Assembly: GCF_015223355.1 (NCBI RefSeq)
Contig: NZ_JADFFK010000007.1
Span: 62,001-126,000 of the forward strand
Direction: 5' to 3'
DNA from: Salipiger mangrovisoli
GTDB taxonomy: Bacteria; Pseudomonadota; Alphaproteobacteria; Rhodobacterales; Rhodobacteraceae
Length of the DNA: 64,000 nt
Within the stretch, counting starts at the first letter, position 1. Each line of letters starts with the position of its first letter. Shown piece after piece: positions 1 through 64,000 of this stretch. The notes beneath the pieces were generated by a model. That model was not told the DNA's origin. It saw only the letters and a list, made by a program, of their open reading frames with translations, and did not search any database. A program made the translations under genes and the position numbers.

Positions 1-543
1 CCGATCTCGGTCACCGTGAAGGGCTCGACTGGCTACTACTGCGCCGGGATGAATAAGCTTGCCACCGTGCATGTGACCGGCTCTGCCGGTCCGGGCGTGG
101 CCGAGAACATGATGTCCGGCGAGGTGATCATCGAGGGGGATGCCAGCCAATACGCCGGGGCCACCGGCCATGGCGGGCTGCTCAACATCAAGGGCAACGC
201 CAGTTCGCGCTGCGGCATCTCGATGAAGGGCATCGACATCGTCGTGCACGGCAACATCGGCCACATGTCCGCCTTCATGGCGCAGAAGGGCAATCTGGTC
301 GTTCTGGGCAATGCTGGCGATGCGCTGGGGGACAGCCTCTACGAGGCGCGGCTCTTCGTGCGCGGCGCGGTGAAATCTCTGGGCGCGGATTGCGTCGAGA
401 AGGAGATGCGCCCCGAGCACCTAGAGATCCTGCGCGGCCTGCTCGAACGCGCCGGGGCGGATGCCAAGCCCGAGGAGTTCAGGCGCTACGGCTCGGCGCG
501 CAATCTCTACCATTTCAACATCGACCACGCCGACGCCTACTGA
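1..543 (+). CDS. mgsB: N-methylglutamate synthase subunit B (GXGXG protein), 5' partial
   Basis: The reading frame is open from the left edge, so the true start lies outside the window; about 180 C-terminal residues are visible of an expected 220 or so. The Gly-rich repeats (GSAG, GHGG, GNAS, GNIGHM, GNAGDALG) are those of the GXGXG beta-helix that forms the C-terminal domain of the glutamate synthase large chain, here as a separate subunit (GlxC/MgsB type). With MgsA (amidotransferase, expected upstream) and MgsC it would make N-methylglutamate from gamma-glutamylmethylamide and 2-oxoglutarate. The stop overlaps the ribosome-binding site of the next gene, 10 bp upstream, so the two are co-transcribed. 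The family call is firm. The methylamine role comes from the gmaS and mgd neighbours. Confidence 0.85.
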   Translation, partial: PISVTVKGSTGYYCAGMNKLATVHVTGSAGPGVAENMMSGEVIIEGDASQYAGATGHGGLLNIKGNASSRCGISMKGIDIVVHGNIGHMSAFMAQKGNLVVLGNAGDALGDSLYEARLFVRGAVKSLGADCVEKEMRPEHLEILRGLLERAGADAKPEEFRRYGSARNLYHFNIDHADAY

Positions 544-553
544 GGAGCGGACC

Positions 554-1891
554 ATGGACAAGACACCCCAGACAACGCCCCAGACCGACCCGCGCCAATC
601 CTGGACCTTCTCGCGCGAGGTCAACTCCGAGATCCGCCGCGCGGCGGCGACCGGCATCTACGACATCCGCGGCGGCGGGGCGAAGCGCCGCGTGCCGCAT
701 TTCGACGACCTGCTGTTCCTCGGTGCCTCGATGAGCCGCTACCCGCTCGAGGGCTACCGCGAGAAGTGCGACACTTCGGTGGTGCTCGGCACGCGCTTTG
801 CCAAGAAGCCGATCGAGCTGAAGATCCCGATCACCATCGCCGGCATGTCCTTCGGCGCGCTCTCGGGCAACGCCAAGGAGGCGCTCGGCCGCGGCGCCAC
901 GCTCTCCGGCACCTCGACCACCACCGGCGACGGCGGCATGACCGAGGAAGAACGCGGGCATAGCGAAAAACTGGTCTACCAGTACCTGCCGAGCCGTTAC
1001 GGCATGAACCCGGACGACCTGCGCCGCGCCGATGCCATCGAGGTGGTCGTGGGGCAGGGCGCCAAGCCCGGCGGCGGCGGCATGCTGCTCGGCCAGAAGA
1101 TCACCGAGCGGGTTGCCGGGATGCGCGATCTGCCCGTGGGCATCGACCAGCGCTCGGCCTGCCGTCACCCGGACTGGACCGGGCCGGATGACCTCGAGAT
1201 CAAGATTCTCGAACTGCGCGAGATCACCGGCTGGGAAAAGCCGATCTACGTGAAGATCGGCGGCGCGCGCCCCTATTACGACACCGCGCTGGCGGTGAAG
1301 GCCGGGGCCGACGTGGTGGTGCTCGACGGCATGCAGGGCGGCACCGCCGCGACGCAGGACGTGTTCATCGAGCACGTCGGCCAGCCGACGCTGGCCTGCA
1401 TCCGCCCCGCGGTGCAGGCGCTGCAGGATCTGGGCATGCACCGCGAGGTGCAGCTGGTGGTCTCGGGCGGCATCCGCAGCGGCGCGGATGTGGCCAAGGC
1501 GCTGGCGCTCGGCGCGGATGCGGTGGCCATCGGCACCGCCGCGCTGATCGCGCTCGGCGACAACGATCCCAAGTGGGAAGATGAGTATCAAAAGCTCGGC
1601 ACCACCGCCGGGGCCTATGACGACTGGCACGAGGGCCGCGACCCGGCGGGCATCACCACGCAGGATCCGGCGCTGATGGCCCGGCTCGACCCGATCGCCG
1701 CGGGGCGGCGGCTGCGCAACTATCTCAACGTGATGACCCTCGAGTGCCAGACCATCGCGCGGGCCTGCGGCAAGAGCCATGTGCACAATCTCGAGCCGGA
1801 AGACCTTTGCGCGCTGACGATGGAGGCCGCCGCCATGGCGCAGGTGCCGCTTGCCGGGACAAACTGGTGGCCGGGCAAGGGTGGCTTCTGA
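554..1891 (+). CDS. mgsC: N-methylglutamate synthase subunit C (FMN-binding glutamate synthase domain)
   Basis: A 445-residue protein of the stand-alone FMN-binding glutamate synthase family (GlxD/MgsC). Visible hallmarks are the Gly-rich loop PGGGGMLLG, the segment DGMQGGTAATQ and the phosphate-binding VSGGIRSG. A Cys-containing segment near residue 405 (ECQ..ARACGKSH) may correspond to the iron-sulfur site of glutamate synthases. I chose the ATG at 554 because a GAGGAG element ends five bases before it; the frame is open further upstream, but the extra residues overlap mgsB. It is the catalytic subunit of the N-methylglutamate synthase complex, which transfers methylamine nitrogen from gamma-glutamylmethylamide to 2-oxoglutarate. 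A bare glxD label (glutamate synthase-like) would be less specific. Confidence 0.87.
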   Translation: MDKTPQTTPQTDPRQSWTFSREVNSEIRRAAATGIYDIRGGGAKRRVPHFDDLLFLGASMSRYPLEGYREKCDTSVVLGTRFAKKPIELKIPITIAGMSFGALSGNAKEALGRGATLSGTSTTTGDGGMTEEERGHSEKLVYQYLPSRYGMNPDDLRRADAIEVVVGQGAKPGGGGMLLGQKITERVAGMRDLPVGIDQRSACRHPDWTGPDDLEIKILELREITGWEKPIYVKIGGARPYYDTALAVKAGADVVVLDGMQGGTAATQDVFIEHVGQPTLACIRPAVQALQDLGMHREVQLVVSGGIRSGADVAKALALGADAVAIGTAALIALGDNDPKWEDEYQKLGTTAGAYDDWHEGRDPAGITTQDPALMARLDPIAAGRRLRNYLNVMTLECQTIARACGKSHVHNLEPEDLCALTMEAAAMAQVPLAGTNWWPGKGGF

Positions 1892-1968
1892 CGGGCCGAC
1901 ACCTGGACGCAAACCGGCGAGGGCGGCCAACGCCCCGCCGATACCCACAGGGAATGAAAGGGACCTCC

Positions 1969-3273
1969 ATGGCTGATCTGGCCGAATTCGCCCGTGCGCG
2001 CGGCGTGAAGTACTTCATGATCTCCTATACCGACCTCTTCGGCGGGCAGCGTGCCAAGCTGGTACCGGCGCAGGCGATCGCGGACATGCAGGAGGATGGT
2101 GCCGGTTTCGCGGGTTTTGCCACATGGCTCGACCTCACCCCAGCGCATCCGGACATGCTCGCCGTGCCCGACGCGGAGGCCGCGATCCAGCTGCCGTGGA
2201 AGCCCGAGGTCGCCTGGGTGCCCGCCAATTGCGTGATGGAAGGCGAGGATGTCGAGCAGGCACCGCGCAACGTGCTGCGCAAGCTGGTGGCCGAGGCGGC
2301 CTCGGAAGGGCTGCGGGTGAAGACCGGGATCGAGGCCGAGTTCTTCCTGCTGACCCCCGAGGGCGAGCAGATCTCCGACCCCTTCGATACCGCCGAGAAA
2401 CCCTGCTACGACCAGCAGGCGGTGATGCGCCGCTACGACGTGATCGCCGAGATCTGCAACTACATGCTGGAGCTGGGCTGGGGCCCGTACCAGAACGACC
2501 ACGAGGATGCCAACGGCCAGTTCGAGATGAACTGGGAGTTCGCCGACGCGCTCACCACCGCCGATCGCCACAGCTTCTTCAAGTTCATGGTGAAATCCGT
2601 CGCCGAAAACCACGGGCTGCGCGCCACCTTCATGCCGAAACCCATCGAGGGGCTGACCGGCAACGGCTGCCACGCGCATATCTCGGTCTGGGATGCCGAG
2701 GGCAAGGTCAACGCCTTTGCCGACAAGGACAAGGAACTGGGCCTGTCGGATCAGGGCCGGCACTTCCTTGGCGGCATCATGAAGCATGCCGAGGCGCTGG
2801 CGGCGATCACCAATCCCACGGTGAACAGCTACAAGCGGATCAACGCGCCGCGCACCATGTCGGGCGCGACCTGGGCGCCCAATACCGTCACCTGGACCGG
2901 CAACAACCGCACTCACATGGTGCGCGTGCCCGGCCCCGGACGCTTCGAGCTGCGCCTGCCCGACGGCGCGGTGAACCCCTACCTGCTGCAGGCGGTGATC
3001 ATCGCAGCGGGCCTGTCCGGCATCCGCTCCAAGGCCGATCCGGGCAAGCGCCACGATATCGACATGTACGCCGAGGGCCACTTGGTGACGGATGCGCCGC
3101 GCTTGCCGCTCAACCTGCTGGATGCCATCCGCGCCTATGACGCCGATGCCGAGCTGAAGGGCATGATGGGCGACGCCTTCTCGGCGTCCTACAGCAAGAT
3201 GAAGATGCAGGAGTGGACCTCCTTCGTCTCGCATTTCTCCCGCTGGGAACGCGACAACACGCTCGACATCTGA
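1969..3273 (+). CDS. gmaS: gamma-glutamylmethylamide synthetase
   Basis: A 434-residue member of the glutamine synthetase superfamily. The metal and substrate segments are in order: GIEAEFFLL (Glu ligands), NDHEDANGQFE, NGCHAHIS (catalytic-domain His) and the C-terminal R-F-E-L-R strand (GRFELRLPD). In the N-methylglutamate pathway GmaS ligates methylamine to glutamate with ATP. Ordinary glutamine synthetase is the alternative, but its position between mgsC and mgdA matches the methylamine clusters of marine roseobacters. I used the ATG at 1969, preceded by AAAGGG at good spacing; an in-frame ATG at 1954 is possible. The 77-bp gap after mgsC contains no obvious terminator. Confidence 0.88.
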   Translation: MADLAEFARARGVKYFMISYTDLFGGQRAKLVPAQAIADMQEDGAGFAGFATWLDLTPAHPDMLAVPDAEAAIQLPWKPEVAWVPANCVMEGEDVEQAPRNVLRKLVAEAASEGLRVKTGIEAEFFLLTPEGEQISDPFDTAEKPCYDQQAVMRRYDVIAEICNYMLELGWGPYQNDHEDANGQFEMNWEFADALTTADRHSFFKFMVKSVAENHGLRATFMPKPIEGLTGNGCHAHISVWDAEGKVNAFADKDKELGLSDQGRHFLGGIMKHAEALAAITNPTVNSYKRINAPRTMSGATWAPNTVTWTGNNRTHMVRVPGPGRFELRLPDGAVNPYLLQAVIIAAGLSGIRSKADPGKRHDIDMYAEGHLVTDAPRLPLNLLDAIRAYDADAELKGMMGDAFSASYSKMKMQEWTSFVSHFSRWERDNTLDI

Positions 3274-3302
3274 CCCATCTCCCATTGCACGAGAGCAGAG
3301 CC

Positions 3303-4553
3303 ATGCATTTCTCCGGCCTCCGGGTCATCAAGGAAGCCCTCACCGGGCACAGGGGTTGGAAACCGCTCTGGCGCGATCCCGAGCCCAAGCCGGCCTATGA
3401 CTTCGTCATCGTGGGCGGCGGCGGGCACGGGCTCGCCACCGCCTTCTACCTCGCGAAGACCTTCGGTCAGGCGAAGGTGGCGGTGCTGGAGAAGGGCTGG
3501 CTCGGCTCGGGCAACATCGGGCGCAACACCACGATCATCCGCTCGAACTACCTGCTGCCCGGCAACGAGCCCTTCTACGAGTTCTCGATGAAGCTCTGGG
3601 AGACGCTCGAGCAGGAGACCAACTTCAACTCGATGGTCAGCCAGCGCGGGATCATCAACCTCTACCACTCCGACGCGCAGCGCGATGCCTACCGGCGGCG
3701 CGGCAACGCCATGCTGCTGGCCGGGGCGGACGCGCAGCTGCTGGGGCCCGAGGAACTGCGCGCGCGGCTGCCCTATCTCAACTTCGACAACGCCCGTTTC
3801 CCGATCAAGGGTGGCCTACTGCAGGCGCGCGCCGGCACCGCCCGGCATGACGGCGTCGCCTGGGGCTACGCGCGCGGCGCCGACATGCGCGGCGTCGACA
3901 TCCTCCAGAACTGCGAGGTCACCGGTTTCCGCATCGAGGGCGGCGCAGTCAGGGGCGTCGAGACCACGCGCGGCTACATCGGTGCGGGCAAGGTCGGCGT
4001 GGCGGTGGCGGGCTCGTCCAGCCGGGTCATGCAGATGGCCGGGATGCGCCTGCCGATCGAGAGCCACGTGCTGCAGGCCTTCGTCAGCGAGGGGCTGAAG
4101 CCGCTCATCGACACGGTGATCACCTTCGGCGCCGGGCATTTCTACATCAGCCAGTCCGACAAGGGCGGGCTGGTCTTCGGCGGTGACATCGACGGCTACA
4201 ATTCCTACGCGCAGCGCGGCAACCTGCCGGTGGTCGAGGACGTGGCCGAGGGCGGCATGGCCCTCATGCCGATGATCGGTCGGGCGCGGCTGCTGCGCAG
4301 CTGGGGCGGCATCATGGACATGTCGATGGACGGCTCGCCGATCATCGACGCGACGCCGGTGGACGGGCTCTACCTCAACGCCGGCTGGTGCTACGGCGGA
4401 TTCAAGGCGACGCCGGCCTCGGGCTACGCCTTTGCCCATCTTCTGGCCACCGGCCGCCCGCATGAGACTGCAAGGGCCTACCGGCTCGACCGCTTCGCGC
4501 GCGGGCATCTCATCGACGAAAAGGGCGCGGGCGCCCAGCCGAACCTGCACTGA
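3303..4553 (+). CDS. mgdA: N-methylglutamate dehydrogenase subunit A (sarcosine oxidase beta-like)
   Basis: A 416-residue FAD-dependent amine oxidase of the DAO/sarcosine oxidase beta family. The FAD-binding GGGGHGLATAFYLA follows a beta strand near residue 35; the GSGNIGRNTTIIRSNY segment resembles the covalent-FMN/FAD region of SoxB, and a C-terminal flavin loop reads GWCYGGFKATPASG. It would hold the catalytic flavin that oxidises N-methylglutamate to glutamate and formaldehyde. The start at 3303 lies 29 bp after the gmaS stop. Sarcosine oxidase subunit beta is the generic alternative; the presence of gmaS and mgs makes the N-methylglutamate role more likely. Confidence 0.85.
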   Translation: MHFSGLRVIKEALTGHRGWKPLWRDPEPKPAYDFVIVGGGGHGLATAFYLAKTFGQAKVAVLEKGWLGSGNIGRNTTIIRSNYLLPGNEPFYEFSMKLWETLEQETNFNSMVSQRGIINLYHSDAQRDAYRRRGNAMLLAGADAQLLGPEELRARLPYLNFDNARFPIKGGLLQARAGTARHDGVAWGYARGADMRGVDILQNCEVTGFRIEGGAVRGVETTRGYIGAGKVGVAVAGSSSRVMQMAGMRLPIESHVLQAFVSEGLKPLIDTVITFGAGHFYISQSDKGGLVFGGDIDGYNSYAQRGNLPVVEDVAEGGMALMPMIGRARLLRSWGGIMDMSMDGSPIIDATPVDGLYLNAGWCYGGFKATPASGYAFAHLLATGRPHETARAYRLDRFARGHLIDEKGAGAQPNLH

Positions 4554-4639
4554 GGCCCACTCATGCGTGCCGCCCATATCCACCCGCTCGCCCCGCGTCA
4601 CGCCGGGCGGCCCCACAACGCTTCACCGGACAGGCCCCA

Positions 4640-4930
4640 ATGCTGATCCCGCACCCGCTTCTTGGCCTGCGCGACGCGCAGGAATTCACCTACCTCGGCG
4701 ACGCCGCGCTGCTGGACCGCCCCTCGCCCGAGGGGGAGGGCGCCGAGGCCGCCTTCTGCGACTACGTCTTCCTGAGGGGCAACCCGGCGGGCGTGCACCG
4801 CGAACTGTGGTTCCACGAACACGGCGACCGTTCCTGGCTGGTGGTGACCCGCAACACGCTGACCCATGAAATCCTCGGGGCCGAACTGGCGTCGGAGGTG
4901 GCAAAGGCCCTGAGGGGAGCCGCCGAATGA
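4640..4930 (+). CDS. mgdB: N-methylglutamate dehydrogenase subunit B (sarcosine oxidase delta-like)
   Basis: A 96-residue SoxD-family small subunit, recognisable from EFTYLGDA, the NPAGVHRELW block and RNTLTHEIL. The usual SoxD zinc ligands are mostly missing: the N-terminal C-P-x-C is HPLL here, and the Cys normally in the HGCGRW segment is Asp (HEHGDRSW), although the His residues stay. It therefore probably binds no structural zinc, or uses other ligands. It overlaps mgdC by ATGA, so the two are translationally coupled. The ribosome-binding site is weak. The 86 bp before it contain no gene. Confidence 0.8.
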   Translation: MLIPHPLLGLRDAQEFTYLGDAALLDRPSPEGEGAEAAFCDYVFLRGNPAGVHRELWFHEHGDRSWLVVTRNTLTHEILGAELASEVAKALRGAAE

Positions 4931-7872
4931 CCCGCATCCCCGGCGGCCTGATCGACCGCAGCCAGACGCTTACCTTCAGCTTCAACGGCAGAAGCTACAC
5001 CGGCCACCCCGGCGACACGCTGGCCTCGGCACTGCTGGCGAACGGCGTGCGCCTGATGGGCCGCAGTTTCAAGTACCACCGCCCGCGCGGGCCGGTCTCG
5101 GCGGGCTCCGAAGAACCCAACGCCCTCGTCACCCTGCGCAGCGGGGCCCGCGCCGAGCCCAACACCCGCGCCACCGTGGCCGAGCTCTACGAGGGGCTCA
5201 CCGCGCGCAGCCAGAACCACGTCGGCCCGCTCGGTTTCGACGCACTGGCGGTGAACGATCTGCTCTCGCCCTTCTTTGCGGCGGGCTTTTACTACAAGAC
5301 CTTCATGTGGCCCCGCGCCTTCTGGGAAAAGCTCTACGAGCCGATGATCCGCCGCGCGGCGGGTCTCGGCGCGCTCTCGGGCGAGGCCGATCCCGACGCG
5401 TACGACCGCGGCTACCTGCACTGCGACCTCTTGGTCATCGGCGCAGGTGCGGCGGGGCTGTCGGCGGCGCTGACCGCCGCCCGCGCCGGTGCGCAGGTGG
5501 TGCTGGCCGACGAGGACTTCCGCCTCGGCGGTCGCCTGCTGGCCGAGAGCGATCCGCTGGACGAGGCCCCGGCACCCGACTGGGTGGCGGCCGTGGACGC
5601 GGAACTGCGCGCCCTGCCGAACGTGCGCATCCTCTCCCGCACCACGGTCTTCGGCGCCTATGATCATGGCATCTTTGGTGCCGTGGAGCGCGTCGCCGAT
5701 CACCTGCCCGAACCGGGGGCGCTGGTGCGCCAGACGCTCTGGCGGATCACCGCGAAACGCAGCGTGCTGGCGGCGGGCGCGACCGAGCGGCACATCCCCT
5801 TTGCCGCCAACGACCGCCCCGGCATCCTGCTGGCGGGCGCCCTGCGCGCCTACGCCAACCGCTGGGCGGCGCTGCCCGTGGCAAGGCCGCAGGACCGGAT
5901 CGCGGTCTTCACCAACAACGACGACGGCCACCGCACCGCGCTGGATCTGCTGGCAAAGGGTGCCAACCTGCTCGGCGTGATCGACCCGCGTGTGGATGCC
6001 CCGCGCTTCGGCGACTACCAGCTTTTTGCCGGGGCGCAGGTCACCGGCACACACGGGCGGCTGGGATTGAGTTCGATCGAGATCACCCGTGACGGCCGCG
6101 CCGACTGGCTCGAATGCCATGCGCTTGGCGTCTCGGGCGGCTGGAACCCCAACCTGCATCTCGCCTCGCACCACCGCGGACGCCCGGTCTGGAACGAGGA
6201 GCTTCTGGCCTTCGTGCCGGGCGAGGGCGGGCCGCGGGGCCTCATCCCCGCCGGTGCCTGTGCCGGGCGTGGCTCGACCTCTGCCGCGCTCAAGGATGGC
6301 GCGCGGGCGGCGCAGGCGGCCCTGTCGGAGCTTGGGATCAGCGCGGCGCTCCCCCGCCTGCCTGGGGCCGAAGACAAGCCCCTGCGCCAGTCTGCCTTCT
6401 GGCACGTGTCCGGCAAGGCGCGCGCCTGGGTAGACTTCCAGAACGACGTGACCGTCAAGGACATCGCGCTGGCCCACAAGGAGAACATGCGCCCCGTCGA
6501 GCACCTGAAGCGCTGGACCACGCTCGGCATGGCCACGGACCAGGGCAAGACCGCCAATGTCACGGCGCTCGCGGTGATGGCCGAGCTGACCGGCAAGAGC
6601 GTTGCCGAAACCGGAACCACCATCTTCCGCCCGCCCTATACCGGCGTCTCGCTCTCGGTCCTCGGCGGCGGCGACACGGGCAAGGACTTCCGCCCGACAC
6701 GCCTGACCCCGACCCACCATTGGGCCGAGGCACAGGGCGCGGCCTTCACCGAGGTCGGACCGTGGTTGCGGGCGCAGTATTTCCCGCGCCCCGGCGAAAC
6801 CCATTGGCGCGAAAGCGTCGATCGCGAGGCGACGGCCGTGCGCAGCGCCGTCGGCCTCTGCGACGTGACGACGCTGGGCAAGATCGACGTGCAGGGCAGC
6901 AATGCCGGGGAGTTCCTCGACCGGGTCTATTCCAACATGATGGGCACGCTGAAGGTCGGCCGAGTCCGCTACGGGCTGATGCTGCGCGAGGATGGGCATC
7001 TCTACGACGACGGCACCTGCGCGCGGATGGCCGAGGATCACTACGTGGTCACCACCACCACCGGCAACGCCGGGCTGGTCTACCGCAACATGGAGTTCGC
7101 GCGGCAGTGCCTCTGGCCGGAGCTCGACGTGCAGATCCTCTCGACCACCGATGCCTGGGCGCAAATCGCCGTGGCAGGGCCGCGCTCGCGCGAGCTGCTG
7201 TCGCGGATCGTGGACGGGTTCGACCTGTCGAACGCGGCCTTCCCCTTCATGGCCTGCGCCTCGCTCACCGTCTGCGGGGGCTTGCGCGCGCGGATCTTCC
7301 GCATCTCCTTCTCCGGCGAGCTGGCCTATGAGATCGCCGTGCCCGCCCGCTACGGCGCGGCGCTGATGCAGCGGCTGATGGAGCAGGGGGCCGACCTCGG
7401 CGTCACCCCCTATGGCACCGAGGCGCTCGGCGTGCTACGCATCGAGAAGGGCCACGCGGCGGGGGCCGAGCTGAACGGTCAGACCACCGCGGCGATGCTC
7501 GGGCTCGGCCGGATGGTCTCGGACAAGAAGGATTCGATCGGCGCGGTCATGTCGCGACGCGAGGGGCTGGCCGGAGACCGCCGCCGCCTTGTCGGGCTGC
7601 TGCCCGAGGACCCGAACGTCCCGGTGGTTCCCGGATCACATCTCTTCACGCCGGGCGCGCCGCAGGACATGGCCCATGACCAGGGCTGGATCACCTCGGC
7701 CTGCGTCTCGCCGCATGTCGGCAGGTCCATCGGTCTGGGGGTGCTCGAGGACGGCGATTGCCGCATCGGCGAGCTCATTCTCGCCGTCAACCCGCTCGAG
7801 GGCACGAAGGCCGCGCTGCGGGTCGTGCCGCCGCATTTCGTCGATCCCGAAGGAGCGCGCCTGCGTGACTGA
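4927..7872 (+). CDS. mgdC: N-methylglutamate dehydrogenase subunit C (sarcosine oxidase alpha-like)
   Basis: A 981-residue SoxA-family protein. The domains in order are: an N-terminal Fer2_4-type beta-grasp domain (about residues 15-100) without cluster cysteines, as is usual here; an NAD/FAD-binding domain starting at about residue 170 (VIGAGAAGLSAA); a second nucleotide-binding region; and a C-terminal GcvT-like aminomethyltransferase domain (about 600-975), which in this family passes the one-carbon unit to tetrahydrofolate. Length is normal for the family. It overlaps mgdB at the start (ATGA) and mgdD by 8 nt at the end, as expected for subunits of one complex. The sarcosine oxidase alpha-subunit label is equivalent at family level. 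Confidence 0.87.
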   Translation: MTRIPGGLIDRSQTLTFSFNGRSYTGHPGDTLASALLANGVRLMGRSFKYHRPRGPVSAGSEEPNALVTLRSGARAEPNTRATVAELYEGLTARSQNHVGPLGFDALAVNDLLSPFFAAGFYYKTFMWPRAFWEKLYEPMIRRAAGLGALSGEADPDAYDRGYLHCDLLVIGAGAAGLSAALTAARAGAQVVLADEDFRLGGRLLAESDPLDEAPAPDWVAAVDAELRALPNVRILSRTTVFGAYDHGIFGAVERVADHLPEPGALVRQTLWRITAKRSVLAAGATERHIPFAANDRPGILLAGALRAYANRWAALPVARPQDRIAVFTNNDDGHRTALDLLAKGANLLGVIDPRVDAPRFGDYQLFAGAQVTGTHGRLGLSSIEITRDGRADWLECHALGVSGGWNPNLHLASHHRGRPVWNEELLAFVPGEGGPRGLIPAGACAGRGSTSAALKDGARAAQAALSELGISAALPRLPGAEDKPLRQSAFWHVSGKARAWVDFQNDVTVKDIALAHKENMRPVEHLKRWTTLGMATDQGKTANVTALAVMAELTGKSVAETGTTIFRPPYTGVSLSVLGGGDTGKDFRPTRLTPTHHWAEAQGAAFTEVGPWLRAQYFPRPGETHWRESVDREATAVRSAVGLCDVTTLGKIDVQGSNAGEFLDRVYSNMMGTLKVGRVRYGLMLREDGHLYDDGTCARMAEDHYVVTTTTGNAGLVYRNMEFARQCLWPELDVQILSTTDAWAQIAVAGPRSRELLSRIVDGFDLSNAAFPFMACASLTVCGGLRARIFRISFSGELAYEIAVPARYGAALMQRLMEQGADLGVTPYGTEALGVLRIEKGHAAGAELNGQTTAAMLGLGRMVSDKKDSIGAVMSRREGLAGDRRRLVGLLPEDPNVPVVPGSHLFTPGAPQDMAHDQGWITSACVSPHVGRSIGLGVLEDGDCRIGELILAVNPLEGTKAALRVVPPHFVDPEGARLRD

Positions 7873-8419
7873 CCTCATTCCCCTCACCGTCTTCGGCGCC
7901 GAGACGCCGCGCCAGACCGCGCCAGGCGCGCTTGCCCTGGCCGAGCGTCCGGACATCGCCATCGCCTCGCTGGCCCTGCGCCGCGGCACCGCCGGGGCCG
8001 CGCCCTTCGGTCTCCTGCTGCCCGGCCCCGGTGGCCTGGCGGCGGCGCAGGCCCACCTCGCCTTCTGGACCGGCGCGGGCCAGTGGATGGTCCTCGCCGA
8101 GGGGTTGGCGGACACGGATTTCGCTGCGGCGCTGCGCGATGCCGCGCCCGGATGCTCGGTGACCGAGCAGACCGACGGCTGGACCGTGGTGGATGTCACG
8201 GCCCCCGAGCCGCTGATCGCGCGGCTCCTCGAGCGTCTGGTCAACCTGCCGCCCGAGGCCCTCGCGCCGGGCCGCGCCACGCGCTGCCAGATGCACCACC
8301 TGCCGGTACATGCGCTCCGGCTGTCGTCGTCCCGGCTCCGGCTGCTTGCCATGCGCTCTGCCACCGCCAGCCTGTGGCATGCGCTCGAAACGGCGGGACA
8401 ACGGCTGGCACTGCCCTGA
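7865..8419 (+). CDS. mgdD: N-methylglutamate dehydrogenase subunit D (sarcosine oxidase gamma-like)
   Basis: A 184-residue protein of the SoxG type, supported by its place as the last gene of the beta-delta-alpha-gamma order and by segments such as WTVVDVTAP and LVNLPPEALAPG. It starts with GTG inside the end of mgdC; an AAGGAG element sits nine bases upstream, which decides this start. SoxG-like subunits diverge quickly and structurally support the complex without a known active site. It closes the methylamine operon; hairpins follow at 8458-8487. Confidence 0.8.
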   Translation: MTDLIPLTVFGAETPRQTAPGALALAERPDIAIASLALRRGTAGAAPFGLLLPGPGGLAAAQAHLAFWTGAGQWMVLAEGLADTDFAAALRDAAPGCSVTEQTDGWTVVDVTAPEPLIARLLERLVNLPPEALAPGRATRCQMHHLPVHALRLSSSRLRLLAMRSATASLWHALETAGQRLALP

Positions 8420-8457
8420 CGCGGCGCTTTCTTCTAGGTCCAAGTATCCCCGGGGGA

Positions 8458-8487
8458 GGCCGCGCAGCGGCCGGGGGCGGAGCCCCC
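8458..8487. repeat. Tandem GC hairpins between convergent genes
   Basis: Two adjacent perfect stem-loops: GGCCGC-GCA-GCGGCC (8458-8472) and GGGGGC-GGA-GCCCCC (8473-8487). They lie between the ends of mgdD (+) and ilvD (-). No U-tract follows on either strand, so they may protect 3' ends or be a dispersed intergenic repeat rather than act as classical terminators. Confidence 0.6.
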
Positions 8488-8510
8488 TCGGCGCGCTCCC
8501 GCAAACGCGA

Positions 8511-8537
8511 ACCGGCCACCCCGTCGGGATGGCCGGT
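8511..8537 (-). terminator. Probable rho-independent terminator of ilvD
   Basis: A perfect 8-bp stem ACCGGCCA/TGGCCGGT encloses an 11-nt loop that itself contains a CCC/GGG pair. It lies 26 bp past the ilvD stop, and read on the minus strand a short T-containing stretch follows. The tail is weak, so termination strength is uncertain. Confidence 0.6.
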
Positions 8538-8562
8538 GCAGCTTTCCTGGACCGGGCGGCGC

Positions 8563-10392
8563 TCAGATCTGGCGCACGGCACCCTTGGCGGCCGAGGTGG
8601 TCAGCGCGGCGTAGGCCTTCAGCGCCTTGGAGATCTTGCGCTTGCGCTTTTCCTCCGGCTGCCAGCCCTTCGCCTCGCGGACGGCGCGGCGCTCGGCGAT
8701 CACCGCGTCGTCCACCGCGAGGTGGATCTTGCGCTTCGGGATGTCGATCTCGATCAGATCGCCCTCTTCCACGAGGCCGATGGTGCCGCCTTCCGCCGCT
8801 TCCGGCGAGACGTGGCCGATCGACAGCCCCGAGGAGCCGCCCGAGAAACGGCCGTCGGTGACAAGCGCGCAATCCTTCCCGAGGCCCTTCGACTTCAGGT
8901 AGGAGGTCGGGTAGAGCATCTCCTGCATGCCCGGACCGCCGCGCGGACCCTCGTAGCGGATCAGCACCACGTCGCCCTTGTGCACCTTGCCGGTCAGGAT
9001 CGCGCTGACCGCGGTATCCTGCGATTCAAAGATGCGCGCGGGGCCGGTGAACTTCAGGATCGACTCGTCCACGCCCGCGGTCTTCACGATGCAGCCGTCC
9101 TCGGCGAGGTTGCCGTAGAGCACCGCAAGCCCGCCGTCCTTCGAGAAGGCGTGCTCGGCGTCGCGGATCACGCCCTTCTGCCGGTCGAGGTCGAGGCTGT
9201 CATAGCGCATCGACTGCGAGAAGGCCGTGGTCGAGCGCACGCCGCCCGGCGCGGCGCGGAAGAAGTCGTGCACCGATTCCGAGTTGGTGCGCGTCACGTC
9301 CCAGCGGTCGAGCGCATGGGCCATGGTCTCGGCGTGGACGGTGTAGACCGAGGTGTCGAGCAGCCCGGCGCGGTCGAGCTGGCCGAGGATCGACATGATG
9401 CCGCCGGCGCGGTGCACGTCTTCCATGTGCACGTCATCCTTGGCGGGCGCGACCTTGCACAGCACCGGCACGTTGCGCGACAGCCGGTCGATGTCGGTCA
9501 TGTCGAAGGGCACCTCGCCCTCGTTGGCGGCGGCCAGCAGGTGCAGCACGGTGTTGGTCGAGCCGCCCATGGCGATGTCGAGCGTCATGGCGTTCTCGAA
9601 GGCCTTCACCGTGGCGATCGAGCGCGGCAGCACCGAGGCATCGTCCTGCTCGTAGTAACGCTTGGCCAGATCGACGATCAGGTGGCCGGCCTCGACGAAG
9701 AGGCGCTGGCGGTCCGAGTGGGTGGCCAGCGTCGAGCCGTTGCCGGGCAGCGAGAGGCCAAGCGCCTCGGTCAGGCAGTTCATCGAGTTGGCGGTGAACA
9801 TGCCCGAGCACGACCCGCAGGTCGGGCAGGCGGCTTCCTCGATCGCCTGGACCTGCGCGTCGGTGTACTTGTCATCGGCGGCGGCGACCATGGCGTCGAC
9901 CAGGTCGAGCGCCCTCTCGGTGCCTTCCCAGTTGACCTTGCCGGCTTCCATCGGGCCGCCCGAGACGAAGACCACGGGGATGTTGAGCCGCATTGCGGCC
10001 ATCAGCATGCCGGGGGTGATCTTGTCGCAGTTCGAGATGCAGACCATCGCGTCGGCGCAATGCGCGTTGACCATGTATTCCACCGAGTCGGCGATGATCT
10101 CGCGCGAGGGCAGCGAGTAGAGCATGCCGTCGTGGCCCATGGCGATGCCGTCATCGACCGCGATGGTGTTGAATTCCTTGGCGACACCGCCGGCCTTTTC
10201 GACCTCGCGGGCGACCATCTGCCCGAGATCCTTCAGGTGCACGTGGCCCGGCACGAACTGGGTGAAGCTGTTCACGATGGCGATAATGGGCTTGTTCCAG
10301 TCGCCATCCGTCATGCCTGTGGCGCGCCACAGGCCGCGGGCGCCGGCCATGTTGCGGCCGTGGGTGGTGGTGCGGGAGCGATAGGCAGGCAT
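8563..10392 (-). CDS. ilvD: dihydroxy-acid dehydratase
   Basis: A 609-residue IlvD/Edd-family enzyme that dehydrates 2,3-dihydroxy-isovalerate and 2,3-dihydroxy-3-methylvalerate in valine and isoleucine synthesis. The iron-sulfur and active-site blocks are intact: [53 protein letters not shown] and TDGRFSGG. Length is normal. The ATG at 10392 has GAGGGG seven bases upstream. It stands alone: a terminator-like hairpin follows it, and 230 bp of non-coding sequence separates it from the next gene upstream. Phosphogluconate dehydratase is excluded by the ilvD-type signature. Confidence 0.96.
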
Positions 10393-10622
10393 GGGGCATC
10401 CCCTCGGAGTTTGGATTACCGGGGGTGTTTAACGCTCTCGGGGGGCAGCGGCAAGGGCAAGGGGATGCCGCACTGCGGCGTTGCGCAAGAAGGTTGCGCC
10501 GCGTGGCTGTGTCTCTGCCCTAAAGTTCCCGTCGGTATCGGCGAAGAGGTGGTTTCTTTCCGGGTCTGCCGCGGCGGGTCTGCGCGGCCCGGACACGCGC
10601 CGGGCCCGGGGACCGCGCCGCA

Positions 10623-12020
10623 TTACCCGGCGCTACGCTTGCCCCGGCTCTTGGCACGCGCCGGCTTGGGGGCCACCTTCGCCTCGATATGCTCGATGAT
10701 CAGCCCCGAGATGTCCTTGCCCGAGACCTTCTCGATCCCTTCCAGACCGGGCGAGCTGTTCACCTCCAACACCTTCGGCCCATCGGCGCCGCGCAGCAGG
10801 TCCACGCCCGCCACGTCGAGCTTCATCGCCCGCGCCGCCTTGATGGCCACTTCGCGCTCGGTCTTGGAGATCCGCACCGGCTCGGCGGTGCCGCCCTGGT
10901 GCAGGTTCGATCGGAAGTCGTCGGGCTTGCCGCGGCGGCGCATGGTGGCCACCACCTTGCCGCCGACCACGAGGCAGCGGATGTCCTCGCCCGCGGCCTC
11001 CTTGACGAAGCTCTGCACGAGGAAGTCGGCCTTGAGCCCCTGGAAGGCGCTGATAACGCTCTCGGCGGCCTTCGGGGTCTCGGCCAGCACCACGCCCTTG
11101 CCCTGGCTGCTCTCCAGCAGCTTCAGCACCAGCGGCGCGCCGCCCACGAGATCCACAAGGTTGCCCGAATCCTTGGGGCTGCGGGCAAAGGCGGTGGTCG
11201 GCATGCCGATGCGGTGGCGCGCCAGCACCTGGTGCGCGTGCAGCTTGTCGCGCGAGACGGTGATGCCCTCGGAGCAGGCAAGGCAATAGGTGCCCATGCT
11301 CTCGAACTGGCGCACCACGGCGGTGCCGTAGCTGGTGATCGAGGCACCGATGCGCGGGATCACCGCGTCGTAGTGCGGCAGGCGGCGGCCGTCGTAATGC
11401 ACCTCGCCGCCGACCGCGCGGATGTTCATGTAGCAACGAGAGGTGTCGATCACCTCCATCGTATGGCCACGGTGTTCGGCAGCCTCGATCAGCTTGCGGG
11501 TGGAATAATTGTCGGGCTCGCGGGTGAGCACCGCGAGGCGCAGGGCGCGGCGGTGCTGCTTGTGGCGCGGGATGCCGTGGTAGGCATCGAAATCGAGCTC
11601 CGGCTGCTGCAAGCGGTGACTGGGCGAGACCACCATGTCGTCAAGCAGCGCGCTGCGGCCGAGCAGCATCCGGTAGGCCATGCTGCCGCGGTCGGTGAGG
11701 GTGATCTCGATCGGCCAGCTGCGTGTGCCCATGCTGACCTCGGTCTCGATGACGAAGCGCAGCTCTGTCTCGCCGTTGGACGAGGTCACCTCGCGCCGGT
11801 CCTTGAGCGGGGCCGAGCAGATGATCTCGAGACCCGGCTCCTGCGGATCGGGGTGGATGGCGAAGCGCACCATCGGCTTGTCGGCGGAGCCGAAGGGCTC
11901 GATCGCGAAGGCGTGCAGCGCCGATGTCCGCGCGCCGGTATCGACCTTGGCGCGGATCGCGGGCAGGCCGAGGCCGGGCAGGGCAAGCCATTCTTCCCAT
12001 CCAAGCGTGAACTGCGTCAT
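10623..12020 (-). CDS. RimB-like retropepsin domain fused to RimK-like ATP-grasp ligase
   Basis: A 465-residue two-domain protein. Residues 1-140 match the RimB/DUF785 ATP-dependent zinc protease family, an aspartic-protease fold with the DTGA motif at 27-30 and a C-terminal LLGRSAL strand. Residues 155-450 are a RimK-type ATP-grasp ligase ([16 protein letters not shown] near 275, GVDLLRG and [12 protein letters not shown] near the end). RimK adds glutamates to ribosomal protein S6, and RimB is its protease partner, so this may be one chain that both adds and removes residues. The last residues are Lys/Arg-rich and could bind RNA. A GAAGGAGG element precedes the ATG at 12020. Target protein and amino acid are unknown. 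Confidence 0.85.
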
Positions 12021-12205
12021 GTCTACCTCCTTCGCGGGCCGGGGTCGGATTGACGGCCTCTATCCGCGCAATGTGACAGGCGCAATACGGCACGCGGCGC
12101 TCCCGCAAGGGAACGCTCAATTCGACGGTCCTTGACGTAGCGGCGGTATGGCAGAGGGCAACGCGGGCGGCACGATGTCCTTGCCGGGACCGCGCCCGCG
12201 GCGGC

Positions 12206-13165
12206 TCAGGCGCTGGCGATCATCTCGGACTGGCGCACGATCACCTCGGCCTGCTTGATCGAGGCGATGTCCACCAACCGGCCCTTGTAGACCGTCGCGC
12301 CCTCGCCCTTGGCCTTGGCGGCCTCCATGGCGGCGAGGATCTCGCGCGCCTCGGTCACCGCGCCCTCGGAGGGGGTGAAGACCTCGTTGGCCAGTGCCAC
12401 CTGCTTTGGGTGGATCGCCCATTTGCCGACCATGCCCAGCGTCGCCGAGCGCAGCGCCTGCGCGCGGAAGCCCTCGTCATCCGAGAAATCGCCGAAGGGC
12501 CCGTCGACCGGCAGCACGCCATGGGTGCGGCAGGCGGCGACGATGGCGGCCTGCGCCCAGTGCCACGGGTCGGACCAGTGCTTCGCGCCGTCGTGCAGCA
12601 TGTAGTAATTCTCCTGCGTGCCGCCGATGCCGGTGGTCGCCATGCCCATCGAGGCGGCGAAATCCGCCGCGCCGAGGCTCATCGCCTCGAGCCGGGGCGA
12701 GCCGGCGGCGATCTCCTCGACATGGGCGATGCCGGCGGCGCTTTCGATGATCACCTCGAACTTGATCGGCTTGGTCCGGCCCTTGGCGCGTTCCACCGCG
12801 GTCACCAGAGCATCGACGGCATAGAGGTCGGCGGCGCAGCCCACTTTCGGGATCATGATCTGGTCGATCCGGTCGCTGGCCTGCTCCAGAAGGTCCACCA
12901 CGTCGCGGTACCAATAGGGCGTGTCGAGCCCGTTGATGCGCACCGACAGCGTCTTCTTGCCCCAGTCGATATCGCCGATGGCCTCTATGATATTGGCGCG
13001 GGCACTATCCTTGTCGTCCGGGGCCACGGAATCCTCGAGGTCGAGGTTGATCACATCCGCGGCCGAGGCGGCCATCTTCTCGAAGATCGCCGGGCGCGAG
13101 CCGGGGCCGAAGAGCTGGCAGCGGTTCGGACGGGCAGGCGCGGCGGGCTGGATGCGAAAGCTCAT
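12206..13165 (-). CDS. mcl1: L-malyl-CoA/beta-methylmalyl-CoA lyase
   Basis: A 319-residue HpcH/HpaI-CitE superfamily protein whose N-terminus and length match Rhodobacter Mcl1. Visible features are the conserved NLDLEDSV strand (residues 40-46, acidic metal-binding region), the SVRINGLDT Arg, EVIIESAAG and the C-terminal GKWAIHPKQV. It reversibly splits L-malyl-CoA to acetyl-CoA and glyoxylate and beta-methylmalyl-CoA to propionyl-CoA and glyoxylate in the ethylmalonyl-CoA pathway, giving acetate and C1/C2 assimilation without isocitrate lyase. AAAGGAG lies eight bases before the ATG at 13165. The next gene is divergent after 310 bp. Confidence 0.92.
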   Translation of the reverse strand: MSFRIQPAAPARPNRCQLFGPGSRPAIFEKMAASAADVINLDLEDSVAPDDKDSARANIIEAIGDIDWGKKTLSVRINGLDTPYWYRDVVDLLEQASDRIDQIMIPKVGCAADLYAVDALVTAVERAKGRTKPIKFEVIIESAAGIAHVEEIAAGSPRLEAMSLGAADFAASMGMATTGIGGTQENYYMLHDGAKHWSDPWHWAQAAIVAACRTHGVLPVDGPFGDFSDDEGFRAQALRSATLGMVGKWAIHPKQVALANEVFTPSEGAVTEAREILAAMEAAKAKGEGATVYKGRLVDIASIKQAEVIVRQSEMIASA

Positions 13166-13475
13166 TCGGTGGGCTCCTTTGGGTAATGAAATTACACATG
13201 TGGTGATGCGAGGGTTATTAAATTGCGCGGTGCCGCGCAATAGAAATTTGCCGCGCTGCGGCGCAAGCGTTGCGTGGCGCGACCGGAGACCATGCACGAT
13301 TCTTCGGCGGCAACGCAGAAAAGCGTGGAATTTTGGCGTCACGCCGGGTGCTGGCGTTCAAATCGAGACGAATTTGCGCGCCACACAGGGCAGAGTGAGC
13401 GTCGAGAGCCAAGGCGGGGCCGCCTCCCATCGAACGCCCCGCGAGACAGCATACACGAGTACAGGGAATACAAGA
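13166..13475. other. Divergent intergenic region between mcl1 and dgcN
   Basis: No convincing gene is present in these 310 bp. The region must hold promoters for both flanking genes. It contains the perfect palindrome at 13222-13241, listed separately, and an imperfect TTGC...GCAA repeat at 13248-13266. Sequence nearer dgcN shows nothing I can name. Confidence 0.6.
13222..13241. promoter_or_regulatory. 20-bp perfect palindrome, candidate operator
   Basis: ATTGCGCGG-TG-CCGCGCAAT has perfect 9-bp arms around two bases. It lies 57 bp upstream of the mcl1 start, where a repressor or activator of mcl1 would bind. Flanking sequence is AT-richer than the surroundings. Its binding protein is unknown. 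Confidence 0.5.
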
Positions 13476-14477
13476 ATGATCGAGACGCCGTACCTCCTCT
13501 TCCTCGGTGACGCTCCCGACGGCCTGGCCGCCAAGGTGGCCCAGGGCATCAAGGACTGGCGCCCCGAGAACTGCGTCGGCCAGTTCCGCCTCGACGGCTG
13601 CAAGGCCGACCTCGGGCTGCAGGACATGACCCTCGCCGAAGCCAAGGCCGCCGGTGCCAAGACGCTGGTGATCGGCGTCGCCAACCGCGGCGGCGTGATT
13701 TCCCAGACCTGGAAGAAGGTGCTTGTCGAGGCGCTGGAAGAAGGTTTCGACCTTGCCTCGGGCCTGCACAACCTGCTGCGCAACGAGGAAGACCTTGCCG
13801 CCGTGGCCAAGGCCACCGGCCAAACGCTGCACGACGTGCGCATCCCCTCGGTACAATACCCGATCGCCAACGGCGAGAAGCGCACCGGCAAGCGCCTGCT
13901 GGCGGTGGGCACCGACTGCTCGGTTGGCAAGATGTACACCGCGCTCGCGATGGACGCCTGCATGCGCGAGAAGGGCATGAAATCGACCTTCCGCGCCACC
14001 GGCCAGACCGGCATCCTGATCACCGGCGACGGCGTGCCGCTCGACGCGGTCATCGCCGATTTCATGGCCGGCTCGATCGAATACCTCACCCCCGACAACG
14101 ATGCCGATCACTGGGACATCATCGAGGGCCAGGGCTCGCTGTTCCACGTCTCCTACTCGGGCGTGACGCTTGCGCTGATCCACGGCGGCCAGCCGGATGC
14201 GCTGGTGCTCTGCCACGAGCCGACCCGCACGCACATGCGCGGCCTGCCGGGTTACAAGCTGCCGACGCTGGAAGCGGTACGCGACACCGCGCTGGCGATG
14301 GCCAAGGTCGGCAACCCCGACTGCAAGGTGATCGGCGTGTCGATCAACACCCAGCACATGGGCGACGAGGAGGCCAAGGCCTATTGCGCCGAGGTCGAGG
14401 AAAGCCTGGGGCTGCCCTGCGTCGATCCGTTCCGCCACGGTGCCGAGCGCCTGGTCGAGGCGCTGGCCGTGGTCTGA
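13476..14477 (+). CDS. dgcN: D-glutamate N-acetyltransferase (DUF1611)
   Basis: A 333-residue DUF1611-family protein with a P-loop-like GTDCSVGKM (about residue 150) and the conserved segments RATGQTGILITGDG, DWIIEGQGSL-like DIIEGQGSLFH and CHEPTRTHMRG. DUF1611 members next to a dipeptide-epimerase-like gene have been characterised as DgcN, which acetylates D-glutamate so that DgcA can racemise it to N-acetyl-L-glutamate. The next gene fits DgcA. The start was chosen for N-terminal match to the family; no strong ribosome-binding site is seen. An older alternative is a P-loop NTPase of unknown function. Confidence 0.82.
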   Translation: MIETPYLLFLGDAPDGLAAKVAQGIKDWRPENCVGQFRLDGCKADLGLQDMTLAEAKAAGAKTLVIGVANRGGVISQTWKKVLVEALEEGFDLASGLHNLLRNEEDLAAVAKATGQTLHDVRIPSVQYPIANGEKRTGKRLLAVGTDCSVGKMYTALAMDACMREKGMKSTFRATGQTGILITGDGVPLDAVIADFMAGSIEYLTPDNDADHWDIIEGQGSLFHVSYSGVTLALIHGGQPDALVLCHEPTRTHMRGLPGYKLPTLEAVRDTALAMAKVGNPDCKVIGVSINTQHMGDEEAKAYCAEVEESLGLPCVDPFRHGAERLVEALAVV

Positions 14478-14502
14478 GCCGTCTGGCAGACTGATCAAAT
14501 CA

Positions 14503-14533
14503 CCCCCGGCGGCGGCGCTTCCGGCGCCGGGGG
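14503..14533 (+). terminator. Strong hairpin between dgcN and dgcA
   Basis: A perfect 9-bp stem CCCCCGGCG/CGCCGGGGG with a 13-nt loop, followed by TTGG and a short AT stretch. It could end some dgcN transcripts or lower dgcA expression, since dgcA follows only 36 bp later on the same strand with no other clear promoter. Confidence 0.55.
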
Positions 14534-14568
14534 TTGGCGTATTTATGGAACAATGAAAGGGGCAGGGT

Positions 14569-15534
14569 TTGAGCATCGAGGTCACCCGCGACACCTTCAG
14601 GCTGGCGCAGGTCTTCACCATCTCGCGCGGCAGCCGCACCGAGGCACATGTGATCACCGTGAAGATCAGCCGCGGCGGTTTCACCGGCTACGGCGAATGC
14701 GTGCCCTACGCGCGCTACGACGAGACGCTGGACAGCGTCGAGGCACAGATCCGCTCGCTGCCGCAGGATGTGACCCGCGCGGCGCTGCAGGAGCTGCTGC
14801 CCTCGGGCGCGGCGCGCAACGCCGTTGACTGCGCGCTCTGGGATCTCGAGGCCAAGACCGCCGGCAAGCGGGTCTGGGAGCTGCTGGGCCTGCCTGCGCC
14901 GCAGCCCGAGGTGACCGCCTACACGCTGTCGCTCGCGGCTCCGGAAGAGATGCGGGCGCAGGCCGCGAAGAACGCCTTCCGTCCGCTGCTGAAAGTCAAG
15001 CTCGGCACCCCCGAGGACCTGCCGCGGCTCGAGGCCGTGCGCGCCGGCGCGCCCGACAGCACGATCATCGTCGACGCCAACGAGGGCTGGACACCGGAGG
15101 TCTACGCCGATCTTGCGCCGCACCTTCAGCGCCTCGGCGTCGCCATGGTCGAGCAGCCGCTGCCCGCGGGCGCGGATGATGCGCTTCTCGGCATGGACCG
15201 CCCGGTGCCGATCTGCGCCGACGAGAGCTGCCACGACCGGGCCTCGCTGCCGAAGCTCAAGGGCAAGTACGACATCGTCAACATCAAGCTCGACAAGACC
15301 GGCGGGCTGACAGAGGCGCTGGACCTGCTCGAGGCGGCCAAGGCCGAGGGTTACGGCATCTTCGTCGGCTGCATGGTGGGCAGCTCGCTCGCCATGGCGC
15401 CGGCGGTGATCGTGGCGCAGGGCGCGGACTACGTCGATCTCGACGCGCCGCTGCTGCTCGGCGAGGACCGCGAGCACGCGATGCTCTACGACGCGGCGGG
15501 CGTGCACGCCCCCGAGGCGGCGCTCTGGGGCTGA
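14569..15534 (+). CDS. dgcA: N-acetyl-D-glutamate racemase / dipeptide epimerase family
   Basis: A 321-residue enolase-superfamily enzyme of the muconate-lactonising group. The catalytic set is complete: K142-V-K144 base, metal ligands D169, E195 and D218, and the opposite Lys K240. Annotation by family alone would be L-Ala-D/L-Glu epimerase. Next to dgcN it is more likely the N-acetyl-D-glutamate racemase of D-glutamate breakdown. It starts with TTG at 14569, supported by AGGGGCAGG just upstream and by alignment of the first strand (VTRDTFRLA...FTISRGSRTE) with the family. Confidence 0.82.
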   Translation: MSIEVTRDTFRLAQVFTISRGSRTEAHVITVKISRGGFTGYGECVPYARYDETLDSVEAQIRSLPQDVTRAALQELLPSGAARNAVDCALWDLEAKTAGKRVWELLGLPAPQPEVTAYTLSLAAPEEMRAQAAKNAFRPLLKVKLGTPEDLPRLEAVRAGAPDSTIIVDANEGWTPEVYADLAPHLQRLGVAMVEQPLPAGADDALLGMDRPVPICADESCHDRASLPKLKGKYDIVNIKLDKTGGLTEALDLLEAAKAEGYGIFVGCMVGSSLAMAPAVIVAQGADYVDLDAPLLLGEDREHAMLYDAAGVHAPEAALWG

Positions 15535-15658
15535 GCCGAGGCGCCATAAACCCGACCGAGATGACGGGCGGTCCGCGCGGGGAAAATTGACCGGGCGGGC
15601 TTGACCCCGGGTCCGCTTTGGCGGAACTGACCCACAGCGACTTATGGAGAGAGCTGCA

Positions 15659-16519
15659 ATGCGCACCGTTTACGTCAATGGCGAGTACCTGCCCGAGACC
15701 GAGGCCAAGGTGTCGATCTTCGACCGGGCCTTCCTGATGGCCGATGGGGTTTACGAGGTGACCTCGGTTCTTGGCGGCAAGCTGATCGATTTCGACGGCC
15801 ACGCCAGGCGTCTCGCCCGCTCGCTGGCGGAGCTGGACATGAAGGCGCCCTGCACCGAGGACGAGCTGCTGGCGATCCACCGCGAGCTGGTGGCGCGCAA
15901 CGAGATCACCGACGGCCTGGTCTACCTGCAGGTCACCCGCGGCTCCGCCGGCGACCGTGACTTCGCCTTCCCCGATCCCGAGACCACCGAGCCCACGCTG
16001 GTGCTCTTCACCCAGAACAAGCCCGGCCTCGCCGACAACCCGGCGGCCAAGGCCGGCATCAAGGTGATCTCGATCGAGGACATCCGCTGGGGCCGCCGCG
16101 ACATCAAGACCGTGCAGCTGCTCTACCCGTCGATGGCCAAGATGGCCGCCAAGAAGGCCGGCTGCGACGACGCCTGGTTCGTCGAGGATGGCAAGGTGAC
16201 CGAGGGCTCGTCGAACAACGCCTATATCGTCAAGGGCGGCAAGATCATCACCCGCGAGCTCTCGACCGACATCCTGCACGGCATCACCCGCGCCGCCGTG
16301 CTGCGCTGCGCCAAGGAAGCGCAGATGGAGGTGGAGGAGCGGAGTTTCTCGATCGACGAGGCCAAGGAAGCCGATGAGGCTTTCGTCACCTCGGCGTCGA
16401 GCTTCGTGATGCCGGTGGTCGAGGTTGACGGGGCCAAGGTCGGCACCGGCACGCCGGGCCCTGTCGCCGCGCGGCTGCGCGAGATCTACCTCGAGGAAAG
16501 CCTGAAGGCGGCGGTCTGA
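15659..16519 (+). CDS. dat: D-amino-acid aminotransferase
   Basis: A 286-residue fold-type IV PLP aminotransferase. The Schiff-base Lys is K150 in RRDIKTVQLL. Other landmarks are the N-terminal FDRAFLMADGVYEV, the EGSSNNAYIV phosphate-binding loop and the terminal TSASSFVMPVVEVDG. The motifs favour the D-alanine type over branched-chain IlvE. GGAGAG lies seven bases before the ATG at 15659; the in-frame ATG at 15644 lacks such a site. With dgcN and dgcA it suggests use of D-amino acids, possibly from peptidoglycan. A terminator follows at 16544. Confidence 0.87.
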   Translation: MRTVYVNGEYLPETEAKVSIFDRAFLMADGVYEVTSVLGGKLIDFDGHARRLARSLAELDMKAPCTEDELLAIHRELVARNEITDGLVYLQVTRGSAGDRDFAFPDPETTEPTLVLFTQNKPGLADNPAAKAGIKVISIEDIRWGRRDIKTVQLLYPSMAKMAAKKAGCDDAWFVEDGKVTEGSSNNAYIVKGGKIITRELSTDILHGITRAAVLRCAKEAQMEVEERSFSIDEAKEADEAFVTSASSFVMPVVEVDGAKVGTGTPGPVAARLREIYLEESLKAAV

Positions 16520-16543
16520 GGTTTCGCCTTCTGATGTGCGAAG

Positions 16544-16573
16544 GGCGCCGTTCCGCAGGGGGCGGCGCCTTTT
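16544..16573 (+). terminator. Rho-independent terminator after dat
   Basis: A perfect 7-bp stem GGCGCCG/CGGCGCC with a 12-nt loop is followed directly by TTTT. It closes the dgcN-dgcA-dat group. Confidence 0.75.
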
Positions 16574-16639
16574 CCATGTGAGGCTGACAACCGGTGGCGG
16601 CCGGCGGGAGCGGCCGAACGCGGAGATGACCTGCGGCGC

Positions 16640-17098
16640 TCACGCCCCGGAGCCGGTGCCCCCGCGGTACATGGTGATGCGCCGCGAGGCCTGGAAGCCG
16701 AACTTCCGGTAAAAGCGGGTCAGCGCCTGATCCTGCTCGGCCTGCGGCGTGATCACCAGCACCGTCTCGCGTGCGCCACGGTCGTGCGCCCAGTCGAGTA
16801 CCGCCGCGACCAGCAACCGCGACCACCCCAGTCCCCGGTGACCGGGGCTCACGTAGAGGTCCTCGAGCTCGGCCGACCAGCCGAATTCCACGCCGAAGGT
16901 GAGGCTCCCCGAGGACATGCCGGCCAGCTCGCTGCCTGTGTCGGCCACGAAGATGCAGGCCCGCGGATCGCCGAGCATCACCGACAGGTTCCCGGCGATG
17001 GCGGGCGGTGGTGTGGCGATGCCGTCCTCGCGGAAGAAGGCGGTGTAGAGGGCGCGGAGCGCGGCGAGGTCGGACGGCTTGGCGGGCCGGATGATCAT
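16640..17098 (-). CDS. GNAT-family N-acetyltransferase
   Basis: A 152-residue single-domain GNAT acetyltransferase. The N-terminus MIIRPAKPSDLAALRALY and the acetyl-CoA loop in the VSPGHRGLGWSRLL segment (the Q/R-x-x-G-x-G/A region) are typical, followed by FYRKFGFQ near the C-terminus. The acceptor cannot be told from sequence. The start at 17098 is set by homology; upstream in-frame sequence is Pro/Arg-rich and overlaps the neighbouring leader. It lies 67 bp downstream of the flavoprotein gene on the same strand and may be co-transcribed with it. Confidence 0.82.
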   Translation of the reverse strand: MIIRPAKPSDLAALRALYTAFFREDGIATPPPAIAGNLSVMLGDPRACIFVADTGSELAGMSSGSLTFGVEFGWSAELEDLYVSPGHRGLGWSRLLVAAVLDWAHDRGARETVLVITPQAEQDQALTRFYRKFGFQASRRITMYRGGTGSGA

Positions 17099-17165
17099 GA
17101 TCTGTCCCGGGGCAAGGGCGGAAGGGGCCCGCGGAGCGCCGGGGCAGGCGCGACCGGAGCCGCGA

Positions 17166-18362
17166 TCATGGGCCGGGCGGCGGGCAGGCCGCCAGCCTTG
17201 CCGCCGCGGCGCGCCCGGCCCAGAGGCCGGTGGCAAGGCAGCCGGTCAGCAGGTAGCCGCCGGTCGGAGCCTCCCAGTCCAGCATCTCGCCGGCGACGAA
17301 GGTGCCCGGCCGCTCCCTCAGCATCAGGCCCTGGTCCAGCGCCGAGAAGGGCACACCGCCGGCCACGGAGATCGCCTCGTCCATCGGGCGCAGGCCGGCA
17401 TGCGGCACCGGCAGCGCCTTCAGCAGCGCCGCCAGCGCGGCGGGCTGATCGGGCAGGGGGCGGGCGCATTCCATCAGCAGGGCGCGGGTCGCCGCCGAGA
17501 GGTTGACGACCTTGCGCAGGTGGTTCGACAGGCTTTGCTTGCCGCGCGGCCGCGACAGCCGCTTGGACAGCGTCGCGAGGTCGATGTCGGGGCAGAGGTC
17601 GATGGCGAGCGGTGCGCCCTCGCGCAGCGCCGGCGACAGCGGATAGAGCCCGCCGCCTTCGAGCCCGCGCGCGGAAATCACCGCCTCGCCGCGCGAGACC
17701 AGATCGCCCGCGTGGAAGGCCACGCCCTTCAGCGGTGCGCCGAACTGCGGTTTCATGTGGGTTGACCATTGCACGCAGAGCCCGGCGTTGGCCGGGGCGA
17801 AGGGGGTGACCGGAAGGCCCGCGCGCGCGAAGATCTCTGCCCATTGTCCGTCCGAGCCGAGCCGCGCCCAACTGGCTCCGCCGAGCGCCAGCACGGTGAC
17901 CGGGGGCGTCAGCCGCAGCGCGCCCCCCGGCGTATCCATCAGCACCGCCTCGCCGTCCCAGCCGGTCCAGCGCCAGCGCGTGTGCCGCTGCAGCCCCATG
18001 CCGTCCAGCCGCGCCAGCCAGGCGCGCAGCAGCGGCGAGGCCTTCATCCCATGCGGGAAAACCCGGCCGGTGGAGCCGGTGAACAGCGTCTGCCCCAGCC
18101 CCTCGGCCCAGTGCATCACCTCCTCGGGAGGGAAGGCCGAGAGCATGGGGCGCAGCGCGGCGGCGGCGGGGCCGTAATTCGACAGGAAGGCGGGAAAGCC
18201 CTCGGATTTGGTCAGATTGAGCCCGGACTTGCCCGCCATCAGCAGCTTGCGGCCGAGCGAGGGCCTGGCCTCGGCGAGCACCACGGGATGTCCGGCCGAG
18301 AGCAGGGCATCCGCCGCCATCAGCCCGGCGGGGCCGCCGCCGATCACGAGCGCGCCGTTCAT
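17166..18362 (-). CDS. BaiN/HI0933-like FAD-dependent oxidoreductase (TIGR03862 type)
   Basis: A 398-residue flavoprotein of the HI0933/BaiN family. The N-terminal GGGPAGLMAADALL (FAD dinucleotide fold), AGKSGLNLTKSEG and the C-terminal FAD strand with EAPTGGYLLTGCLATG are all present. The physiological substrate of this subgroup is unknown. I took ATG 18362 by homology (MNGALVIGGGP). A GTG at 18392 has a better ribosome-binding site (AGGAG at nine bases) and would add ten residues, so the start is uncertain. Confidence 0.85.
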   Translation of the reverse strand: MNGALVIGGGPAGLMAADALLSAGHPVVLAEARPSLGRKLLMAGKSGLNLTKSEGFPAFLSNYGPAAAALRPMLSAFPPEEVMHWAEGLGQTLFTGSTGRVFPHGMKASPLLRAWLARLDGMGLQRHTRWRWTGWDGEAVLMDTPGGALRLTPPVTVLALGGASWARLGSDGQWAEIFARAGLPVTPFAPANAGLCVQWSTHMKPQFGAPLKGVAFHAGDLVSRGEAVISARGLEGGGLYPLSPALREGAPLAIDLCPDIDLATLSKRLSRPRGKQSLSNHLRKVVNLSAATRALLMECARPLPDQPAALAALLKALPVPHAGLRPMDEAISVAGGVPFSALDQGLMLRERPGTFVAGEMLDWEAPTGGYLLTGCLATGLWAGRAAAARLAACPPPGP

Positions 18363-18675
18363 CGCCTGCCGTCCGGGTCGCGCCATGTGCACATGGAAGA
18401 TCTCCTGTCTCGTCTGCTCTGGTCTTGCCCTGCCGCGCCGCCGGGCACAAGGCCGCGGGCCGAGCGGCGCCGGCGGCGCGGCAGGGCCGGACGCAGAAGC
18501 CGTGCGTGGCCGAAGATGGCCCGCGACACTGAGCGCGATCAGAAGTTGTTGATTCTTCGAGTGAGGAAGCGTTCCTATTGCTCATGTTCTGATTGAATTC
18601 GAGTCGCCCCCGCAGGAGCGAGTCACCATTGACCTGACGATTTTTGAAATGTCTTCGCAACCGGAAGGACGACCC
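18363..18675. other. Divergent intergenic region with an 18-bp inverted repeat
   Basis: About 310 bp separate the divergent flavoprotein and DUF3604 genes. The left half carries the long inverted repeat at 18427-18487. The right half is AT-richer (18540-18600) and probably holds the DUF3604 promoter, but I cannot assign -35 and -10 boxes with confidence. No gene is seen. Confidence 0.55.
18427..18487. repeat. Perfect 18-bp inverted repeat (long hairpin)
   Basis: The arms 18427-18444 (GCCCTGCCGCGCCGCCGG) and 18470-18487 are exact reverse complements around a 25-base spacer. In RNA from the minus strand this would be a very stable stem in the leader of the flavoprotein gene. No U-tract follows. 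Its role is unknown. Confidence 0.75.
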
Positions 18676-20595
18676 ATGATGCGACGCATGGTATCCCTTG
18701 CACTGTCGACGAGCCTTCTCGCCTCGCCACTGTTCGCTCAGGTGACCACCGACGCGGGCACGATCTACCCCGAACAGATCGAGCGCTTCTTCAACCAGCC
18801 GGGATACTCGCCCTATGCCGGCCGCGCCTTCCCGACCCGTCCGCTCTGGGGCGAACAGCACCTGCACACCGCGTGGTCGGCCGATGCCTTTGCCGGCGGC
18901 ACCCGCGTCGGGCCCGATGACGCGCTGCGCTATGCCAAGGGGGCCGAGATCACCTCGAGCACCGGCCAGCAGGTCAGGCTGTCACGGCCCTATGACTGGA
19001 TGGTGGTCACCGATCACTCCGATGCGATGGGCGTGGTGGCCAACATCTACGAGGGGGACCCGGCGCTGCTGGCGGACCCGCAGATCAAGAAGTGGCACGA
19101 CGGCATGCTCGAGGGCGGCGCCGCCGCCAGCGCGGTGATGATGGAGATGATCGCGGCGCAGGGCAACGGCGAGCTGCCCGAGGCAATGACCGACAACGAG
19201 GTGCAGTTCGACATCTGGAAGAAGATGACCGAGATCGTCGAGGGCCATAACGAGCCCGGAATCTTCTCGGCGATCCTCGGCTACGAGTGGTCCTCGAACT
19301 ACGGCGGCGGCAACAACCTGCACCGCAACCTGATCTATCGCGATGACAAGTATTTCGCCGACCAGGTCCGGCCGCTGACCACCTTCGACACCGAGCAGCC
19401 GCGCGAGCTTTGGGACTGGATGCAGGCCTATGAGGACAAGACCGGCGGCCGCATCCTCGCCATCCCGCACAACGGCAACCTGTCGAACGGGCTGATGTTC
19501 GCGACCGAGACCCCCGACGGCAACCCGATCGACGCCGCCTGGGCCGAGAAGCGCGCCCGCTGGGAACCGCTCTACGAGGTGACACAGGGCAAGGGCACCT
19601 CGGAACAGCACCCCTCGCTCGCGCCCTCCGACGAGTTCGCCGACTTCGAGATCTGGGACAAGGGCAACCTCAATGTCGTGCCCAAGGAGCCGGGCATGAT
19701 CGAGTATGAATACGCCCGCGAGGCGCTGAAGCGCGGGCTCAAGCTGGAGGACGAGTTCGGCACCAACCCGTTCAAGTTCGGCCTGCTCGGCTCGACCGAT
19801 GCGCATACCGGCGTGTCCTCGACCGAGGAGAACAATTTCTGGGGCAAGTTCCCGGCCTCCGAGCCTTCGCCCGAGCGCTCGACCGGCAATGCCTTCGACT
19901 TCGACGGGCGCACGGTGAAGGACTGGAAGCTCGGGGCCTCCGGCCTCACCGCGGTCTGGGCCACCGAGAACACCCGCGCCTCGATCTGGGACGCGATGAA
20001 GCGCAAGGAGGTCTACGGCACCACGGGCACGCGCATCGGCCTGCGCTTCTTCGGCGGCTGGGACTTTGCGCCCGAGGATGCGCTGGGACGCAACCCCGGA
20101 ACCATCGGCTACGGCAAGGGTGTGCCGATGGGCGCCGACCTGATGCCCGCACCGGAGGGGGCCAGCGCGCCGAACTTCCTCGTCGCCGCGATCAAGGACC
20201 CCTATTCGGGCAATCTTGATCGCATCCAGATCATCAAGGGCTGGGTCGATGCCGCGGGCGAGATGCAGGAAAAGATCTACGACGTGGTCTGGTCCGGCGA
20301 CCGCGCGCCCGGCGAGGACGGCAAGCTGCCCTCGGTGGGCGACACGGTTGATGTCGAGCACGCCTCCTTCACCAACACCATCGGTGCGCCCGAGCTGATC
20401 ACCGTCTGGACCGATCCCGAGTTCGATCCGGCGCTCGACGCCTTCTACTACGCGCGGGTGATCGAGATCCCGACGCCACGCTGGACCGCCTTTGACGCGG
20501 CCTATTTCGAGGAGGCCGCCTTCACCGACGATGTGCCGATGACCGTGACCGAGCGCGCCTACAGCTCGCCGATCTGGTACAGCCACGGGGAGTGA
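18676..20595 (+). CDS. DUF3604 exported PHP-like protein
   Basis: A 639-residue protein with a signal peptide (hydrophobic SLALSTSLLASPLFA, cleavage likely at about residue 21), so it acts in the periplasm. DUF3604 motifs resemble PHP-type metal centres: H62-L-H64 in GEQHLHTAWSAD, D113-H114 in VTDHSD, and D375/H377 in STDAHTG. It may be a metal-dependent hydrolase, but no activity is known to me. A GGAAGGA element seven bases upstream sets the start at ATG 18676 over an earlier in-frame ATG. It heads an operon with DUF302, parvulin and HupE-like genes. Confidence 0.85.
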   Translation: MMRRMVSLALSTSLLASPLFAQVTTDAGTIYPEQIERFFNQPGYSPYAGRAFPTRPLWGEQHLHTAWSADAFAGGTRVGPDDALRYAKGAEITSSTGQQVRLSRPYDWMVVTDHSDAMGVVANIYEGDPALLADPQIKKWHDGMLEGGAAASAVMMEMIAAQGNGELPEAMTDNEVQFDIWKKMTEIVEGHNEPGIFSAILGYEWSSNYGGGNNLHRNLIYRDDKYFADQVRPLTTFDTEQPRELWDWMQAYEDKTGGRILAIPHNGNLSNGLMFATETPDGNPIDAAWAEKRARWEPLYEVTQGKGTSEQHPSLAPSDEFADFEIWDKGNLNVVPKEPGMIEYEYAREALKRGLKLEDEFGTNPFKFGLLGSTDAHTGVSSTEENNFWGKFPASEPSPERSTGNAFDFDGRTVKDWKLGASGLTAVWATENTRASIWDAMKRKEVYGTTGTRIGLRFFGGWDFAPEDALGRNPGTIGYGKGVPMGADLMPAPEGASAPNFLVAAIKDPYSGNLDRIQIIKGWVDAAGEMQEKIYDVVWSGDRAPGEDGKLPSVGDTVDVEHASFTNTIGAPELITVWTDPEFDPALDAFYYARVIEIPTPRWTAFDAAYFEEAAFTDDVPMTVTERAYSSPIWYSHGE

Positions 20596-20597
20596 TG

Positions 20598-21008
20598 ATG
20601 ACGGGCTTCGGAACAGAGGTGCCGCTCGGCCGTCCCTTCGATGGGGCGGTCGAGGCGGTGACCAGGGCGCTCGCGGCAGAGGGCTTCGGCGTGATCTCCC
20701 GGATCGATCTCGACCGGGCCTTCGCCGAGAAGCTCGACACGGAGTTCCGCCGCTACACCATCCTCGGGGCCTGCAATCCGGCGCTCGCGCTTCGCGCCGT
20801 CACGGCGCGGCCCGACGTGGGGCTTTTGCTGCCCTGCAACGTGACCATCGAGGAGGCCCCTGGCGGCGCGCTGGTCCGGCTTGTCGATGCCGGGCAGATG
20901 ATGGCCATGGGCGATCTTGGGCAAGTGCCCGAGATCGCTGATCTGGCTGCGGATGCCGGGTCGCGTCTGGCCCGCGTCGCCGAGGCGCTGCGCCGGGAGG
21001 ACGCATGA
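20598..21008 (+). CDS. DUF302-family protein
   Basis: A 136-residue small cytoplasmic protein. The segments GFGVISRIDL, RRYTILGACNP.LA and PCNVTIEE.PGGALV match DUF302, a family of unknown function. There is no signal peptide. GGGGAG five bases upstream favours ATG 20598 over the GTG and ATG that overlap the DUF3604 stop. Its stop overlaps the start of the parvulin gene by ATGA, so the operon is translationally coupled. Confidence 0.8.
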   Translation: MTGFGTEVPLGRPFDGAVEAVTRALAAEGFGVISRIDLDRAFAEKLDTEFRRYTILGACNPALALRAVTARPDVGLLLPCNVTIEEAPGGALVRLVDAGQMMAMGDLGQVPEIADLAADAGSRLARVAEALRREDA

Positions 21009-21847
21009 GGTTCGGTGCGGTCCTCCGTTCGCCGCTGCTGCATTTCTTCGTGCTCGGCGGGCTGGTTTTCGGACTCTACGCACTGATGTCACCGCCCGAG
21101 ACCCGCGCGCCCGACGAACATGTGCTGCACCTGTCCGAGGCCGAGATGAACCGGCTTGCGGACGGCTTCTTCGCCGCCTGGGGCCGCGTGCCGACCGAGG
21201 CGGAGTCGCGCGGCCTGGTCCGCGACTGGGCAATCGAGGAGGTGATGGTGCGCGAGGCGCTGACGCTTGGCCTCGACAAGGGCGATGCGATGATCCGCAA
21301 CCGCATGCGCGCCAAGATGGAATTCCTCGCCGAGGCCCCCGCCGCGGCCATGACGCCGGCGGAGGATGTCCTGCAGGCGTTCTACACCGAGCAGGCTGCA
21401 CAATACGCCCGTCCGGCACGGTTCAGTTTCGCACAGGTGCTGCTGCCGCAGGACGCGACGGAGGCAGCGCAGGCCGCGCTGCTGGCAGAGCTCGAACAGG
21501 GGGCAGATCCGGCGGACCTTGGCCAGCCGACGATGCTGCCGCCGCGGCTCGACGACATGCCCGGTCCCTCGGTTGCGCGGGTCTTCGGCGGCGGTTTCGT
21601 CGCGGCGATCGACGCGCTTCCCCTGGGCCGGTGGTCCGGTCCCATCGACAGCGGCTACGGGCGTCATCTTGTCAGGATGGACACCCGCGAGGAGGCAGAG
21701 CTCGCACCGCTCGACAGCCTGCGCGACCGGGTGCTGGCCGATTGGCGTGCGGCCCAGGCGCGAAAGATGCGCACCGCGTTCACCGACGAGCTTCTCAGTC
21801 GCTACACGCTCGATCTGCCGCGCGAGGGGGCAGAGGCCGCGCAATGA
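21005..21847 (+). CDS. Membrane-anchored parvulin-type peptidyl-prolyl isomerase
   Basis: A 280-residue PpiC-type protein. One N-terminal membrane helix (LLHFFVLGGLVFGLYALM) anchors it in the inner membrane with the rest periplasmic. A SurA-like chaperone region (residues 40-115) is followed by a weakly conserved parvulin domain (RFSFAQVLLPQDA to WSGPIDSGYGRHLVRM). It probably folds an exported partner, likely the DUF3604 protein or the HupE-like protein encoded beside it. ATGA overlaps couple it to both neighbours. Confidence 0.82.
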   Translation: MRFGAVLRSPLLHFFVLGGLVFGLYALMSPPETRAPDEHVLHLSEAEMNRLADGFFAAWGRVPTEAESRGLVRDWAIEEVMVREALTLGLDKGDAMIRNRMRAKMEFLAEAPAAAMTPAEDVLQAFYTEQAAQYARPARFSFAQVLLPQDATEAAQAALLAELEQGADPADLGQPTMLPPRLDDMPGPSVARVFGGGFVAAIDALPLGRWSGPIDSGYGRHLVRMDTREEAELAPLDSLRDRVLADWRAAQARKMRTAFTDELLSRYTLDLPREGAEAAQ

Positions 21848-22842
21848 AACCGCTCGCCCTGCTGCTGCTCGTGCTGACCTGCCTGCTGAACCCCCTGGTG
21901 GCTTCGGCCCACGCGCTTGATCCGGGGTTCCTAGAGATCTCGGTGATGGAAGGGACGCAGTGGCGGGTGAGTTGGCGCATGCCCGATGTTGAGGGGCGGC
22001 CGATGCCGATCACCCCGGTGCTGCCCGAGAGCTGCCAGAGCACACCCGCGCCGGCTCCGGCGTTCGACGGGCGCGCCTGGGTGACCTCGTTCCTTGCCAG
22101 CTGCCCGGAGGGTCTGGCCGGTGGAAAGATCAGCATCGCGGGGCTGGCGAGCACGCGCACCGACGTGCTGGTGCGCTACGAGCTGGAGCCGGGTCAGGCG
22201 CAGACCCAGCGCCTGACCGCCAGCGCCGCGGAGTTCACCGTACCCGTCGAGCCCGCCGCCGGGGCGGTTTTCACCAGCTACGTCTCGCTGGGTGTCACCC
22301 ATATCCTCGAGGGGGCGGATCACCTGCTCTTCGTTTTCGCGCTGCTGCTGCTGGTGCGCCAGCCGCGGCGGCTGCTCTGGGCTATCACGGCCTTTACGCT
22401 GGCCCACAGCCTGACGCTCGCCGCCGCGACACTGGGCTGGCTGCGGTTGCCCTCGGCGCCCGTCGAGGTTGTGGTGGCGCTGTCCATCGTCTTCCTGGCC
22501 TATGAACTCGCGCTGCCGCCCGAACGCCGGGACCCGGTCGCCGAGCGCTTTCCGGCGCTGGTCTCCTTCGGCTTCGGGTTGATCCACGGGCTGGGCTTCG
22601 CGGGCGCGCTGCGCGAGATCGGCCTGCCGCAGGCCGACATTCCCCTGGCGTTGCTGTCGTTCAATATCGGCGTCGAACTCGGCCAGCTGATGTTCATCGC
22701 GCTGGTGCTGGGCTTGGGCTACCTCGCACGGCGCATGGCGCCGGTGCTCGCCGATCATGGGCCGCGCCTCAGCCGCCTGAGCAGCTACGGCATCGGGAGC
22801 ATTGCCGCATTCTGGGTGATCGAACGGCTTGCAGCCTTCTGA
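21844..22842 (+). CDS. HupE/UreJ-like integral membrane protein
   Basis: A 332-residue protein with a signal peptide (LLLLVLTCLLNPLVASA), an exported region to about residue 140, then six or so membrane helices. Hallmarks are GVTHILEGADHLLF, TAFTLAHSLTLA and FGLIHGLGFAGAL, with His and Asp residues in helices that suit nickel or cobalt binding as in HupE/UreJ. No hydrogenase or urease gene is nearby, so the metal role is by analogy only. It ends the operon, and no clear terminator follows. Confidence 0.82.
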   Translation: MKPLALLLLVLTCLLNPLVASAHALDPGFLEISVMEGTQWRVSWRMPDVEGRPMPITPVLPESCQSTPAPAPAFDGRAWVTSFLASCPEGLAGGKISIAGLASTRTDVLVRYELEPGQAQTQRLTASAAEFTVPVEPAAGAVFTSYVSLGVTHILEGADHLLFVFALLLLVRQPRRLLWAITAFTLAHSLTLAAATLGWLRLPSAPVEVVVALSIVFLAYELALPPERRDPVAERFPALVSFGFGLIHGLGFAGALREIGLPQADIPLALLSFNIGVELGQLMFIALVLGLGYLARRMAPVLADHGPRLSRLSSYGIGSIAAFWVIERLAAF

Positions 22843-23136
22843 GCCGGGCGCGCGGAAGCCGCGGCTGGCAGCGTGTTGCCGGTCTGCCCATCGCGCGCGG
22901 CGACTGACCGGCAAGGGGCGGCGTGTCGAAACAAGTGAAACACGGGCCGGCATCGGGCTGAAACCGCCACGCGCCAGGGTGAAGGGGTCGAAACACTTTG
23001 CGAAAGGCCGACCCGATGACCAAGCAAGAGACCCCCAAGCGCTGGACACCGCCGCAACCGGGCCCGCGTATGCCGACAAGCTGGCGCTTCACCGACTGGG
23101 CCTCGATCTGAGCGCCCGGGACGTCGCGCGCAGCGA
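22843..23136. other. Convergent intergenic region, possibly with one small ORF
   Basis: About 290 bp lie between the HupE-like gene (+) and the methyltransferase (-). I see no RNA gene or clear terminator. The only coding candidate is the 31-codon frame at 23016, listed separately. Confidence 0.5.
23016..23111 (+). CDS. Possible small protein of 31 residues
   Basis: An ATG-to-TGA frame of 31 codons with an AAAGG element eight bases upstream. The peptide is rich in Pro and Trp (KRWTPPQPGPRMPTSWRFTD) and has no membrane segment. It could be a real small protein, but a frame this short can arise by chance in GC-rich DNA. Confidence 0.3.
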   Translation: MTKQETPKRWTPPQPGPRMPTSWRFTDWASI

Positions 23137-23946
23137 TCAGACCTGCGCGACGGCGAAAAAGGCGGGCGCTTCGAAAGAGATGGTCCCATCGCTGTTGCGA
23201 TACTGGCCAAGCACCTCCGGGGCCCGCGCCTTCAGCGCCGCCATGGTCTCCGGAGTCGCCAGAGAGGCGAGCGTCCAGCCGCCGATCTCGGTATCGAGCC
23301 AGGCGTCCATCGAGGCATGGCGGATCTGTCCGGTCTTGTGGATGATCTGCGCGTCCTCGAGCCCGCCCTCCCGCAGCACCTTCTCCAGCGTTGCGGGGTC
23401 GCCGAGGCTGAAGGGAGGCTTGAACGCCTCGGCCGCGGCATCGCCCATGATCTCTCCCAGCAGCGGGACAAGATCGCGATATCCCGGCGAGTTTTCCCAT
23501 GTGTCGAAAACCGAAACGGCCAGGTGACCGCCGGGGTGGCAGACCCGCGCCATCTCGCGCAGCGCCTGTCCGCGATCGGCAAGGAACATCAAGGCGAACT
23601 GGCAGGTCACCGCGTCGAAGCTGTTGTCCTCGAAGGGCAGCGACTCGGCGGCAGCCAGCTGAAAGCTTGCGTGCGGAGCCTTCTCGCGCGCGATGGTCAG
23701 CATGCCCTCGTTGATGTCCACGCCGGTCACGCTGGCGCCGCGCGCCAGCGCGGCGCGCGCCACGATCCCGGTGCCGGTGGCCACGTCGAGCACCCGCCCG
23801 CCGCCTCGGATCCCGGCGGCTTCCACCAGCCACGGCGCGAATTGCCCGAACAGCGCGGGTACGAAGAACTGCTCGTACACCCGCGCTGCCGCGGCGGTGA
23901 TCTGGCCCGTGGCGGCGTCTTCCTGTTTCATCCCTGGAGTATCCAT
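23137..23946 (-). CDS. Class I SAM-dependent methyltransferase
   Basis: A 269-residue Methyltransf_11/25-type protein. The SAM-binding strand and loop reads VLDVATGTGIVAR, followed by the acidic VTGVDINEGML and a motif-IV-like DAVTCQFALMF. The substrate is not evident. It resembles UbiE-like methyltransferases but lacks ubiquinone neighbours. Two in-frame ATGs (23952 and 23946) lie close to a GGGAGGAGG element; spacing favours 23946. Confidence 0.82.
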   Translation of the reverse strand: MDTPGMKQEDAATGQITAAAARVYEQFFVPALFGQFAPWLVEAAGIRGGGRVLDVATGTGIVARAALARGASVTGVDINEGMLTIAREKAPHASFQLAAAESLPFEDNSFDAVTCQFALMFLADRGQALREMARVCHPGGHLAVSVFDTWENSPGYRDLVPLLGEIMGDAAAEAFKPPFSLGDPATLEKVLREGGLEDAQIIHKTGQIRHASMDAWLDTEIGGWTLASLATPETMAALKARAPEVLGQYRNSDGTISFEAPAFFAVAQV

Positions 23947-24074
23947 GCCCATGACCTCCTCCCGTGTTCAGAGCAGCGGCCCTTACAGTATAGCACAGCA
24001 GGGCGGTTTAGGGCGGACCGGCATGGCGGTGTCCGCGCGGGCGGCGCGACGAAGCGCAGCCTGCGCGGCGTGGG

Positions 24075-24830
24075 TCAGCGCGCGGTGTAGCCACCGTCGA
24101 CCAGGTGGTAGGAGCCGGTGATGAAGCTCGCCTTGTCCGACAGCAGGAAGAGCGTCAGGTTCGCCACTTCCTCGGGCGTGCCCATGCGGTTCTGTGCCGC
24201 CTGGCTTTCGAGGAAGGCCTTGGTGTCATCGTCGAGGTTGGCATCGAGCAGCGGCGTCTTGATGAAGCCCGGCCCGATCGAGTTGATACGGATATTGTCC
24301 TCGGCGTGTTCCAGCGCCGCCGACTTGGTCAGCCCCACCACGCCGTGCTTGGCGGCGACATAGGCCGAGGAATTGGCGATGCCCACCGAGCCCAGCATCG
24401 AGGCCATGTTGACGATGGCGCCGCCGCCGGCCCGCTTCATCGCCGGAACCGCGAAGCGGACGCCGTAGAAGACGCCGTTGAGGTTCACGTCGATCACCGA
24501 TTTCCAGCTGTCGAGCGGGTAGTCGCCGGTCTTGGCCGCGACACCGCTGATCCCGGCGTTGCTGACCAGCAGATGCAGTGCGCCGGTCTTCTCCTCGGCG
24601 AAGGCGACCATGGCCTCGACGCTGGCGGGATCGGCGACGTTGCCGGCGAAGCCGTAAGCCGTGCCGCCCTTGGCGGTGATCGCCGCGGCTTCTCGGTCGG
24701 CATCTTCCTGCTTGAGGTCCGCGACGATGACGGTTGCGCCCGAGGCTGCCAGCGACTCGGCGATCGCGAGGCCGATGCCGGACGCCGCGCCGGTGACAAT
24801 TGCGGTCTTGCCACTGAAGAAAATGTCCAT
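24075..24830 (-). CDS. Short-chain dehydrogenase/reductase
   Basis: A 251-residue classical SDR. TGAASGIG near residue 13 binds the cofactor, D-L-K after the second strand (VIVADLKQ) suggests NAD preference, and NNAG-type SNAG, catalytic Ser, Y-x-x-x-K (SAYVAAKHG) and GPGFIKTP are all present. The annotation level is glucose/3-oxoacyl-ACP reductase-like; substrate unknown. AAAGGA lies six bases before the ATG at 24830. It is separated by 128 bp from the methyltransferase and is divergent from the permease. Confidence 0.87.
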   Translation of the reverse strand: MDIFFSGKTAIVTGAASGIGLAIAESLAASGATVIVADLKQEDADREAAAITAKGGTAYGFAGNVADPASVEAMVAFAEEKTGALHLLVSNAGISGVAAKTGDYPLDSWKSVIDVNLNGVFYGVRFAVPAMKRAGGGAIVNMASMLGSVGIANSSAYVAAKHGVVGLTKSAALEHAEDNIRINSIGPGFIKTPLLDANLDDDTKAFLESQAAQNRMGTPEEVANLTLFLLSDKASFITGSYHLVDGGYTAR

Positions 24831-25073
24831 GTCAGGTCCTTTCTCACTATGGCCTGTAACTTGTATACCTTGGGATGCCGAGACAATTTGCGCCTTTGCA
24901 CAGAGGCTTATGCAAAATTGACCATCACGTTTCCGAGCGTCGGGCTGGTCCTTGAGGCGCGATGCGGCGGGTGGTGCCCCCCTGCATCGCAGCCTTTCCG
25001 GCGCGACACCCTCACATTTTCGGCAGAATGGGGATAAGGCGGCGGGCAGAGAGAATCTTCCCAGGAGAGAGCG

Positions 25074-26351
25074 ATGTCCTATTTCCCGCGATGGCGTGTC
25101 GGCACGGGCCAGGTGATCATGCCGGACGAAAGGCTGCCCGGTGCCGCGTCGCTGCCGATGGGCATCCAGCACCTGCTGGCCATGTCCGGCTCGACCATCG
25201 TCGCCCCCATCCTGATGGGCTTTGATCCCAACGTCGCGGTGTTCTTCTCGGGGATCGGCACGCTGCTCTTCTTCATCCTGACCGCCGGGCGGGTGCCGAG
25301 CTACCTCGGCTCTTCCTTCGCCTTCATCGCGGTGGTCCTGTCGGTGCTCGGGCAGGAGGGGGCGACCATTGCCCATGCGCTCGGCGGCATCATCGCCTGC
25401 GGCGCGCTCTATGCGCTGATCGGTGTCATCGTCATGTTGGCCGGCTACGGCTGGGTCGAAAAGCTGATGCCGCCGGTGGTGACCGGCACCATCGGCATCG
25501 CCATCGGCCTCAACCTCGCGCCGGTCGCGGTCGACCAGCTCAACGCCTTTGGCACGCCGACGCCCTCGCATCTGACGGTGGCGCTGCTGACCGTGCTCTG
25601 CATGGCGATGGTGTCCTGCTACGGCCCGTCCCGCACCCGGCGGCTGTCGGTGCTGCTGGCGCTGCTCTTCGGCTATGTGCTGGTGCTGGTGCTGGGCAAC
25701 ATCCTCGGCCTCATGCCCGCAATCGACTTCTCGAACGTCGCCGCCGCCGACTGGTTCGGCCTGCCGCACTTCCAGACGCCGGAATTCCACTGGTCGGCGA
25801 TCACCCTGATCGCGCCGGTCGCCATCGTGCTGGTTGCCGAGAACCTCGGACACATCAAGGCGCTCGGGGCGATCACCGGGCAGGACATGGACCGCTACAT
25901 CGGCCGGGGCTTCCTGGCCGACGGTCTGGCGACCATGGTCGCGGGCTCGGGCGGCGGAACCGGGGTGACCACCTACGCAGAGAACATCGGCGTCATGGCG
26001 ATGACCAAGGTCTATTCCACGCTGGTCTTCGTGATTGCCGCCTTCGTCGCCATCCTGCTTGGCCTTTCGCCGAAGTTCGGCGCGCTGCTGCAGACCATCC
26101 CGGCGCCGGTGCTGGCGGGGCTCTCGGTGGCGGTTTTCGGGCTGATCGCCTCGGCCATGGCGCGCATCTGGATCGAGAACAAGGTGGATTTCTCGGACCC
26201 GCGCAACCTCTTCACCGCGGGCATCGCGCTGATCTTCGGGGCGGGGGACTTCACCCTGCACATCGGCGCGTTCTCGCTGGGTGGCATCGGCACCTCGACG
26301 CTGGCGGCGCTGCTGCTCTACCAGCTGCTCGGCATCGGCCGGAAGGCCTGA
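25074..26351 (+). CDS. Uracil/xanthine permease (NCS2 family)
   Basis: A 425-residue membrane protein with about 14 helices. The NCS2 signatures are plain: LPMGIQHLLAM at the start, VLVAENLGHIKALGAITGQD in the middle and GGGTGVTTYAENIGVMAMTKV, which carries the substrate-contact Glu and the proton site. The closest characterised members are UraA and RutG, so uracil or thymine uptake by proton symport is likely, though xanthine cannot be excluded. An AGGAGA element precedes the ATG. The 240 bp upstream, divergent from the SDR gene, hold the promoter. Confidence 0.9.
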   Translation: MSYFPRWRVGTGQVIMPDERLPGAASLPMGIQHLLAMSGSTIVAPILMGFDPNVAVFFSGIGTLLFFILTAGRVPSYLGSSFAFIAVVLSVLGQEGATIAHALGGIIACGALYALIGVIVMLAGYGWVEKLMPPVVTGTIGIAIGLNLAPVAVDQLNAFGTPTPSHLTVALLTVLCMAMVSCYGPSRTRRLSVLLALLFGYVLVLVLGNILGLMPAIDFSNVAAADWFGLPHFQTPEFHWSAITLIAPVAIVLVAENLGHIKALGAITGQDMDRYIGRGFLADGLATMVAGSGGGTGVTTYAENIGVMAMTKVYSTLVFVIAAFVAILLGLSPKFGALLQTIPAPVLAGLSVAVFGLIASAMARIWIENKVDFSDPRNLFTAGIALIFGAGDFTLHIGAFSLGGIGTSTLAALLLYQLLGIGRKA

Positions 26352-26356
26352 GCCAA

Positions 26357-26371
26357 GCACGGGCTCCGTGC
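26357..26371. terminator. Small hairpin between convergent genes
   Basis: GCACGG-GCT-CCGTGC lies 6 bp after the permease stop, between it and the convergent Gfo/Idh gene. The stem is only 6 bp and no U-tract follows. Confidence 0.35.
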
Positions 26372-26406
26372 CGCCCTGCGCGGCGCGGAGCAGGCCGCTG
26401 CGCCGG

Positions 26407-27474
26407 TCAGAGCCTGACCGGCTGGCCGGTGCGAATGCTCTCGTCCGCCGCGAGGCAGATGCCCAGCGAGGCGACGGCGTCGCTCATGTGCCGGGTCAGG
26501 TCCTCGTCGTCCACGATGGCGCGGTAAAGGTAGTCCTGCTCGCGGTCGCAGAGCGCCTGGTGATCGGGCTCCCCCTCCATGCTCAGCCATTCGTCCTCGC
26601 GCAGCAATGCGCCGTCCTCGCCGGTCTCGGCATGGTGGACCCGCAGGCGCGAGGTCTGGGTATGCGCGTTGATGTCGGCCGAGCCGGTCTTTTCCTCCAT
26701 GACGATGGACACCGCGCCGTTGGGGGACATGACGTCCTTCACGAAATAGGCCGTCTCCGAAATCATCGGGCCCCAGCCCGCCTCGTACCAGCCGACGCTG
26801 CCGTCGTCGAAGAGCACCTGGAACTGGCCGTAGTTGTACATGCCCTCCTTCAGCCCCTTGGCGAAGGGCACGCCCATGCCGCGCACCTCGACGGGGGTGC
26901 CGTCGGTGATCTGGCACATGACATCGACGTAGTGCACGCCGCAATCGACGATGGGCGAGGTGGTCTTGAGGATCTCCTGGTGGATCTTCCAGGCGGTGCC
27001 GCTCGACTGCTGGTTGAGGTTCATGCGGAAGGCATAGGGGCCGCCAAGCCCGCGCGCCTCGGAGATCAGCCGCATCCACGAGGGGTGATGGCGCAGGATG
27101 TAGCCGACGACCAGCTTGCGGCCGTGCGCCTTCGCTGCGGCCACGACACGTTCGGCATCGGCAACATTGGCGGCGAGCGGCTTTTCCACGAAGACATGCG
27201 CACCCGCTTTGATGGCGGTGACGGCGTAGTCGGCATGGGTGTCGGTATGGGTGGCGATGGAGACCACGTCGGGCTTCAGCTCGGCCAGCGCCGCTTCGAA
27301 GTCTTGGTGCAGCGGATAGCCCGAAAGCGCCTCGGGCAGATCGCGTTTGGAGCGGTTCACCAGGCCGATGATCTCGAAGCCGGGGTGGGCGTGGTAGGCG
27401 AGGGCGTGGCTCTGGCCCATCTGGCCGAGGCCCACGACCATGACGGAGAGTTTCTTGCTGGCTTGATCGGTCAT
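26407..27474 (-). CDS. Gfo/Idh/MocA-family oxidoreductase (sugar locus, first copy)
   Basis: A 355-residue NAD(P)-dependent oxidoreductase. The Rossmann motif GLGQMG is at residues 15-20 and the family's E97-K98-P99 motif is intact; the C-terminal half has the GCVHYVDVM-like segment with the expected His (DCGVHYVDV). It should oxidise or reduce a sugar ring hydroxyl, in many relatives at C3. It lies 87 bp after the GMC gene on the same strand and shares its promoter. In a 3-keto pathway it could reduce the released keto sugar, so the two oxidoreductases may work on either side of the cleavage step. Confidence 0.87.
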   Translation of the reverse strand: MTDQASKKLSVMVVGLGQMGQSHALAYHAHPGFEIIGLVNRSKRDLPEALSGYPLHQDFEAALAELKPDVVSIATHTDTHADYAVTAIKAGAHVFVEKPLAANVADAERVVAAAKAHGRKLVVGYILRHHPSWMRLISEARGLGGPYAFRMNLNQQSSGTAWKIHQEILKTTSPIVDCGVHYVDVMCQITDGTPVEVRGMGVPFAKGLKEGMYNYGQFQVLFDDGSVGWYEAGWGPMISETAYFVKDVMSPNGAVSIVMEEKTGSADINAHTQTSRLRVHHAETGEDGALLREDEWLSMEGEPDHQALCDREQDYLYRAIVDDEDLTRHMSDAVASLGICLAADESIRTGQPVRL

Positions 27475-27561
27475 CGGGTCTGTCGTCTTTCCTGCTGCGC
27501 GGACTCGCGGAGGGGCGCGCGCCGCCGGGCCATCGCGGCCGGGCGGCGCGGCAAGAGTTGA

Positions 27562-29067
27562 TCAGGCTGCGGCTTCGGCCACGCTGCGGCGCGCTTCGGC
27601 GATCTTCTGCGCGCCCATGCTGGCCAGCGCCACGATGAAGGGCGTGGGGTTGGTGGCGGTCACCGTGGGGATGATGCCATTGCCCGCGACATGCAGGTTC
27701 TCGAAGCCCCAGACCCGGCTGTAGCGGTCGCAGACGCTGGTGCCGTCATCCGTTTCGCCCATGCGCATGGTGCCCTGGTAATGCAGCGAGTTGCCGGTGG
27801 GGATGCGGACCGTGGCGAAGCCGTCGAGCGGCGTGCCGAGGGTGGCGGCGATCTTCTCGGCCACGGCCTTGCCCATCGCGATGCGCTCTTCGTCTACCTC
27901 GTTGACCGGCGCGTGGATCGAGAAGCTGGGCAGGCCCTTCCAGTCGAGGGTCTCGTCGTCGAAGATGATGCGGTTCTCGGGGCGTGGATCGGCGGCGACG
28001 AAGAGGCCCATCCCGACCAGCGTGCCCTCGACCTGCTCGGGGAAGGGGAACTTCGCAGGATCGTTGCCGTGGATGGTGACCGAGAAGGGGAAGTCCTCGT
28101 TGTCTACGCGCGGGATCCAGGACATCGAGGTGAGCGGTCCGGGAATGTCGGTGACGAAGAAACGGTTGATCAGGTAGTGATCGTTGATGGTGCGCCCCAG
28201 CGCCTCGGGGCGGATGCCCGACCCGTAGAGCAGCTGCGGCCCGTGCAGCGAATCCGCCGCGACGACGACCGTGCCCGCGCGCACCTGCCAGCTCTCGCCG
28301 CTGGTCATGCTGACCAGTTCGACGCCGGTGGCGATGCCATTCTCGTGCAGCACGCGGCGGCAGGCGGTCTCGGGGAGGATGCGGAACATCTCCTCGGGCT
28401 CGTTCACCATCTCGCCGAGGATGTGGTCGGTGCCATGGGTGATGACGCCGTCTTCGGTGACCGTGTAGGCCAGCGGCATGGGCTGCACCTTGCGGTCCTC
28501 GGGCCGGCCGGGGTTGAACACCTCGCCGAGCCGCCGGCGCATCTCCTCGGAGCCCTTGCAGCCGGGGAAGGGGTGTTTGTTGGAGCCGAGCAGTTCATCG
28601 GCCAGTTGCAGTGCCGCTTCCATTTCATCGGGGTCGATGAAGGGCACGCGCTCGGATTTCGACGGATGCGGGCAGCCCGAGGTCCATTGCACGCCCATGC
28701 CGCCCACCGAAGCCGCGGCAAAACCCGCAAAGGCGGTCTCGTCCGGCGTGTCGGTGTTGGCGAAGAAGAGGCCCGGACGGCGATGCAGCGAGGCATCGTG
28801 CCCGCCCGCCTTGCGGGCCTGCCACTCCTCGCGGGTGATCGGTGCGTAGGTCACGCCGCGCTTCGGACCCTGCGCCAGAAGCTGCGCCTCGGTGCGGGCT
28901 GGGTCGGGCAGGTTGTCGAGGTGTTTGCCGATCTCGGGCGTGGTCTTGGGGCCGGCCTCGACCATGAGGATACGCGCTTGCGGCCAGTCGCGGCGGATGA
29001 TCCGCGCATAGGTGGAGCCGGTGGGGCCGCTCCCCACGATGACGACATCTGCGGCACGGGTGGTCAT
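27562..29067 (-). CDS. GMC oxidoreductase, pyranose-oxidase-like (candidate sugar 3-dehydrogenase)
   Basis: A 501-residue FAD enzyme. The N-terminal VGSGPTGS (11-18) binds ADP; GGMGVQW (122-128) matches the flavin region of pyranose 2-oxidase; the C-terminal HYQGTMRMG and AGNGIIPT.TATNPT carry the likely catalytic pair H429/N473. There is no signal peptide, so it is cytoplasmic. Pyranose-oxidase-like GMC proteins next to TIM-barrel epimerase-like genes include glycoside 3-oxidases that start non-hydrolytic deglycosylation. That role is inferred here. It is divergent from a TIM-barrel gene across a promoter with two operator copies. Confidence 0.85.
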   Translation of the reverse strand: MTTRAADVVIVGSGPTGSTYARIIRRDWPQARILMVEAGPKTTPEIGKHLDNLPDPARTEAQLLAQGPKRGVTYAPITREEWQARKAGGHDASLHRRPGLFFANTDTPDETAFAGFAAASVGGMGVQWTSGCPHPSKSERVPFIDPDEMEAALQLADELLGSNKHPFPGCKGSEEMRRRLGEVFNPGRPEDRKVQPMPLAYTVTEDGVITHGTDHILGEMVNEPEEMFRILPETACRRVLHENGIATGVELVSMTSGESWQVRAGTVVVAADSLHGPQLLYGSGIRPEALGRTINDHYLINRFFVTDIPGPLTSMSWIPRVDNEDFPFSVTIHGNDPAKFPFPEQVEGTLVGMGLFVAADPRPENRIIFDDETLDWKGLPSFSIHAPVNEVDEERIAMGKAVAEKIAATLGTPLDGFATVRIPTGNSLHYQGTMRMGETDDGTSVCDRYSRVWGFENLHVAGNGIIPTVTATNPTPFIVALASMGAQKIAEARRSVAEAAA

Positions 29068-29087
29068 GGTCGGAACTCCGAGTGAAC

Positions 29088-29100
29088 GTAAATTCTTTTC
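29088..29100. promoter_or_regulatory. Candidate RpiR operator O1a
   Basis: GTAAATTCTTTTC, two mismatches to GAAAATnATTTTC, begins 21 bp upstream of the GMC start. It is paired with the copy at 29151, 63 bp away centre to centre. Confidence 0.5.
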
Positions 29101-29150
29101 AGTTTGGCTGGCATGAGCGCCCGTAAATGCCGTGAAGTCAATAAGGTTGT

Positions 29151-29163
29151 GTAAAATTTTTTC
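29151..29163. promoter_or_regulatory. Candidate RpiR operator O1b
   Basis: GTAAAATTTTTTC, three mismatches to GAAAATnATTTTC, is the weakest of the eight copies. It lies 78 bp before the start of the plus-strand TIM-barrel gene. Confidence 0.4.
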
Positions 29164-29241
29164 GGGTGTTAGCGTCCCGAGAAAGCCCGCTTGCACGAGC
29201 TGCGGGCGACATGTGTTTCCATATGAAAACAGGGATTTCCC

Positions 29242-30147
29242 ATGCAATTCGGCGTCAGCTCCTACAGTTTCCAGCCGCTGCTGCGGCGGCAGGAGATTAC
29301 CCTCGAAGGCGTGTTCGAGCAGATCGCAGCGTCGGGTGGAACGCACATGGAACTGGCCACGCTCACGATTGGTCACGACCTTGAAGCGATGATGGACTAC
29401 GAACTCTACGAAGATGCCGGGACGAGGGGCAGGCTGGAGGCCGCTGCCGCAAATACGGGCATTGTCCTGTCGGGCCTCTGCATCCCGGCGAGCTTCATCG
29501 GTGAGGAGACGGGCACACGGCGCGCGCAGATCGACCGCGCCAAGCGCTACGTCGATCTCTGCGCTGACATGGGCGTTGGCTTTCTGCGCACGGACGTCGT
29601 GCCCTGGGCCTTGCGGCCCGAGAGCTACGCGCAGGTCGAGGCGCTGTTTCCGGTGATCACCGAGGCCTGCATCGAGCTGGCCGATCACGCGGCGGCGCGG
29701 GGCGTGGTGACCAGCATCGAGAACCACGGCTTCCTGATGAATTCGAGCGAGCGCTGCCGCCGGCTCGTCCATGCGGTGGACAGCCCGAACTTCCGCATGA
29801 CGCTGGATGTGGGCAACTTCCTTTGCGTCGACGAGGATCCGCTGATGGCCACGCAGAGCTGCCTCGACATCGCCAGTTTCGTGCACGTGAAGGACTTTCT
29901 TCGGCGCAAGCGCTATCCGGGGCCGGGCTGGCTTGAGACCCTCGGGGGGCGGCATATCGTCGGCACTGTTTTCGGGTTCGGGGACCTCGACACCCATGCG
30001 CTCGTCCGGGCGATCCTGCGCTCGGGATACGATGGCTACGTCTCGCTGGAGTTCGAGGGCAACGAGCCGACGCTCATGGGCTGCGACACCGGGCTGGCCA
30101 ACGTGATCCGCATCTTCAGCGAGGTGAAGGCCGAGCTCGCGGCCTGA
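29242..30147 (+). CDS. Sugar phosphate isomerase/epimerase-like TIM barrel (first copy)
   Basis: A 301-residue AP_endonuc_2 / xylose-isomerase-like TIM barrel. A divalent-metal site is visible: E160 (SIENHG), D189 (TLDVGNF), H215 (FVHVKDF) and E270/E272 (SLEFEGNE). Members of this fold act as epimerases, inosose dehydratases and, next to GMC or Gfo/Idh oxidases, as lyases that split 3-keto glycosides. The ATG at 29242 has AGGG seven bases upstream. It is divergent from the GMC gene, which supports a shared pathway. The reaction is not proven by sequence. Confidence 0.85.
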   Translation: MQFGVSSYSFQPLLRRQEITLEGVFEQIAASGGTHMELATLTIGHDLEAMMDYELYEDAGTRGRLEAAAANTGIVLSGLCIPASFIGEETGTRRAQIDRAKRYVDLCADMGVGFLRTDVVPWALRPESYAQVEALFPVITEACIELADHAAARGVVTSIENHGFLMNSSERCRRLVHAVDSPNFRMTLDVGNFLCVDEDPLMATQSCLDIASFVHVKDFLRRKRYPGPGWLETLGGRHIVGTVFGFGDLDTHALVRAILRSGYDGYVSLEFEGNEPTLMGCDTGLANVIRIFSEVKAELAA

Positions 30148-30180
30148 TCGCGCGGCCTACGACGCGCGCGTTGCGGCGGA

Positions 30181-31011
30181 TCATAGGCCGCGCAGCGCCT
30201 CGACCCGCGCCCGGATGTCCGCGAGCCGCGCGCGGCCGCCGCCGGGCACCTCGACCGAGGCCCAGCCGCTGTAGCCCACCGCGCGCAGCGCCGCGTTGAC
30301 CTTTGCCCAGTCGCAATCGCCTTCGCCGAGTTCGACCTCGAACCCCTTCCAGGGACCCTCGGCATCCATCTTCGTGCGGCTGTACTCCTTGAGATCGACC
30401 CGGCAGATGCGCGCGCCAAGCACCTCGATCCAGTCGGTCGGATAGCCGTTGCGAAGGATGTTGCCGACGTCGAGATACCAGCCCAGCAGCGGATGATCGA
30501 AGCGGTCGATGAAGGCGGCCGCCTCCAACGGACTCAGCAGGAAGTTGTTCCAGACGTTCTCGATGGCGATGCGGACCCCGGTCCGCTCGGCATGGGGCAG
30601 GATCTGCTCAAGTCCGGCGATGGCGCGCTCCCAGGCGGTGGCATAGCTGACCTCGGGGCCGACCGCGCCCGGCACCAGAAGCACGGTCTCGGCCCCGATG
30701 GTGCGTGCGGTTTCCAGTGCCGCGATCATGCCCTGCACGCCGGCCGCGCGCACCTCGGCATCGGGCGAGGACAACGGGTGGCTCCAGTGACGTGCATTGA
30801 TCACGCCGGGCAGGGCCACGCCACTCGCCGCGCTGGCGGCGATGATCTCGTCCAGAGGCAAGTCGCTGGGGGCGTCGATTTCGACCCCGTCGTAGCCGAG
30901 GTCGGCGAGCATGGCAAAGGTCTCGGCGATGCTCTGCTCGGGCGCGTCGATCATGTTCCACTTGAGGCTGATGCGGGCAAAAGGCAACGCGGCGGCGGGC
31001 TGTTGGGTCAT
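30181..31011 (-). CDS. Sugar phosphate isomerase/epimerase-like TIM barrel (second copy)
   Basis: A 276-residue protein of the same fold as its convergent neighbour but clearly diverged. Metal-site positions are E151 (IENVWNN), D181 (LDVGNI), D206 where the family usually has His (RVDLKEY), and E254 (VEVPGG). The His-to-Asp change suggests altered metal binding or substrate. The start at 31011 was chosen by homology and an AAAGGA element about 12 bases upstream; the frame stays open to 31089 but without a ribosome-binding site and through an operator. It could be an epimerase acting after cleavage. Confidence 0.83.
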   Translation of the reverse strand: MTQQPAAALPFARISLKWNMIDAPEQSIAETFAMLADLGYDGVEIDAPSDLPLDEIIAASAASGVALPGVINARHWSHPLSSPDAEVRAAGVQGMIAALETARTIGAETVLLVPGAVGPEVSYATAWERAIAGLEQILPHAERTGVRIAIENVWNNFLLSPLEAAAFIDRFDHPLLGWYLDVGNILRNGYPTDWIEVLGARICRVDLKEYSRTKMDAEGPWKGFEVELGEGDCDWAKVNAALRAVGYSGWASVEVPGGGRARLADIRARVEALRGL

Positions 31012-31074
31012 CTTTTCGACGGGTCCTTTTGTCTTGCGCCGGAACGTGGCGCCGGCAGGCTTTGCGTAGATTTG

Positions 31075-31087
31075 GAAAATTTCTTTC
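31075..31087. promoter_or_regulatory. Candidate RpiR operator O2a
   Basis: GAAAATTTCTTTC, two mismatches to GAAAATnATTTTC, lies 64 bp upstream of the second TIM-barrel gene and exactly 74 bp from O2b. Confidence 0.55.
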
Positions 31088-31148
31088 ATAAATCCGCGGC
31101 ATTTTCGAGGAATCTATTGCCTATTTGGCGCGCTCGCGCCAGAAAAAA

Positions 31149-31161
31149 GAAAATCAATTTC
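31149..31161. promoter_or_regulatory. Candidate RpiR operator O2b
   Basis: GAAAATCAATTTC, one mismatch to the consensus, ends 13 bp before the ridA-family start codon, a position suited to repression. Confidence 0.6.
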
Positions 31162-31174
31162 GCGGAGTTCCGAC

Positions 31175-31573
31175 ATGACCATTCCCGGCATCCACCGTCT
31201 CGACGCAGCCGACGCCCAGGCGGGCGGACAGGAGCGTCCATTCTCCAAGGCCGTGCGCGCGGGGGATTTCGTCTTTGTCTCGGGGCAGGTGCCGACGCGG
31301 GACGGCGAGGTCGTGGTGGGCAGTATCGCGGTGCAGACCGAGGTGGTGATCGAGAACATCAAGGAGGTTCTGGCGCTGGCGGGCTGCGGGCTCGAACACG
31401 TGGTGAAGGTCGGTGTCTGGCTCGACGACGCGCGCGACTTCTCGTCCTTCAACGCAGTGTTCAAGAAACACTTCAGCCTTCATCCGCCAGCACGCTCGAC
31501 CGTGGAATCGCCACTGATGGTCGATGCCAAGGTCGAGATGGATGTGGTCGCCTACAACCCGCTGAAGGGGTGA
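31175..31573 (+). CDS. RidA-family protein
   Basis: A 132-residue YjgF/YER057c/UK114 (RidA) protein. GDFVFVSGQVPTRDGEVV and the C-terminal PARSTVESPLMV (with the conserved Arg that hydrolyses enamines/imines) fit the family. RidA proteins clear reactive 2-aminoacrylate or other imines produced by PLP enzymes. A plausible source here is the DSD1-type enzyme or an amino-sugar imine, both co-regulated. GGAG lies seven bases before the ATG. nagB follows after 6 bp. Confidence 0.9.
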   Translation: MTIPGIHRLDAADAQAGGQERPFSKAVRAGDFVFVSGQVPTRDGEVVVGSIAVQTEVVIENIKEVLALAGCGLEHVVKVGVWLDDARDFSSFNAVFKKHFSLHPPARSTVESPLMVDAKVEMDVVAYNPLKG

Positions 31574-31579
31574 TCGGCG

Positions 31580-32341
31580 GTGAAGGTCCTGATCCTCGGG
31601 GATGCGGAGGCGGCAGCGGGTCGCGCGGCAGAGATCATCGCAGCGCAGGTCACGGCCAAGCCGGCCTCTGTGCTGGGACTTGCCACGGGCGGCACGATGG
31701 AGGCCGTTTACGCGCGGCTGATCGCGCTGCACCGCGCCGGCAGCGCGTCCTTCGCCGAGGCATCGAGCTTCAATCTCGACGAGTACGTCGGACTCGCGGG
31801 GGACCATCCCTGTTCCTACCGCCGGTACATGGCCGAGAAGCTGTTCGGGCAGATCGACATCGCCCCCGAGGCGGCGCATCTGCCGGTCGGCGAGGCAGTG
31901 GACCCCGAGGCCGAAGCGCTGCGCTACGAGGCGGCCATCGTCGCTGCGGGGGATATCGATCTGCAACTGCTGGGGCTTGGCCTCAATGGCCATATCGGCT
32001 TCAACGAACCGACCTCGAGCCTCAGTTCAATCACCCGGCTGAAGACGCTGGAGCGCTCGACGCGCGCGGCCAACAGCCGCTACTTCCCCGACGGCGAAGA
32101 GCCGCCCCGGCTGGCGATCACCATGGGCATCGGCACGATCATGCGGGCCCGCGAGGTTCTGCTCGTGGCCACCGGCACGGCCAAGGCGCGGGCCGTGGCA
32201 CAGGTGATCGAGGGACCGGTCTCGGCGCGCTGGCCGGGCAGCGTGCTTCAGATGCACCGCCACGCGACGATCGTGCTTGACCGCGCGGCGGCCAGCGAGC
32301 TGGCGCTGTTCGACTACTATCTGGATGTGCACCCCGAATGA
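31580..32341 (+). CDS. nagB: Glucosamine-6-phosphate deaminase
   Basis: A 253-residue NagB-type enzyme that isomerises and deaminates glucosamine-6-phosphate to fructose-6-phosphate and ammonia. Landmarks are GLATGGTMEAVY (phosphate loop), FNLDEYVGL with catalytic D67, and LGLGLNGHIGFNEP with H138. It is slightly shorter than E. coli NagB at the C-terminus and lacks the allosteric tail. It starts with GTG at 31580, with AAGGGG nine bases upstream. A 6-phosphogluconolactonase is excluded by the GHIGFNEP motif. It supplies the last step for the nagA-ROK operon 13.7 kb away. Confidence 0.93.
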   Translation: MKVLILGDAEAAAGRAAEIIAAQVTAKPASVLGLATGGTMEAVYARLIALHRAGSASFAEASSFNLDEYVGLAGDHPCSYRRYMAEKLFGQIDIAPEAAHLPVGEAVDPEAEALRYEAAIVAAGDIDLQLLGLGLNGHIGFNEPTSSLSSITRLKTLERSTRAANSRYFPDGEEPPRLAITMGIGTIMRAREVLLVATGTAKARAVAQVIEGPVSARWPGSVLQMHRHATIVLDRAAASELALFDYYLDVHPE

Positions 32342-32371
32342 GGCGGATGCCGCGCGTATGGGAGCCCGGCC

Positions 32372-33112
32372 TCAGCGCCGGGCGTCCTGCCGTTCGAGCA
32401 AGCGTCTGAGGTCCGCCACCGTGGCGGCGTCGGTGCGCCGTGCTCCTTCTGGCTGGAAGCCGAAGCGGGCAAGCTTGGGCGCGGCGGGATCGGGCTGCGA
32501 GCCAGAGGCATGGACCTCACGTGGATCGAGTGCGTCGAGCAGGTCAGGCAGGCTCGCGCTCGACACCCCCGCGCCGGGCATGATGCGGATGCGGTCCCCC
32601 GCGTGGGCCATCATTTGCCGCAGCCTGTCCGTCCCCGCGCTGGCCGACGCCGCGCCGCCCGAGCTGAGAATGCGCGAGATGCCAAGCGCCGCCGCCTGAT
32701 CGATCGCTTCGAAGGGGTCCTCCATGAGGTCGATGCAGCGGTGCAGCGTGATGTCGTGTCCCTTTGCGGCGGTCACCAGGCGCTGCATGACCGGCAGGTC
32801 GAGCGAGACGCCCTGCGCCGTCGTGCGTGTCGCGCCGATGACCACCCCGGCGAGGCCGGCGCGCAGCACGGTGGCGATCTCCGCCTCCATCGCCCCGACC
32901 TCCTCGGCGCTCCAGTCGAAGCCGCCGGCGCGGGGCCGGATCATCGCCAGCACGGGCACCGGCGTGCGGGCGGCAAGCTCGATCAGCCCCTGGCTGGGGG
33001 TCAGGCCGCCGAGGGCCAGCGCCGCGCAGAGTTCGATGCGATCCGCGCCGCCGTCGAGGGCGGCGGCCAGCCCGGCGGGACTGTCGATGCAGATTTCAAG
33101 AATGCGGGTCAT
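32372..33112 (-). CDS. cutC: CutC-family TIM-barrel protein
   Basis: A 246-residue CutC protein. LEICIDSPAGLAAALDGGADRIELCAAL, a GGLTPS loop, PVLAMIRPRAGGF, the TLHRCIDLMEDP segment and ILSSGGA are characteristic. The copper-homeostasis label is historical; the fold is a TIM barrel with a conserved cavity and the function is unresolved. Here it is the last gene of the rpiR-M81-MFS-cutC operon, so a sugar-related role is more likely than copper. AAGGAG lies five bases before its ATG. Confidence 0.88.
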   Translation of the reverse strand: MTRILEICIDSPAGLAAALDGGADRIELCAALALGGLTPSQGLIELAARTPVPVLAMIRPRAGGFDWSAEEVGAMEAEIATVLRAGLAGVVIGATRTTAQGVSLDLPVMQRLVTAAKGHDITLHRCIDLMEDPFEAIDQAAALGISRILSSGGAASASAGTDRLRQMMAHAGDRIRIMPGAGVSSASLPDLLDALDPREVHASGSQPDPAAPKLARFGFQPEGARRTDAATVADLRRLLERQDARR

Positions 33113-33131
33113 TGCGTCTCCTTGGCAGGGG

Positions 33132-34337
33132 TCATGAGATGGGACGCCAGCGTTCCAGCGCCACGAGGCCGAGCGCCCCGGCGAGACCGGCCGCGATCCC
33201 CATGACGGCGACGGTGGAATAGCCGCCGAGGCTGGTGCCGAGCCCGAACAGCGCGGCGGCGATCGCTCCGGCGAGAAAGAGGCTGAGGGAGATCAGCGAG
33301 GCCGAGAGGCCGGGCCGATCCGCGATCAGCTCCTGCAGGTAGCCAAGCGGCAGGGTGATCAGCGCCGAGGCGGCGGTGCCCCCCAGGAAGGCCCCTGCGA
33401 TGATCGTTCCCGGCGAGGTGGCAAGGGCAATGGCGCCGAGGTAGCCGGTGTAGAGCACCATGGCGATGGCCAGCGTGGTGACGGTCGAGATGTAACGCGT
33501 GAGCCGCGCCCAGCCGAGCAGGAAGACCAGCTCCATCCTGGCGACGATGCCGACGGTGATGCCGACATCGCCGGTGGTGCCCCCGGCCCGCCCCGTCATG
33601 ATCAGCGGCATCACCGCGGCATGGACATGGATGGCAGAGGTGATCGCCGCGGTGCCCAGAACCCTCAGCGCCACGGCGGGGCGCAGGAGCAGGCCGAAGG
33701 CGGCCAGCAGCGAGACCTTGGGCGGGCGCTGGGCCGGATCACCGCTGCCGCCGCGGGGCATGGTCAGCCTCAGCACCACCAGCACCGCCAGGGCGGCCAG
33801 CGCCGCCACGAGGAAGGCGGGCAGCATCGAGCCGCGCCCGGCCAGCGCGAAGCCGAGGATACCCGGCACGAGGATCCAGGCCGCCGAGACCATCCCGCGC
33901 AGTACCGAGGACATGGCGGCCCGGTCCGGTGCCGCAAGCCCTTCCGAGAACACCCGCCCGGCGGCGAAGAGCATCGGGGTCAGCCCGTTGAAAACCGAGA
34001 TCGGCAGCAGCAGCGCAAGGACGAAGACCGCGGGATGCGGCATCAGGAAGATCGCCGCATAGCCGGCGATGCCGATGCAGGCCAGCCACATCAGCAGGCG
34101 GCGATAGCCGGTGTCCCTGTCGGCGAGCGTGCCGAGATAGATCGAGGAGAGCACGTTGACGATCGCCGCGCTCAGGGTCAGCGCCGAGAAGGCCCCATCC
34201 GAGAGCCCAAGCTCGCGGATCGCCACTACGGATTTGTAGGGGGCGGTCGCAGCGGCGGCGATGCCGCAGCAGAAGACCGCTGCGGCGCAGGCGCGCAGAC
34301 CCGGCGAGGCGCGGAGCGAAGTGAGGATGTCGAACAT
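33132..34337 (-). CDS. MFS transporter, sugar-efflux (SET)-like
   Basis: A 401-residue major facilitator with 12 predicted helices. The loop-2/3 motif region YLGTLADRDTGYRRLL fits MFS, and the overall pattern resembles the sugar efflux transporter group (SetA-like). It could export excess or toxic sugar intermediates, or import a monosaccharide in parallel with the ABC system. It starts 102 bp after the M81 gene and ends 19 bp before cutC on the same strand. Confidence 0.8.
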   Translation of the reverse strand: MFDILTSLRASPGLRACAAAVFCCGIAAAATAPYKSVVAIRELGLSDGAFSALTLSAAIVNVLSSIYLGTLADRDTGYRRLLMWLACIGIAGYAAIFLMPHPAVFVLALLLPISVFNGLTPMLFAAGRVFSEGLAAPDRAAMSSVLRGMVSAAWILVPGILGFALAGRGSMLPAFLVAALAALAVLVVLRLTMPRGGSGDPAQRPPKVSLLAAFGLLLRPAVALRVLGTAAITSAIHVHAAVMPLIMTGRAGGTTGDVGITVGIVARMELVFLLGWARLTRYISTVTTLAIAMVLYTGYLGAIALATSPGTIIAGAFLGGTAASALITLPLGYLQELIADRPGLSASLISLSLFLAGAIAAALFGLGTSLGGYSTVAVMGIAAGLAGALGLVALERWRPIS

Positions 34338-34439
34338 CGGGCTCCCGGTGGATCACGGCCGACGGGCCGCGGCGATACGAAGGGCTCCTCGGCGCGGCGG
34401 CCGGATGGTCCGCGCCGAGAGGTCTTTTGCGCTGTCAGA

Positions 34440-35882
34440 TCACGCCCGGGCGGAACGGGCGGGGGCGGGGGTGAATGCCGCATGCTGATCCCAGGGGTAG
34501 ATCCCCGGCGCGCGGTGCTGGCTGGCAAGACGCGGAATGTCCTGGTTCACCACGCCATCGGTCAGCGCCATCAGGTTGGGATTGGCGATCGGCGCGAGAT
34601 CGGGCGAAAGATAGCCCGATTTCACCACCAGCAGGCCCACCGTGCGCGGATCGAGGCCGAGCAGCGCGAAGTCGTCGAAGTTGTGGTAGGGTCGGCGCCG
34701 CGCCGCGAGAACCACGGTGATCCCGCCGGTCTTCACCACCGCCTGCGCAAAGGCACCGCCCGCGCCTTCGACGAGGTTCACCACGGTAAAGCGCGCCGTG
34801 GCGCTCTCGCCCGCGGGGTCGAGTTTCGCGCCGACGGTCAGAACCAGCTCTGCGCCGACACCGGCCCCGAAACAGGCCGTGACTGCCTCGGGATCGGTGA
34901 TCCCGGCGATCAGCGCATCCTGCCAGTCGCGCGCGATCAGCGCCTTCAGCACCAGCCCGTTGTCACCAACTCCGCCGCCCGTGGGGTTGTCGCCGCTCTC
35001 GGCGAGGATCACCGGCGCGGTTTTCGCCTGCGCCGCGATGTCGAGCATCTCGTCCAGCGGGCCGGTCACCGGGCCGAAGGCGAAAGTGCCGCGCGCGTCC
35101 CAATAGGCCTGTGCCAGCTCGGCGGCGACGGCCTCGGCCTCGGCGGCATCGGTGCCGGTTACGATGGCAGCAGCGGTGCCGCGCGGCTCGTCGGCCCAGA
35201 CGTAGCCGACCATCTGGTCGGCGGACCAGATGCCAGGGCGCGCGTCATGGACGGGCAGGGCGGCATAGAGCGATTTCGCCGGCTCGTCCTCGGTGGACGA
35301 GCGCTCGCCCGGCATCAGCACAGGGATCTTCGCCCAGGTGACAAAGGGCTTCGCGCCGGTCCGCAGGCAACGCAGGAGCATGTCCCAGGCGCGCTGCATG
35401 GTCTCGGCCACGTCGATATGCGGCGCGGTGCGATAGGCGGCGAACATGTCGATCTGGTCGATGATCCGCTGGCTGACGTTGCCATGCAGGTCGTAGCTGA
35501 CCGAGATCGGAACCTCGGGGCCGACCAGATCTCGCACGGCCTTGATCCAGTCGCCCTCGGCATCCCACATGCCATCGACATGCATCGCGCCATGCATGGC
35601 AAGGTAGACCCCGTCGAGCGGCAGCGCGGCCTCGAGCCGCGACAGCAGGTCGGCCTTGAAAGCCTCGTAGGCCGGACGGTCCACCGGCCCGCCCGGCACG
35701 GCACGGGCGTGCAGCAGCGGCAGGAGTTCCACATCGTCCTGCGGCAGGAAAGCGAAATAGGCCGAGGCAGTCAGCTCCGCGCCGCGCATCACGGTGAAAT
35801 CCTCTGCGCGGATGAGCACGGGGTTGTAGGTCGAGCATTCGGTGTGGATGCCGCCGACGGCGATCCTTTGCTTCGTGGTCAT
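34440..35882 (-). CDS. M81 (MlrC-like) metallopeptidase-family protein, first copy
   Basis: A 480-residue M81/DUF1485 protein. GGIHTECSTYNP at the N-terminus, LAMHGAM, SYDLHGN (metal-binding Asp-x-His) and ESGDNPTGGGVGDN mark the family. The only member of known function, microcystinase MlrC, cuts a linear peptide. Most members sit in catabolic loci for small molecules and may be amidohydrolases. It has no signal peptide. The second copy, at 47457, is divergent in sequence. It follows the regulator gene by 72 bp in the same operon. Confidence 0.86.
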   Translation of the reverse strand: MTTKQRIAVGGIHTECSTYNPVLIRAEDFTVMRGAELTASAYFAFLPQDDVELLPLLHARAVPGGPVDRPAYEAFKADLLSRLEAALPLDGVYLAMHGAMHVDGMWDAEGDWIKAVRDLVGPEVPISVSYDLHGNVSQRIIDQIDMFAAYRTAPHIDVAETMQRAWDMLLRCLRTGAKPFVTWAKIPVLMPGERSSTEDEPAKSLYAALPVHDARPGIWSADQMVGYVWADEPRGTAAAIVTGTDAAEAEAVAAELAQAYWDARGTFAFGPVTGPLDEMLDIAAQAKTAPVILAESGDNPTGGGVGDNGLVLKALIARDWQDALIAGITDPEAVTACFGAGVGAELVLTVGAKLDPAGESATARFTVVNLVEGAGGAFAQAVVKTGGITVVLAARRRPYHNFDDFALLGLDPRTVGLLVVKSGYLSPDLAPIANPNLMALTDGVVNQDIPRLASQHRAPGIYPWDQHAAFTPAPARSARA

Positions 35883-35954
35883 GGTGGTCTCTGGCCTGTT
35901 GGTCTGGCGTTGCGGGGCGGGCCGCTTGCGGTGCGGCCTCTTGGGAGGAGGGGG

Positions 35955-36818
35955 TCAGTCGCCCAGAAGCTGCCGGTCGTCGCCGTCGCGGTGGCGGATC
36001 AGGCTTTCCTTGATCCGGCGCAGGGTCGCGGCGCTCGCGGTGCGGTCGGTATAGGCGACGAGATTGGCGAGGATATCGACCACGGCAAGCATGGCATAGC
36101 GGGTCGAGGTGGGGCGGAAGATGTTCTCTCCCTCGGGCAGGTCAACGGCGAGCACGATGTCGGCGGCCGTGGCCACCGGGGAGCGCGACTGGGTGAGCGC
36201 TATGGTCTTCGCGCCCTGGTCGCGGGCCAGATCAAAGGCGCGTACCAGCTCGGCATTGCGCCCCGAGAAGGACGAGCCGATCACCACGTCGCGCTTGGTC
36301 AGTGCCGAGGCCTGCATCATCTGCATGCCATGGTCGGTCGAGGTGGTGATGCGTGCGCCGAGGCGGAACAGCCGGTTCTGCAGTTCGCTGACGATCATCG
36401 ACGAGTTGCCGCCAGAGCCGAAGGCATAGATCATCTCGGCCCGCGCGACGGTTTCCGCCGCGGCCTCGACCGCGGCCATGTCGAGCGTATCGTGCATGAC
36501 GAAGAGCGCCTTCTGCGCCTTGGTCACGATGTCCTCGGCCACCTCGACGGGCGTCGTGGACCGGGCCTCGGGGCGCAGGTAGCGCAGGCCGACGTAAGAG
36601 GACTTGGCCAGGGTGACCTTGAAGTCGGAGAAGGAGTTGCAGCCCAACCGGCGGCAGAAGCGGGTTACCGTCGGCGGAGACACTTCGGCCCTTGCGGCCA
36701 GGTCGGTGATCGAGGCATTGGTGGCAAAGTCGATGTCTTTCAGCACCAGGTCGGCGATGCGCTGCTCGGACTGCGAGAGTTTCAGCCCCTCCTGCATCAG
36801 GGTTGCAAAGATATCCAT
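35955..36818 (-). CDS. RpiR/MurR-family transcriptional regulator
   Basis: A 287-residue regulator with an N-terminal HTH_6 domain (residues 1-78; LSQSEQRIADLVL and SPPTVTRFCRRLGC) and a C-terminal SIS sugar-phosphate domain (about 120-255; IYAFGSGGNSSMI, VVIGSSFSGRNAELVRA). Regulators of this family sense phosphosugars such as GlcNAc-6-P or MurNAc-6-P. It heads an operon and sits beside the best copy of the operator (36880), so it is the likely regulator of the whole locus, itself included. GGAGGGG lies about eight bases before the ATG. Confidence 0.92.
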   Translation of the reverse strand: MDIFATLMQEGLKLSQSEQRIADLVLKDIDFATNASITDLAARAEVSPPTVTRFCRRLGCNSFSDFKVTLAKSSYVGLRYLRPEARSTTPVEVAEDIVTKAQKALFVMHDTLDMAAVEAAAETVARAEMIYAFGSGGNSSMIVSELQNRLFRLGARITTSTDHGMQMMQASALTKRDVVIGSSFSGRNAELVRAFDLARDQGAKTIALTQSRSPVATAADIVLAVDLPEGENIFRPTSTRYAMLAVVDILANLVAYTDRTASAATLRRIKESLIRHRDGDDRQLLGD

Positions 36819-36879
36819 CGCCCGTCCCCTCCGGCGGTTTCATCGGCTTCTAAGCGTCGCGGAAAAATGCGCCAGATCC

Positions 36880-36892
36880 GAAAATCATTTTC
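36880..36892. promoter_or_regulatory. Candidate RpiR operator O3a (perfect palindrome)
   Basis: GAAAATCATTTTC is a perfect 6-1-6 palindrome 61 bp upstream of the regulator gene. I derived the consensus from this copy. A TTGACA lies just right of it at 36902 but lacks a good -10 at 17 bp. Confidence 0.7.
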
Positions 36893-36953
36893 TTATTTTC
36901 GTTGACACTCTCGCATGGGACCGGGAGACTGGCCAGTGTTTTCGGCATATGAC

Positions 36954-36966
36954 GAAAATAATTTGC
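36954..36966. promoter_or_regulatory. Candidate RpiR operator O3b
   Basis: GAAAATAATTTGC, one mismatch, lies 27 bp upstream of the NTF2-like gene and exactly 74 bp from O3a. Confidence 0.6.
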
Positions 36967-36993
36967 AACATTCCAAGAGAAGAGGCCGCAGGA

Positions 36994-37479
36994 ATGCGTG
37001 ATCCGATGCAGAACCCCTTCGGGCCCGAGGACCGCGCCCGCCATGCCATTTGGCAGATGCTCGTGTCGCGCGACATCGATGCCTTCATCGGGGCCGACTG
37101 GGGCATGATCGAGGCTGATTTCATCCCCGAGAACTTCATCGGGATGAACGGCAACTTCGATGCCGATCCGCAAAACTGGACGCTCTCCTTCGCCGCGCTC
37201 GACGCCTATCGCGACGAATGGCTGCGCCAGGCCGCCGAGGCGCAGAAAACCGTCTATGCCGAGGACCAGCGCGCCGGCATCTTCCGGGCGACGAAGCTCG
37301 AGGAGATCGAGATCGACGGGCCGGTCGCGCTGGTGCGCAAGAAGTTCGACGGCACGATCAAGCGCGCCGATGGCGGCGAGGACCGGCTGCTGTGGCAGAC
37401 CCTCTACACCTGCCGCGAGACGCCGCACGGCTGGAAGATCGCCGGATTCGTGGGCTACCTGCCCTACGGGGGGCACTGA
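36994..37479 (+). CDS. NTF2/SnoaL-like protein
   Basis: A 161-residue protein with an apparent SnoaL/NTF2-like fold: an N-terminal helix (RARHAIWQMLVSRDIDAFI) and a C-terminal beta sheet ending in LWQTLYTCRETPHGWKIAGFVGYLPYG. Such domains bind small ligands, and some are isomerases or dehydratases. It overlaps the DSD1-type gene by one base (TGATG), which points to a joint role. The ATG at 36994 was chosen because the next upstream ATG (36950) would run through the operator. Function is unknown. Confidence 0.75.
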   Translation: MRDPMQNPFGPEDRARHAIWQMLVSRDIDAFIGADWGMIEADFIPENFIGMNGNFDADPQNWTLSFAALDAYRDEWLRQAAEAQKTVYAEDQRAGIFRATKLEEIEIDGPVALVRKKFDGTIKRADGGEDRLLWQTLYTCRETPHGWKIAGFVGYLPYGGH

Positions 37480-38576
37480 TGTCTGAGATCGCGAACATCT
37501 GGCCCGCCCCCGGCACGCCGCTCACCCAGCTTCTGACCCCGCTGCCGGTCATTGACGAGGCGCGCATGGCCGCCAACATCGCCCGCGCGCAGGCACATAT
37601 GGACAGCCTCGGCCGGGCTTTCCGTCCGCATATCAAGACCCACAAGCTGCCGCAGGTCGCGCGTGCGCAGGTCGAGGCGGGTGCGGTGGGGATCAACTGC
37701 CAGAAGGTGACCGAGGCAGAGGTCTTCGCCGAGGCGGGCTTCGACGATATCCTGATCACCTACAATATCCTTGGCACCGCGCGGCTGGCGCGGCTCAAGG
37801 CGCTGAACACGAAGGTCGGGCACCTGTCGGTGACGGCGGACAGCTCCGAGGTGGTGGCCGGGCTTGCGGCGACCTTCGGAGCCGAAGAGCCTCTCACGGT
37901 GCTGGTCGAATGCGACACGGGGGGCAAGCGCTGCGGCGTGCAGACACCCGAGGCGGCGGCGGCGCTGGCGGGCGAGATCGCGGCAGCCGAAGGGCTGCGC
38001 TTTGGCGGGCTGATGACCTACCCGGCCCCCGGCGGGGCGGCGGCGGTCGAGGGCTTCGTGACCGGAGCCAAGGCGCTGCTGTACGCGGCCGGGCTCGATT
38101 GCCCTGTGGTGACGGTTGGCGGCACGCCGGACTTCTATGCCGCCGGAGACATCCCCTCGGCCACCGAGCACCGCGCCGGGACCTATGTCTACAACGACCG
38201 CGCCATGGTGCGGGCGGGCCACGCCAGCCTTGACGACTGCGCCATGCACATCCTCGTCACCGTGGTCTCGCGCCCGACGCCGGACCGGGCGGTGATCGAC
38301 GCGGGATCGAAGGCGCTGACCTCGGACCTGCTGGGGTTCGAGGACCACGGGCTCGTCGTCGAATACCCCGGTGCGCGGATCACCGGCCTGTCCGAAGAGC
38401 ATGGCGTGGTCGACCTCTCGGGCATAGCGGGCGACGGGCCGAAGGTGGGTGACGTGCTGCGGATCGTTCCCAACCACACCTGCGTGGTCACCAATCTCTT
38501 CGACCGCATGGTGTTTCACGACGGCGCGGCCGTGACGCGGGTGCTGGAGGTGGCGGCGCGCGGCACCGTCTGGTGA
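37479..38576 (+). CDS. DSD1-family PLP enzyme (D-threonine aldolase / D-serine dehydratase-like)
   Basis: A 365-residue alanine-racemase-fold PLP enzyme. The cofactor Lys is K53 in RPHIKTHK, and the C-terminal metal pair H333/C335 (PNHTCVVTN) is conserved, as in zinc- or manganese-dependent D-serine dehydratase, D-threonine aldolase and 3-hydroxy-D-aspartate enzymes. It acts on a D-beta-hydroxy amino acid or a related amine and would yield 2-aminoacrylate-type intermediates that the co-regulated RidA could clear. Substrate is not decidable from sequence. It is translationally coupled to the NTF2-like gene. Confidence 0.87.
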   Translation: MSEIANIWPAPGTPLTQLLTPLPVIDEARMAANIARAQAHMDSLGRAFRPHIKTHKLPQVARAQVEAGAVGINCQKVTEAEVFAEAGFDDILITYNILGTARLARLKALNTKVGHLSVTADSSEVVAGLAATFGAEEPLTVLVECDTGGKRCGVQTPEAAAALAGEIAAAEGLRFGGLMTYPAPGGAAAVEGFVTGAKALLYAAGLDCPVVTVGGTPDFYAAGDIPSATEHRAGTYVYNDRAMVRAGHASLDDCAMHILVTVVSRPTPDRAVIDAGSKALTSDLLGFEDHGLVVEYPGARITGLSEEHGVVDLSGIAGDGPKVGDVLRIVPNHTCVVTNLFDRMVFHDGAAVTRVLEVAARGTVW

Positions 38577-38606
38577 ATGCCCATGTGCCGGGCGGCAGGC
38601 GGAAGC

Positions 38607-39494
38607 ATGGACCATCCGGACGAGTTCGCACTTGAGGACGCGGCCGTCGCCCGCCTGTTGCGCGCGCAGGCGCCGGGCTGGGCCGCGTTGCCGGTGCGCC
38701 GGATTGGCTCCTCGGGGACCGACAACGCGATCTACCGGCTGGGAGAGCGGCTTTGCCTCCGGGTGCCGCGAAGGCCGTCCGCGGTGGGCCTGCTGGCCAA
38801 TGAGATGGACTGGCTGCCGCGTCTCGGCAGCCTGCCGCTGGAGGTGCCGCACCTCAGGCTCCGCGGGCGCGGGGACACGGCCTCGGTGCCCGATTTCGCC
38901 GTTTTCGACTGGTTGGAGGGCGGTATCGCCTCGATGGCGGCAATTGCCGACTGGCCAGAGGCGGCGCGGCGGCTCGCGGCCTTCCTCGGTGCTTTGAAGA
39001 AGAAGGATACGCGGGCCGCGCCGCGTGCGGGCGAGAGCAATCACAGGCGCGGCGTGGCGCTTGGGGACCTGAGCCCGGTGACGCGCGATTGCATCGACCT
39101 TCTGGCGGACGAGATCGACGCTGCGCGTGCCCGGCGGCTCTGGGAGTCGGCCTGTGCCGCGGTGTTCCGGGGGCCGGCGGTCTGGCTGCACGGCGATCTC
39201 AAGGCCGACAATCTCATCGCCCGCGACGGCGCGCTTTGTGGCGTCATCGACTGGGGGCTGGCGGCGGTCGGCGATCCGGCGGTGGACTGCGCGGCGGCAT
39301 GGTCCTGGGTCGCCCCCTCGGCCCGCGATGTCTTTCGCGACGCGCTGAATGTCGATGATGCGGAGTGGCTTCGCGCGCGGGGATGGGCGCTCTACGCTGC
39401 GGTCGTTGCGTTGAGCCACTATCGCGGCGGCGGCAACGAGGCGCTATGCCGCCAGTCGCGGCAGACCCTCGCGCGGCTGGACCTGCTGCGCTAA
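38607..39494 (+). CDS. APH-type phosphotransferase (small-molecule kinase)
   Basis: A 295-residue aminoglycoside-phosphotransferase/choline-kinase-fold protein. WLHGDLKADNLI is the catalytic loop with Asp and Asn, and CGVIDWGLAAVGDPAVD the metal-binding DFG-equivalent. As the third gene of a catabolic operon it more likely phosphorylates a sugar or amino alcohol than a drug. Start at 38607 (GGCGGAAGC just upstream) is preferred over ATG 38577, which directly follows the previous stop and has no ribosome-binding site. A strong terminator follows. Confidence 0.8.
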   Translation: MDHPDEFALEDAAVARLLRAQAPGWAALPVRRIGSSGTDNAIYRLGERLCLRVPRRPSAVGLLANEMDWLPRLGSLPLEVPHLRLRGRGDTASVPDFAVFDWLEGGIASMAAIADWPEAARRLAAFLGALKKKDTRAAPRAGESNHRRGVALGDLSPVTRDCIDLLADEIDAARARRLWESACAAVFRGPAVWLHGDLKADNLIARDGALCGVIDWGLAAVGDPAVDCAAAWSWVAPSARDVFRDALNVDDAEWLRARGWALYAAVVALSHYRGGGNEALCRQSRQTLARLDLLR

Positions 39495-39526
39495 CCATCG
39501 CGCCGGGGACGGGTGCCCGAACGGCG

Positions 39527-39553
39527 AAGCCCCCGCTGACCGAGCGGGGGCTT
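39527..39553 (+). terminator. Strong rho-independent terminator
   Basis: A perfect 11-bp stem AAGCCCCCGCT/AGCGGGGGCTT with a 5-nt loop, followed by CTTCTGCCTTTTCC. It ends the NTF2-DSD1-APH operon and may also stop the convergent ABC operon. Confidence 0.88.
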
Positions 39554-39588
39554 CTGCCTTTTCCTTGCCTTGCCGGCAGCGCAGGTGG

Positions 39589-40713
<1,125 letters not shown>

Positions 40714-40784
40714 GGGAGATTCCTTTCCTATTCAAGCGGTCCGGACCCGAGGGTCCGGACCATGAGAACCCGGACGGGCTCAGA

Positions 40785-41993
40785 TCACTCGAGTTCGTTG
40801 AGCGCGGCGTCGGCCTTGGCCAGCGCGTCGGCGGGCTCGGCGGCGCCGGTGACGACCGATTGCACCATCTCGATCATGACGTTCTGGAAGCCGCGGTAGT
40901 CGGTGAACAGCGGCTCCGGACCGCCGAACTCGATGCCATCGATATAGGGTGCCCAATAGGGGTTCTCGGCGACCAGCGCGTCGATCTTGGCCGAGGGGCG
41001 CAGCGGGGTCAGGCCCTCGGCGAGGTCATACTCTTCCTGCGCTTCCGGCGCGGTGAGGAACTTGGCCAGTTCCATCGCCTTTTCCTCGTAGCCGGTGCCC
41101 GAGAAGACGGCGAGGCTGTCGGTGATCAGCAGCGTGCCGGGGCCCTGGGCTTCGGGGCCAAGCGGCAGGTTGGCGACACCCCAGTCGATGTCGGTGTCCT
41201 GCAGGCGCGAGACGGCGCCGATCGAGGCGTGCATCATCGCCACCCCGCCGTCGAGGAAGATCGCGCGGACCTCGTTCTGCTCGTAGGCGGTCGGGCCTTC
41301 CTCGGAATAGGGGACCAGCGCCTTGTAGGCTTCCAGCGCCGCGAGGTTCTGCGGCGAGTTCAGGACGATGTTGCCCTCGGCATCCACGATCTGGCCGTTG
41401 TTGGTGTACACCCAGTGCAGGAACTGGTGCATGGTGTTGTCGAAGGTCTTGGCGACGAGGCCGAAACCGGCGCTGTCGGTCTTCTCGGTCACGGCCTTGG
41501 CGGCATCGATCACCTCGGCCCAGGTCGCGGGCGGGGTTTCGGGGTCGAGCCCGGCTTCCTTGAAGAGGTCCTTGTTCCAGTAGAACGCCTTGGTCGAGAA
41601 GGCGACGGGCACGCCCCACTGTTCGCCTTGGTAGGTCACCGTGTCGACCACGTTGGGGAAGTAGGAGGCCTTCTCCTCGTCGCTCATCGGCACCGGCTCG
41701 ATCAGGCCGAACTCGGCGAATTCCTTCAGCGTGCGCGATCCGACATAGGCCAGGCCCACCGGGGTGCCGGCGACGGCGAGCGTGGTCACCTTGTCCTGGC
41801 ACTGGCCCCAGCCGACGACCTCGGGGGCAACGGTCCAGCCCTCGTTTTCGGCTTCCCATTGGTCGATATACTTCTGCTGGACCGGGTTCATGTTGTCGCC
41901 GCAGACGATCATCGTGATCTCTTCGGCCATCGCGGGCATCGCTGCGGTCAGCGCGACGAGCGCGGCGCCGGTGCGAAGAAGGGTCTTGGTCAT
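40785..41993 (-). CDS. Extracellular solute-binding protein (family 1, sugar)
   Basis: A 402-residue periplasmic binding protein. The signal peptide ends in MPAMA-E near residue 23. The mature part shows SBP_bac_1 features (W-N-KDLFKEAGLDPETPPATW, AMMHASIGAV). Aromatic residues such as the WAPYIDGIEF segment suit a saccharide ligand. GGAGAG lies eight bases before its ATG. It sits downstream of the two permease genes with a 189-bp gap containing hairpins, so it may be made at a different level from the permeases. Ligand is not known; the operon suggests an amino-sugar-containing compound. Confidence 0.9.
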   Translation of the reverse strand: MTKTLLRTGAALVALTAAMPAMAEEITMIVCGDNMNPVQQKYIDQWEAENEGWTVAPEVVGWGQCQDKVTTLAVAGTPVGLAYVGSRTLKEFAEFGLIEPVPMSDEEKASYFPNVVDTVTYQGEQWGVPVAFSTKAFYWNKDLFKEAGLDPETPPATWAEVIDAAKAVTEKTDSAGFGLVAKTFDNTMHQFLHWVYTNNGQIVDAEGNIVLNSPQNLAALEAYKALVPYSEEGPTAYEQNEVRAIFLDGGVAMMHASIGAVSRLQDTDIDWGVANLPLGPEAQGPGTLLITDSLAVFSGTGYEEKAMELAKFLTAPEAQEEYDLAEGLTPLRPSAKIDALVAENPYWAPYIDGIEFGGPEPLFTDYRGFQNVMIEMVQSVVTGAAEPADALAKADAALNELE

Positions 41994-42182
41994 TGCTTTT
42001 CTCTCCTGTTGGTGCCCTTCGGGGGCGGGCCGGGTTTCTCCGCTCCGGCGGCGGGCCTTTCTGGCGTCCCCTCTTGCGAGGTGGTCTTTCGCTGCCCCCT
42101 TGGCCGGGAGCAGCCGGTCACCCCCTCCCTGGGGGCCTTGGTGGGCCTCCGCGCGCAGCGCGGCAGCCGGGCCTTGCGCCGC
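41994..42182. other. Gap between permease and binding-protein genes
   Basis: This GC-rich 189-bp stretch lies inside the ABC operon. It includes the perfect hairpin CCGCGC-GCA-GCGCGG (42149-42163) just past the permease stop. It may be an RNA-stabilising element or hold a separate promoter for the binding protein. No operator copy and no gene are seen. Confidence 0.45.
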
Positions 42183-43043
42183 CTACTGCTTCACCGCACC
42201 GGCGGTCAGGCCGGCCACGAGGTAGCGTTGCAGCGCGAAGATCAGGATCATGGCCGGCGTGATGCCGACGAAGCTGGCGGCCATGAGCTCGTTCCAGATC
42301 ACCTCCTGGCGACCGAAATAGGCATAGAGCCCGATCGGCAGCGGCATGAACTCGGTCTTGGAGTTGAAGGTCAGCGCGAAGATGAACTGCTGGGCGTAGG
42401 CGCCGATGAAGGTGGTGATGGCGACCACGGTGATCCCCGGCATCGCCAGCGGCAGGATCACCCGGCGCAGGATGTAGAAGTGGCTCGCGCCGTCTACATA
42501 GGCGGCCTCGTCCAGCTCGCGCGGGATACGGCGCATGTAGGTCGAGAGCAGCCAGATCGCGGTGGGGATGAGGAAGGCCACGCCCGGCACGATCATCGCC
42601 CAATAGGTGTTGAGCATGCCGTAGGCGCGCATCAGCCGGAACAGCGGGATCAGCAGCACCGCGCCCGAGAACATGTTCACCGCCAGGAAGGCACCGAGCA
42701 GCGTGCCCGAGCCGCGGAAGCTGATCCGGGCAAAGGCGTAGGAGGCGGGCACCACGAGCAGCAGCACCACAACGGTGATCACCGTCGAGATGAAGAAGGA
42801 GTTGAAGATGTAGCGGCCGAACTCCGGCACGCTTTCCCACATGGTGAAGTAGGCCTTGAACGAGCCGTTCTCGGGCAGGAACTTGTAGGGCGTCGAGAAC
42901 AGCAGCCCGAGCGGCTTCAGCGAGACCAGGAAGCCCTCGATGAAGGGGGCCAGCACGAAGAACAGGAACACGAAGATGCCGCAGTACATCAGGACCACTT
43001 CCCACCAGCGGTAGCGGTCGATCATGGCGTTTTTCTTCATCAT
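42183..43043 (-). CDS. Carbohydrate ABC transporter permease (MalG type)
   Basis: A 286-residue inner-membrane protein with six helices. The cytoplasmic EAA loop for ATPase contact reads ELDEAAYVDGASHFYILRRVILPLAMPG. It pairs with the MalF-type permease encoded upstream; the start ATG overlaps that gene's stop by four bases. AGAGGA lies upstream at suitable spacing. Confidence 0.92.
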   Translation of the reverse strand: MMKKNAMIDRYRWWEVVLMYCGIFVFLFFVLAPFIEGFLVSLKPLGLLFSTPYKFLPENGSFKAYFTMWESVPEFGRYIFNSFFISTVITVVVLLLVVPASYAFARISFRGSGTLLGAFLAVNMFSGAVLLIPLFRLMRAYGMLNTYWAMIVPGVAFLIPTAIWLLSTYMRRIPRELDEAAYVDGASHFYILRRVILPLAMPGITVVAITTFIGAYAQQFIFALTFNSKTEFMPLPIGLYAYFGRQEVIWNELMAASFVGITPAMILIFALQRYLVAGLTAGAVKQ

Positions 43044-43924
43044 GTCGTCATCCTCTTCGACAGCTTGGTGATGGCGCGGAAGTAGAGCAGCGCGAAGGCC
43101 GACAGGAACAGGCAGATGACCACCGCGCGCGCCGCACCCTCGCCGAATTTCTTGGAGCCGAGCGCGGTCGAATAGGTGTCGATGATCATTGTCGTGGTCG
43201 ATCCCGAGGGGCCGCCCTGGGTGAGGATCCAGATCGGATCGAAGGAGTTGAAGGTCGAGATCAATGAGATCATCGACATGGTGATCGCCGCCGGGAAGAT
43301 CATCGGCAGGGTGATGCGGCGCATCCGGTAGAAGCGGCTGGCACCATCTGTCCAGGCGGCCTCGTGCAGGTCCTGCGGCACCGATTGCACGGCGGCGAGC
43401 ATGTACATGGTCACCATCGGCACGCCGATCCACACGTCGGTGATGATCGTCGCCCAGAAGGCGGTGTTGCCATAGGCCAGGAAGGCCACCGGCCCGTCGA
43501 CCAGCCCGAAGCGCTGGAGCAGGCCCGAGATCATCCCGAACTGGCCGTTGTACATCCAGCCCCACATGAAGATGCCGATTGCCATGGGCACGATCCACGG
43601 CGGCATGGTCAGGATGCGAAAGAGCGCGCGGCCGGGCAGGGCGGCGTTGAGCAGCATCGCCCCGCCGGTGCCGATGATCATCTTGATCGAGACCGACAGG
43701 AAGGTCCAAAGGAAGGTGCGGCCGATGATGGTCGCGAACTCCGCGTCGAAGATCTTGGCGTAATTCTCCCAGCCGATGTAGTCGGTCGTGCGGCGCAGCG
43801 AGGCGTTGGTGAAGGACAGATTCACTGTCTGGAGCAGGGGGTAGACGACGATGGCGGCGACATAGGCAAGCGCGGGGATCAGCAGGATCCAGGCAAAGAT
43901 GACGGCTGACTTCTGTCCGGGCAT
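43040..43924 (-). CDS. Carbohydrate ABC transporter permease (MalF type)
   Basis: A 294-residue permease with six helices; the EAA loop is DLHEAAWTDGASRFYRMRRITLPMI and the C-terminal gate region reads SFDPIWILTQGGPSGSTTT, which is typical of MalF/UgpA-like subunits. It overlaps the preceding Gfo/Idh gene by one base (TGATG) and the MalG-type gene by four, so all three are translationally coupled. Confidence 0.92.
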   Translation of the reverse strand: MPGQKSAVIFAWILLIPALAYVAAIVVYPLLQTVNLSFTNASLRRTTDYIGWENYAKIFDAEFATIIGRTFLWTFLSVSIKMIIGTGGAMLLNAALPGRALFRILTMPPWIVPMAIGIFMWGWMYNGQFGMISGLLQRFGLVDGPVAFLAYGNTAFWATIITDVWIGVPMVTMYMLAAVQSVPQDLHEAAWTDGASRFYRMRRITLPMIFPAAITMSMISLISTFNSFDPIWILTQGGPSGSTTTMIIDTYSTALGSKKFGEGAARAVVICLFLSAFALLYFRAITKLSKRMTT

Positions 43925-45084
43925 CAGGCGAGAACCTTCGCGTTCAGGGCCTCGTCGAAGAGATCCCAGGTTCCCGACATCTCGATGACGCTGCGCTTCG
44001 CGCGGGCCTCGTCCATGGCCATGGCCAGCAGCCCGGCCTCCAGCGCGTCGATCACCGAGACCGGCTGCTTCGCGCCGGTCAGCACCGAAGCGATGACGCC
44101 CTTGGCCATTTCCTCGTCGGCGCCGTAGTGCTGCGAGAGGTCGCTGGCCTGGTAGGTCTTGCGCTCGAGCGGCTGGCGGGTGTGGCTGTCGGTGACATGG
44201 AGGAAGCCGCGGACAAAATCGCCCTCGGCCATGCCGCGCGTGCCGATCACCGCGAAGCGGCGGAAGTCGTCGGGCACGTTGAGGTTGGTGTGGAAGTTCA
44301 GTGCCGCGCCGTTCTCGTATTCGACGATGGCCACCTGGTAGTCGATGATCTCGGCATCGCTGTCGAAGACCTTGTCCGAACCATTCCAGCCCGAGGGCTT
44401 CTGCGTGTAGACCCCCAGATCGTTGATGCCGCGGTTGCGCGGATCGTTGGCGGGCACGAAGCTGCGGCGGCCGCCGAAGCTGCTCACCCGCTCGGGGCGC
44501 GCGCCGATGACACCGTTGTAGAGGTCGATGTCGTGGCAGCATTTCTCCAGCATGAAACCGCCGGCCCAGCGGTCGTAGCGGCGCCAGTCGCGCATGAAAA
44601 AGGCACCGTGATAGGGCGGGATGTGCTCGCTCGCCTCGATCGAGACCACGTCCCCCAACTCGCCGCGTGCCTGCGCCGCGCGCAGGTCGGTGTAAAGCGG
44701 CGCATAGCGCAGCACGAGGCCGATCAGCAGATTGTCAACGCCGTACCGCGCGAGCAGCCGCGCCAGCTCGAAACTGTCTTGCTTGGTGGTGACGACCGGT
44801 TTTTCGGAAAAGACCTTCACACCGGCCTCGAAACCCGCGCGGATGTGTTCGAGGTGCATGTAGTTGGGCGAGCCCACCATCAGCAGATCGAGGTCTTCGG
44901 CCTTGAGCAGGTCTTGCACTGTCTCGTATTGCGTGCCCGCCGATATGCCCTTCTCCACCAGCAGGCCCATGCCTGCGGGGGCGGGATCGACGTAGCCCGC
45001 GATCTCGAAACCGGGATGCATTTGCGTGAAAACCTGGCTCAGGTAGCCTAGACGATACCCAAGACCGACGATGCCGACTTTCAT
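43924..45084 (-). CDS. Gfo/Idh/MocA-family oxidoreductase (sugar locus, second copy)
   Basis: A 386-residue oxidoreductase. GLGYRLGYL is a Rossmann loop variant (residues 7-15), E94-K95-P96 is intact, and the catalytic-His region reads FMLEKCCHDIDLYNGVIG. It is longer than, and not closely similar to, the copy at 26407. As first gene of the ABC operon it may act on the imported compound itself, for example as an NAD-dependent 3-oxidising enzyme. A glycosidase activity of the NAD-dependent GH109 kind is an alternative, without direct sequence support. AGGGA lies six bases before its ATG. Confidence 0.86.
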   Translation of the reverse strand: MKVGIVGLGYRLGYLSQVFTQMHPGFEIAGYVDPAPAGMGLLVEKGISAGTQYETVQDLLKAEDLDLLMVGSPNYMHLEHIRAGFEAGVKVFSEKPVVTTKQDSFELARLLARYGVDNLLIGLVLRYAPLYTDLRAAQARGELGDVVSIEASEHIPPYHGAFFMRDWRRYDRWAGGFMLEKCCHDIDLYNGVIGARPERVSSFGGRRSFVPANDPRNRGINDLGVYTQKPSGWNGSDKVFDSDAEIIDYQVAIVEYENGAALNFHTNLNVPDDFRRFAVIGTRGMAEGDFVRGFLHVTDSHTRQPLERKTYQASDLSQHYGADEEMAKGVIASVLTGAKQPVSVIDALEAGLLAMAMDEARAKRSVIEMSGTWDLFDEALNAKVLA

Positions 45085-45160
45085 ACTTGATCCCTGTCCT
45101 TGGTTCGGGCGCTTCAGCCTCTGGCAGCCGATGATGCCGCCCTGCGCTCGCCCGATTTAC

Positions 45161-45173
45161 GTAATTTATTTTC
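45161..45173. promoter_or_regulatory. Candidate RpiR operator O4a
   Basis: GTAATTTATTTTC, two mismatches to the consensus, lies 76 bp upstream of the Gfo/Idh-ABC operon and exactly 74 bp from O4b. Confidence 0.55.
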
Positions 45174-45234
45174 GTAGACTGTGGGTCGGTTTCGTGACAG
45201 TCAATATAAAAATGCGAAAGACAGCGACTATGGT

Positions 45235-45247
45235 GAAATTCATTTTC
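45235..45247. promoter_or_regulatory. Candidate RpiR operator O4b
   Basis: GAAATTCATTTTC, one mismatch to the consensus, lies 74 bp upstream of the nagA start, in its leader or promoter. Confidence 0.6.
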
Positions 45248-45321
45248 AGGACCTGCCTCAGGCGCGGGCAGCCGGCACCGGCGTCCCGCAGCCTGTGCAA
45301 GCCTTGGGGGCTTCGGAACGC

Positions 45322-46458
45322 ATGACGGCAGGGATTTCCCCGGTCGCGCGCCGGGTTTTCGACGGCTGGGACTGGCATGAGAACGCGGCAGTGGCCCATG
45401 ACGGCGGCAGGGTCACCGGGGTGATTCCCGGCACCGCGCCCGAGGTCGATCTGCTGGTGCCGGGTCTTGTCGATCTCCAGGTCAACGGCGGCGGCGGCGT
45501 GCAGTTCAACGACACCACGACTGCCGCGGGTCTGGCGTCGATCTGCGCGGCGCACCGCGCGCTTGGGACCACCACGATCCTTGCCACGCTGATCACCGAT
45601 ACCGCAGCGAAGACCTCCGAAGCGCTGGCGGCCTGCGCCGAGGCGCGCGCGGCGGGTCAGGCGGGGCTTGCCGGCTTGCATCTCGAAGGGCCGCATCTCG
45701 ATCCGCGGCGCAAGGGCACCCATGCGGAGGCGCTTGTCCGGCCGATGGGCGAGCCCGACCTCCGGCGCATCCTCGCGGCCGGTGACAGCTGCGGACATCT
45801 TCTGGTGACGCTGGCGCCCGAGGCCGCGACACCCGAGCAGGTGGCGCGGCTGGTCGCCGAAGGCGTGCAGGTCTCGCTCGGCCACAGCGATTGCAGCGCC
45901 GAGACAGCCGCGACCTATTTCGCCGCCGGGGCGAGCATGGCAACCCACCTCTTCAACGCCATGAGCCAGATGGGCCACCGCGCACCGGGCCTCGTGGGGG
46001 CGGCACTCGACGCGGGCGCGGTGAGCTGCGGGCTGATCGCCGACGGCCATCACGTAAGCGACGTGGCGATGCGCGTCGCGCTGCGCGGCAAGCGCGGGCC
46101 GGGGCGGGTTTTCCTGGTCTCCGACGCGATGGCGGCAACCGGCTCGGACCTGAGTGAGATCACGCTCAATGGCCGCACAATCTACCGCAGCGACGGCCGG
46201 CTGACGCTGGCCGACGGCACGCTGGCGGGGGCGGACATCTCGATGCTCGACGCGCTGCGCTACTGCACCGCTGCGCTTGCAGTGCCGCTCGACGAGGCGC
46301 TGCGCATGGCCACGCTCTACCCCGCCGAGGCGGCGGGCCTTGCCGGGGCCGGGCGATTGACCAAAGGCGCACGGGCCGATTTCCTTGCCCTCGATCGGGA
46401 TCTCGGGGTGCAGGGCGTCTGGGTCGGCGGGCTCCGGTCCCGGAACGGTGCGGCATGA
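45322..46458 (+). CDS. nagA: N-acetylglucosamine-6-phosphate deacetylase
   Basis: A 378-residue amidohydrolase-superfamily enzyme that removes acetate from GlcNAc-6-phosphate. It has the NagA-type Q-x-N variant of the first metal motif (DLQVNGGGGVQFND), the metal Glu E122 in HLEGPHLDP, LGHSDC and THLFNAM His ligands, and the catalytic Asp in SDAMAATG. Length is normal. The ATG at 45322 was chosen by alignment; the frame is open further upstream through the operator region. It overlaps the ROK gene by ATGA. Confidence 0.93.
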   Translation: MTAGISPVARRVFDGWDWHENAAVAHDGGRVTGVIPGTAPEVDLLVPGLVDLQVNGGGGVQFNDTTTAAGLASICAAHRALGTTTILATLITDTAAKTSEALAACAEARAAGQAGLAGLHLEGPHLDPRRKGTHAEALVRPMGEPDLRRILAAGDSCGHLLVTLAPEAATPEQVARLVAEGVQVSLGHSDCSAETAATYFAAGASMATHLFNAMSQMGHRAPGLVGAALDAGAVSCGLIADGHHVSDVAMRVALRGKRGPGRVFLVSDAMAATGSDLSEITLNGRTIYRSDGRLTLADGTLAGADISMLDALRYCTAALAVPLDEALRMATLYPAEAAGLAGAGRLTKGARADFLALDRDLGVQGVWVGGLRSRNGAA

Positions 46459-47375
46459 TCGTCTGTTTCGACATCGGCGGCACCTCGGTGAAGAGCGCGG
46501 TGGCGACCAGCGCCCATGACGTGCGCGCGCTGTCGCGCCGTCCGACGCCGGGACAGGACTTCGACGCTTTCGTCGCCACCCTGTCCGAAGCCCTTGCCGA
46601 AGCGGGCGGGCGGCCGGATCGGGTCGCCATCTCGATCGCCGGGGTGGTCGATCCCAAGACCGGGCGGGCGACCGTCGCCAATATTCCCTGCCTGACCGGG
46701 CGCCGCCTGGCCCCGGAGCTGTCGGCCCTGCTGGGCCTCGAGGTGCTGGTGGCCAACGATGCGGACTGCTTTGCGCTGGCAGAGGCCGCGGTCGGTGCCG
46801 GTCGCGGCCATGAGGTGGTGTTCGGTGCGATCATCGGCACCGGCGTCGGCGGCGGGCTGGTGGCCGACGGCAGGCTGATCGGTGCCGGCAGCGGCTATGC
46901 CGGGGAATGGGGCCATGGGCCGGTGGCGAAGCGCCTGCTCGACTGTCTCGATCATCCGCTGCCCGCCTATCTCTGCGGCTGCGGCCTTCGGGGCTGTCTC
47001 GACGCCATCTGCTCGGCGCGCGGCATCGAGCGGCTGTACCGTGACATCGCGGGGGCGGAGTTGCCCTCGACCGAGATCCTCGCGCTCTGGCACGCCGGCG
47101 AAACTGGCGCGGCCCGCACCGTCGCCGCCTGGCTGGAGCTGATCTCGGGACCGCTGGCCATGGTCGTCAACATGACCGGAGCCACCGTGGTCGCGGTGGG
47201 CGGCGGACTGTCGAACGATGCCGCGCTCATGGCGGCGCTCGATGCCGCGACGCGGCCGCTGACGCTGGCGAAGCCGACGCAGCCGCTGGTGGTTCAGGCG
47301 CAGTGCCGGACCGAGCCGGGGCTTGTGGGTGCCGCCATCCTGGCCCTGCGCGCCCGGTCGCGCGACGCCGCCTGA
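46455..47375 (+). CDS. ROK-family sugar kinase, likely N-acetylglucosamine kinase
   Basis: A 306-residue ROK kinase. DIGGT at 6-10 binds ATP phosphate, GTGVGGGLV and GEWGHG carry the sugar-contact Glu and the zinc His, and CGCGLRGCLDAICS is the zinc-binding Cys motif. Being coupled to nagA, its product is most likely GlcNAc-6-phosphate, with GlcNAc made in the cytoplasm since no PTS is present. N-acetylmannosamine or glucose are alternatives. Confidence 0.88.
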   Translation: MIVCFDIGGTSVKSAVATSAHDVRALSRRPTPGQDFDAFVATLSEALAEAGGRPDRVAISIAGVVDPKTGRATVANIPCLTGRRLAPELSALLGLEVLVANDADCFALAEAAVGAGRGHEVVFGAIIGTGVGGGLVADGRLIGAGSGYAGEWGHGPVAKRLLDCLDHPLPAYLCGCGLRGCLDAICSARGIERLYRDIAGAELPSTEILALWHAGETGAARTVAAWLELISGPLAMVVNMTGATVVAVGGGLSNDAALMAALDAATRPLTLAKPTQPLVVQAQCRTEPGLVGAAILALRARSRDAA

Positions 47376-47456
47376 AGGATTGGCCCGGCGTGCGGCGACA
47401 GTTTTTTACAAAGGCGGCCCCGCGCCGGTCCGCCGCAACGCAAGGAGGGTCGCCGC

Positions 47457-48962
47457 GTGAGGGTGTTTACCGCGTCTCTGGCCACTGAAACCAACACGTT
47501 CTCGCCGCTGCCGACGGACCGGGCGGCCTTTGAGGCGGCCTTCTACGCTGGCCCCGGCGAGCACCCGGAGACGCCGACGCTCTGCTCCTCGCCGGTGCCG
47601 ATCCTGCGCCAGCGGGCGCGCGACGAGGGCTTCACGGTGATCGAGGGCAGTTCGACCTGGGCGGAGCCCGCGGGGCTGATCAAGAAGGAAACCTTCGAGG
47701 AGCTGCGTGACGAGATCCTCGGGCAGTTGCGCGCGGCGCTGCCGGTGGATGGCGTGGTCCTCGGGCTGCATGGTGCGATGGTGGCGCAGGGCTACGATGA
47801 CTGCGAGGGCGACCTGCTGGCGCGGGTGCGCGAGATCGTCGGGCCGGAGGTGCTGGTCGCGGCCGAGTTTGACCCGCACAGCCATTTGACGCGCAAGCGC
47901 GTGGCACAACTCGATCTTGCGGCGACCTTCCTAGAATTCCCGCATACCGACTTCCAGGAACGTGGCGCGCATGTGGTGGATCTAGCGCTGCGCACCCTTC
48001 GTGGCGAGATCAAGCCGGTCATCTCGACCTTCGATTGCAAGATGATCGACATCTACCCGACCAGCCAGCAGCCGATGCGTGGCTTTGTCGATCGCATGAA
48101 GCTGCACGAGGGGCAGGGGCGGATCCTGTCGTGCTCGGTCATCCATGGCTTCATGGCGGGCGACGTGCCAGAGATGGGTACGAAGATCATGGTGGTCACC
48201 GACGATGCGCCCGAGGAGGGCGCGGCGCTGGCCCGGAACCTGGGCGAGGAGCTTTACGCGCTGCGCGGCAAGACCGCCATGCCGATCCTCGAGTATGAGG
48301 ACGGCATCGACCTGGCTCTCGCGGTGCGCGCGCAGGAGCCGTCTCGGCCGGTGACCATCGCCGACACCTGGGACAATCCGGGCGGGGGCTGCGCCGGGGA
48401 TGGCACCTTCGTGCTGCTCTCGTTGATCGGGCGGGGCGTCGGCAAGGTCGCCGTGGGGGCGATCTGGGATCCGGTGGCGGTGAGCTTCTGCCATGCCGCG
48501 GGGCTCGGCGCGACGCTGCGCCTGCGCTTCGGCGGCAAGGCCGGTGCCGAGGCCGGCCCGCCGATCGATGCCGAGATCGAGGTGATCCATCTCGCGCAGG
48601 AGGGCCACCAGAGCTTCCGCGCCAGCCGGGTGACGCTGGGCCGTTCGGCCACGGTGCGCATTCTCGGCACCGAGATCGACATCGTGCTGATCTCCAGCCG
48701 GACGCAGACCTACGAGCCGACGCTGTTTTCCAACCAGGGCGTGGACTTCGCCGGGAAGGAAATCCTGCTGGTCAAGTCCACCAACCATTTCCACGCCGGG
48801 TTCGATCCGGTGTCCTCGCGGATCATCCACGTGGACAGCCCGTCCTCCTACCCGACGAAACCGGCGCAGACCGACTACCAGAAGGCGGGCCGGGATTTCT
48901 GGCCCAAGGTGGCGGACCCGCTGGGCCTCGATGCCGTGACCGCCGAAGACGAGGACGCCTGA
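47457..48962 (+). CDS. M81 (MlrC-like) metallopeptidase-family protein, second copy
   Basis: A 501-residue M81 protein. TASLATETNTFSPLPTD, LGLHGAMVAQGYDD, AEFDPHSHLT (metal site) and DTWDNPGGGCAGDGTF are in the family order; the C-terminal FHAGFDPVSSRIIHVD is typical. It starts with GTG at 47457, with AAGGAGG eight bases upstream. It differs strongly from the copy at 34440, so the two probably act on different steps or form different assemblies. The preceding 81 bp after the ROK gene contain no terminator I recognise. Confidence 0.87.
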   Translation: MRVFTASLATETNTFSPLPTDRAAFEAAFYAGPGEHPETPTLCSSPVPILRQRARDEGFTVIEGSSTWAEPAGLIKKETFEELRDEILGQLRAALPVDGVVLGLHGAMVAQGYDDCEGDLLARVREIVGPEVLVAAEFDPHSHLTRKRVAQLDLAATFLEFPHTDFQERGAHVVDLALRTLRGEIKPVISTFDCKMIDIYPTSQQPMRGFVDRMKLHEGQGRILSCSVIHGFMAGDVPEMGTKIMVVTDDAPEEGAALARNLGEELYALRGKTAMPILEYEDGIDLALAVRAQEPSRPVTIADTWDNPGGGCAGDGTFVLLSLIGRGVGKVAVGAIWDPVAVSFCHAAGLGATLRLRFGGKAGAEAGPPIDAEIEVIHLAQEGHQSFRASRVTLGRSATVRILGTEIDIVLISSRTQTYEPTLFSNQGVDFAGKEILLVKSTNHFHAGFDPVSSRIIHVDSPSSYPTKPAQTDYQKAGRDFWPKVADPLGLDAVTAEDEDA

Positions 48963-48964
48963 CC

Positions 48965-49708
48965 ATGCTGCTGAACGGAAAACGCGTTGTGCTGACCGGG
49001 GCCGGGGGCGGCATCGGCACCGCTATGATGGCGGCGTTGAGGCAGGCGGGCGCGCATGTGGTGGCCTGCGACAGGGCAGGCAGCGGCGTGCAGGGCGACG
49101 AGGTGGTCGAGTTCGACATCACCGACACCGCGCAGACCGAGGCCGCGGCGGCCAAGATCGCCGCGGTGCCGGTGGATGTGCTGATCTCCAACGCGGGGGG
49201 TACCCGCGTCGATCTGATGGAGGCGACCGACACCGCGGCGATCCTGCACGACCTGCAGCTCAATTTCACCGGGGCGGCGGTGTTCAGCCGGGCGCTCCTG
49301 CCGGCGCTGCGCGACCGGCCCGAGGGCGCGGCAGCGGTCTTCGTCGCCTCGGTCAACGGGCTCGCGCATTTCGGCAGCCCTGCCTATTCCGCGGCCAAGG
49401 CCGGGATCATCGCCTGGGCCAAGGCGCTGGCCACCGAGGAGGGCAAGCACGGGCTGCGTGCCAACGTGGTGGCGCCGGGATCGGTGCACACGCCCGCCTG
49501 GGACGAGCGCAAGGCCCGCCAGCCCGACATCTTCGCCAAGGTCACGTCGCTCTACCCGCTAGGGCGGCTGGTGAGCCCCGAGGAGGTGGCCAAGGCGGCG
49601 ATCTTCCTCGCCTCGCCGATGGCCAGCGGCATCACCGGCGCGGTGCTGCCCGTGGACGCGGGGCTGACGGCGGGCAACCTGCCGTTCATCGACATCATCA
49701 CCGCCTGA
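48965..49708 (+). CDS. SDR-family oxidoreductase
   Basis: A 247-residue classical SDR. TGAGGGIG binds the cofactor, ISNAGG, active-site Ser in VASVNG, Y-x-x-x-K (PAYSAAKAG), and APGSVHTPAW are all present. It follows the M81 gene by 2 bp, so it belongs to the nagA operon and may oxidise a sugar or hydroxy acid of the same pathway. A terminator follows. Confidence 0.88.
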   Translation: MLLNGKRVVLTGAGGGIGTAMMAALRQAGAHVVACDRAGSGVQGDEVVEFDITDTAQTEAAAAKIAAVPVDVLISNAGGTRVDLMEATDTAAILHDLQLNFTGAAVFSRALLPALRDRPEGAAAVFVASVNGLAHFGSPAYSAAKAGIIAWAKALATEEGKHGLRANVVAPGSVHTPAWDERKARQPDIFAKVTSLYPLGRLVSPEEVAKAAIFLASPMASGITGAVLPVDAGLTAGNLPFIDIITA

Positions 49709-49731
49709 GCCATCGCGGCGCGTGCGGTCAG

Positions 49732-49769
49732 AGCGGAAAAAGCAGGGCGCTGGCCCTGCCTCTTCCGCT
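49732..49769. terminator. Bidirectional terminator between SDR and ribulokinase genes
   Basis: Nested inverted repeats: outer AGCGGAA/TTCCGCT and inner GCAGGGC/GCCCTGC with a 4-nt loop. A-rich left and T-containing right flanks let it work in both directions between the two convergent operons. Confidence 0.78.
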
Positions 49770-49785
49770 ATGCCCGCCGCCGGGC

Positions 49786-51357
49786 TCAATGCCCGAGACG
49801 GAACCGGCGCAGCGAGGGGAGCACGTGGCCCAGATCACAGGGGGTCCCCTCGCCGAAGGCGAAGTAGACGTCACGGAAGAGATCGGTGAGTTCGGCGTAG
49901 GCCCCGGCGGTTTCGGGCCGGGGCGAGAAGACCCGCGTGGGCGGGCACATGGCCGCCTGCGCCTCGGTGAGACCCGCAAAGGTACCGGCGGCCATGGCGG
50001 CAAAGACACAGGCCCCGACACCCACGGGCGAGCGCTCGGGCACATGCACCTCTCGTCCCAGCACGTCGGCGTAAATCTGGTTCAGCACGTCGTTCTTCTG
50101 CGGGATGCCGCCGGCGTTGATCACGCGGGTGAACTCCGTGCCGCCCGAGCTCATGCGGTCGATGATCAGGCCGACGTGCATCGCCATACCCTCGATCGCC
50201 GCGTGCATCTCGTCGGCCGGGGTATGGGCGAGGTCCCAGCCCAACGTGATGCCGCCGAGGTCGGGGCGCACCAGCACCGTGCGGTCGCCATTGTCCCAGG
50301 GCAGGCGCAAGAGGCCGCTGCTGCCCGGCGCGCGCCCGGTGAGGCCCGCGCAGAGGCTGGCGACATCCGTGCCCGCGCGCCGCGCGATGGCGTCGAAGAG
50401 ATCGCCCGTGGCCGATTGCCCGGCCTCGATGCCGATGGCACCGGGGGCGACGCTGCCCGGCACCGCGCCGCAGATGCCCGGAACCGGGCGGCTCTGCGGG
50501 TCGGCGAGGGCGATGATGCAGGTCGAGGTGCCGACCACGTTGACCACGTCGCCGGGGCGGCAGCCGGTGCCGATGGCGTCCCAATGCGCATCGAAGGCCC
50601 CGAAGGGCAGCGGGATGCCGGGGCGCAGGCCCATCTTTGCCGCCCACTCGGGGCTGAGCCGTCCGGCCTCTTGCAGCGAATGGCCCCAGCGGCCGGTGAT
50701 CTTGTCGTTGACCCCGTCCAGCAGCGGATCGACGCGGCTCAGGAAGTCTTGCGGCGGCAGGCCGCCCCAGCGCGCGCCCCACATCCACTTGTGCCCCATG
50801 GCGCAGACGCTGCGCGGCATCGCAGCCGGGTCGGTGATGCCGCAGAGCGTGGCGGCGATCATGTCGCAATTCTCGGCGGCGGTTGCGAAGCGCGCGCGCT
50901 GTTCGGGGTTGTTCCGAAGGAAGTGCAGCAGTTTCGAGTAGCCCCACTCGTGGCTGTAGGTGCCGCCGCACCAGTCCAGCGCCTCGATCTTCTCGGTTCG
51001 GGCGCGGGCGGTGATCTCGGCGGCCTCGGAGTGGGCGCTGTGGTCGCACCACAGGTAATAGTCGGCCAGCGGTTGCAACTGCGCATCGAGCGGGATCACG
51101 CTCGACCCGGTGGTGTCGGCGGCAAAGGCGGCGATCTCTGTCCCGTCGATCCCGGCCTCGGCGATGGCATCGCGCATGGCCTCGCAGAGCGCCGTCATCT
51201 GGTCGTCATGCGACTGCCGCGCGACCAGCGGGTCGGCGGGGTCGCGGTGCAGCGGATAGGCGGCGGAGGCCGAGGCGAGCGCCGCGCCGCTGCCGGTGTC
51301 CATGATGGTGACGCGCACGCTGAGCGTGCCGAAATCGGCTCCGGCGACAAGGGTCAT
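49786..51357 (-). CDS. araB: Ribulokinase (FGGY family)
   Basis: A 523-residue FGGY kinase closest to AraB. The ATPase N-lobe starts GADFGTLSVRVTIMD; TGSSVIPLD, GGTYSHEWGYSKLLHFL and the C-lobe NAGGIPQKNDVLNQIYADVLG are typical. It would phosphorylate L- or D-ribulose (or a related ketopentose/pentitol). It is the last gene of the DeoR-ABC-araD operon, 30 bp after araD. No AraA gene is present, so the ketose or its source sugar must be made otherwise. Confidence 0.87.
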   Translation of the reverse strand: MTLVAGADFGTLSVRVTIMDTGSGAALASASAAYPLHRDPADPLVARQSHDDQMTALCEAMRDAIAEAGIDGTEIAAFAADTTGSSVIPLDAQLQPLADYYLWCDHSAHSEAAEITARARTEKIEALDWCGGTYSHEWGYSKLLHFLRNNPEQRARFATAAENCDMIAATLCGITDPAAMPRSVCAMGHKWMWGARWGGLPPQDFLSRVDPLLDGVNDKITGRWGHSLQEAGRLSPEWAAKMGLRPGIPLPFGAFDAHWDAIGTGCRPGDVVNVVGTSTCIIALADPQSRPVPGICGAVPGSVAPGAIGIEAGQSATGDLFDAIARRAGTDVASLCAGLTGRAPGSSGLLRLPWDNGDRTVLVRPDLGGITLGWDLAHTPADEMHAAIEGMAMHVGLIIDRMSSGGTEFTRVINAGGIPQKNDVLNQIYADVLGREVHVPERSPVGVGACVFAAMAAGTFAGLTEAQAAMCPPTRVFSPRPETAGAYAELTDLFRDVYFAFGEGTPCDLGHVLPSLRRFRLGH

Positions 51358-51387
51358 CGGCGTCTCCTCCCTGAGAGTGGGGTCCGG

Positions 51388-52077
51388 TTACTGCCCGTAG
51401 GTGGCGTTGGCACCGTGCTTGCGCAGGTAATGGCGGTCGAGCAGGGTCTGCGAGATCGGCGGCGGTACGGCGTCAAGCGCGGCGCCATGCCAGGCCATCT
51501 TCGCCACCTCCTCGAGGATCATGGCGTTGAGCACCGCCTGTTCCGGATCGCGTCCCCAGACGAAGGGACCGTGCCCGGCGACCAGCACCGCCGGGATCGC
51601 CAGCGGATCGCCTTTGCCGACGGTCTCGGCGATGACCTCTCCGGTCGCTTCGACATAGCGTTCGGTGATCTCCTCGGTGGTGAGGTCGCGGGTGACCGGG
51701 ATCGTGCCGTGGAAGTAATCCGCATGGGTGGTGCCGAGCGGCGGGATCGGACGGCGGGCCTGCGCCATGATCGTGGCATAGGTCGAATGGGTGTGGATGA
51801 TCGCGCCGACGGTCGGAAAGGCGCGGTAGAGCACGAGATGCGTGTCGAGATCCGAGGAGGGCCGGAAGCGGTTGTCGAACGTCCTGCCCGCAAGGTCGGT
51901 GACCACCATGTGATCGGCGGTCATCTCCTCGTAGGGCACACCCGAGGGCTTGATGGCGATGCGTTCCGAGCCGCGGTCGATGCCGCTTGCATTGCCGAAG
52001 GTGGCCTTGACCAGCCCGTGCCGCACGGTGGCGAGATTGGCCTCGAGCACGGCCTGTTTGAGTGCAGCAAGCGTCAT
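51388..52077 (-). CDS. araD: L-ribulose-5-phosphate 4-epimerase
   Basis: A 229-residue class II aldolase-family protein. FGNASGIDR, the substrate loop IKPSGVPYE, zinc His ligands in IIHTHSTYATIMAQA and the later AGHGPFVWG match AraD/SgbE/UlaF. It converts L-ribulose-5-P to D-xylulose-5-P. AGAGGA lies seven bases before the ATG at 52077. The gene sits between the binding-protein gene and araB. Confidence 0.9.
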   Translation of the reverse strand: MTLAALKQAVLEANLATVRHGLVKATFGNASGIDRGSERIAIKPSGVPYEEMTADHMVVTDLAGRTFDNRFRPSSDLDTHLVLYRAFPTVGAIIHTHSTYATIMAQARRPIPPLGTTHADYFHGTIPVTRDLTTEEITERYVEATGEVIAETVGKGDPLAIPAVLVAGHGPFVWGRDPEQAVLNAMILEEVAKMAWHGAALDAVPPPISQTLLDRHYLRKHGANATYGQ

Positions 52078-52137
52078 CGCTGGTCCTCTCGGTGGTGTCG
52101 GGTCTTCTGGCGCCGGGCTGTGCCCGGGGCCGGGGGA

Positions 52138-52163
52138 GGACGGCGCCCGGAGGGGCACCGTCC
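52138..52163 (-). repeat. Hairpin after the binding-protein gene
   Basis: GGACGG-C-GCCC-GGAG-GGGC-A-CCGTCC, a 10-bp stem with one C/A mismatch, lies 24 bp past the binding-protein stop in the operon direction. Such stems often stabilise the binding-protein mRNA relative to distal genes. Confidence 0.6.
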
Positions 52164-52186
52164 CGTTCTGGCGGTTCCGGTGCGGC

Positions 52187-53140
52187 TCAGCGCGGGTCGG
52201 TCCAGCCCTTGTAGCCGTCGAGGTTGTCGGCGGTGATCAGCTCGGGCTCGAGCAGCACGGTATCCTTGTCGGGCGTATTGCCGAGGAACATGTCGTAGCC
52301 CATCTTCAGCGCTTCGCCGGCCATCACATAGGGGTCCTGCGAGGCCGAGGCGCGGATCAGAGAGCCGTCGCCCTTGGAGAGCTCGTCCTCGATCACCGGG
52401 GCACCATCGACACCGGTGATGATGAATTCGTCGCGGCCCAGCTGCTTGGCGGCCAGCGCCGCGCCGACGGCGGTGGGGTCGTTGATCGCGAAGACGCCGT
52501 CGATGTGGTCATAGCGGGTCAGGATGCCCTGCATCACGTCGAGGCCGCCATCGCGCGAGGCCTGTCCGTTCTGGTCATCCGACAGCACGTTGATGCCGGG
52601 GTTGGCGCTGAAGACCTCCTGGCACCCCTTCACCCGGTCGATGATCGACGAGCTCTGCGGGCCGTTGATGATGACCACGTCGCCGCTGCCGCCCTCGAGG
52701 TTGTCGACGATGTACTGACAGGCCTTGCGCCCGGCATCGACGTTGTCGGTCATCACCGTGACATCCGCACCGGGGGCCGAGACGTCGAAGGCGGCGACCA
52801 CGATGCCGGCGTTCTTGGCGCGCTTCACCGCCGGGGCGATGGCGGCGGCGTCGACCGCGTTCAGCATGATGATGTCGACGCCGGAGGCGATGAAGTTGTC
52901 GATCTGGCTGGCCTGCTTGTTCAGGTCGTAGTCCGCCGAGACCGAGGTCACCTGCACGTCGGGGTTGATCTCCTTGGCGCGGTCCTCGATACCCTTGATC
53001 GTGGCGACGAAGAACGGGTTGCCGAGCAGGCCGACCGAGATGCCGATGCTCTCGAGCGTCTTGTCCTGCGCCTGCGCTCCGCCAGCGGCCAGCACGGCCG
53101 CGCAGGTGACGGTGGTCAGAAGTGTGGTGATCTTACGCAT
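52187..53140 (-). CDS. Ribose-type periplasmic sugar-binding protein
   Basis: A 317-residue Peripla_BP_4 protein. The signal peptide (LLTTVTCAAVLAAGGAQA-Q, about 24 residues) is clear. GLLGNPFFVATIKGIEDRAKE, NAVDAAAIAPAVKRAKNAGI, DPTAVGAALAAKQLG and ITGVDGAPV follow the RbsB pattern. GGGAGG precedes the ATG. Its ligand is probably a pentose, ketopentose or pentitol given araB and araD downstream. Confidence 0.92.
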   Translation of the reverse strand: MRKITTLLTTVTCAAVLAAGGAQAQDKTLESIGISVGLLGNPFFVATIKGIEDRAKEINPDVQVTSVSADYDLNKQASQIDNFIASGVDIIMLNAVDAAAIAPAVKRAKNAGIVVAAFDVSAPGADVTVMTDNVDAGRKACQYIVDNLEGGSGDVVIINGPQSSSIIDRVKGCQEVFSANPGINVLSDDQNGQASRDGGLDVMQGILTRYDHIDGVFAINDPTAVGAALAAKQLGRDEFIITGVDGAPVIEDELSKGDGSLIRASASQDPYVMAGEALKMGYDMFLGNTPDKDTVLLEPELITADNLDGYKGWTDPR

Positions 53141-53184
53141 GGTTTCCTCCCTGAAATGCGTGAGTTCGTCTTCGGCGCGGGCTG

Positions 53185-54192
53185 TCAGGTCCGCGCCCCT
53201 CCCTTCAGCCGGTAGCGGTCGAGCGCCACGGCGGCGATGATGACCAGACCCTTGATGATGAACTGCCAGATGTCCGACACGCCGGTCAGGATCAGTCCGT
53301 TGGACAGCACCGCGATGATCAGCGCGCCGATCAGCGTGCCCCAGATCGAGCCGACACCGCCGACGAAGGACGTGCCGCCGAGGATCACCGCCGCGATGGC
53401 GTCGAGCTCGTAGGCCTGACCCAGTTGCAGCCCGTTGGCGGCATAGAGCCGGGCGGCGGACATCACCCCGCCGAGCCCCGACAGCAGCCCCGACATGGCG
53501 TAGACGAAGAGCAGCACCAGGCTGACCTTGATGCCGGTCAGGCGCGCCGCCTCCTGGTTGCCGCCGACCGCGTAGATCCAGGTGCCGAGCACGGTGCGGC
53601 GCAGGATGAACCACGAGACGACCACCGTGGTCAGCGCGAAGATCGCCAGCCAGGGCACCCCGAAGAGGCTGCCGTTGCCGATGAATTCGAAGGGCAGGTC
53701 GGCGTTGAACACCGTGGTGTCGCCGCCCATCAGCCGCGCGACGCCGCGCACCGCGGTCAGCGAGCCGAGCGTGACAATGAAGGGTGGCAACCCGAGGTAG
53801 GCGACGAGGCAGCCGTTGGCGAGCCCGAAGACCAGCCCCATCGCCAGCCCCGCCGGAATGCCCAGCAGCCCCCAGTCGGGGATCAGCGAGACGCTGACCG
53901 CCGCCATGGCCGAGGCGGCCAGCACCGAGCCGACCGAAAGGTCGATGCCGCCGGTCAGGATCACGAAGGTCATCCCTGCCGCCAGCACCACGTTGATCGA
54001 GGCCTGCTGCATGACGATCGACAGGTTGTTCACCGACAGGAACTTGCCGGTCATCAGGTGAAAGCCGATCGCCAGCAGGATCAGCACCGGCAGCATGCCG
54101 AGCGCCATGATGGTGCTCTTCATCCGGGCGGCACTGCCGGCAGTTTGCGAGCCCTTCCGGTCTGATGCGGTCACGTCTTGCGCGTCGCTCAT
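53185..54192 (-). CDS. Ribose-type ABC transporter permease
   Basis: A 335-residue RbsC-like membrane protein with about ten helices. ILTGGIDLSVGSVLAASA, the coupling segment AVGGNQEAARLTGI and AVILGGTSFVGGVGSIWGTLIGALII are diagnostic. AGGGAGG lies before the ATG at 54192. It is 44 bp from the binding-protein gene and 31 bp from the ATPase gene. Confidence 0.93.
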   Translation of the reverse strand: MSDAQDVTASDRKGSQTAGSAARMKSTIMALGMLPVLILLAIGFHLMTGKFLSVNNLSIVMQQASINVVLAAGMTFVILTGGIDLSVGSVLAASAMAAVSVSLIPDWGLLGIPAGLAMGLVFGLANGCLVAYLGLPPFIVTLGSLTAVRGVARLMGGDTTVFNADLPFEFIGNGSLFGVPWLAIFALTTVVVSWFILRRTVLGTWIYAVGGNQEAARLTGIKVSLVLLFVYAMSGLLSGLGGVMSAARLYAANGLQLGQAYELDAIAAVILGGTSFVGGVGSIWGTLIGALIIAVLSNGLILTGVSDIWQFIIKGLVIIAAVALDRYRLKGGART

Positions 54193-54223
54193 TCTTTCCT
54201 CCCTTGCGGTCGCCGGGCTGCCG

Positions 54224-55750
54224 TCAGGCGGCGGCCCCGGTCGACAGCGTCATGATCTCTTCCTGCTGCACCGGGCGGCCCGGCGCGGCGCGGACCTCGC
54301 CTGCGATGCGCCCCTCGCGCATCACCAACACGCGGTCGGCGACGCCGACGATCTCCGGCAGTTCCGACGAGATCATCACCACCGCCAGCCCCTCCCGGGC
54401 GAGCGCGTCGATGAGCCGGTAGATCTCGGATTTTGCCCCCACGTCGACGCCGCGCGTCGGCTCGTCGAGGATCACCACCTTCGGTTTCGCCTCGAGCAGC
54501 CGCGCCAGCAGCGCCTTCTGCTGGTTGCCGCCCGACAGCGCGCCGACGTTGAGCTTTGCCGAGGGGGTCTTGATCGCCAGGTCCTTGATCGCCCTGGCGG
54601 CCCGGCTCGCGGCGGCGCGGAAGTTCAGCGTTCCGGCCGTGCCCGCGTCCTCTTCAAGCACGCACATCGAGATGTTCTGCTGGATGCTCATGTCGAGAAA
54701 GAGACCCAGCGCCTTGCGGTCCTCGGTGAGGTAGACGATGCCCCGTTCCAGCGCCTCGCGCGGGCTGCGCGGGGTGACCTCCTCGCCGTTCAGCCAGACC
54801 TCGCCGGAGGTGGCCGGATCGGCGCCGTAGATCAACCGTGCCAGCTCGGTCCGGCCCGAGCCGACCAGTCCCGAGACGCCCAGCACCTCGCCCTCGTGCA
54901 CCTCGAAGCCGCACTCCCGCACCAGCCGACCGTCGGACATGCCCGCGACCTTCATCACCACGTTGCGGCGGCCCTCCGTGGCGACATGCTCCTTCTTGTA
55001 GAACGAGCTGAGATCGCGCCCGACCATCATCGCCACCAGCTTCTGCGCCGAGAGTTCCTCGCGGTCGAGCGTGCCGACATAGCTGCCGTCGCGCAGCACC
55101 GAACAGCGGTCGGACAGGCGGTAGACCTCCTCCATGCGGTGGCTGATGTAGATGATCGCGATGCCCTGCGCGGTCAGCGCGGTGATCACGTCGAAGAGCT
55201 TCTCGGTCTCGCGGCTCGACAGCGAGGTGGTCGGCTCGTCCATCACGATGATCCGCGCCTCCGAGGCGAGTGCGCGGGCAATCTCCACCAGTTGCCGCTC
55301 GCCCAGCGACAGGCCGGCGACGCGTGTGTCGGGGCCGAAGTCGACGCCGAGCCGGTCCAGCACCGGCCGGGCGCGGCCCATCATGCGGGCGCGGTTGACC
55401 ATGCCCGAGCGCGAGGGCTCGCGGCCGAGGAAGATGTTCTCGGCGACCGTCAGGTTCGGGGCGAGCGACAGCTCTTGGTAGATCACCGCGATGCCGCGGG
55501 CGCGGGCCTCTTTCGGATCGCCGGTGGGAACGGCTGTGCCATCCACAAGCACCTCGCCGCCGCGGTCCGCGACATAGGCCCCCGAGAGCACCTTCATCAG
55601 CGTCGACTTGCCCGCGCCGTTCTCGCCCATCAGCGCGTGCACCTCGCCGGGCCAGGCGGTGAGCGAAACGTTGTCGAGCGCGCGCACGGGGCCGAAGGTC
55701 TTGGAGATGTTGCGCATTTCTAGAAGGGGTGTGTCGTCGCGGCGGGTCAC
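54224..55750 (-). CDS. Ribose-type ABC transporter ATP-binding protein (two ABC domains)
   Basis: A 508-residue RbsA-like protein. The first ABC domain has Walker [10 protein letters not shown] and signature LSLGERQ; the second has the degenerate GLVGSGRTE loop, signature [15 protein letters not shown] and Walker [16 protein letters not shown]. It starts with GTG at 55750, which overlaps the DeoR stop by GTGA, with CAGGAG eight bases upstream. Confidence 0.93.
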
Positions 55751-56529
55751 GGCGCGGCTCCTGAGGTCGCGGCGATGCTGAAGGCGACACCCTCGTCCTC
55801 GAGCATGGCGGCATCGCGGTCGGACAGGCCGTCGTCGGTGATCAGCCGGGTCACCCGGCTCAACGGCAGCGCCACGCTCGACGGGCGTTCGGCGAATTTG
55901 CGGCTGTCGACCAGCACGATGATCTCGTTGGCCAGCCCGCACATGTCGTTGATGAAGCGCACCAGCAGCGGGTGGTTTTCCAGCAGCCCCTCCTGGCTGA
56001 CGCCAAGCGCGCCGACGAAGAACTGCGAGGCGTAGAATTCATAGCCGCCGCGCGCCGGGTCGTAGAGGATGCCCGGCTCGCGGTGCAGATCACCGCCGCC
56101 GACGGTCAGCTGGCAGGTGCCATGCTCGCTGAGATAGCCGGCGAGCGGCATGGAATTGGTGAAGACGCGGACGTTGCGATTGGCGATGCGGGTGCCGAAC
56201 TCGAAGCAGGTCGAGCCGCCGTGCACGATGATCAGGCTGCCGTCGCGCACCAGCTTCGAGGCTTCGGTGGCAATGGCCCGCTTGGCTTCCACCGCGATGT
56301 CGCGGTTTTCGACGAAGGGCAGCGACACGGTCTTGCGCCGGGGCCCACCCTCTGGTGCGGCAAGCCCGCCGTGCACCTTGCGCGCCGCGCCAGCCTCGTC
56401 GAGCTTGTCGATGTCACGGCGCACGGTGGCGGCGGAGACGCGCAACATGAGCTGCAACTCCTTCACCGAAACGAAGGGCCGCTCCTCCAGCAACGTGGTG
56501 ATCACGTGATGGCGATGCGATTCACTCAT
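55747..56529 (-). CDS. DeoR-family transcriptional regulator
   Basis: A 260-residue DeoR/GlpR regulator: N-terminal HTH ([28 protein letters not shown]), then a sugar-phosphate sensor domain ([32 protein letters not shown]). It heads the pentose operon and probably represses it until a phosphorylated ketopentose binds. The GGAGGAGG element fixes the start at 56529. Confidence 0.9.
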
Positions 56530-56590
56530 CGTCACCTCCTCCTCTTTCCAAGAGTGAAGATGATTGAAAAGCATCATTTTGCAAACTGAA

Positions 56591-56724
56591 ACGCAAATGC
56601 GTAACAAAAATGCGTTAAAACAACTGGTTGACGAGGTTTTTCAACCTTCGAAACAGCGTCTTTGTGCGCATTTATTGCCGCATGGAGAGCGAATCACGTC
56701 ATGAGCGTGAGCATTTATGCGCAT
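56591..56724. promoter_or_regulatory. Repeated AAATGCG(T/C) motifs upstream of the DeoR operon
   Basis: AAATGCGT occurs at 56595-56602 and 56608-56615, a 13-bp direct repeat; the first copy lies in ACGCAAATGCGT (56591-56602) with inverted 5-bp arms. GCGCATTT, the reverse motif, is at 56666-56673, and the palindrome ATGCGCAT at 56717-56724. These are candidate operators for the DeoR protein encoded just downstream. Confidence 0.5.
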
Positions 56725-56771
56725 GCAGCATTCCGGGATGCTTGTTTCTGCGCGTGCACGGGATCCACAGG

Positions 56772-57614
56772 TCAGGTGCCGTAGATGCTCTCGGCGCAGG
56801 CGATGACCGCGCCGTCGCTGGCGCGTTTGGCGTGGCTCTGCACCGTCACAGCAGGATTGGGCGCGAGGCTGTGAACGCTGGCCCTGGCGGTGACTTCCAG
56901 CCGGTCGCCGACATCGAGATTGCCGAAGAAATGCGCCCGTCGGTTGCGCATCGGGAACCGGCAGAGGATCTCGGGGGCGGCATTTCTTTCGGCGCGTTCA
57001 ATCATGTCGTGGATGCTGGCGAAATACACCAGTCCAACGCCGTTCAGATGGTCGTCCTCAAGGATCTCGAAGGAGATGTGCGGCGGCGCGTTCTCGCGCT
57101 GCGCCCGGTCGCGATCGTGGCGACCGAGCGTGCGCAACAGCGCCGCCCGGCGCGCGGCCGCATGGCCGCGATCCGCTTGGAACATGGCCTTTAGGTCGGG
57201 GACGCCCAGCTTGACGTTGGACCGGCCGTTGCGCCGCGCGAAGCTGGTGAGGATTTCCGCGCATAGGAGCTTTCCGGGGGCGCGCAGCTGAAGTTGGCTG
57301 CGCCAGCCGTTTTGGGCGGACGGCGGCTCTGTCATCACGAATTGGCACAGATCGTCCTCGCGGAAGGCGGCGGAATCTCCCTTGAGGGTGCAGGCCACGA
57401 CCGAGGCCATGACCCGCGCGCCGGTCAGGTCGCGCAGGTCCGAGGGTGTCACGCCCGACTGCGCGGCAATCGACAGCCAATGCCGGTGGCAGGCTTCTCG
57501 CAGCACCCAGGATCTCCGCACGCCGGAGGCGCTCATGTGGGGCATTCCGAGCCGAAAGCAGACCGGCGACAGGGCGGCTGCGGCGGGCGTCTCGATATCG
57601 ATGGTGGGCAACAT
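56772..57614 (-). CDS. LnmK/Pnap_2097-like double-hotdog protein
   Basis: A 280-residue protein. CFRLGMPHMSASGVRRSWVLREACHRHW at the N-terminus and SFEILEDDHLNGVGLVYFASIHDMIE in the second half resemble the LnmK / Pnap_2097 biosynthetic family, which has a double-hotdog fold and includes an acyltransferase/decarboxylase of polyketide assembly. No polyketide synthase or carrier protein is visible in the window, so its role is unclear. AAGAAGG lies eight bases before the ATG at 57614. The family call rests on remembered motifs. Confidence 0.55.
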   Translation of the reverse strand: MLPTIDIETPAAAALSPVCFRLGMPHMSASGVRRSWVLREACHRHWLSIAAQSGVTPSDLRDLTGARVMASVVACTLKGDSAAFREDDLCQFVMTEPPSAQNGWRSQLQLRAPGKLLCAEILTSFARRNGRSNVKLGVPDLKAMFQADRGHAAARRAALLRTLGRHDRDRAQRENAPPHISFEILEDDHLNGVGLVYFASIHDMIERAERNAAPEILCRFPMRNRRAHFFGNLDVGDRLEVTARASVHSLAPNPAVTVQSHAKRASDGAVIACAESIYGT

Positions 57615-57737
57615 GGCTGGAACCTTCTTGCTGCAATTCGCGGGGTCCGCAGCGGCCACACCGGGCGTGTGGCACATCGCATGCGGTGCGGTGGCGCGGG
57701 CGCATGGCAAAGTCTCCATCAGAATGTTGCAGCAGTG

Positions 57738-58643
57738 TTAGAATGGCGAAGATCGCTGCGGCGGCTCCGGCATCTGCAGACCCTGTGACCGTTGGATGGG
57801 CAGGTGACCGGCAATGATCTCGGGAAGGGGCGTCGGAGAAAACTTCGGCAGGTGGGATGCGAAGCTGTCACGTTCGAGCCAATGCGGGTGCTCGAAAAGA
57901 TAGCGCATCTCGGAAAATTCACGCGCCAGTTCCCAGACCGGGGACAGCAGGCGCAGGGCTGCCCACGGAAATCGGCTGATGCGCAGCGGGCGCCCGGTCT
58001 GGCGGGTGATTTCAGTGGAGAGCTCGGTCAGGCTGAAGCTGTGGCCGGGGAAGGGGATGTCGGCAAATCGCGGCAGGTCGTCCCGCTGTGACAGCGCCAC
58101 GGCTGCGCGGGCGAAATCCGGCAGGAAGGCATAGGCGCGCCGCACGTCCGGCGCGCCGAGCGCTGTAATCCGGCCCTTGTGCAGGCCCGTCAGGACGACG
58201 CGCCCCATCGTCAGGCCCGGCTGCGCCCCGTCAAGGAAGTCCCCGGCGCGCAGGATCGTGACCGCAAGACCGGAGTCGCGCCAGGCGGCTTCCATCTCGG
58301 CCCGGATGGCGCCCTTGCGGCTGCAGGGCAAATGCGGCGTGGCGGCGCTCCAGGGGGCGGGCTGGCGGCCGTAGACGTAGACGTTTCCGGGGATCAGGAC
58401 ACGCGCGCCGCTGGCGCGGGCGGCGGTCATCGCGAGCCGGGTGATGCGCGGGATCTGGGTCTGCCAGTCGTGGTAGTCGGGCGGGTTCATCGCGTTGACG
58501 ATCAGGGCGACGCCGCGCGCGGCTGCGACGGGATCGGTGCCGCGCACATAGGTCCGGACCTGCCAGCCGGCCGCGGCGAAGGCACGGGCAAAGGCGGTGC
58601 CGGAATGGCCGGAGCCGCCGAGGATGAGAACGTCGCGTGTCAT
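57738..58643 (-). CDS. NAD-dependent epimerase/dehydratase-like protein
   Basis: A 301-residue extended SDR / NAD(P)-binding protein. ILGGSGHSGTAFARAFA is the Rossmann loop; PGNVYVYGRQP occupies the active-site Tyr region and ILRAGDFLDG a downstream conserved block, but the Y-x-x-x-K is not well conserved, as in atypical SDRs. Substrate unknown. TGGAGG precedes the ATG at 58643. It is divergent from the LysR gene, which probably regulates it. Confidence 0.8.
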   Translation of the reverse strand: MTRDVLILGGSGHSGTAFARAFAAAGWQVRTYVRGTDPVAAARGVALIVNAMNPPDYHDWQTQIPRITRLAMTAARASGARVLIPGNVYVYGRQPAPWSAATPHLPCSRKGAIRAEMEAAWRDSGLAVTILRAGDFLDGAQPGLTMGRVVLTGLHKGRITALGAPDVRRAYAFLPDFARAAVALSQRDDLPRFADIPFPGHSFSLTELSTEITRQTGRPLRISRFPWAALRLLSPVWELAREFSEMRYLFEHPHWLERDSFASHLPKFSPTPLPEIIAGHLPIQRSQGLQMPEPPQRSSPF

Positions 58644-58773
58644 GGGGCCTCCAGGTGCCGGCGGATCAGGGGACGGGAGATCAGGGATTGGGCATCGATT
58701 TCGAAGGAGGATGTCGCACGGAAGATATCGCATGGGGATTGCCAAAATCTGCAGGTCAGCCATTCATGGATGT

Positions 58774-59679
58774 ATGGATATGCGCGCGCTCGACTGGTCT
58801 CTTCTGCAAAGCTTCCTGCGCGTTGCCGCGGCGGGCTCGCTGTCCGCGGCGGCGCGGCGCCACGGCGTCAGCCAACCGACGCTCGGGCGCCACGTCCGGG
58901 CCTTGGAGGCGGCGCTGGAACAGCCTCTGTTCACCCGCCGCCCCGAGGGGCAGGTGCTCACCGCCATGGGCCATCAGTTGCTGGCCCACGCCCGCGACAT
59001 GGAGGCGGCGGCGGCGCGGCTTTCGCTGACCGCGGCCGGGGCCAGCGAAAGGCTCGAAGGCACGGTGCGGGTGACCGCCGCGCGGGTCGTCGCGCATTGG
59101 CACCTGCCGCGGCTGCTTGCGCGGCTGCGCCTTGAGGAACCCGGAATCCGCATCGACCTCGTGGCCTCGGACGTGCCCGAGAACCTGATGCACCGCGAGG
59201 CCGACATCGCCCTGCGCATGTTCCGCCCGGAGCGCGGCGACCTCCTGGCCCAGAAGGTCGCCGAGCTGCCGCTGGGGCTCTACGCCGCGCGCAGCTATCT
59301 CGACAGGGTCGGGCGACCGCAGACGCTGAAGGCGCTTCAGGCCCTGGATTTCGTCGGCTACGGTCCCTCTGACCTGATGCAGCGGGTGATGGCCGAGAAC
59401 GGCTGGCAGCCGCGCCGCGAGACCTTCCCGCTGCGCTGCGAGGACCAGCTGGTCAACTGGGCGCTGGTCTGCGCGGGATGTGGTGTCGGTGGCTTCCAGA
59501 GGAGCATCGCGGACAGCGACCCGCGCGTCGAGCGCGTCGCGGATTTCGTCCGCCTGCCGGTTCTGCCGGTCTGGCTGGTGGTGCCAGAGGCGCTGCGTCA
59601 CGTCCCGCGCGTTGCGCGGGTGCGCGCGGCGCTGGCCGAGGAGATGGCGCGCATCGGCGCGGCGGGCAGCGCCGGATGA
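58774..59679 (+). CDS. LysR-family transcriptional regulator
   Basis: A 301-residue regulator. The HTH (residues 5-62; FLRVAAAGSLSAAARRHGVSQPTLGRHVRALE) is followed by a LysR substrate domain (SERLEGTVRVTAARVVA onward). Its 130-bp divergent arrangement with the epimerase-like gene suggests control of that gene and itself. ATG 58774 and 58780 are both possible; neither has a strong ribosome-binding site. Confidence 0.88.
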   Translation: MDMRALDWSLLQSFLRVAAAGSLSAAARRHGVSQPTLGRHVRALEAALEQPLFTRRPEGQVLTAMGHQLLAHARDMEAAAARLSLTAAGASERLEGTVRVTAARVVAHWHLPRLLARLRLEEPGIRIDLVASDVPENLMHREADIALRMFRPERGDLLAQKVAELPLGLYAARSYLDRVGRPQTLKALQALDFVGYGPSDLMQRVMAENGWQPRRETFPLRCEDQLVNWALVCAGCGVGGFQRSIADSDPRVERVADFVRLPVLPVWLVVPEALRHVPRVARVRAALAEEMARIGAAGSAG

Positions 59680-59683
59680 GCGA

Positions 59684-60901
59684 TCAGTCCGGTCCGTCCG
59701 GCGCGCTGTCCTGCGGATCCGGCACCTGCGGGGCGGGCGCGGATGGCTTCGGGTCGTCGACGCGATGGGCAAGGTTCTCTGGCCTGTAGCCGGGGTCACT
59801 CTGCATCCGTGCCACGACCGAGGGATGAAGGTCGGCATCCGGCGGGATCGGGCGCGGCTCGCCGCGCGGAAGGTAGAGCCGGGCAAAGCCGCGGCGGAAC
59901 GGCCATTCCCGGAAGCGCAGGCATTTCGGAAGATATTCCAGCACCGGCCAGAGGCCGATCATCGACGCGTTCACCGGCTCCGCCAGCGAGCGGTCCTCGG
60001 CCCCGCCGCCGGACCTGTCGGGCTGCCGGGGCGCGGGGATCAGCTGCGCCATCGCGCGCGCGTCGACGCGAAGCCCCTCGGCCACCGCCTCGTCGATCAT
60101 CCAGCGGAGCGCGAGTCTCGACAGGCCACTCCTCGGCTCGGGCCAGCCACCGCCCACGTCCGAATGGGTTCCGGCGAACCAGACCTGCTTCGTGCTGTGG
60201 CCAAGGTCGGTCTTGCCGAAAGGGTCGGGATTGAAGCGCGACGGCGCGACCCATCTGTTCAGCCGGAACATGCGCCGCCGCTCGTCGATCGAGAGCGCGT
60301 GCCGGAAGGCGCGGACGCCCGGATTGCTGCGCGTGTAGGGCAGCTTCTGGAACGAGGGCAGGTAAAGCCGGTCCGGTCTCGGCACGATCACCGAACTCAC
60401 AGTGTCCCAGGCCCCGAGGAAGTGGATCGGCACGCGCCGGGTCCTCAGGACCTGGCGCACCCGCCAGCCGTGCCGCAGGCTGTTCTGGCTGCTGGCCCGC
60501 TTGTAGGCCACCAGCGCGGGGCCGCTGAGGTTCCTCTGCTCGGGGGAAAGCAGTCCGACGAGGTAGATCATCCCCGCCAGCGCGCGCACCGTGTAGGCCC
60601 CCCGGCTGAAGCCGAAGAGGAAGATGCGGTCGCCCTTTTGCCAGTGTTCCACCAGGAACTGGTAGGGTTCGAGGATGTTGTCATCGAGCCCCCAGCCGGT
60701 CGCCAGGCCGAAGACCAGCCGAAGGCTCTGCCGGATCTCGGCCCAGCTGTCGGAACTCGACAGCGTGCCGACGCCCGGATCGTAGAACACGCGTTGCCCT
60801 GCGTCGCGCGGCACACAGCGGTAGAGCTTGAGCACGTTGGACAGCGTCTCACCGATCTCGTTGCCCGTCCCGTCGCAGCAGATCACGATGTTCTTTGCCA
60901 T
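59684..60901 (-). CDS. DUF2235 alpha/beta-hydrolase-like protein
   Basis: A 405-residue DUF2235 protein. IVICCDGTGNE starts the fold, the nucleophile elbow is GFSRG with Ser99, and FAGTHSDVGGGW holds the likely catalytic Asp; GAWDTV is also conserved. DUF2235 includes lipases and type VI secretion phospholipase effectors, but no secretion genes are seen here and there is no signal peptide. The C-terminus is a Pro/Asp-rich tail. GGGGAG lies nine bases before the ATG at 60901. It is the third gene of the right-edge module, 28 bp after the metallo-beta-lactamase gene. Confidence 0.85.
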   Translation of the reverse strand: MAKNIVICCDGTGNEIGETLSNVLKLYRCVPRDAGQRVFYDPGVGTLSSSDSWAEIRQSLRLVFGLATGWGLDDNILEPYQFLVEHWQKGDRIFLFGFSRGAYTVRALAGMIYLVGLLSPEQRNLSGPALVAYKRASSQNSLRHGWRVRQVLRTRRVPIHFLGAWDTVSSVIVPRPDRLYLPSFQKLPYTRSNPGVRAFRHALSIDERRRMFRLNRWVAPSRFNPDPFGKTDLGHSTKQVWFAGTHSDVGGGWPEPRSGLSRLALRWMIDEAVAEGLRVDARAMAQLIPAPRQPDRSGGGAEDRSLAEPVNASMIGLWPVLEYLPKCLRFREWPFRRGFARLYLPRGEPRPIPPDADLHPSVVARMQSDPGYRPENLAHRVDDPKPSAPAPQVPDPQDSAPDGPD

Positions 60902-60929
60902 ACGGGCGCGCTCCCCGGTGCTCTGCGGA

Positions 60930-62483
60930 TCAGGCAGAGCTGTCCTCGATGTCATACTGGATGAACAGATCCGAGACTTGGAGCCGTCCGGTGAAACGCA
61001 GCCACTCCGGCAAGGGCAGGTCGGGCGGCCGGTCCGGCGCGCCCTTGTCGATCTCCAGGACGCGGCCCTGCGCCTTGCGCATCAGCGCGCTCCTGATCGA
61101 CGGCAGCGGGTGATCCCAGCCTGCCGTGTTCAGCGCCCAGTCGCGATGCGCCGGGATCATCGCGGTGAATTCCTCGGCGGCCCCGTCGGCGGTCGCCATC
61201 CACCACAGGTTCGGATAGTCGCTGCTGGCCTCGCCTTTCAGCGTCGCATTGTGGCTGCCGTGGTGCCCGACCTTGTAGAGCACCGTCCTGCCGAGCAGGT
61301 CCCGCACGGTGATCTTGCGGCCCGCCACCGTCCAGCTGCCGTCATCCCAGGACATCCAGTTGCCGTATTGCGCGTCCGCCGCGAGCAAAAGCACCTTCTT
61401 CGAGACCGGCAGCTCGATCGCCAGCACGAGGCTGGTGTTGTTGACCCCGGTGTTCAGCTTGAGCGCGAAGCTTTCGGCCGAGTAGAGCCACTCCTCGTCG
61501 ATGCGCCGCCAGTCGGCGCCGTCGGGGGTCTCGTCGGCGCGGTGATCGTCGTTCGGGCCGCTGCCGTAGTAGCTGCGGAAGAAACTGTCGGGATCGCTCT
61601 CGTCGAAGGCGGTGTCCTTGGCAACGCCGTAGGTCAGCGCAAAGGGCGCGCCCCGGCTTTCCACCTCGGTGCCCTGCGTTGCGGCGGCGAAGAACGACAG
61701 CGAGCTGGTGCCGAGGGCCATGTGGCCGGGAAAGGCGGCGTCGCCGCGGGGGTCTTCGTCCTTCAGCAGATCGGCGTCGCGTGGCGGGCCCAGTACGTAG
61801 ATCCGTACCCCCTTGCTGCCGGGCAGGACAAAGGACGGCGCGTGCGGCGAGAGGAAGCGGTGGATCCCGGCCGCGTCCTTGATCACCTTCATCGCCTGCT
61901 TGTTCTGCGAGTTGGCCGGATCCGCCGCCGCCCCGAACCCCAGAACCTGAACCGGGGCTGGTGGCAGCATCTCGGGCAGCAGCACGTCGTTGCCGATCTC
62001 CAGCTCGAGCAACTGGTCCAGTCGCGACACTGCGGCACGGCCCTCGGCTTCTGCCCCGGCGAGCATCTGCAACTGGTTGCGCGCTTCGATGAGCCCAAGA
62101 AGCTGGTCCTGGTGACGGGCGCGGAACTCCTTGGCGAGCGGATCGTCCGGATCCTCGGTCCAGGCGAACCAGGCTTCCGAGATGGCGAACCCCGCGAATT
62201 TCTTCAGCCCGTTCACATGGTCCTGATGCTCGTGGGTGACGGCCACCACGTCCAGTCTGTTGGCGGTGGCGGCGGCGATGTCGTTGACCACCTCGTCCAG
62301 CTGGACCTTGCGCGCGCCCACGTCGATCTGCGAGCCGGGCTTGTAGCCGCAATCGACCATCATGTAGACCGGCGGGCCGCCGCTTTCACGCGGGAAGGCG
62401 AGCAGCAGGCAATCGCCGTGTCCCTGCCGGTACATGCGGACCGAGACGCCGTCTGCCGGGGGCTCTAGCTGGGGCATCGGCAT
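60930..62483 (-). CDS. ComEC-like metallo-beta-lactamase-fold protein
   Basis: A 517-residue soluble protein. The metal motif H84-x-H86-x-D88-H89 (VTHEHQDHVNG) and the distal GHHGSHNAT (H407/H408) resemble the hydrolase domain of ComEC/Rec2 proteins, but there are no membrane helices. A long insert (about residues 105-330) separates the two halves. It could cut nucleic acid or another phosphodiester. Its ATG overlaps the upstream stop by one base, with GAGGAG upstream, so it is coupled to the gluzincin-like gene. Confidence 0.82.
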   Translation of the reverse strand: MPMPQLEPPADGVSVRMYRQGHGDCLLLAFPRESGGPPVYMMVDCGYKPGSQIDVGARKVQLDEVVNDIAAATANRLDVVAVTHEHQDHVNGLKKFAGFAISEAWFAWTEDPDDPLAKEFRARHQDQLLGLIEARNQLQMLAGAEAEGRAAVSRLDQLLELEIGNDVLLPEMLPPAPVQVLGFGAAADPANSQNKQAMKVIKDAAGIHRFLSPHAPSFVLPGSKGVRIYVLGPPRDADLLKDEDPRGDAAFPGHMALGTSSLSFFAAATQGTEVESRGAPFALTYGVAKDTAFDESDPDSFFRSYYGSGPNDDHRADETPDGADWRRIDEEWLYSAESFALKLNTGVNNTSLVLAIELPVSKKVLLLAADAQYGNWMSWDDGSWTVAGRKITVRDLLGRTVLYKVGHHGSHNATLKGEASSDYPNLWWMATADGAAEEFTAMIPAHRDWALNTAGWDHPLPSIRSALMRKAQGRVLEIDKGAPDRPPDLPLPEWLRFTGRLQVSDLFIQYDIEDSSA

Positions 62484-64000
62484 CAGGGCTCCTCGTGCAG
62501 CAGGGCAAAGGGCTCGTCCCGCAGACCCGCCGGGCTGCCCGCAAGCCGCCTTAGTCCGGAGTCGAAGGCATTGGCCCGCGGCACCCGTTCGCCGGTCAGG
62601 AAGCCGCGCATCCGCTCCAGCTCGGCATCGTCGGCAACGGTCCCGGCGGTGGGGATGACCCAGTCGATCTCGAAAGAGACGGGATCGAGAAAAAACGTCG
62701 ATCCCGCGCGATAGGTAAAATCGCCGCGCTCCGGCAGGTAGACGTCGCTCTCGTCCCATTGGCGCTGCCGGTCCGCGTCGAAGGCGCCCCGGCGGCGCTG
62801 GGTCACCTCGACCACGTAGAAGGTCTCTTCCGACAGCCTGTGCCGCCGTCGCTGGATGGGCCGTACCGCGTGGACCTCGACGGTGGGGTCGCCCGAGGAG
62901 TTGCGATAGACGCTGCGCGGCGCGTCCTCGGATCTCAGCACAAGGTTCAGCGCCTCGGCGATGTCGGCATTGGCGACGTCGTTCAGCCAGCGCCAGATCG
63001 GATAGGTGCTTTCTTGCATCGCCCGCCAGATCAGGTCGCGATCATCCCAGGGGCGGATCGGCTGGATCCGCAGCCGCTTGGCATTGGACGACGGATCCGC
63101 CCGCACCGAGGTCATCGAGCCCGGCGCAGCGTCGGCACCGGCCTCGTCAGAGACCTCGAACCCCGACTTGAGCTTGCGCTTCTTGCTGTTCAGCGCGCTG
63201 CGATATCGGTCCTGCTCGTCGCGCAGCATCCGCGCGTCGATCCCGGCCATGCCGGGGGCGCGCGCCCGGAGCTTGGCGCGCAGAGCGGACTTGGCCCCCA
63301 CGGTCTCGAAATCGTCCCAGACCAGCGCGTCCACCGACATGGCGCGCACACCGGACGGCGCGATGCCCCATTCGCGGAAGCTTTGCACGAATGCGACCCG
63401 GCAGCGGTCGGCATCGTCGGGGTCGATGTCGAGGTCGGCGGTGATCACTGCCCGCAGGTAGTCGCCGAATGTCAGGTCGACCGGCGGGCAGTAGTCGAGC
63501 CCGCGCATGCACATGCGCAGAATGCGCGAGGCGGTTTCGCGGGCCTCGACCGCGAGACGGGTCACGAGATCGGGATGGATCGCTCCCTCGGGCAGGATGC
63601 CGCTGCCGCCGGTGGACAGGCGGAACAGGTCGGCGACCCGGCGATGGTAGACCAGCGTGAAGGCGCGGAACACCGCCGCGACAAGGATCGCGCCGCGCTT
63701 GTGCGGCTCGTAGACCTGTTCGAGCGCGCGCGGGTCGGGATCGCGCGGCGCCCACTTCCCGGTTTCCGGATCGATCCCGCCAAGCGCATCCCGCAGCGCG
63801 GAGTTGCGGCCCGTGGCACGGCCGAACTGCTGCGCGAGCTGCGCCAGCATGTTCTCGCTGCCAAGATCGCCACGGGTCTCGCGCAGCTGGCTTTCGAGGA
63901 TGCCGGGATAGGAGAAGCGCTGGAAGATCGCGACGATATCGGCAAATGCCTCGTGAAAGGCGTGGACGTCGGGATTGCTGGGCTCATTGAAGCGCGGATG
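62483..64000 (-). CDS. Gluzincin-like metallopeptidase-related protein, partial
   Basis: The frame stays open to the right edge, so the N-terminus is missing; about 505 residues are visible. Near the edge (63935-63965) the motif HAFHEAFADIVAIF matches the third-ligand helix of M4-type gluzincins (E-x-x-x-D), so an HExxH motif is expected just outside the window. The middle and C-terminal parts match nothing I recognise; they end in LLHEEP. No signal sequence can be judged. It heads a coupled module with the metallo-beta-lactamase-fold and DUF2235 genes. Confidence 0.6.
   Translation of the reverse strand, partial: HPRFNEPSNPDVHAFHEAFADIVAIFQRFSYPGILESQLRETRGDLGSENMLAQLAQQFGRATGRNSALRDALGGIDPETGKWAPRDPDPRALEQVYEPHKRGAILVAAVFRAFTLVYHRRVADLFRLSTGGSGILPEGAIHPDLVTRLAVEARETASRILRMCMRGLDYCPPVDLTFGDYLRAVITADLDIDPDDADRCRVAFVQSFREWGIAPSGVRAMSVDALVWDDFETVGAKSALRAKLRARAPGMAGIDARMLRDEQDRYRSALNSKKRKLKSGFEVSDEAGADAAPGSMTSVRADPSSNAKRLRIQPIRPWDDRDLIWRAMQESTYPIWRWLNDVANADIAEALNLVLRSEDAPRSVYRNSSGDPTVEVHAVRPIQRRRHRLSEETFYVVEVTQRRRGAFDADRQRQWDESDVYLPERGDFTYRAGSTFFLDPVSFEIDWVIPTAGTVADDAELERMRGFLTGERVPRANAFDSGLRRLAGSPAGLRDEPFALLHEEP

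What the first reader, a model, noticed from the sequence alone, without database searches (positions are those of the whole stretch)
29088..45247. Eight operator copies in four divergent promoters, spaced 74, 74, 74 and 63 bp
Seen: near-palindromes related to GAAAATnATTTTC occur in pairs at 29088/29151, 31075/31149, 36880/36954 and 45161/45235. Three pairs are exactly 74 bp apart and one 63 bp, close to 7 and 6 turns of B-DNA, so both copies face the same side of the helix. Each pair sits between divergent operons, and the perfect copy is next to an RpiR/MurR gene. Known: RpiR proteins are oligomeric and sense phosphosugars. Inference: one regulator loops DNA at four promoters and controls 22 genes. 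Caveat: I chose the motif after reading the sequence, and the copies carry 0-3 mismatches.
Basis: partly seen in the sequence, partly recalled or inferred. Interest (0 to 1): 0.85.

Follow-up and report, generated by a model that had tools for sequence, protein, structure and literature searches.

The report
Paired operators seven helix turns apart
A sugar-sensing regulator in marine and soil bacteria appears to control a large amino-sugar gene cluster through pairs of DNA sites kept about six, seven or eight helix turns apart, a spacing held across two bacterial orders, which suggests that it folds the DNA between them into a very small loop.

Summary
In detail: eight sites in four divergent gaps, spaced 63, 74, 74 and 74 bp. 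The spacing is conserved. A matrix trained without using spacing, run over 54 stretches (52 from orthologue-bearing sources), gives 63 strong pairs within 15-160 bp: 58 at 72-75, four at 63, one at 83, none elsewhere. A phased pair occurs in 43 of 45 orthologue sources and, by the same matrix, in 0 of 33 loci of a 34-43% identical paralogue group. Dissimilar spacers still fall on 63, 72-75 or 83 bp. Six relatives have the pair before a single, non-divergent operon, and the promoter box lies in different registers between the sites, so neither divergence nor promoter layout explains the spacing. Best reading: an RpiR/MurR-family tetramer bridges both operators in a short repression loop. Binding, tetramer state and looping are inferred, not shown. 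Precedent: Pseudomonas RccR binds two aceE operators with signs of bending; I find its partner at 51-53 bp in 15 of 20 fetched regions. New variant of a known kind. A general RpiR spacing rule is unproven.

The parts
29088..29100 (.). operator 1a, GTAAATTCTTTTC, 63 bp before 1b
   Evidence: 63-bp pair also in relatives L060, L063, L066, L090
29151..29163 (.). operator 1b, GTAAAATTTTTTC (3 mismatches, the weakest of the eight; matrix score 13.0)
31075..31087 (.). operator 2a, GAAAATTTCTTTC, 74 bp before 2b
31149..31161 (.). operator 2b, GAAAATCAATTTC
36880..36892 (.). operator 3a, perfect GAAAATCATTTTC, 62 bp from the RpiR start
36954..36966 (.). operator 3b, GAAAATAATTTGC, 74 bp after 3a
45161..45173 (.). 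operator 4a, GTAATTTATTTTC, 74 bp before 4b
45235..45247 (.). operator 4b, GAAATTCATTTTC
35955..36818 (-). RpiR/MurR-family regulator, 287 aa, HTH_6 plus SIS domain
   Evidence: Pfam; solved relatives 8ju9 and 8k3b, E about 2e-37
29136..29141 (-). candidate -35 box TTGACT between operators 1a and 1b, towards the GMC gene
   Evidence: read; TTGAC at the same place in all 6 rows of the class
31117..31122 (+). candidate -35 box TTGCCT between operators 2a and 2b, towards RidA (weak case)
   Evidence: read; box found in 4 of 13 rows of the class
36902..36907 (+). candidate -35 box TTGACA between operators 3a and 3b
   Evidence: read; TTGAC 6-9 bp after the first site in 40 of 42 rows
45199..45204 (-). 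candidate -35 box TTGACT between operators 4a and 4b, towards GfoB
   Evidence: read; present in 26 of 26 rows
26407..29067 (-). predicted operon: GMC oxidoreductase (27562-29067) and Gfo/Idh oxidoreductase (26407-27474)
29242..30147 (+). xylose-isomerase-like TIM-barrel protein
30181..31011 (-). second xylose-isomerase-like TIM-barrel protein
31175..32341 (+). predicted operon: RidA-like protein (31175-31573) and NagB (31580-32341)
32372..36818 (-). predicted operon: RpiR regulator, MlrC/M81 protein (34440-35882), MFS transporter (33132-34337), CutC (32372-33112)
36994..39494 (+). predicted operon: 161-aa protein without family match, D-threonine-aldolase/BhcC-like enzyme (37485-38576), APH-like phosphotransferase (38607-39494)
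39589..45084 (-). predicted operon: Gfo/Idh (43924-45084), two ABC permeases, solute-binding protein, MalK-type ATPase
45322..49708 (+). predicted operon: NagA (45322-46458), ROK kinase (46455-47375), MlrC-type protein (47457-48962), SDR-like protein (48965-49708; this last label is by eye)

Best explanation
The RpiR/MurR-family protein at 35955-36818 regulates the cluster. A dimer binds each GAAAATnATTTTC-like palindrome, and a tetramer joins two dimers bound about 6, 7 or 8 helix turns apart on the same face of the DNA. This closes a loop of 63-84 bp that holds the promoter or promoters, so that RNA polymerase is kept out (in both directions where the genes diverge) and the regulator also represses itself. 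A phosphorylated amino sugar made from the imported substrate (perhaps of the GlcN6P/GlcNAc6P type, since NagA, NagB and a ROK kinase are among the 22 genes) binds the SIS domain and opens the loop. Shown: the sites, the spacing, its conservation, its independence of gene divergence and of promoter register, and its association with the orthologue. Inferred: binding by this protein, tetramer bridging, repression rather than activation, the effector.
For: Spacing: 63 strong pairs in 54 stretches, 58 at 72-75, 4 at 63, 1 at 83, none elsewhere from 15 to 160 bp; five shuffles gave 0-1 pair each and none at 72-75. 101 of 112 sites above score 18 have a partner 60-86 bp away. Association: 43 of 45 orthologue sources, 0 of 33 paralogue loci. 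Twenty-five spacers under 60% similarity: 63 x2, 72 x3, 73 x12, 74 x6, 75 x1, 83 x1. In L055 the outer site lies 38 bp from the -35 box instead of 28-30, a shift of about one turn, giving 83 bp. Pairs before single operons in L048, L050, L052, L053, L055, L089. Family precedent: RccR footprints on aceE with hypersensitive bands between two sites, apparent cooperativity and suspected bending; tetrameric RpiR structures and proposed MurR bridging; LacI loops of 6-8 turns repress in E. coli in a spacing-dependent way. Phosphate contacts: RccR S139, S183 and S185 are serines here too, S188 is N (aligned by hand).
Against: No binding, oligomer or expression data exist for this protein. At the lower score cut of 8, 17 of 104 pairs within 160 bp have other spacings, as expected of weaker matches. 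Five of the 11 unpaired strong sites lie outside MalK coding matches, and four of these five are at expected promoters with only a weak or no partner (L046, L053, L059, L083). Most spacers centre on 73-74, so whole-turn phasing rests on few steps away from it (63 and 83). LacI prefers about 78.5 bp, not whole turns, so whole turns are not a general law of loops. A 74-bp loop is tight.
Confidence: 0.65

Rival explanations
1. Two independent operators, each blocking a nearby promoter by occlusion, with the constant spacing set by how back-to-back promoters pack.
For: All four pairs in the window lie between divergent genes, and the inner sites lie close to start codons.
Against: Six relatives have 73-83 bp pairs before a single operon, with the outer site 20-70 bp from the end of the upstream gene's match. 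The -35 box lies 28-30 bp from one site in the GfoB class and 6-9 bp in the RpiR class, yet the spacing is the same.
Confidence: 0.15
2. The pair makes a bridged or bent complex, but the regulator activates rather than represses, as SpNanR does, or does both.
For: SpNanR is an RpiR activator whose effector stabilises the tetramer.
Against: By eye the candidate promoters lie between the sites and in the GfoB class the inner site would overlap the start region, a layout that favours repression; start sites are not mapped.
Confidence: 0.12
3. The spacing is inherited, not selected: closely related promoters with too little time for change.
For: Many loci are close relatives, for example the Rhizobium set, and gene order is much conserved.
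Against: Twenty-five spacers below 60% similarity, in four promoter classes, still give 63, 72-75 or 83 bp; length changes do occur but are of 1-2 bp or about one turn within a class.
Confidence: 0.05
4. Another regulator, not this RpiR protein, owns the sites.
For: No binding has been shown, and the pattern also occurs alone elsewhere in the genome.
Against: A pair lies beside the regulator gene in most sources, and phased pairs track the orthologue (43 of 45) and not the paralogue (0 of 33).
Confidence: 0.03

Closest known systems
RccR of Pseudomonas (RpiR family) at the aceE promoter
   Same: Same family; solved RccR structures are the nearest relatives found in the PDB; two operators at one promoter, apparent cooperativity, hypersensitive bands between; partner at 51-53 bp, about five turns, in 15 of 20 regions fetched here.
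   Different: Different motif (TGTAGT/ACTACA), different regulon (central carbon metabolism), effector KDPG, shorter spacing; two of the 20 regions had a partner at 25 bp, not a whole number of turns.
MurR of E. coli (RpiR family)
   Same: SIS-domain repressor; a tetramer is proposed to bridge two sites.
   Different: Sites separated by 17 bp, 47 bp in all, so about 32 bp centre to centre by my arithmetic; MurNAc6P system; the protein here is far below the NCBIfam MurR cut-off (76.1 against 408 bits).
NanR of Vibrio vulnificus and of Streptococcus pneumoniae (RpiR family)
   Same: Phosphosugar-sensing RpiR regulators of amino-sugar use; two adjacent sites (V. vulnificus) and a dimer-tetramer equilibrium with looping discussed (S. 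pneumoniae).
   Different: Sialic acid systems; no conserved 74-bp pair is described in the sections read; SpNanR is an activator.
Lac repressor short loops
   Same: Tetramer-mediated repression loops of 6-8 turns whose strength oscillates with operator spacing in living cells.
   Different: Unrelated protein; engineered spacings; best spacing about 78.5 bp.

Membership tests
RpiR/MurR transcription factor family | N-terminal HTH_6 domain and C-terminal SIS domain | tested here: met
   HTH_6 E 5.8e-19 at residues 2-73 and SIS E 2.5e-16 at 126-252, both above the curated cut-off
RpiR/MurR transcription factor family | phosphate-binding serines of the SIS domain | tested here: met
   three of the four RccR phosphate serines (S139, S183, S185) align with serines, S188 with asparagine (counted by hand). 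The ligand itself is unknown
RpiR/MurR transcription factor family | tetramer in solution | not testable with these tools
   reported for relatives only
HexR or MurR (named orthologue groups) | score above the NCBIfam cut-off | tested here: not met
   HexR 179.8 against 296, MurR 76.1 against 408 bits
RccR | TGTAGT-N3-ACTACA operator | tested here: not met
   0 matches of the exact 15-bp pattern in the window's own genome
Short-loop repressor systems | two operators for one regulator at a fixed helical phase | tested here: met
   63, 72-75 or 83 bp in 25 dissimilar spacers and in 63 of 63 strong pairs
Short-loop repressor systems | promoter between or overlapping the operators | tested here: inconclusive
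   conserved TTGAC box between the sites in three of four classes; no start sites mapped
Short-loop repressor systems | bivalent protein and physical loop | not testable with these tools
   needs footprinting, spacer mutants or single-molecule work

The most novel reading that the evidence does not exclude
Whole-turn spacing of operator pairs is a built-in property of RpiR tetramers rather than of one regulon: about 3 turns (MurR), 5 (RccR aceE) and 6, 7 or 8 here. The tetramer would hold its two DNA-binding dimers in a fixed rotation and act as a short-loop clamp whose ring size changes in steps of one helix turn, giving these sugar-phosphate sensors a common looping mechanism.
Probability: 0.3. 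Interest if true: 0.72.

Novelty: new variant of a known kind. Interest (0 to 1): 0.58.

Why it matters
RpiR-family proteins are widespread sensors of sugar phosphates, and the SpNanR preprint treats how their tetramers act on DNA as open. This regulon supplies many natural promoters in which evolution has already varied the spacing (63, 72-75, 83 bp), in divergent and in single-operon form, so loop closure can be tested with simple spacer inserts. The phased pair is also a far more specific signature for finding targets than the single 13-bp motif, which has 79 matches within 2 mismatches in this genome.

Tried and rejected
Rejected: chance. The five shuffles gave 18-23 sites, 0-1 pair and no pair at 72-75. 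The 60 permuted matrices gave 18 pairs in all, 11 of them at 72-75 (up to 6 for one matrix); I take this to be because some permutations still match the true AT-rich sites, so this control is weaker than the shuffles. Rejected: C11:247480 as a further target.

Inconclusive: a wider RpiR spacing rule. In 33 upstream regions of the paralogue group (31 plus L096 and L097) I took the two best palindromes to a loose motif: of the 20 with a second score of at least 8, 8 were within 1.5 bp of whole turns, against about 7 expected; of the 8 best-scoring, 6 were in phase, two of these being the same promoter in sister genomes. Earlier looks at the group with looser motifs showed pairs at 63, 73 and 83 bp (L007/L013, L026, L036) and also at 20, 37, 47, 50 and 52 bp; so '0 of 33' holds for the matrix and cut-offs used there, not for every loose match.

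Rows dropped: L043/L044 are the same genome as L090 and were left out but not. The spacers come from pairs sought only at 60-86 bp with both scores above 8 (90 pairs), from which I dropped three at 60, 68 and 80 bp; over the whole range to 160 bp at that cut, 87 of 104 pairs were at 63, 72-75 or 83.

Led nowhere: eight literature searches listed no paper that I recognised as describing this regulon; they cover open-licence papers and I saw listings except for the four papers opened. No structure was predicted. The regulator alignment was spoiled for nine rows by wrong-strand translation; I draw no conclusion from it.
Full report
What was checked. All eight near-palindromes are at the given coordinates, in pairs 63, 74, 74 and 74 bp apart, each pair between divergent ORFs. 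The window has 11 matches within 3 mismatches against a mean of 3.62 in shuffles. In the 6.35-Mb genome 5 places lie within 1 mismatch, four of them here, and 79 within 2; only 50 of those were listed, and among them the only two within 1 kb of each other are 36880 and 36954.

The regulator. The gene at 35955-36818 encodes 287 aa with HTH_6 and SIS domains. Its nearest solved relatives are 8ju9 and 8k3b (E 1.8e-37 and 2.1e-37, residues 4-273); the SpNanR preprint names 8JU9 as P. aeruginosa RccR. It scores below the NCBIfam cut-offs for HexR and MurR, so I give it no orthologue name. Of the RccR serines that hold the phosphate (passages of PMC10810197), S139, S183 and S185 align with serines and S188 with asparagine (counted by hand).

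Relatives. Orthologues came from 394 genomes of the family (stretches fetched) and from named contigs: Alloyangia, Pseudooceanicola, Pseudoruegeria, Allosediminivita, Rhizobium, Neorhizobium, Ciceribacter, Peteryoungia, Martelella, Cucumibacter, Roseibium and others, at 48-93% identity. A search of 385 genomes of the class at E 1e-40 added only 36-42% paralogues. Much of the gene cluster is shared, with rearrangements.

Spacing test. A symmetric matrix was built from 37 dissimilar sites within 1 mismatch of the motif, ignoring spacing. In 54 stretches (window and L045-L097; 52 from orthologue-bearing sources, two, L096 and L097, from paralogue loci) the pairs with both scores above 12 and 15-160 bp apart number 63: 63 bp 4, 72 bp 9, 73 bp 22, 74 bp 26, 75 bp 1, 83 bp 1. 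Five dinucleotide shuffles gave 18-23 sites and 0-1 pair, none at 72-75. Sixty permuted matrices gave 18 pairs in all, 11 at 72-75. Of 112 sites above score 18, 101 have a partner (score above 8) 60-86 bp away. Of the 11 without, six lie inside the MalK coding matches; four others (L046, L053, L059, L083) lie at expected promoters, three of them with a sub-threshold partner at 72 or 73 bp (scores 7.6, 6.3 and 7.7), and one lies elsewhere in L083. At the lower cut of 8 (56 stretches, L043/L044 included), 87 of 104 pairs within 160 bp are at 63, 72-75 or 83.

Independence. Pairs at 60-86 bp with both scores above 8 number 90; I dropped three (60, 68 and 80 bp) and grouped the other 87 by neighbouring gene. 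Keeping spacers under 60% similarity within a class leaves 25: 63 twice, 72 three times, 73 twelve times, 74 six times, 75 once, 83 once. All lie within 1.5 bp of 6, 7 or 8 turns of 10.5 bp. One in three random spacings would lie that near, and most of the 25 share one mode at 73-74, so whole-turn phasing rests on the narrowness of that mode and on the few steps away from it (63 in one class, 83 in one locus). I call it likely, not proven.

Not a by-product of divergence. In L048, L050 and L052 the pair lies between ROK and GfoB pointing the same way, in L053 and L055 likewise on the other strand, and in L089 between CutC and GfoB. The outer site lies 20-70 bp from the end of the upstream gene's match, which leaves no room for a divergent gene.

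Not a by-product of the promoter. A TTGAC box lies between the sites. In the GfoB class it is 28-30 bp from the outer site (38 in L055) and 31-32 from the inner, in 26 of 26 rows; in the RpiR/161-aa class 6-9 and 51-54, in 40 of 42 rows (the other two are one genome); in the GMC class 9 and 41, in 6 of 6; in the RidA class the box was found in 4 of 13 rows. The spacing is alike in spite of the different registers. -10 elements were judged by eye; no start sites are known.

Link of regulator and motif. With both scores above 8, one above 12, and a distance of 62-64, 72-75 or 83-84 bp, 43 of 45 orthologue sources have at least one pair; the two without are L086, whose contig begins at the regulator gene, and L083, where the partner at 73 bp scores 7.7. 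None of 33 paralogue loci (34-43% identity) has one. Most paralogue loci hold only 1.5 kb on each side, against up to 10-20 kb for orthologues, so the comparison is fair for the pair beside the regulator gene and less so for the rest. Looser motifs do find some paralogue pairs, in and out of phase.

Mechanism. The simplest reading is a tetramer that bridges two operators and closes a loop of 6-8 turns around the promoter. From print: RccR footprints on aceE show two protected sites, hypersensitive bands between, apparent cooperativity and suspected bending (PMC5489143, passages and section 10 read); a MurR tetramer is proposed to bridge two sites spanning 47 bp, and looping is discussed for SpNanR, whose extended tetramer measures about 160 A (PMC12713135, passages and sections 12 and 13 read). 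Seventy-four bp of straight DNA is about 250 A, so a tetramer of that size could reach both sites only if the DNA bends (my inference). LacI loops of 6-8 turns repress in E. coli with an oscillation by spacing (PMC5081198, passages and section 17 read). I add one measurement: exact RccR motifs with a TTT or AAA centre were found at 22 sites in a sample of the phylum; in 20 regions fetched around 21 of them, 15 have a partner at 51-53 bp, about five turns, two have one at 25 bp, and three have none within 200 bp. The family is unnamed; I take it for Pseudomonas from an AceE-like coding start beside the sites in sequences printed (recalled). The paper's '68 bp apart' fits the outer span (about 67 bp) of these pairs; I did not have the SBW25 sequence itself.

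What the regulon is for. It holds a sugar-type ABC transporter, two Gfo/Idh dehydrogenases, a GMC oxidoreductase, two TIM-barrel isomerase-like proteins, NagA, NagB, a ROK kinase, two MlrC/M81 proteins, a D-threonine-aldolase-like enzyme, RidA, CutC and others. NagA and NagB pass an NCBIfam cut-off; the ROK and MlrC matches do not. An amino sugar or derivative is the likely substrate and its phosphate the likely inducer; this is inference.

Novelty. Looped repression and paired RpiR operators are known kinds. A conserved 63/74/83-bp pair used at four promoters by one RpiR regulator and kept across two orders was not seen in eight searches of open-licence papers (listings, with four papers opened in part). 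I file it as a new variant of a known kind.

Noticed in passing
36994-37479 (+): A 161-aa protein beside the regulator's operator pair has no Pfam or NCBIfam match yet is found in most of the relative loci: a conserved protein of unknown role.
   Followed up: no
34440-35882 (-) and 47457-48962 (+): Two different MlrC/M81-type proteins lie in one predicted sugar regulon; both are below the NCBIfam microcystinase cut-off. Their substrate here is unknown.
   Followed up: no
L012:7481-7493 (genome contig C11:247480): A perfect GAAAATTATTTTC lies inside the longer palindrome CCCCAGAAAATTATTTTCTGTGGGG, upstream of an exonuclease-III-like ORF (label by eye), with no partner site; probably unrelated to the regulon.
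   Followed up: partly
L013:8645-8740 (paralogue at G000 C4:81689): Upstream of the 41% paralogue lies GTAACGCAGTTAC, 63 and 83 bp from two weaker sites, suggesting a GTAA-N5-TTAC motif and perhaps phased pairs in that clade too; the group-wide test was inconclusive.
   Followed up: partly
L066:10001-10862 (Alloyangia mangrovi): The regulator reads like its relatives for about 48 residues and then departs, and the protein match starts at 10143: a frameshift in the gene or in the draft assembly. Its operator pairs are present.
   Followed up: no
36893-36960: Between operators 3a and 3b there are further TTTTCG and CGAAAA half-sites, also seen in Alloyangia relatives; possibly a weak third site.
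   Followed up: no
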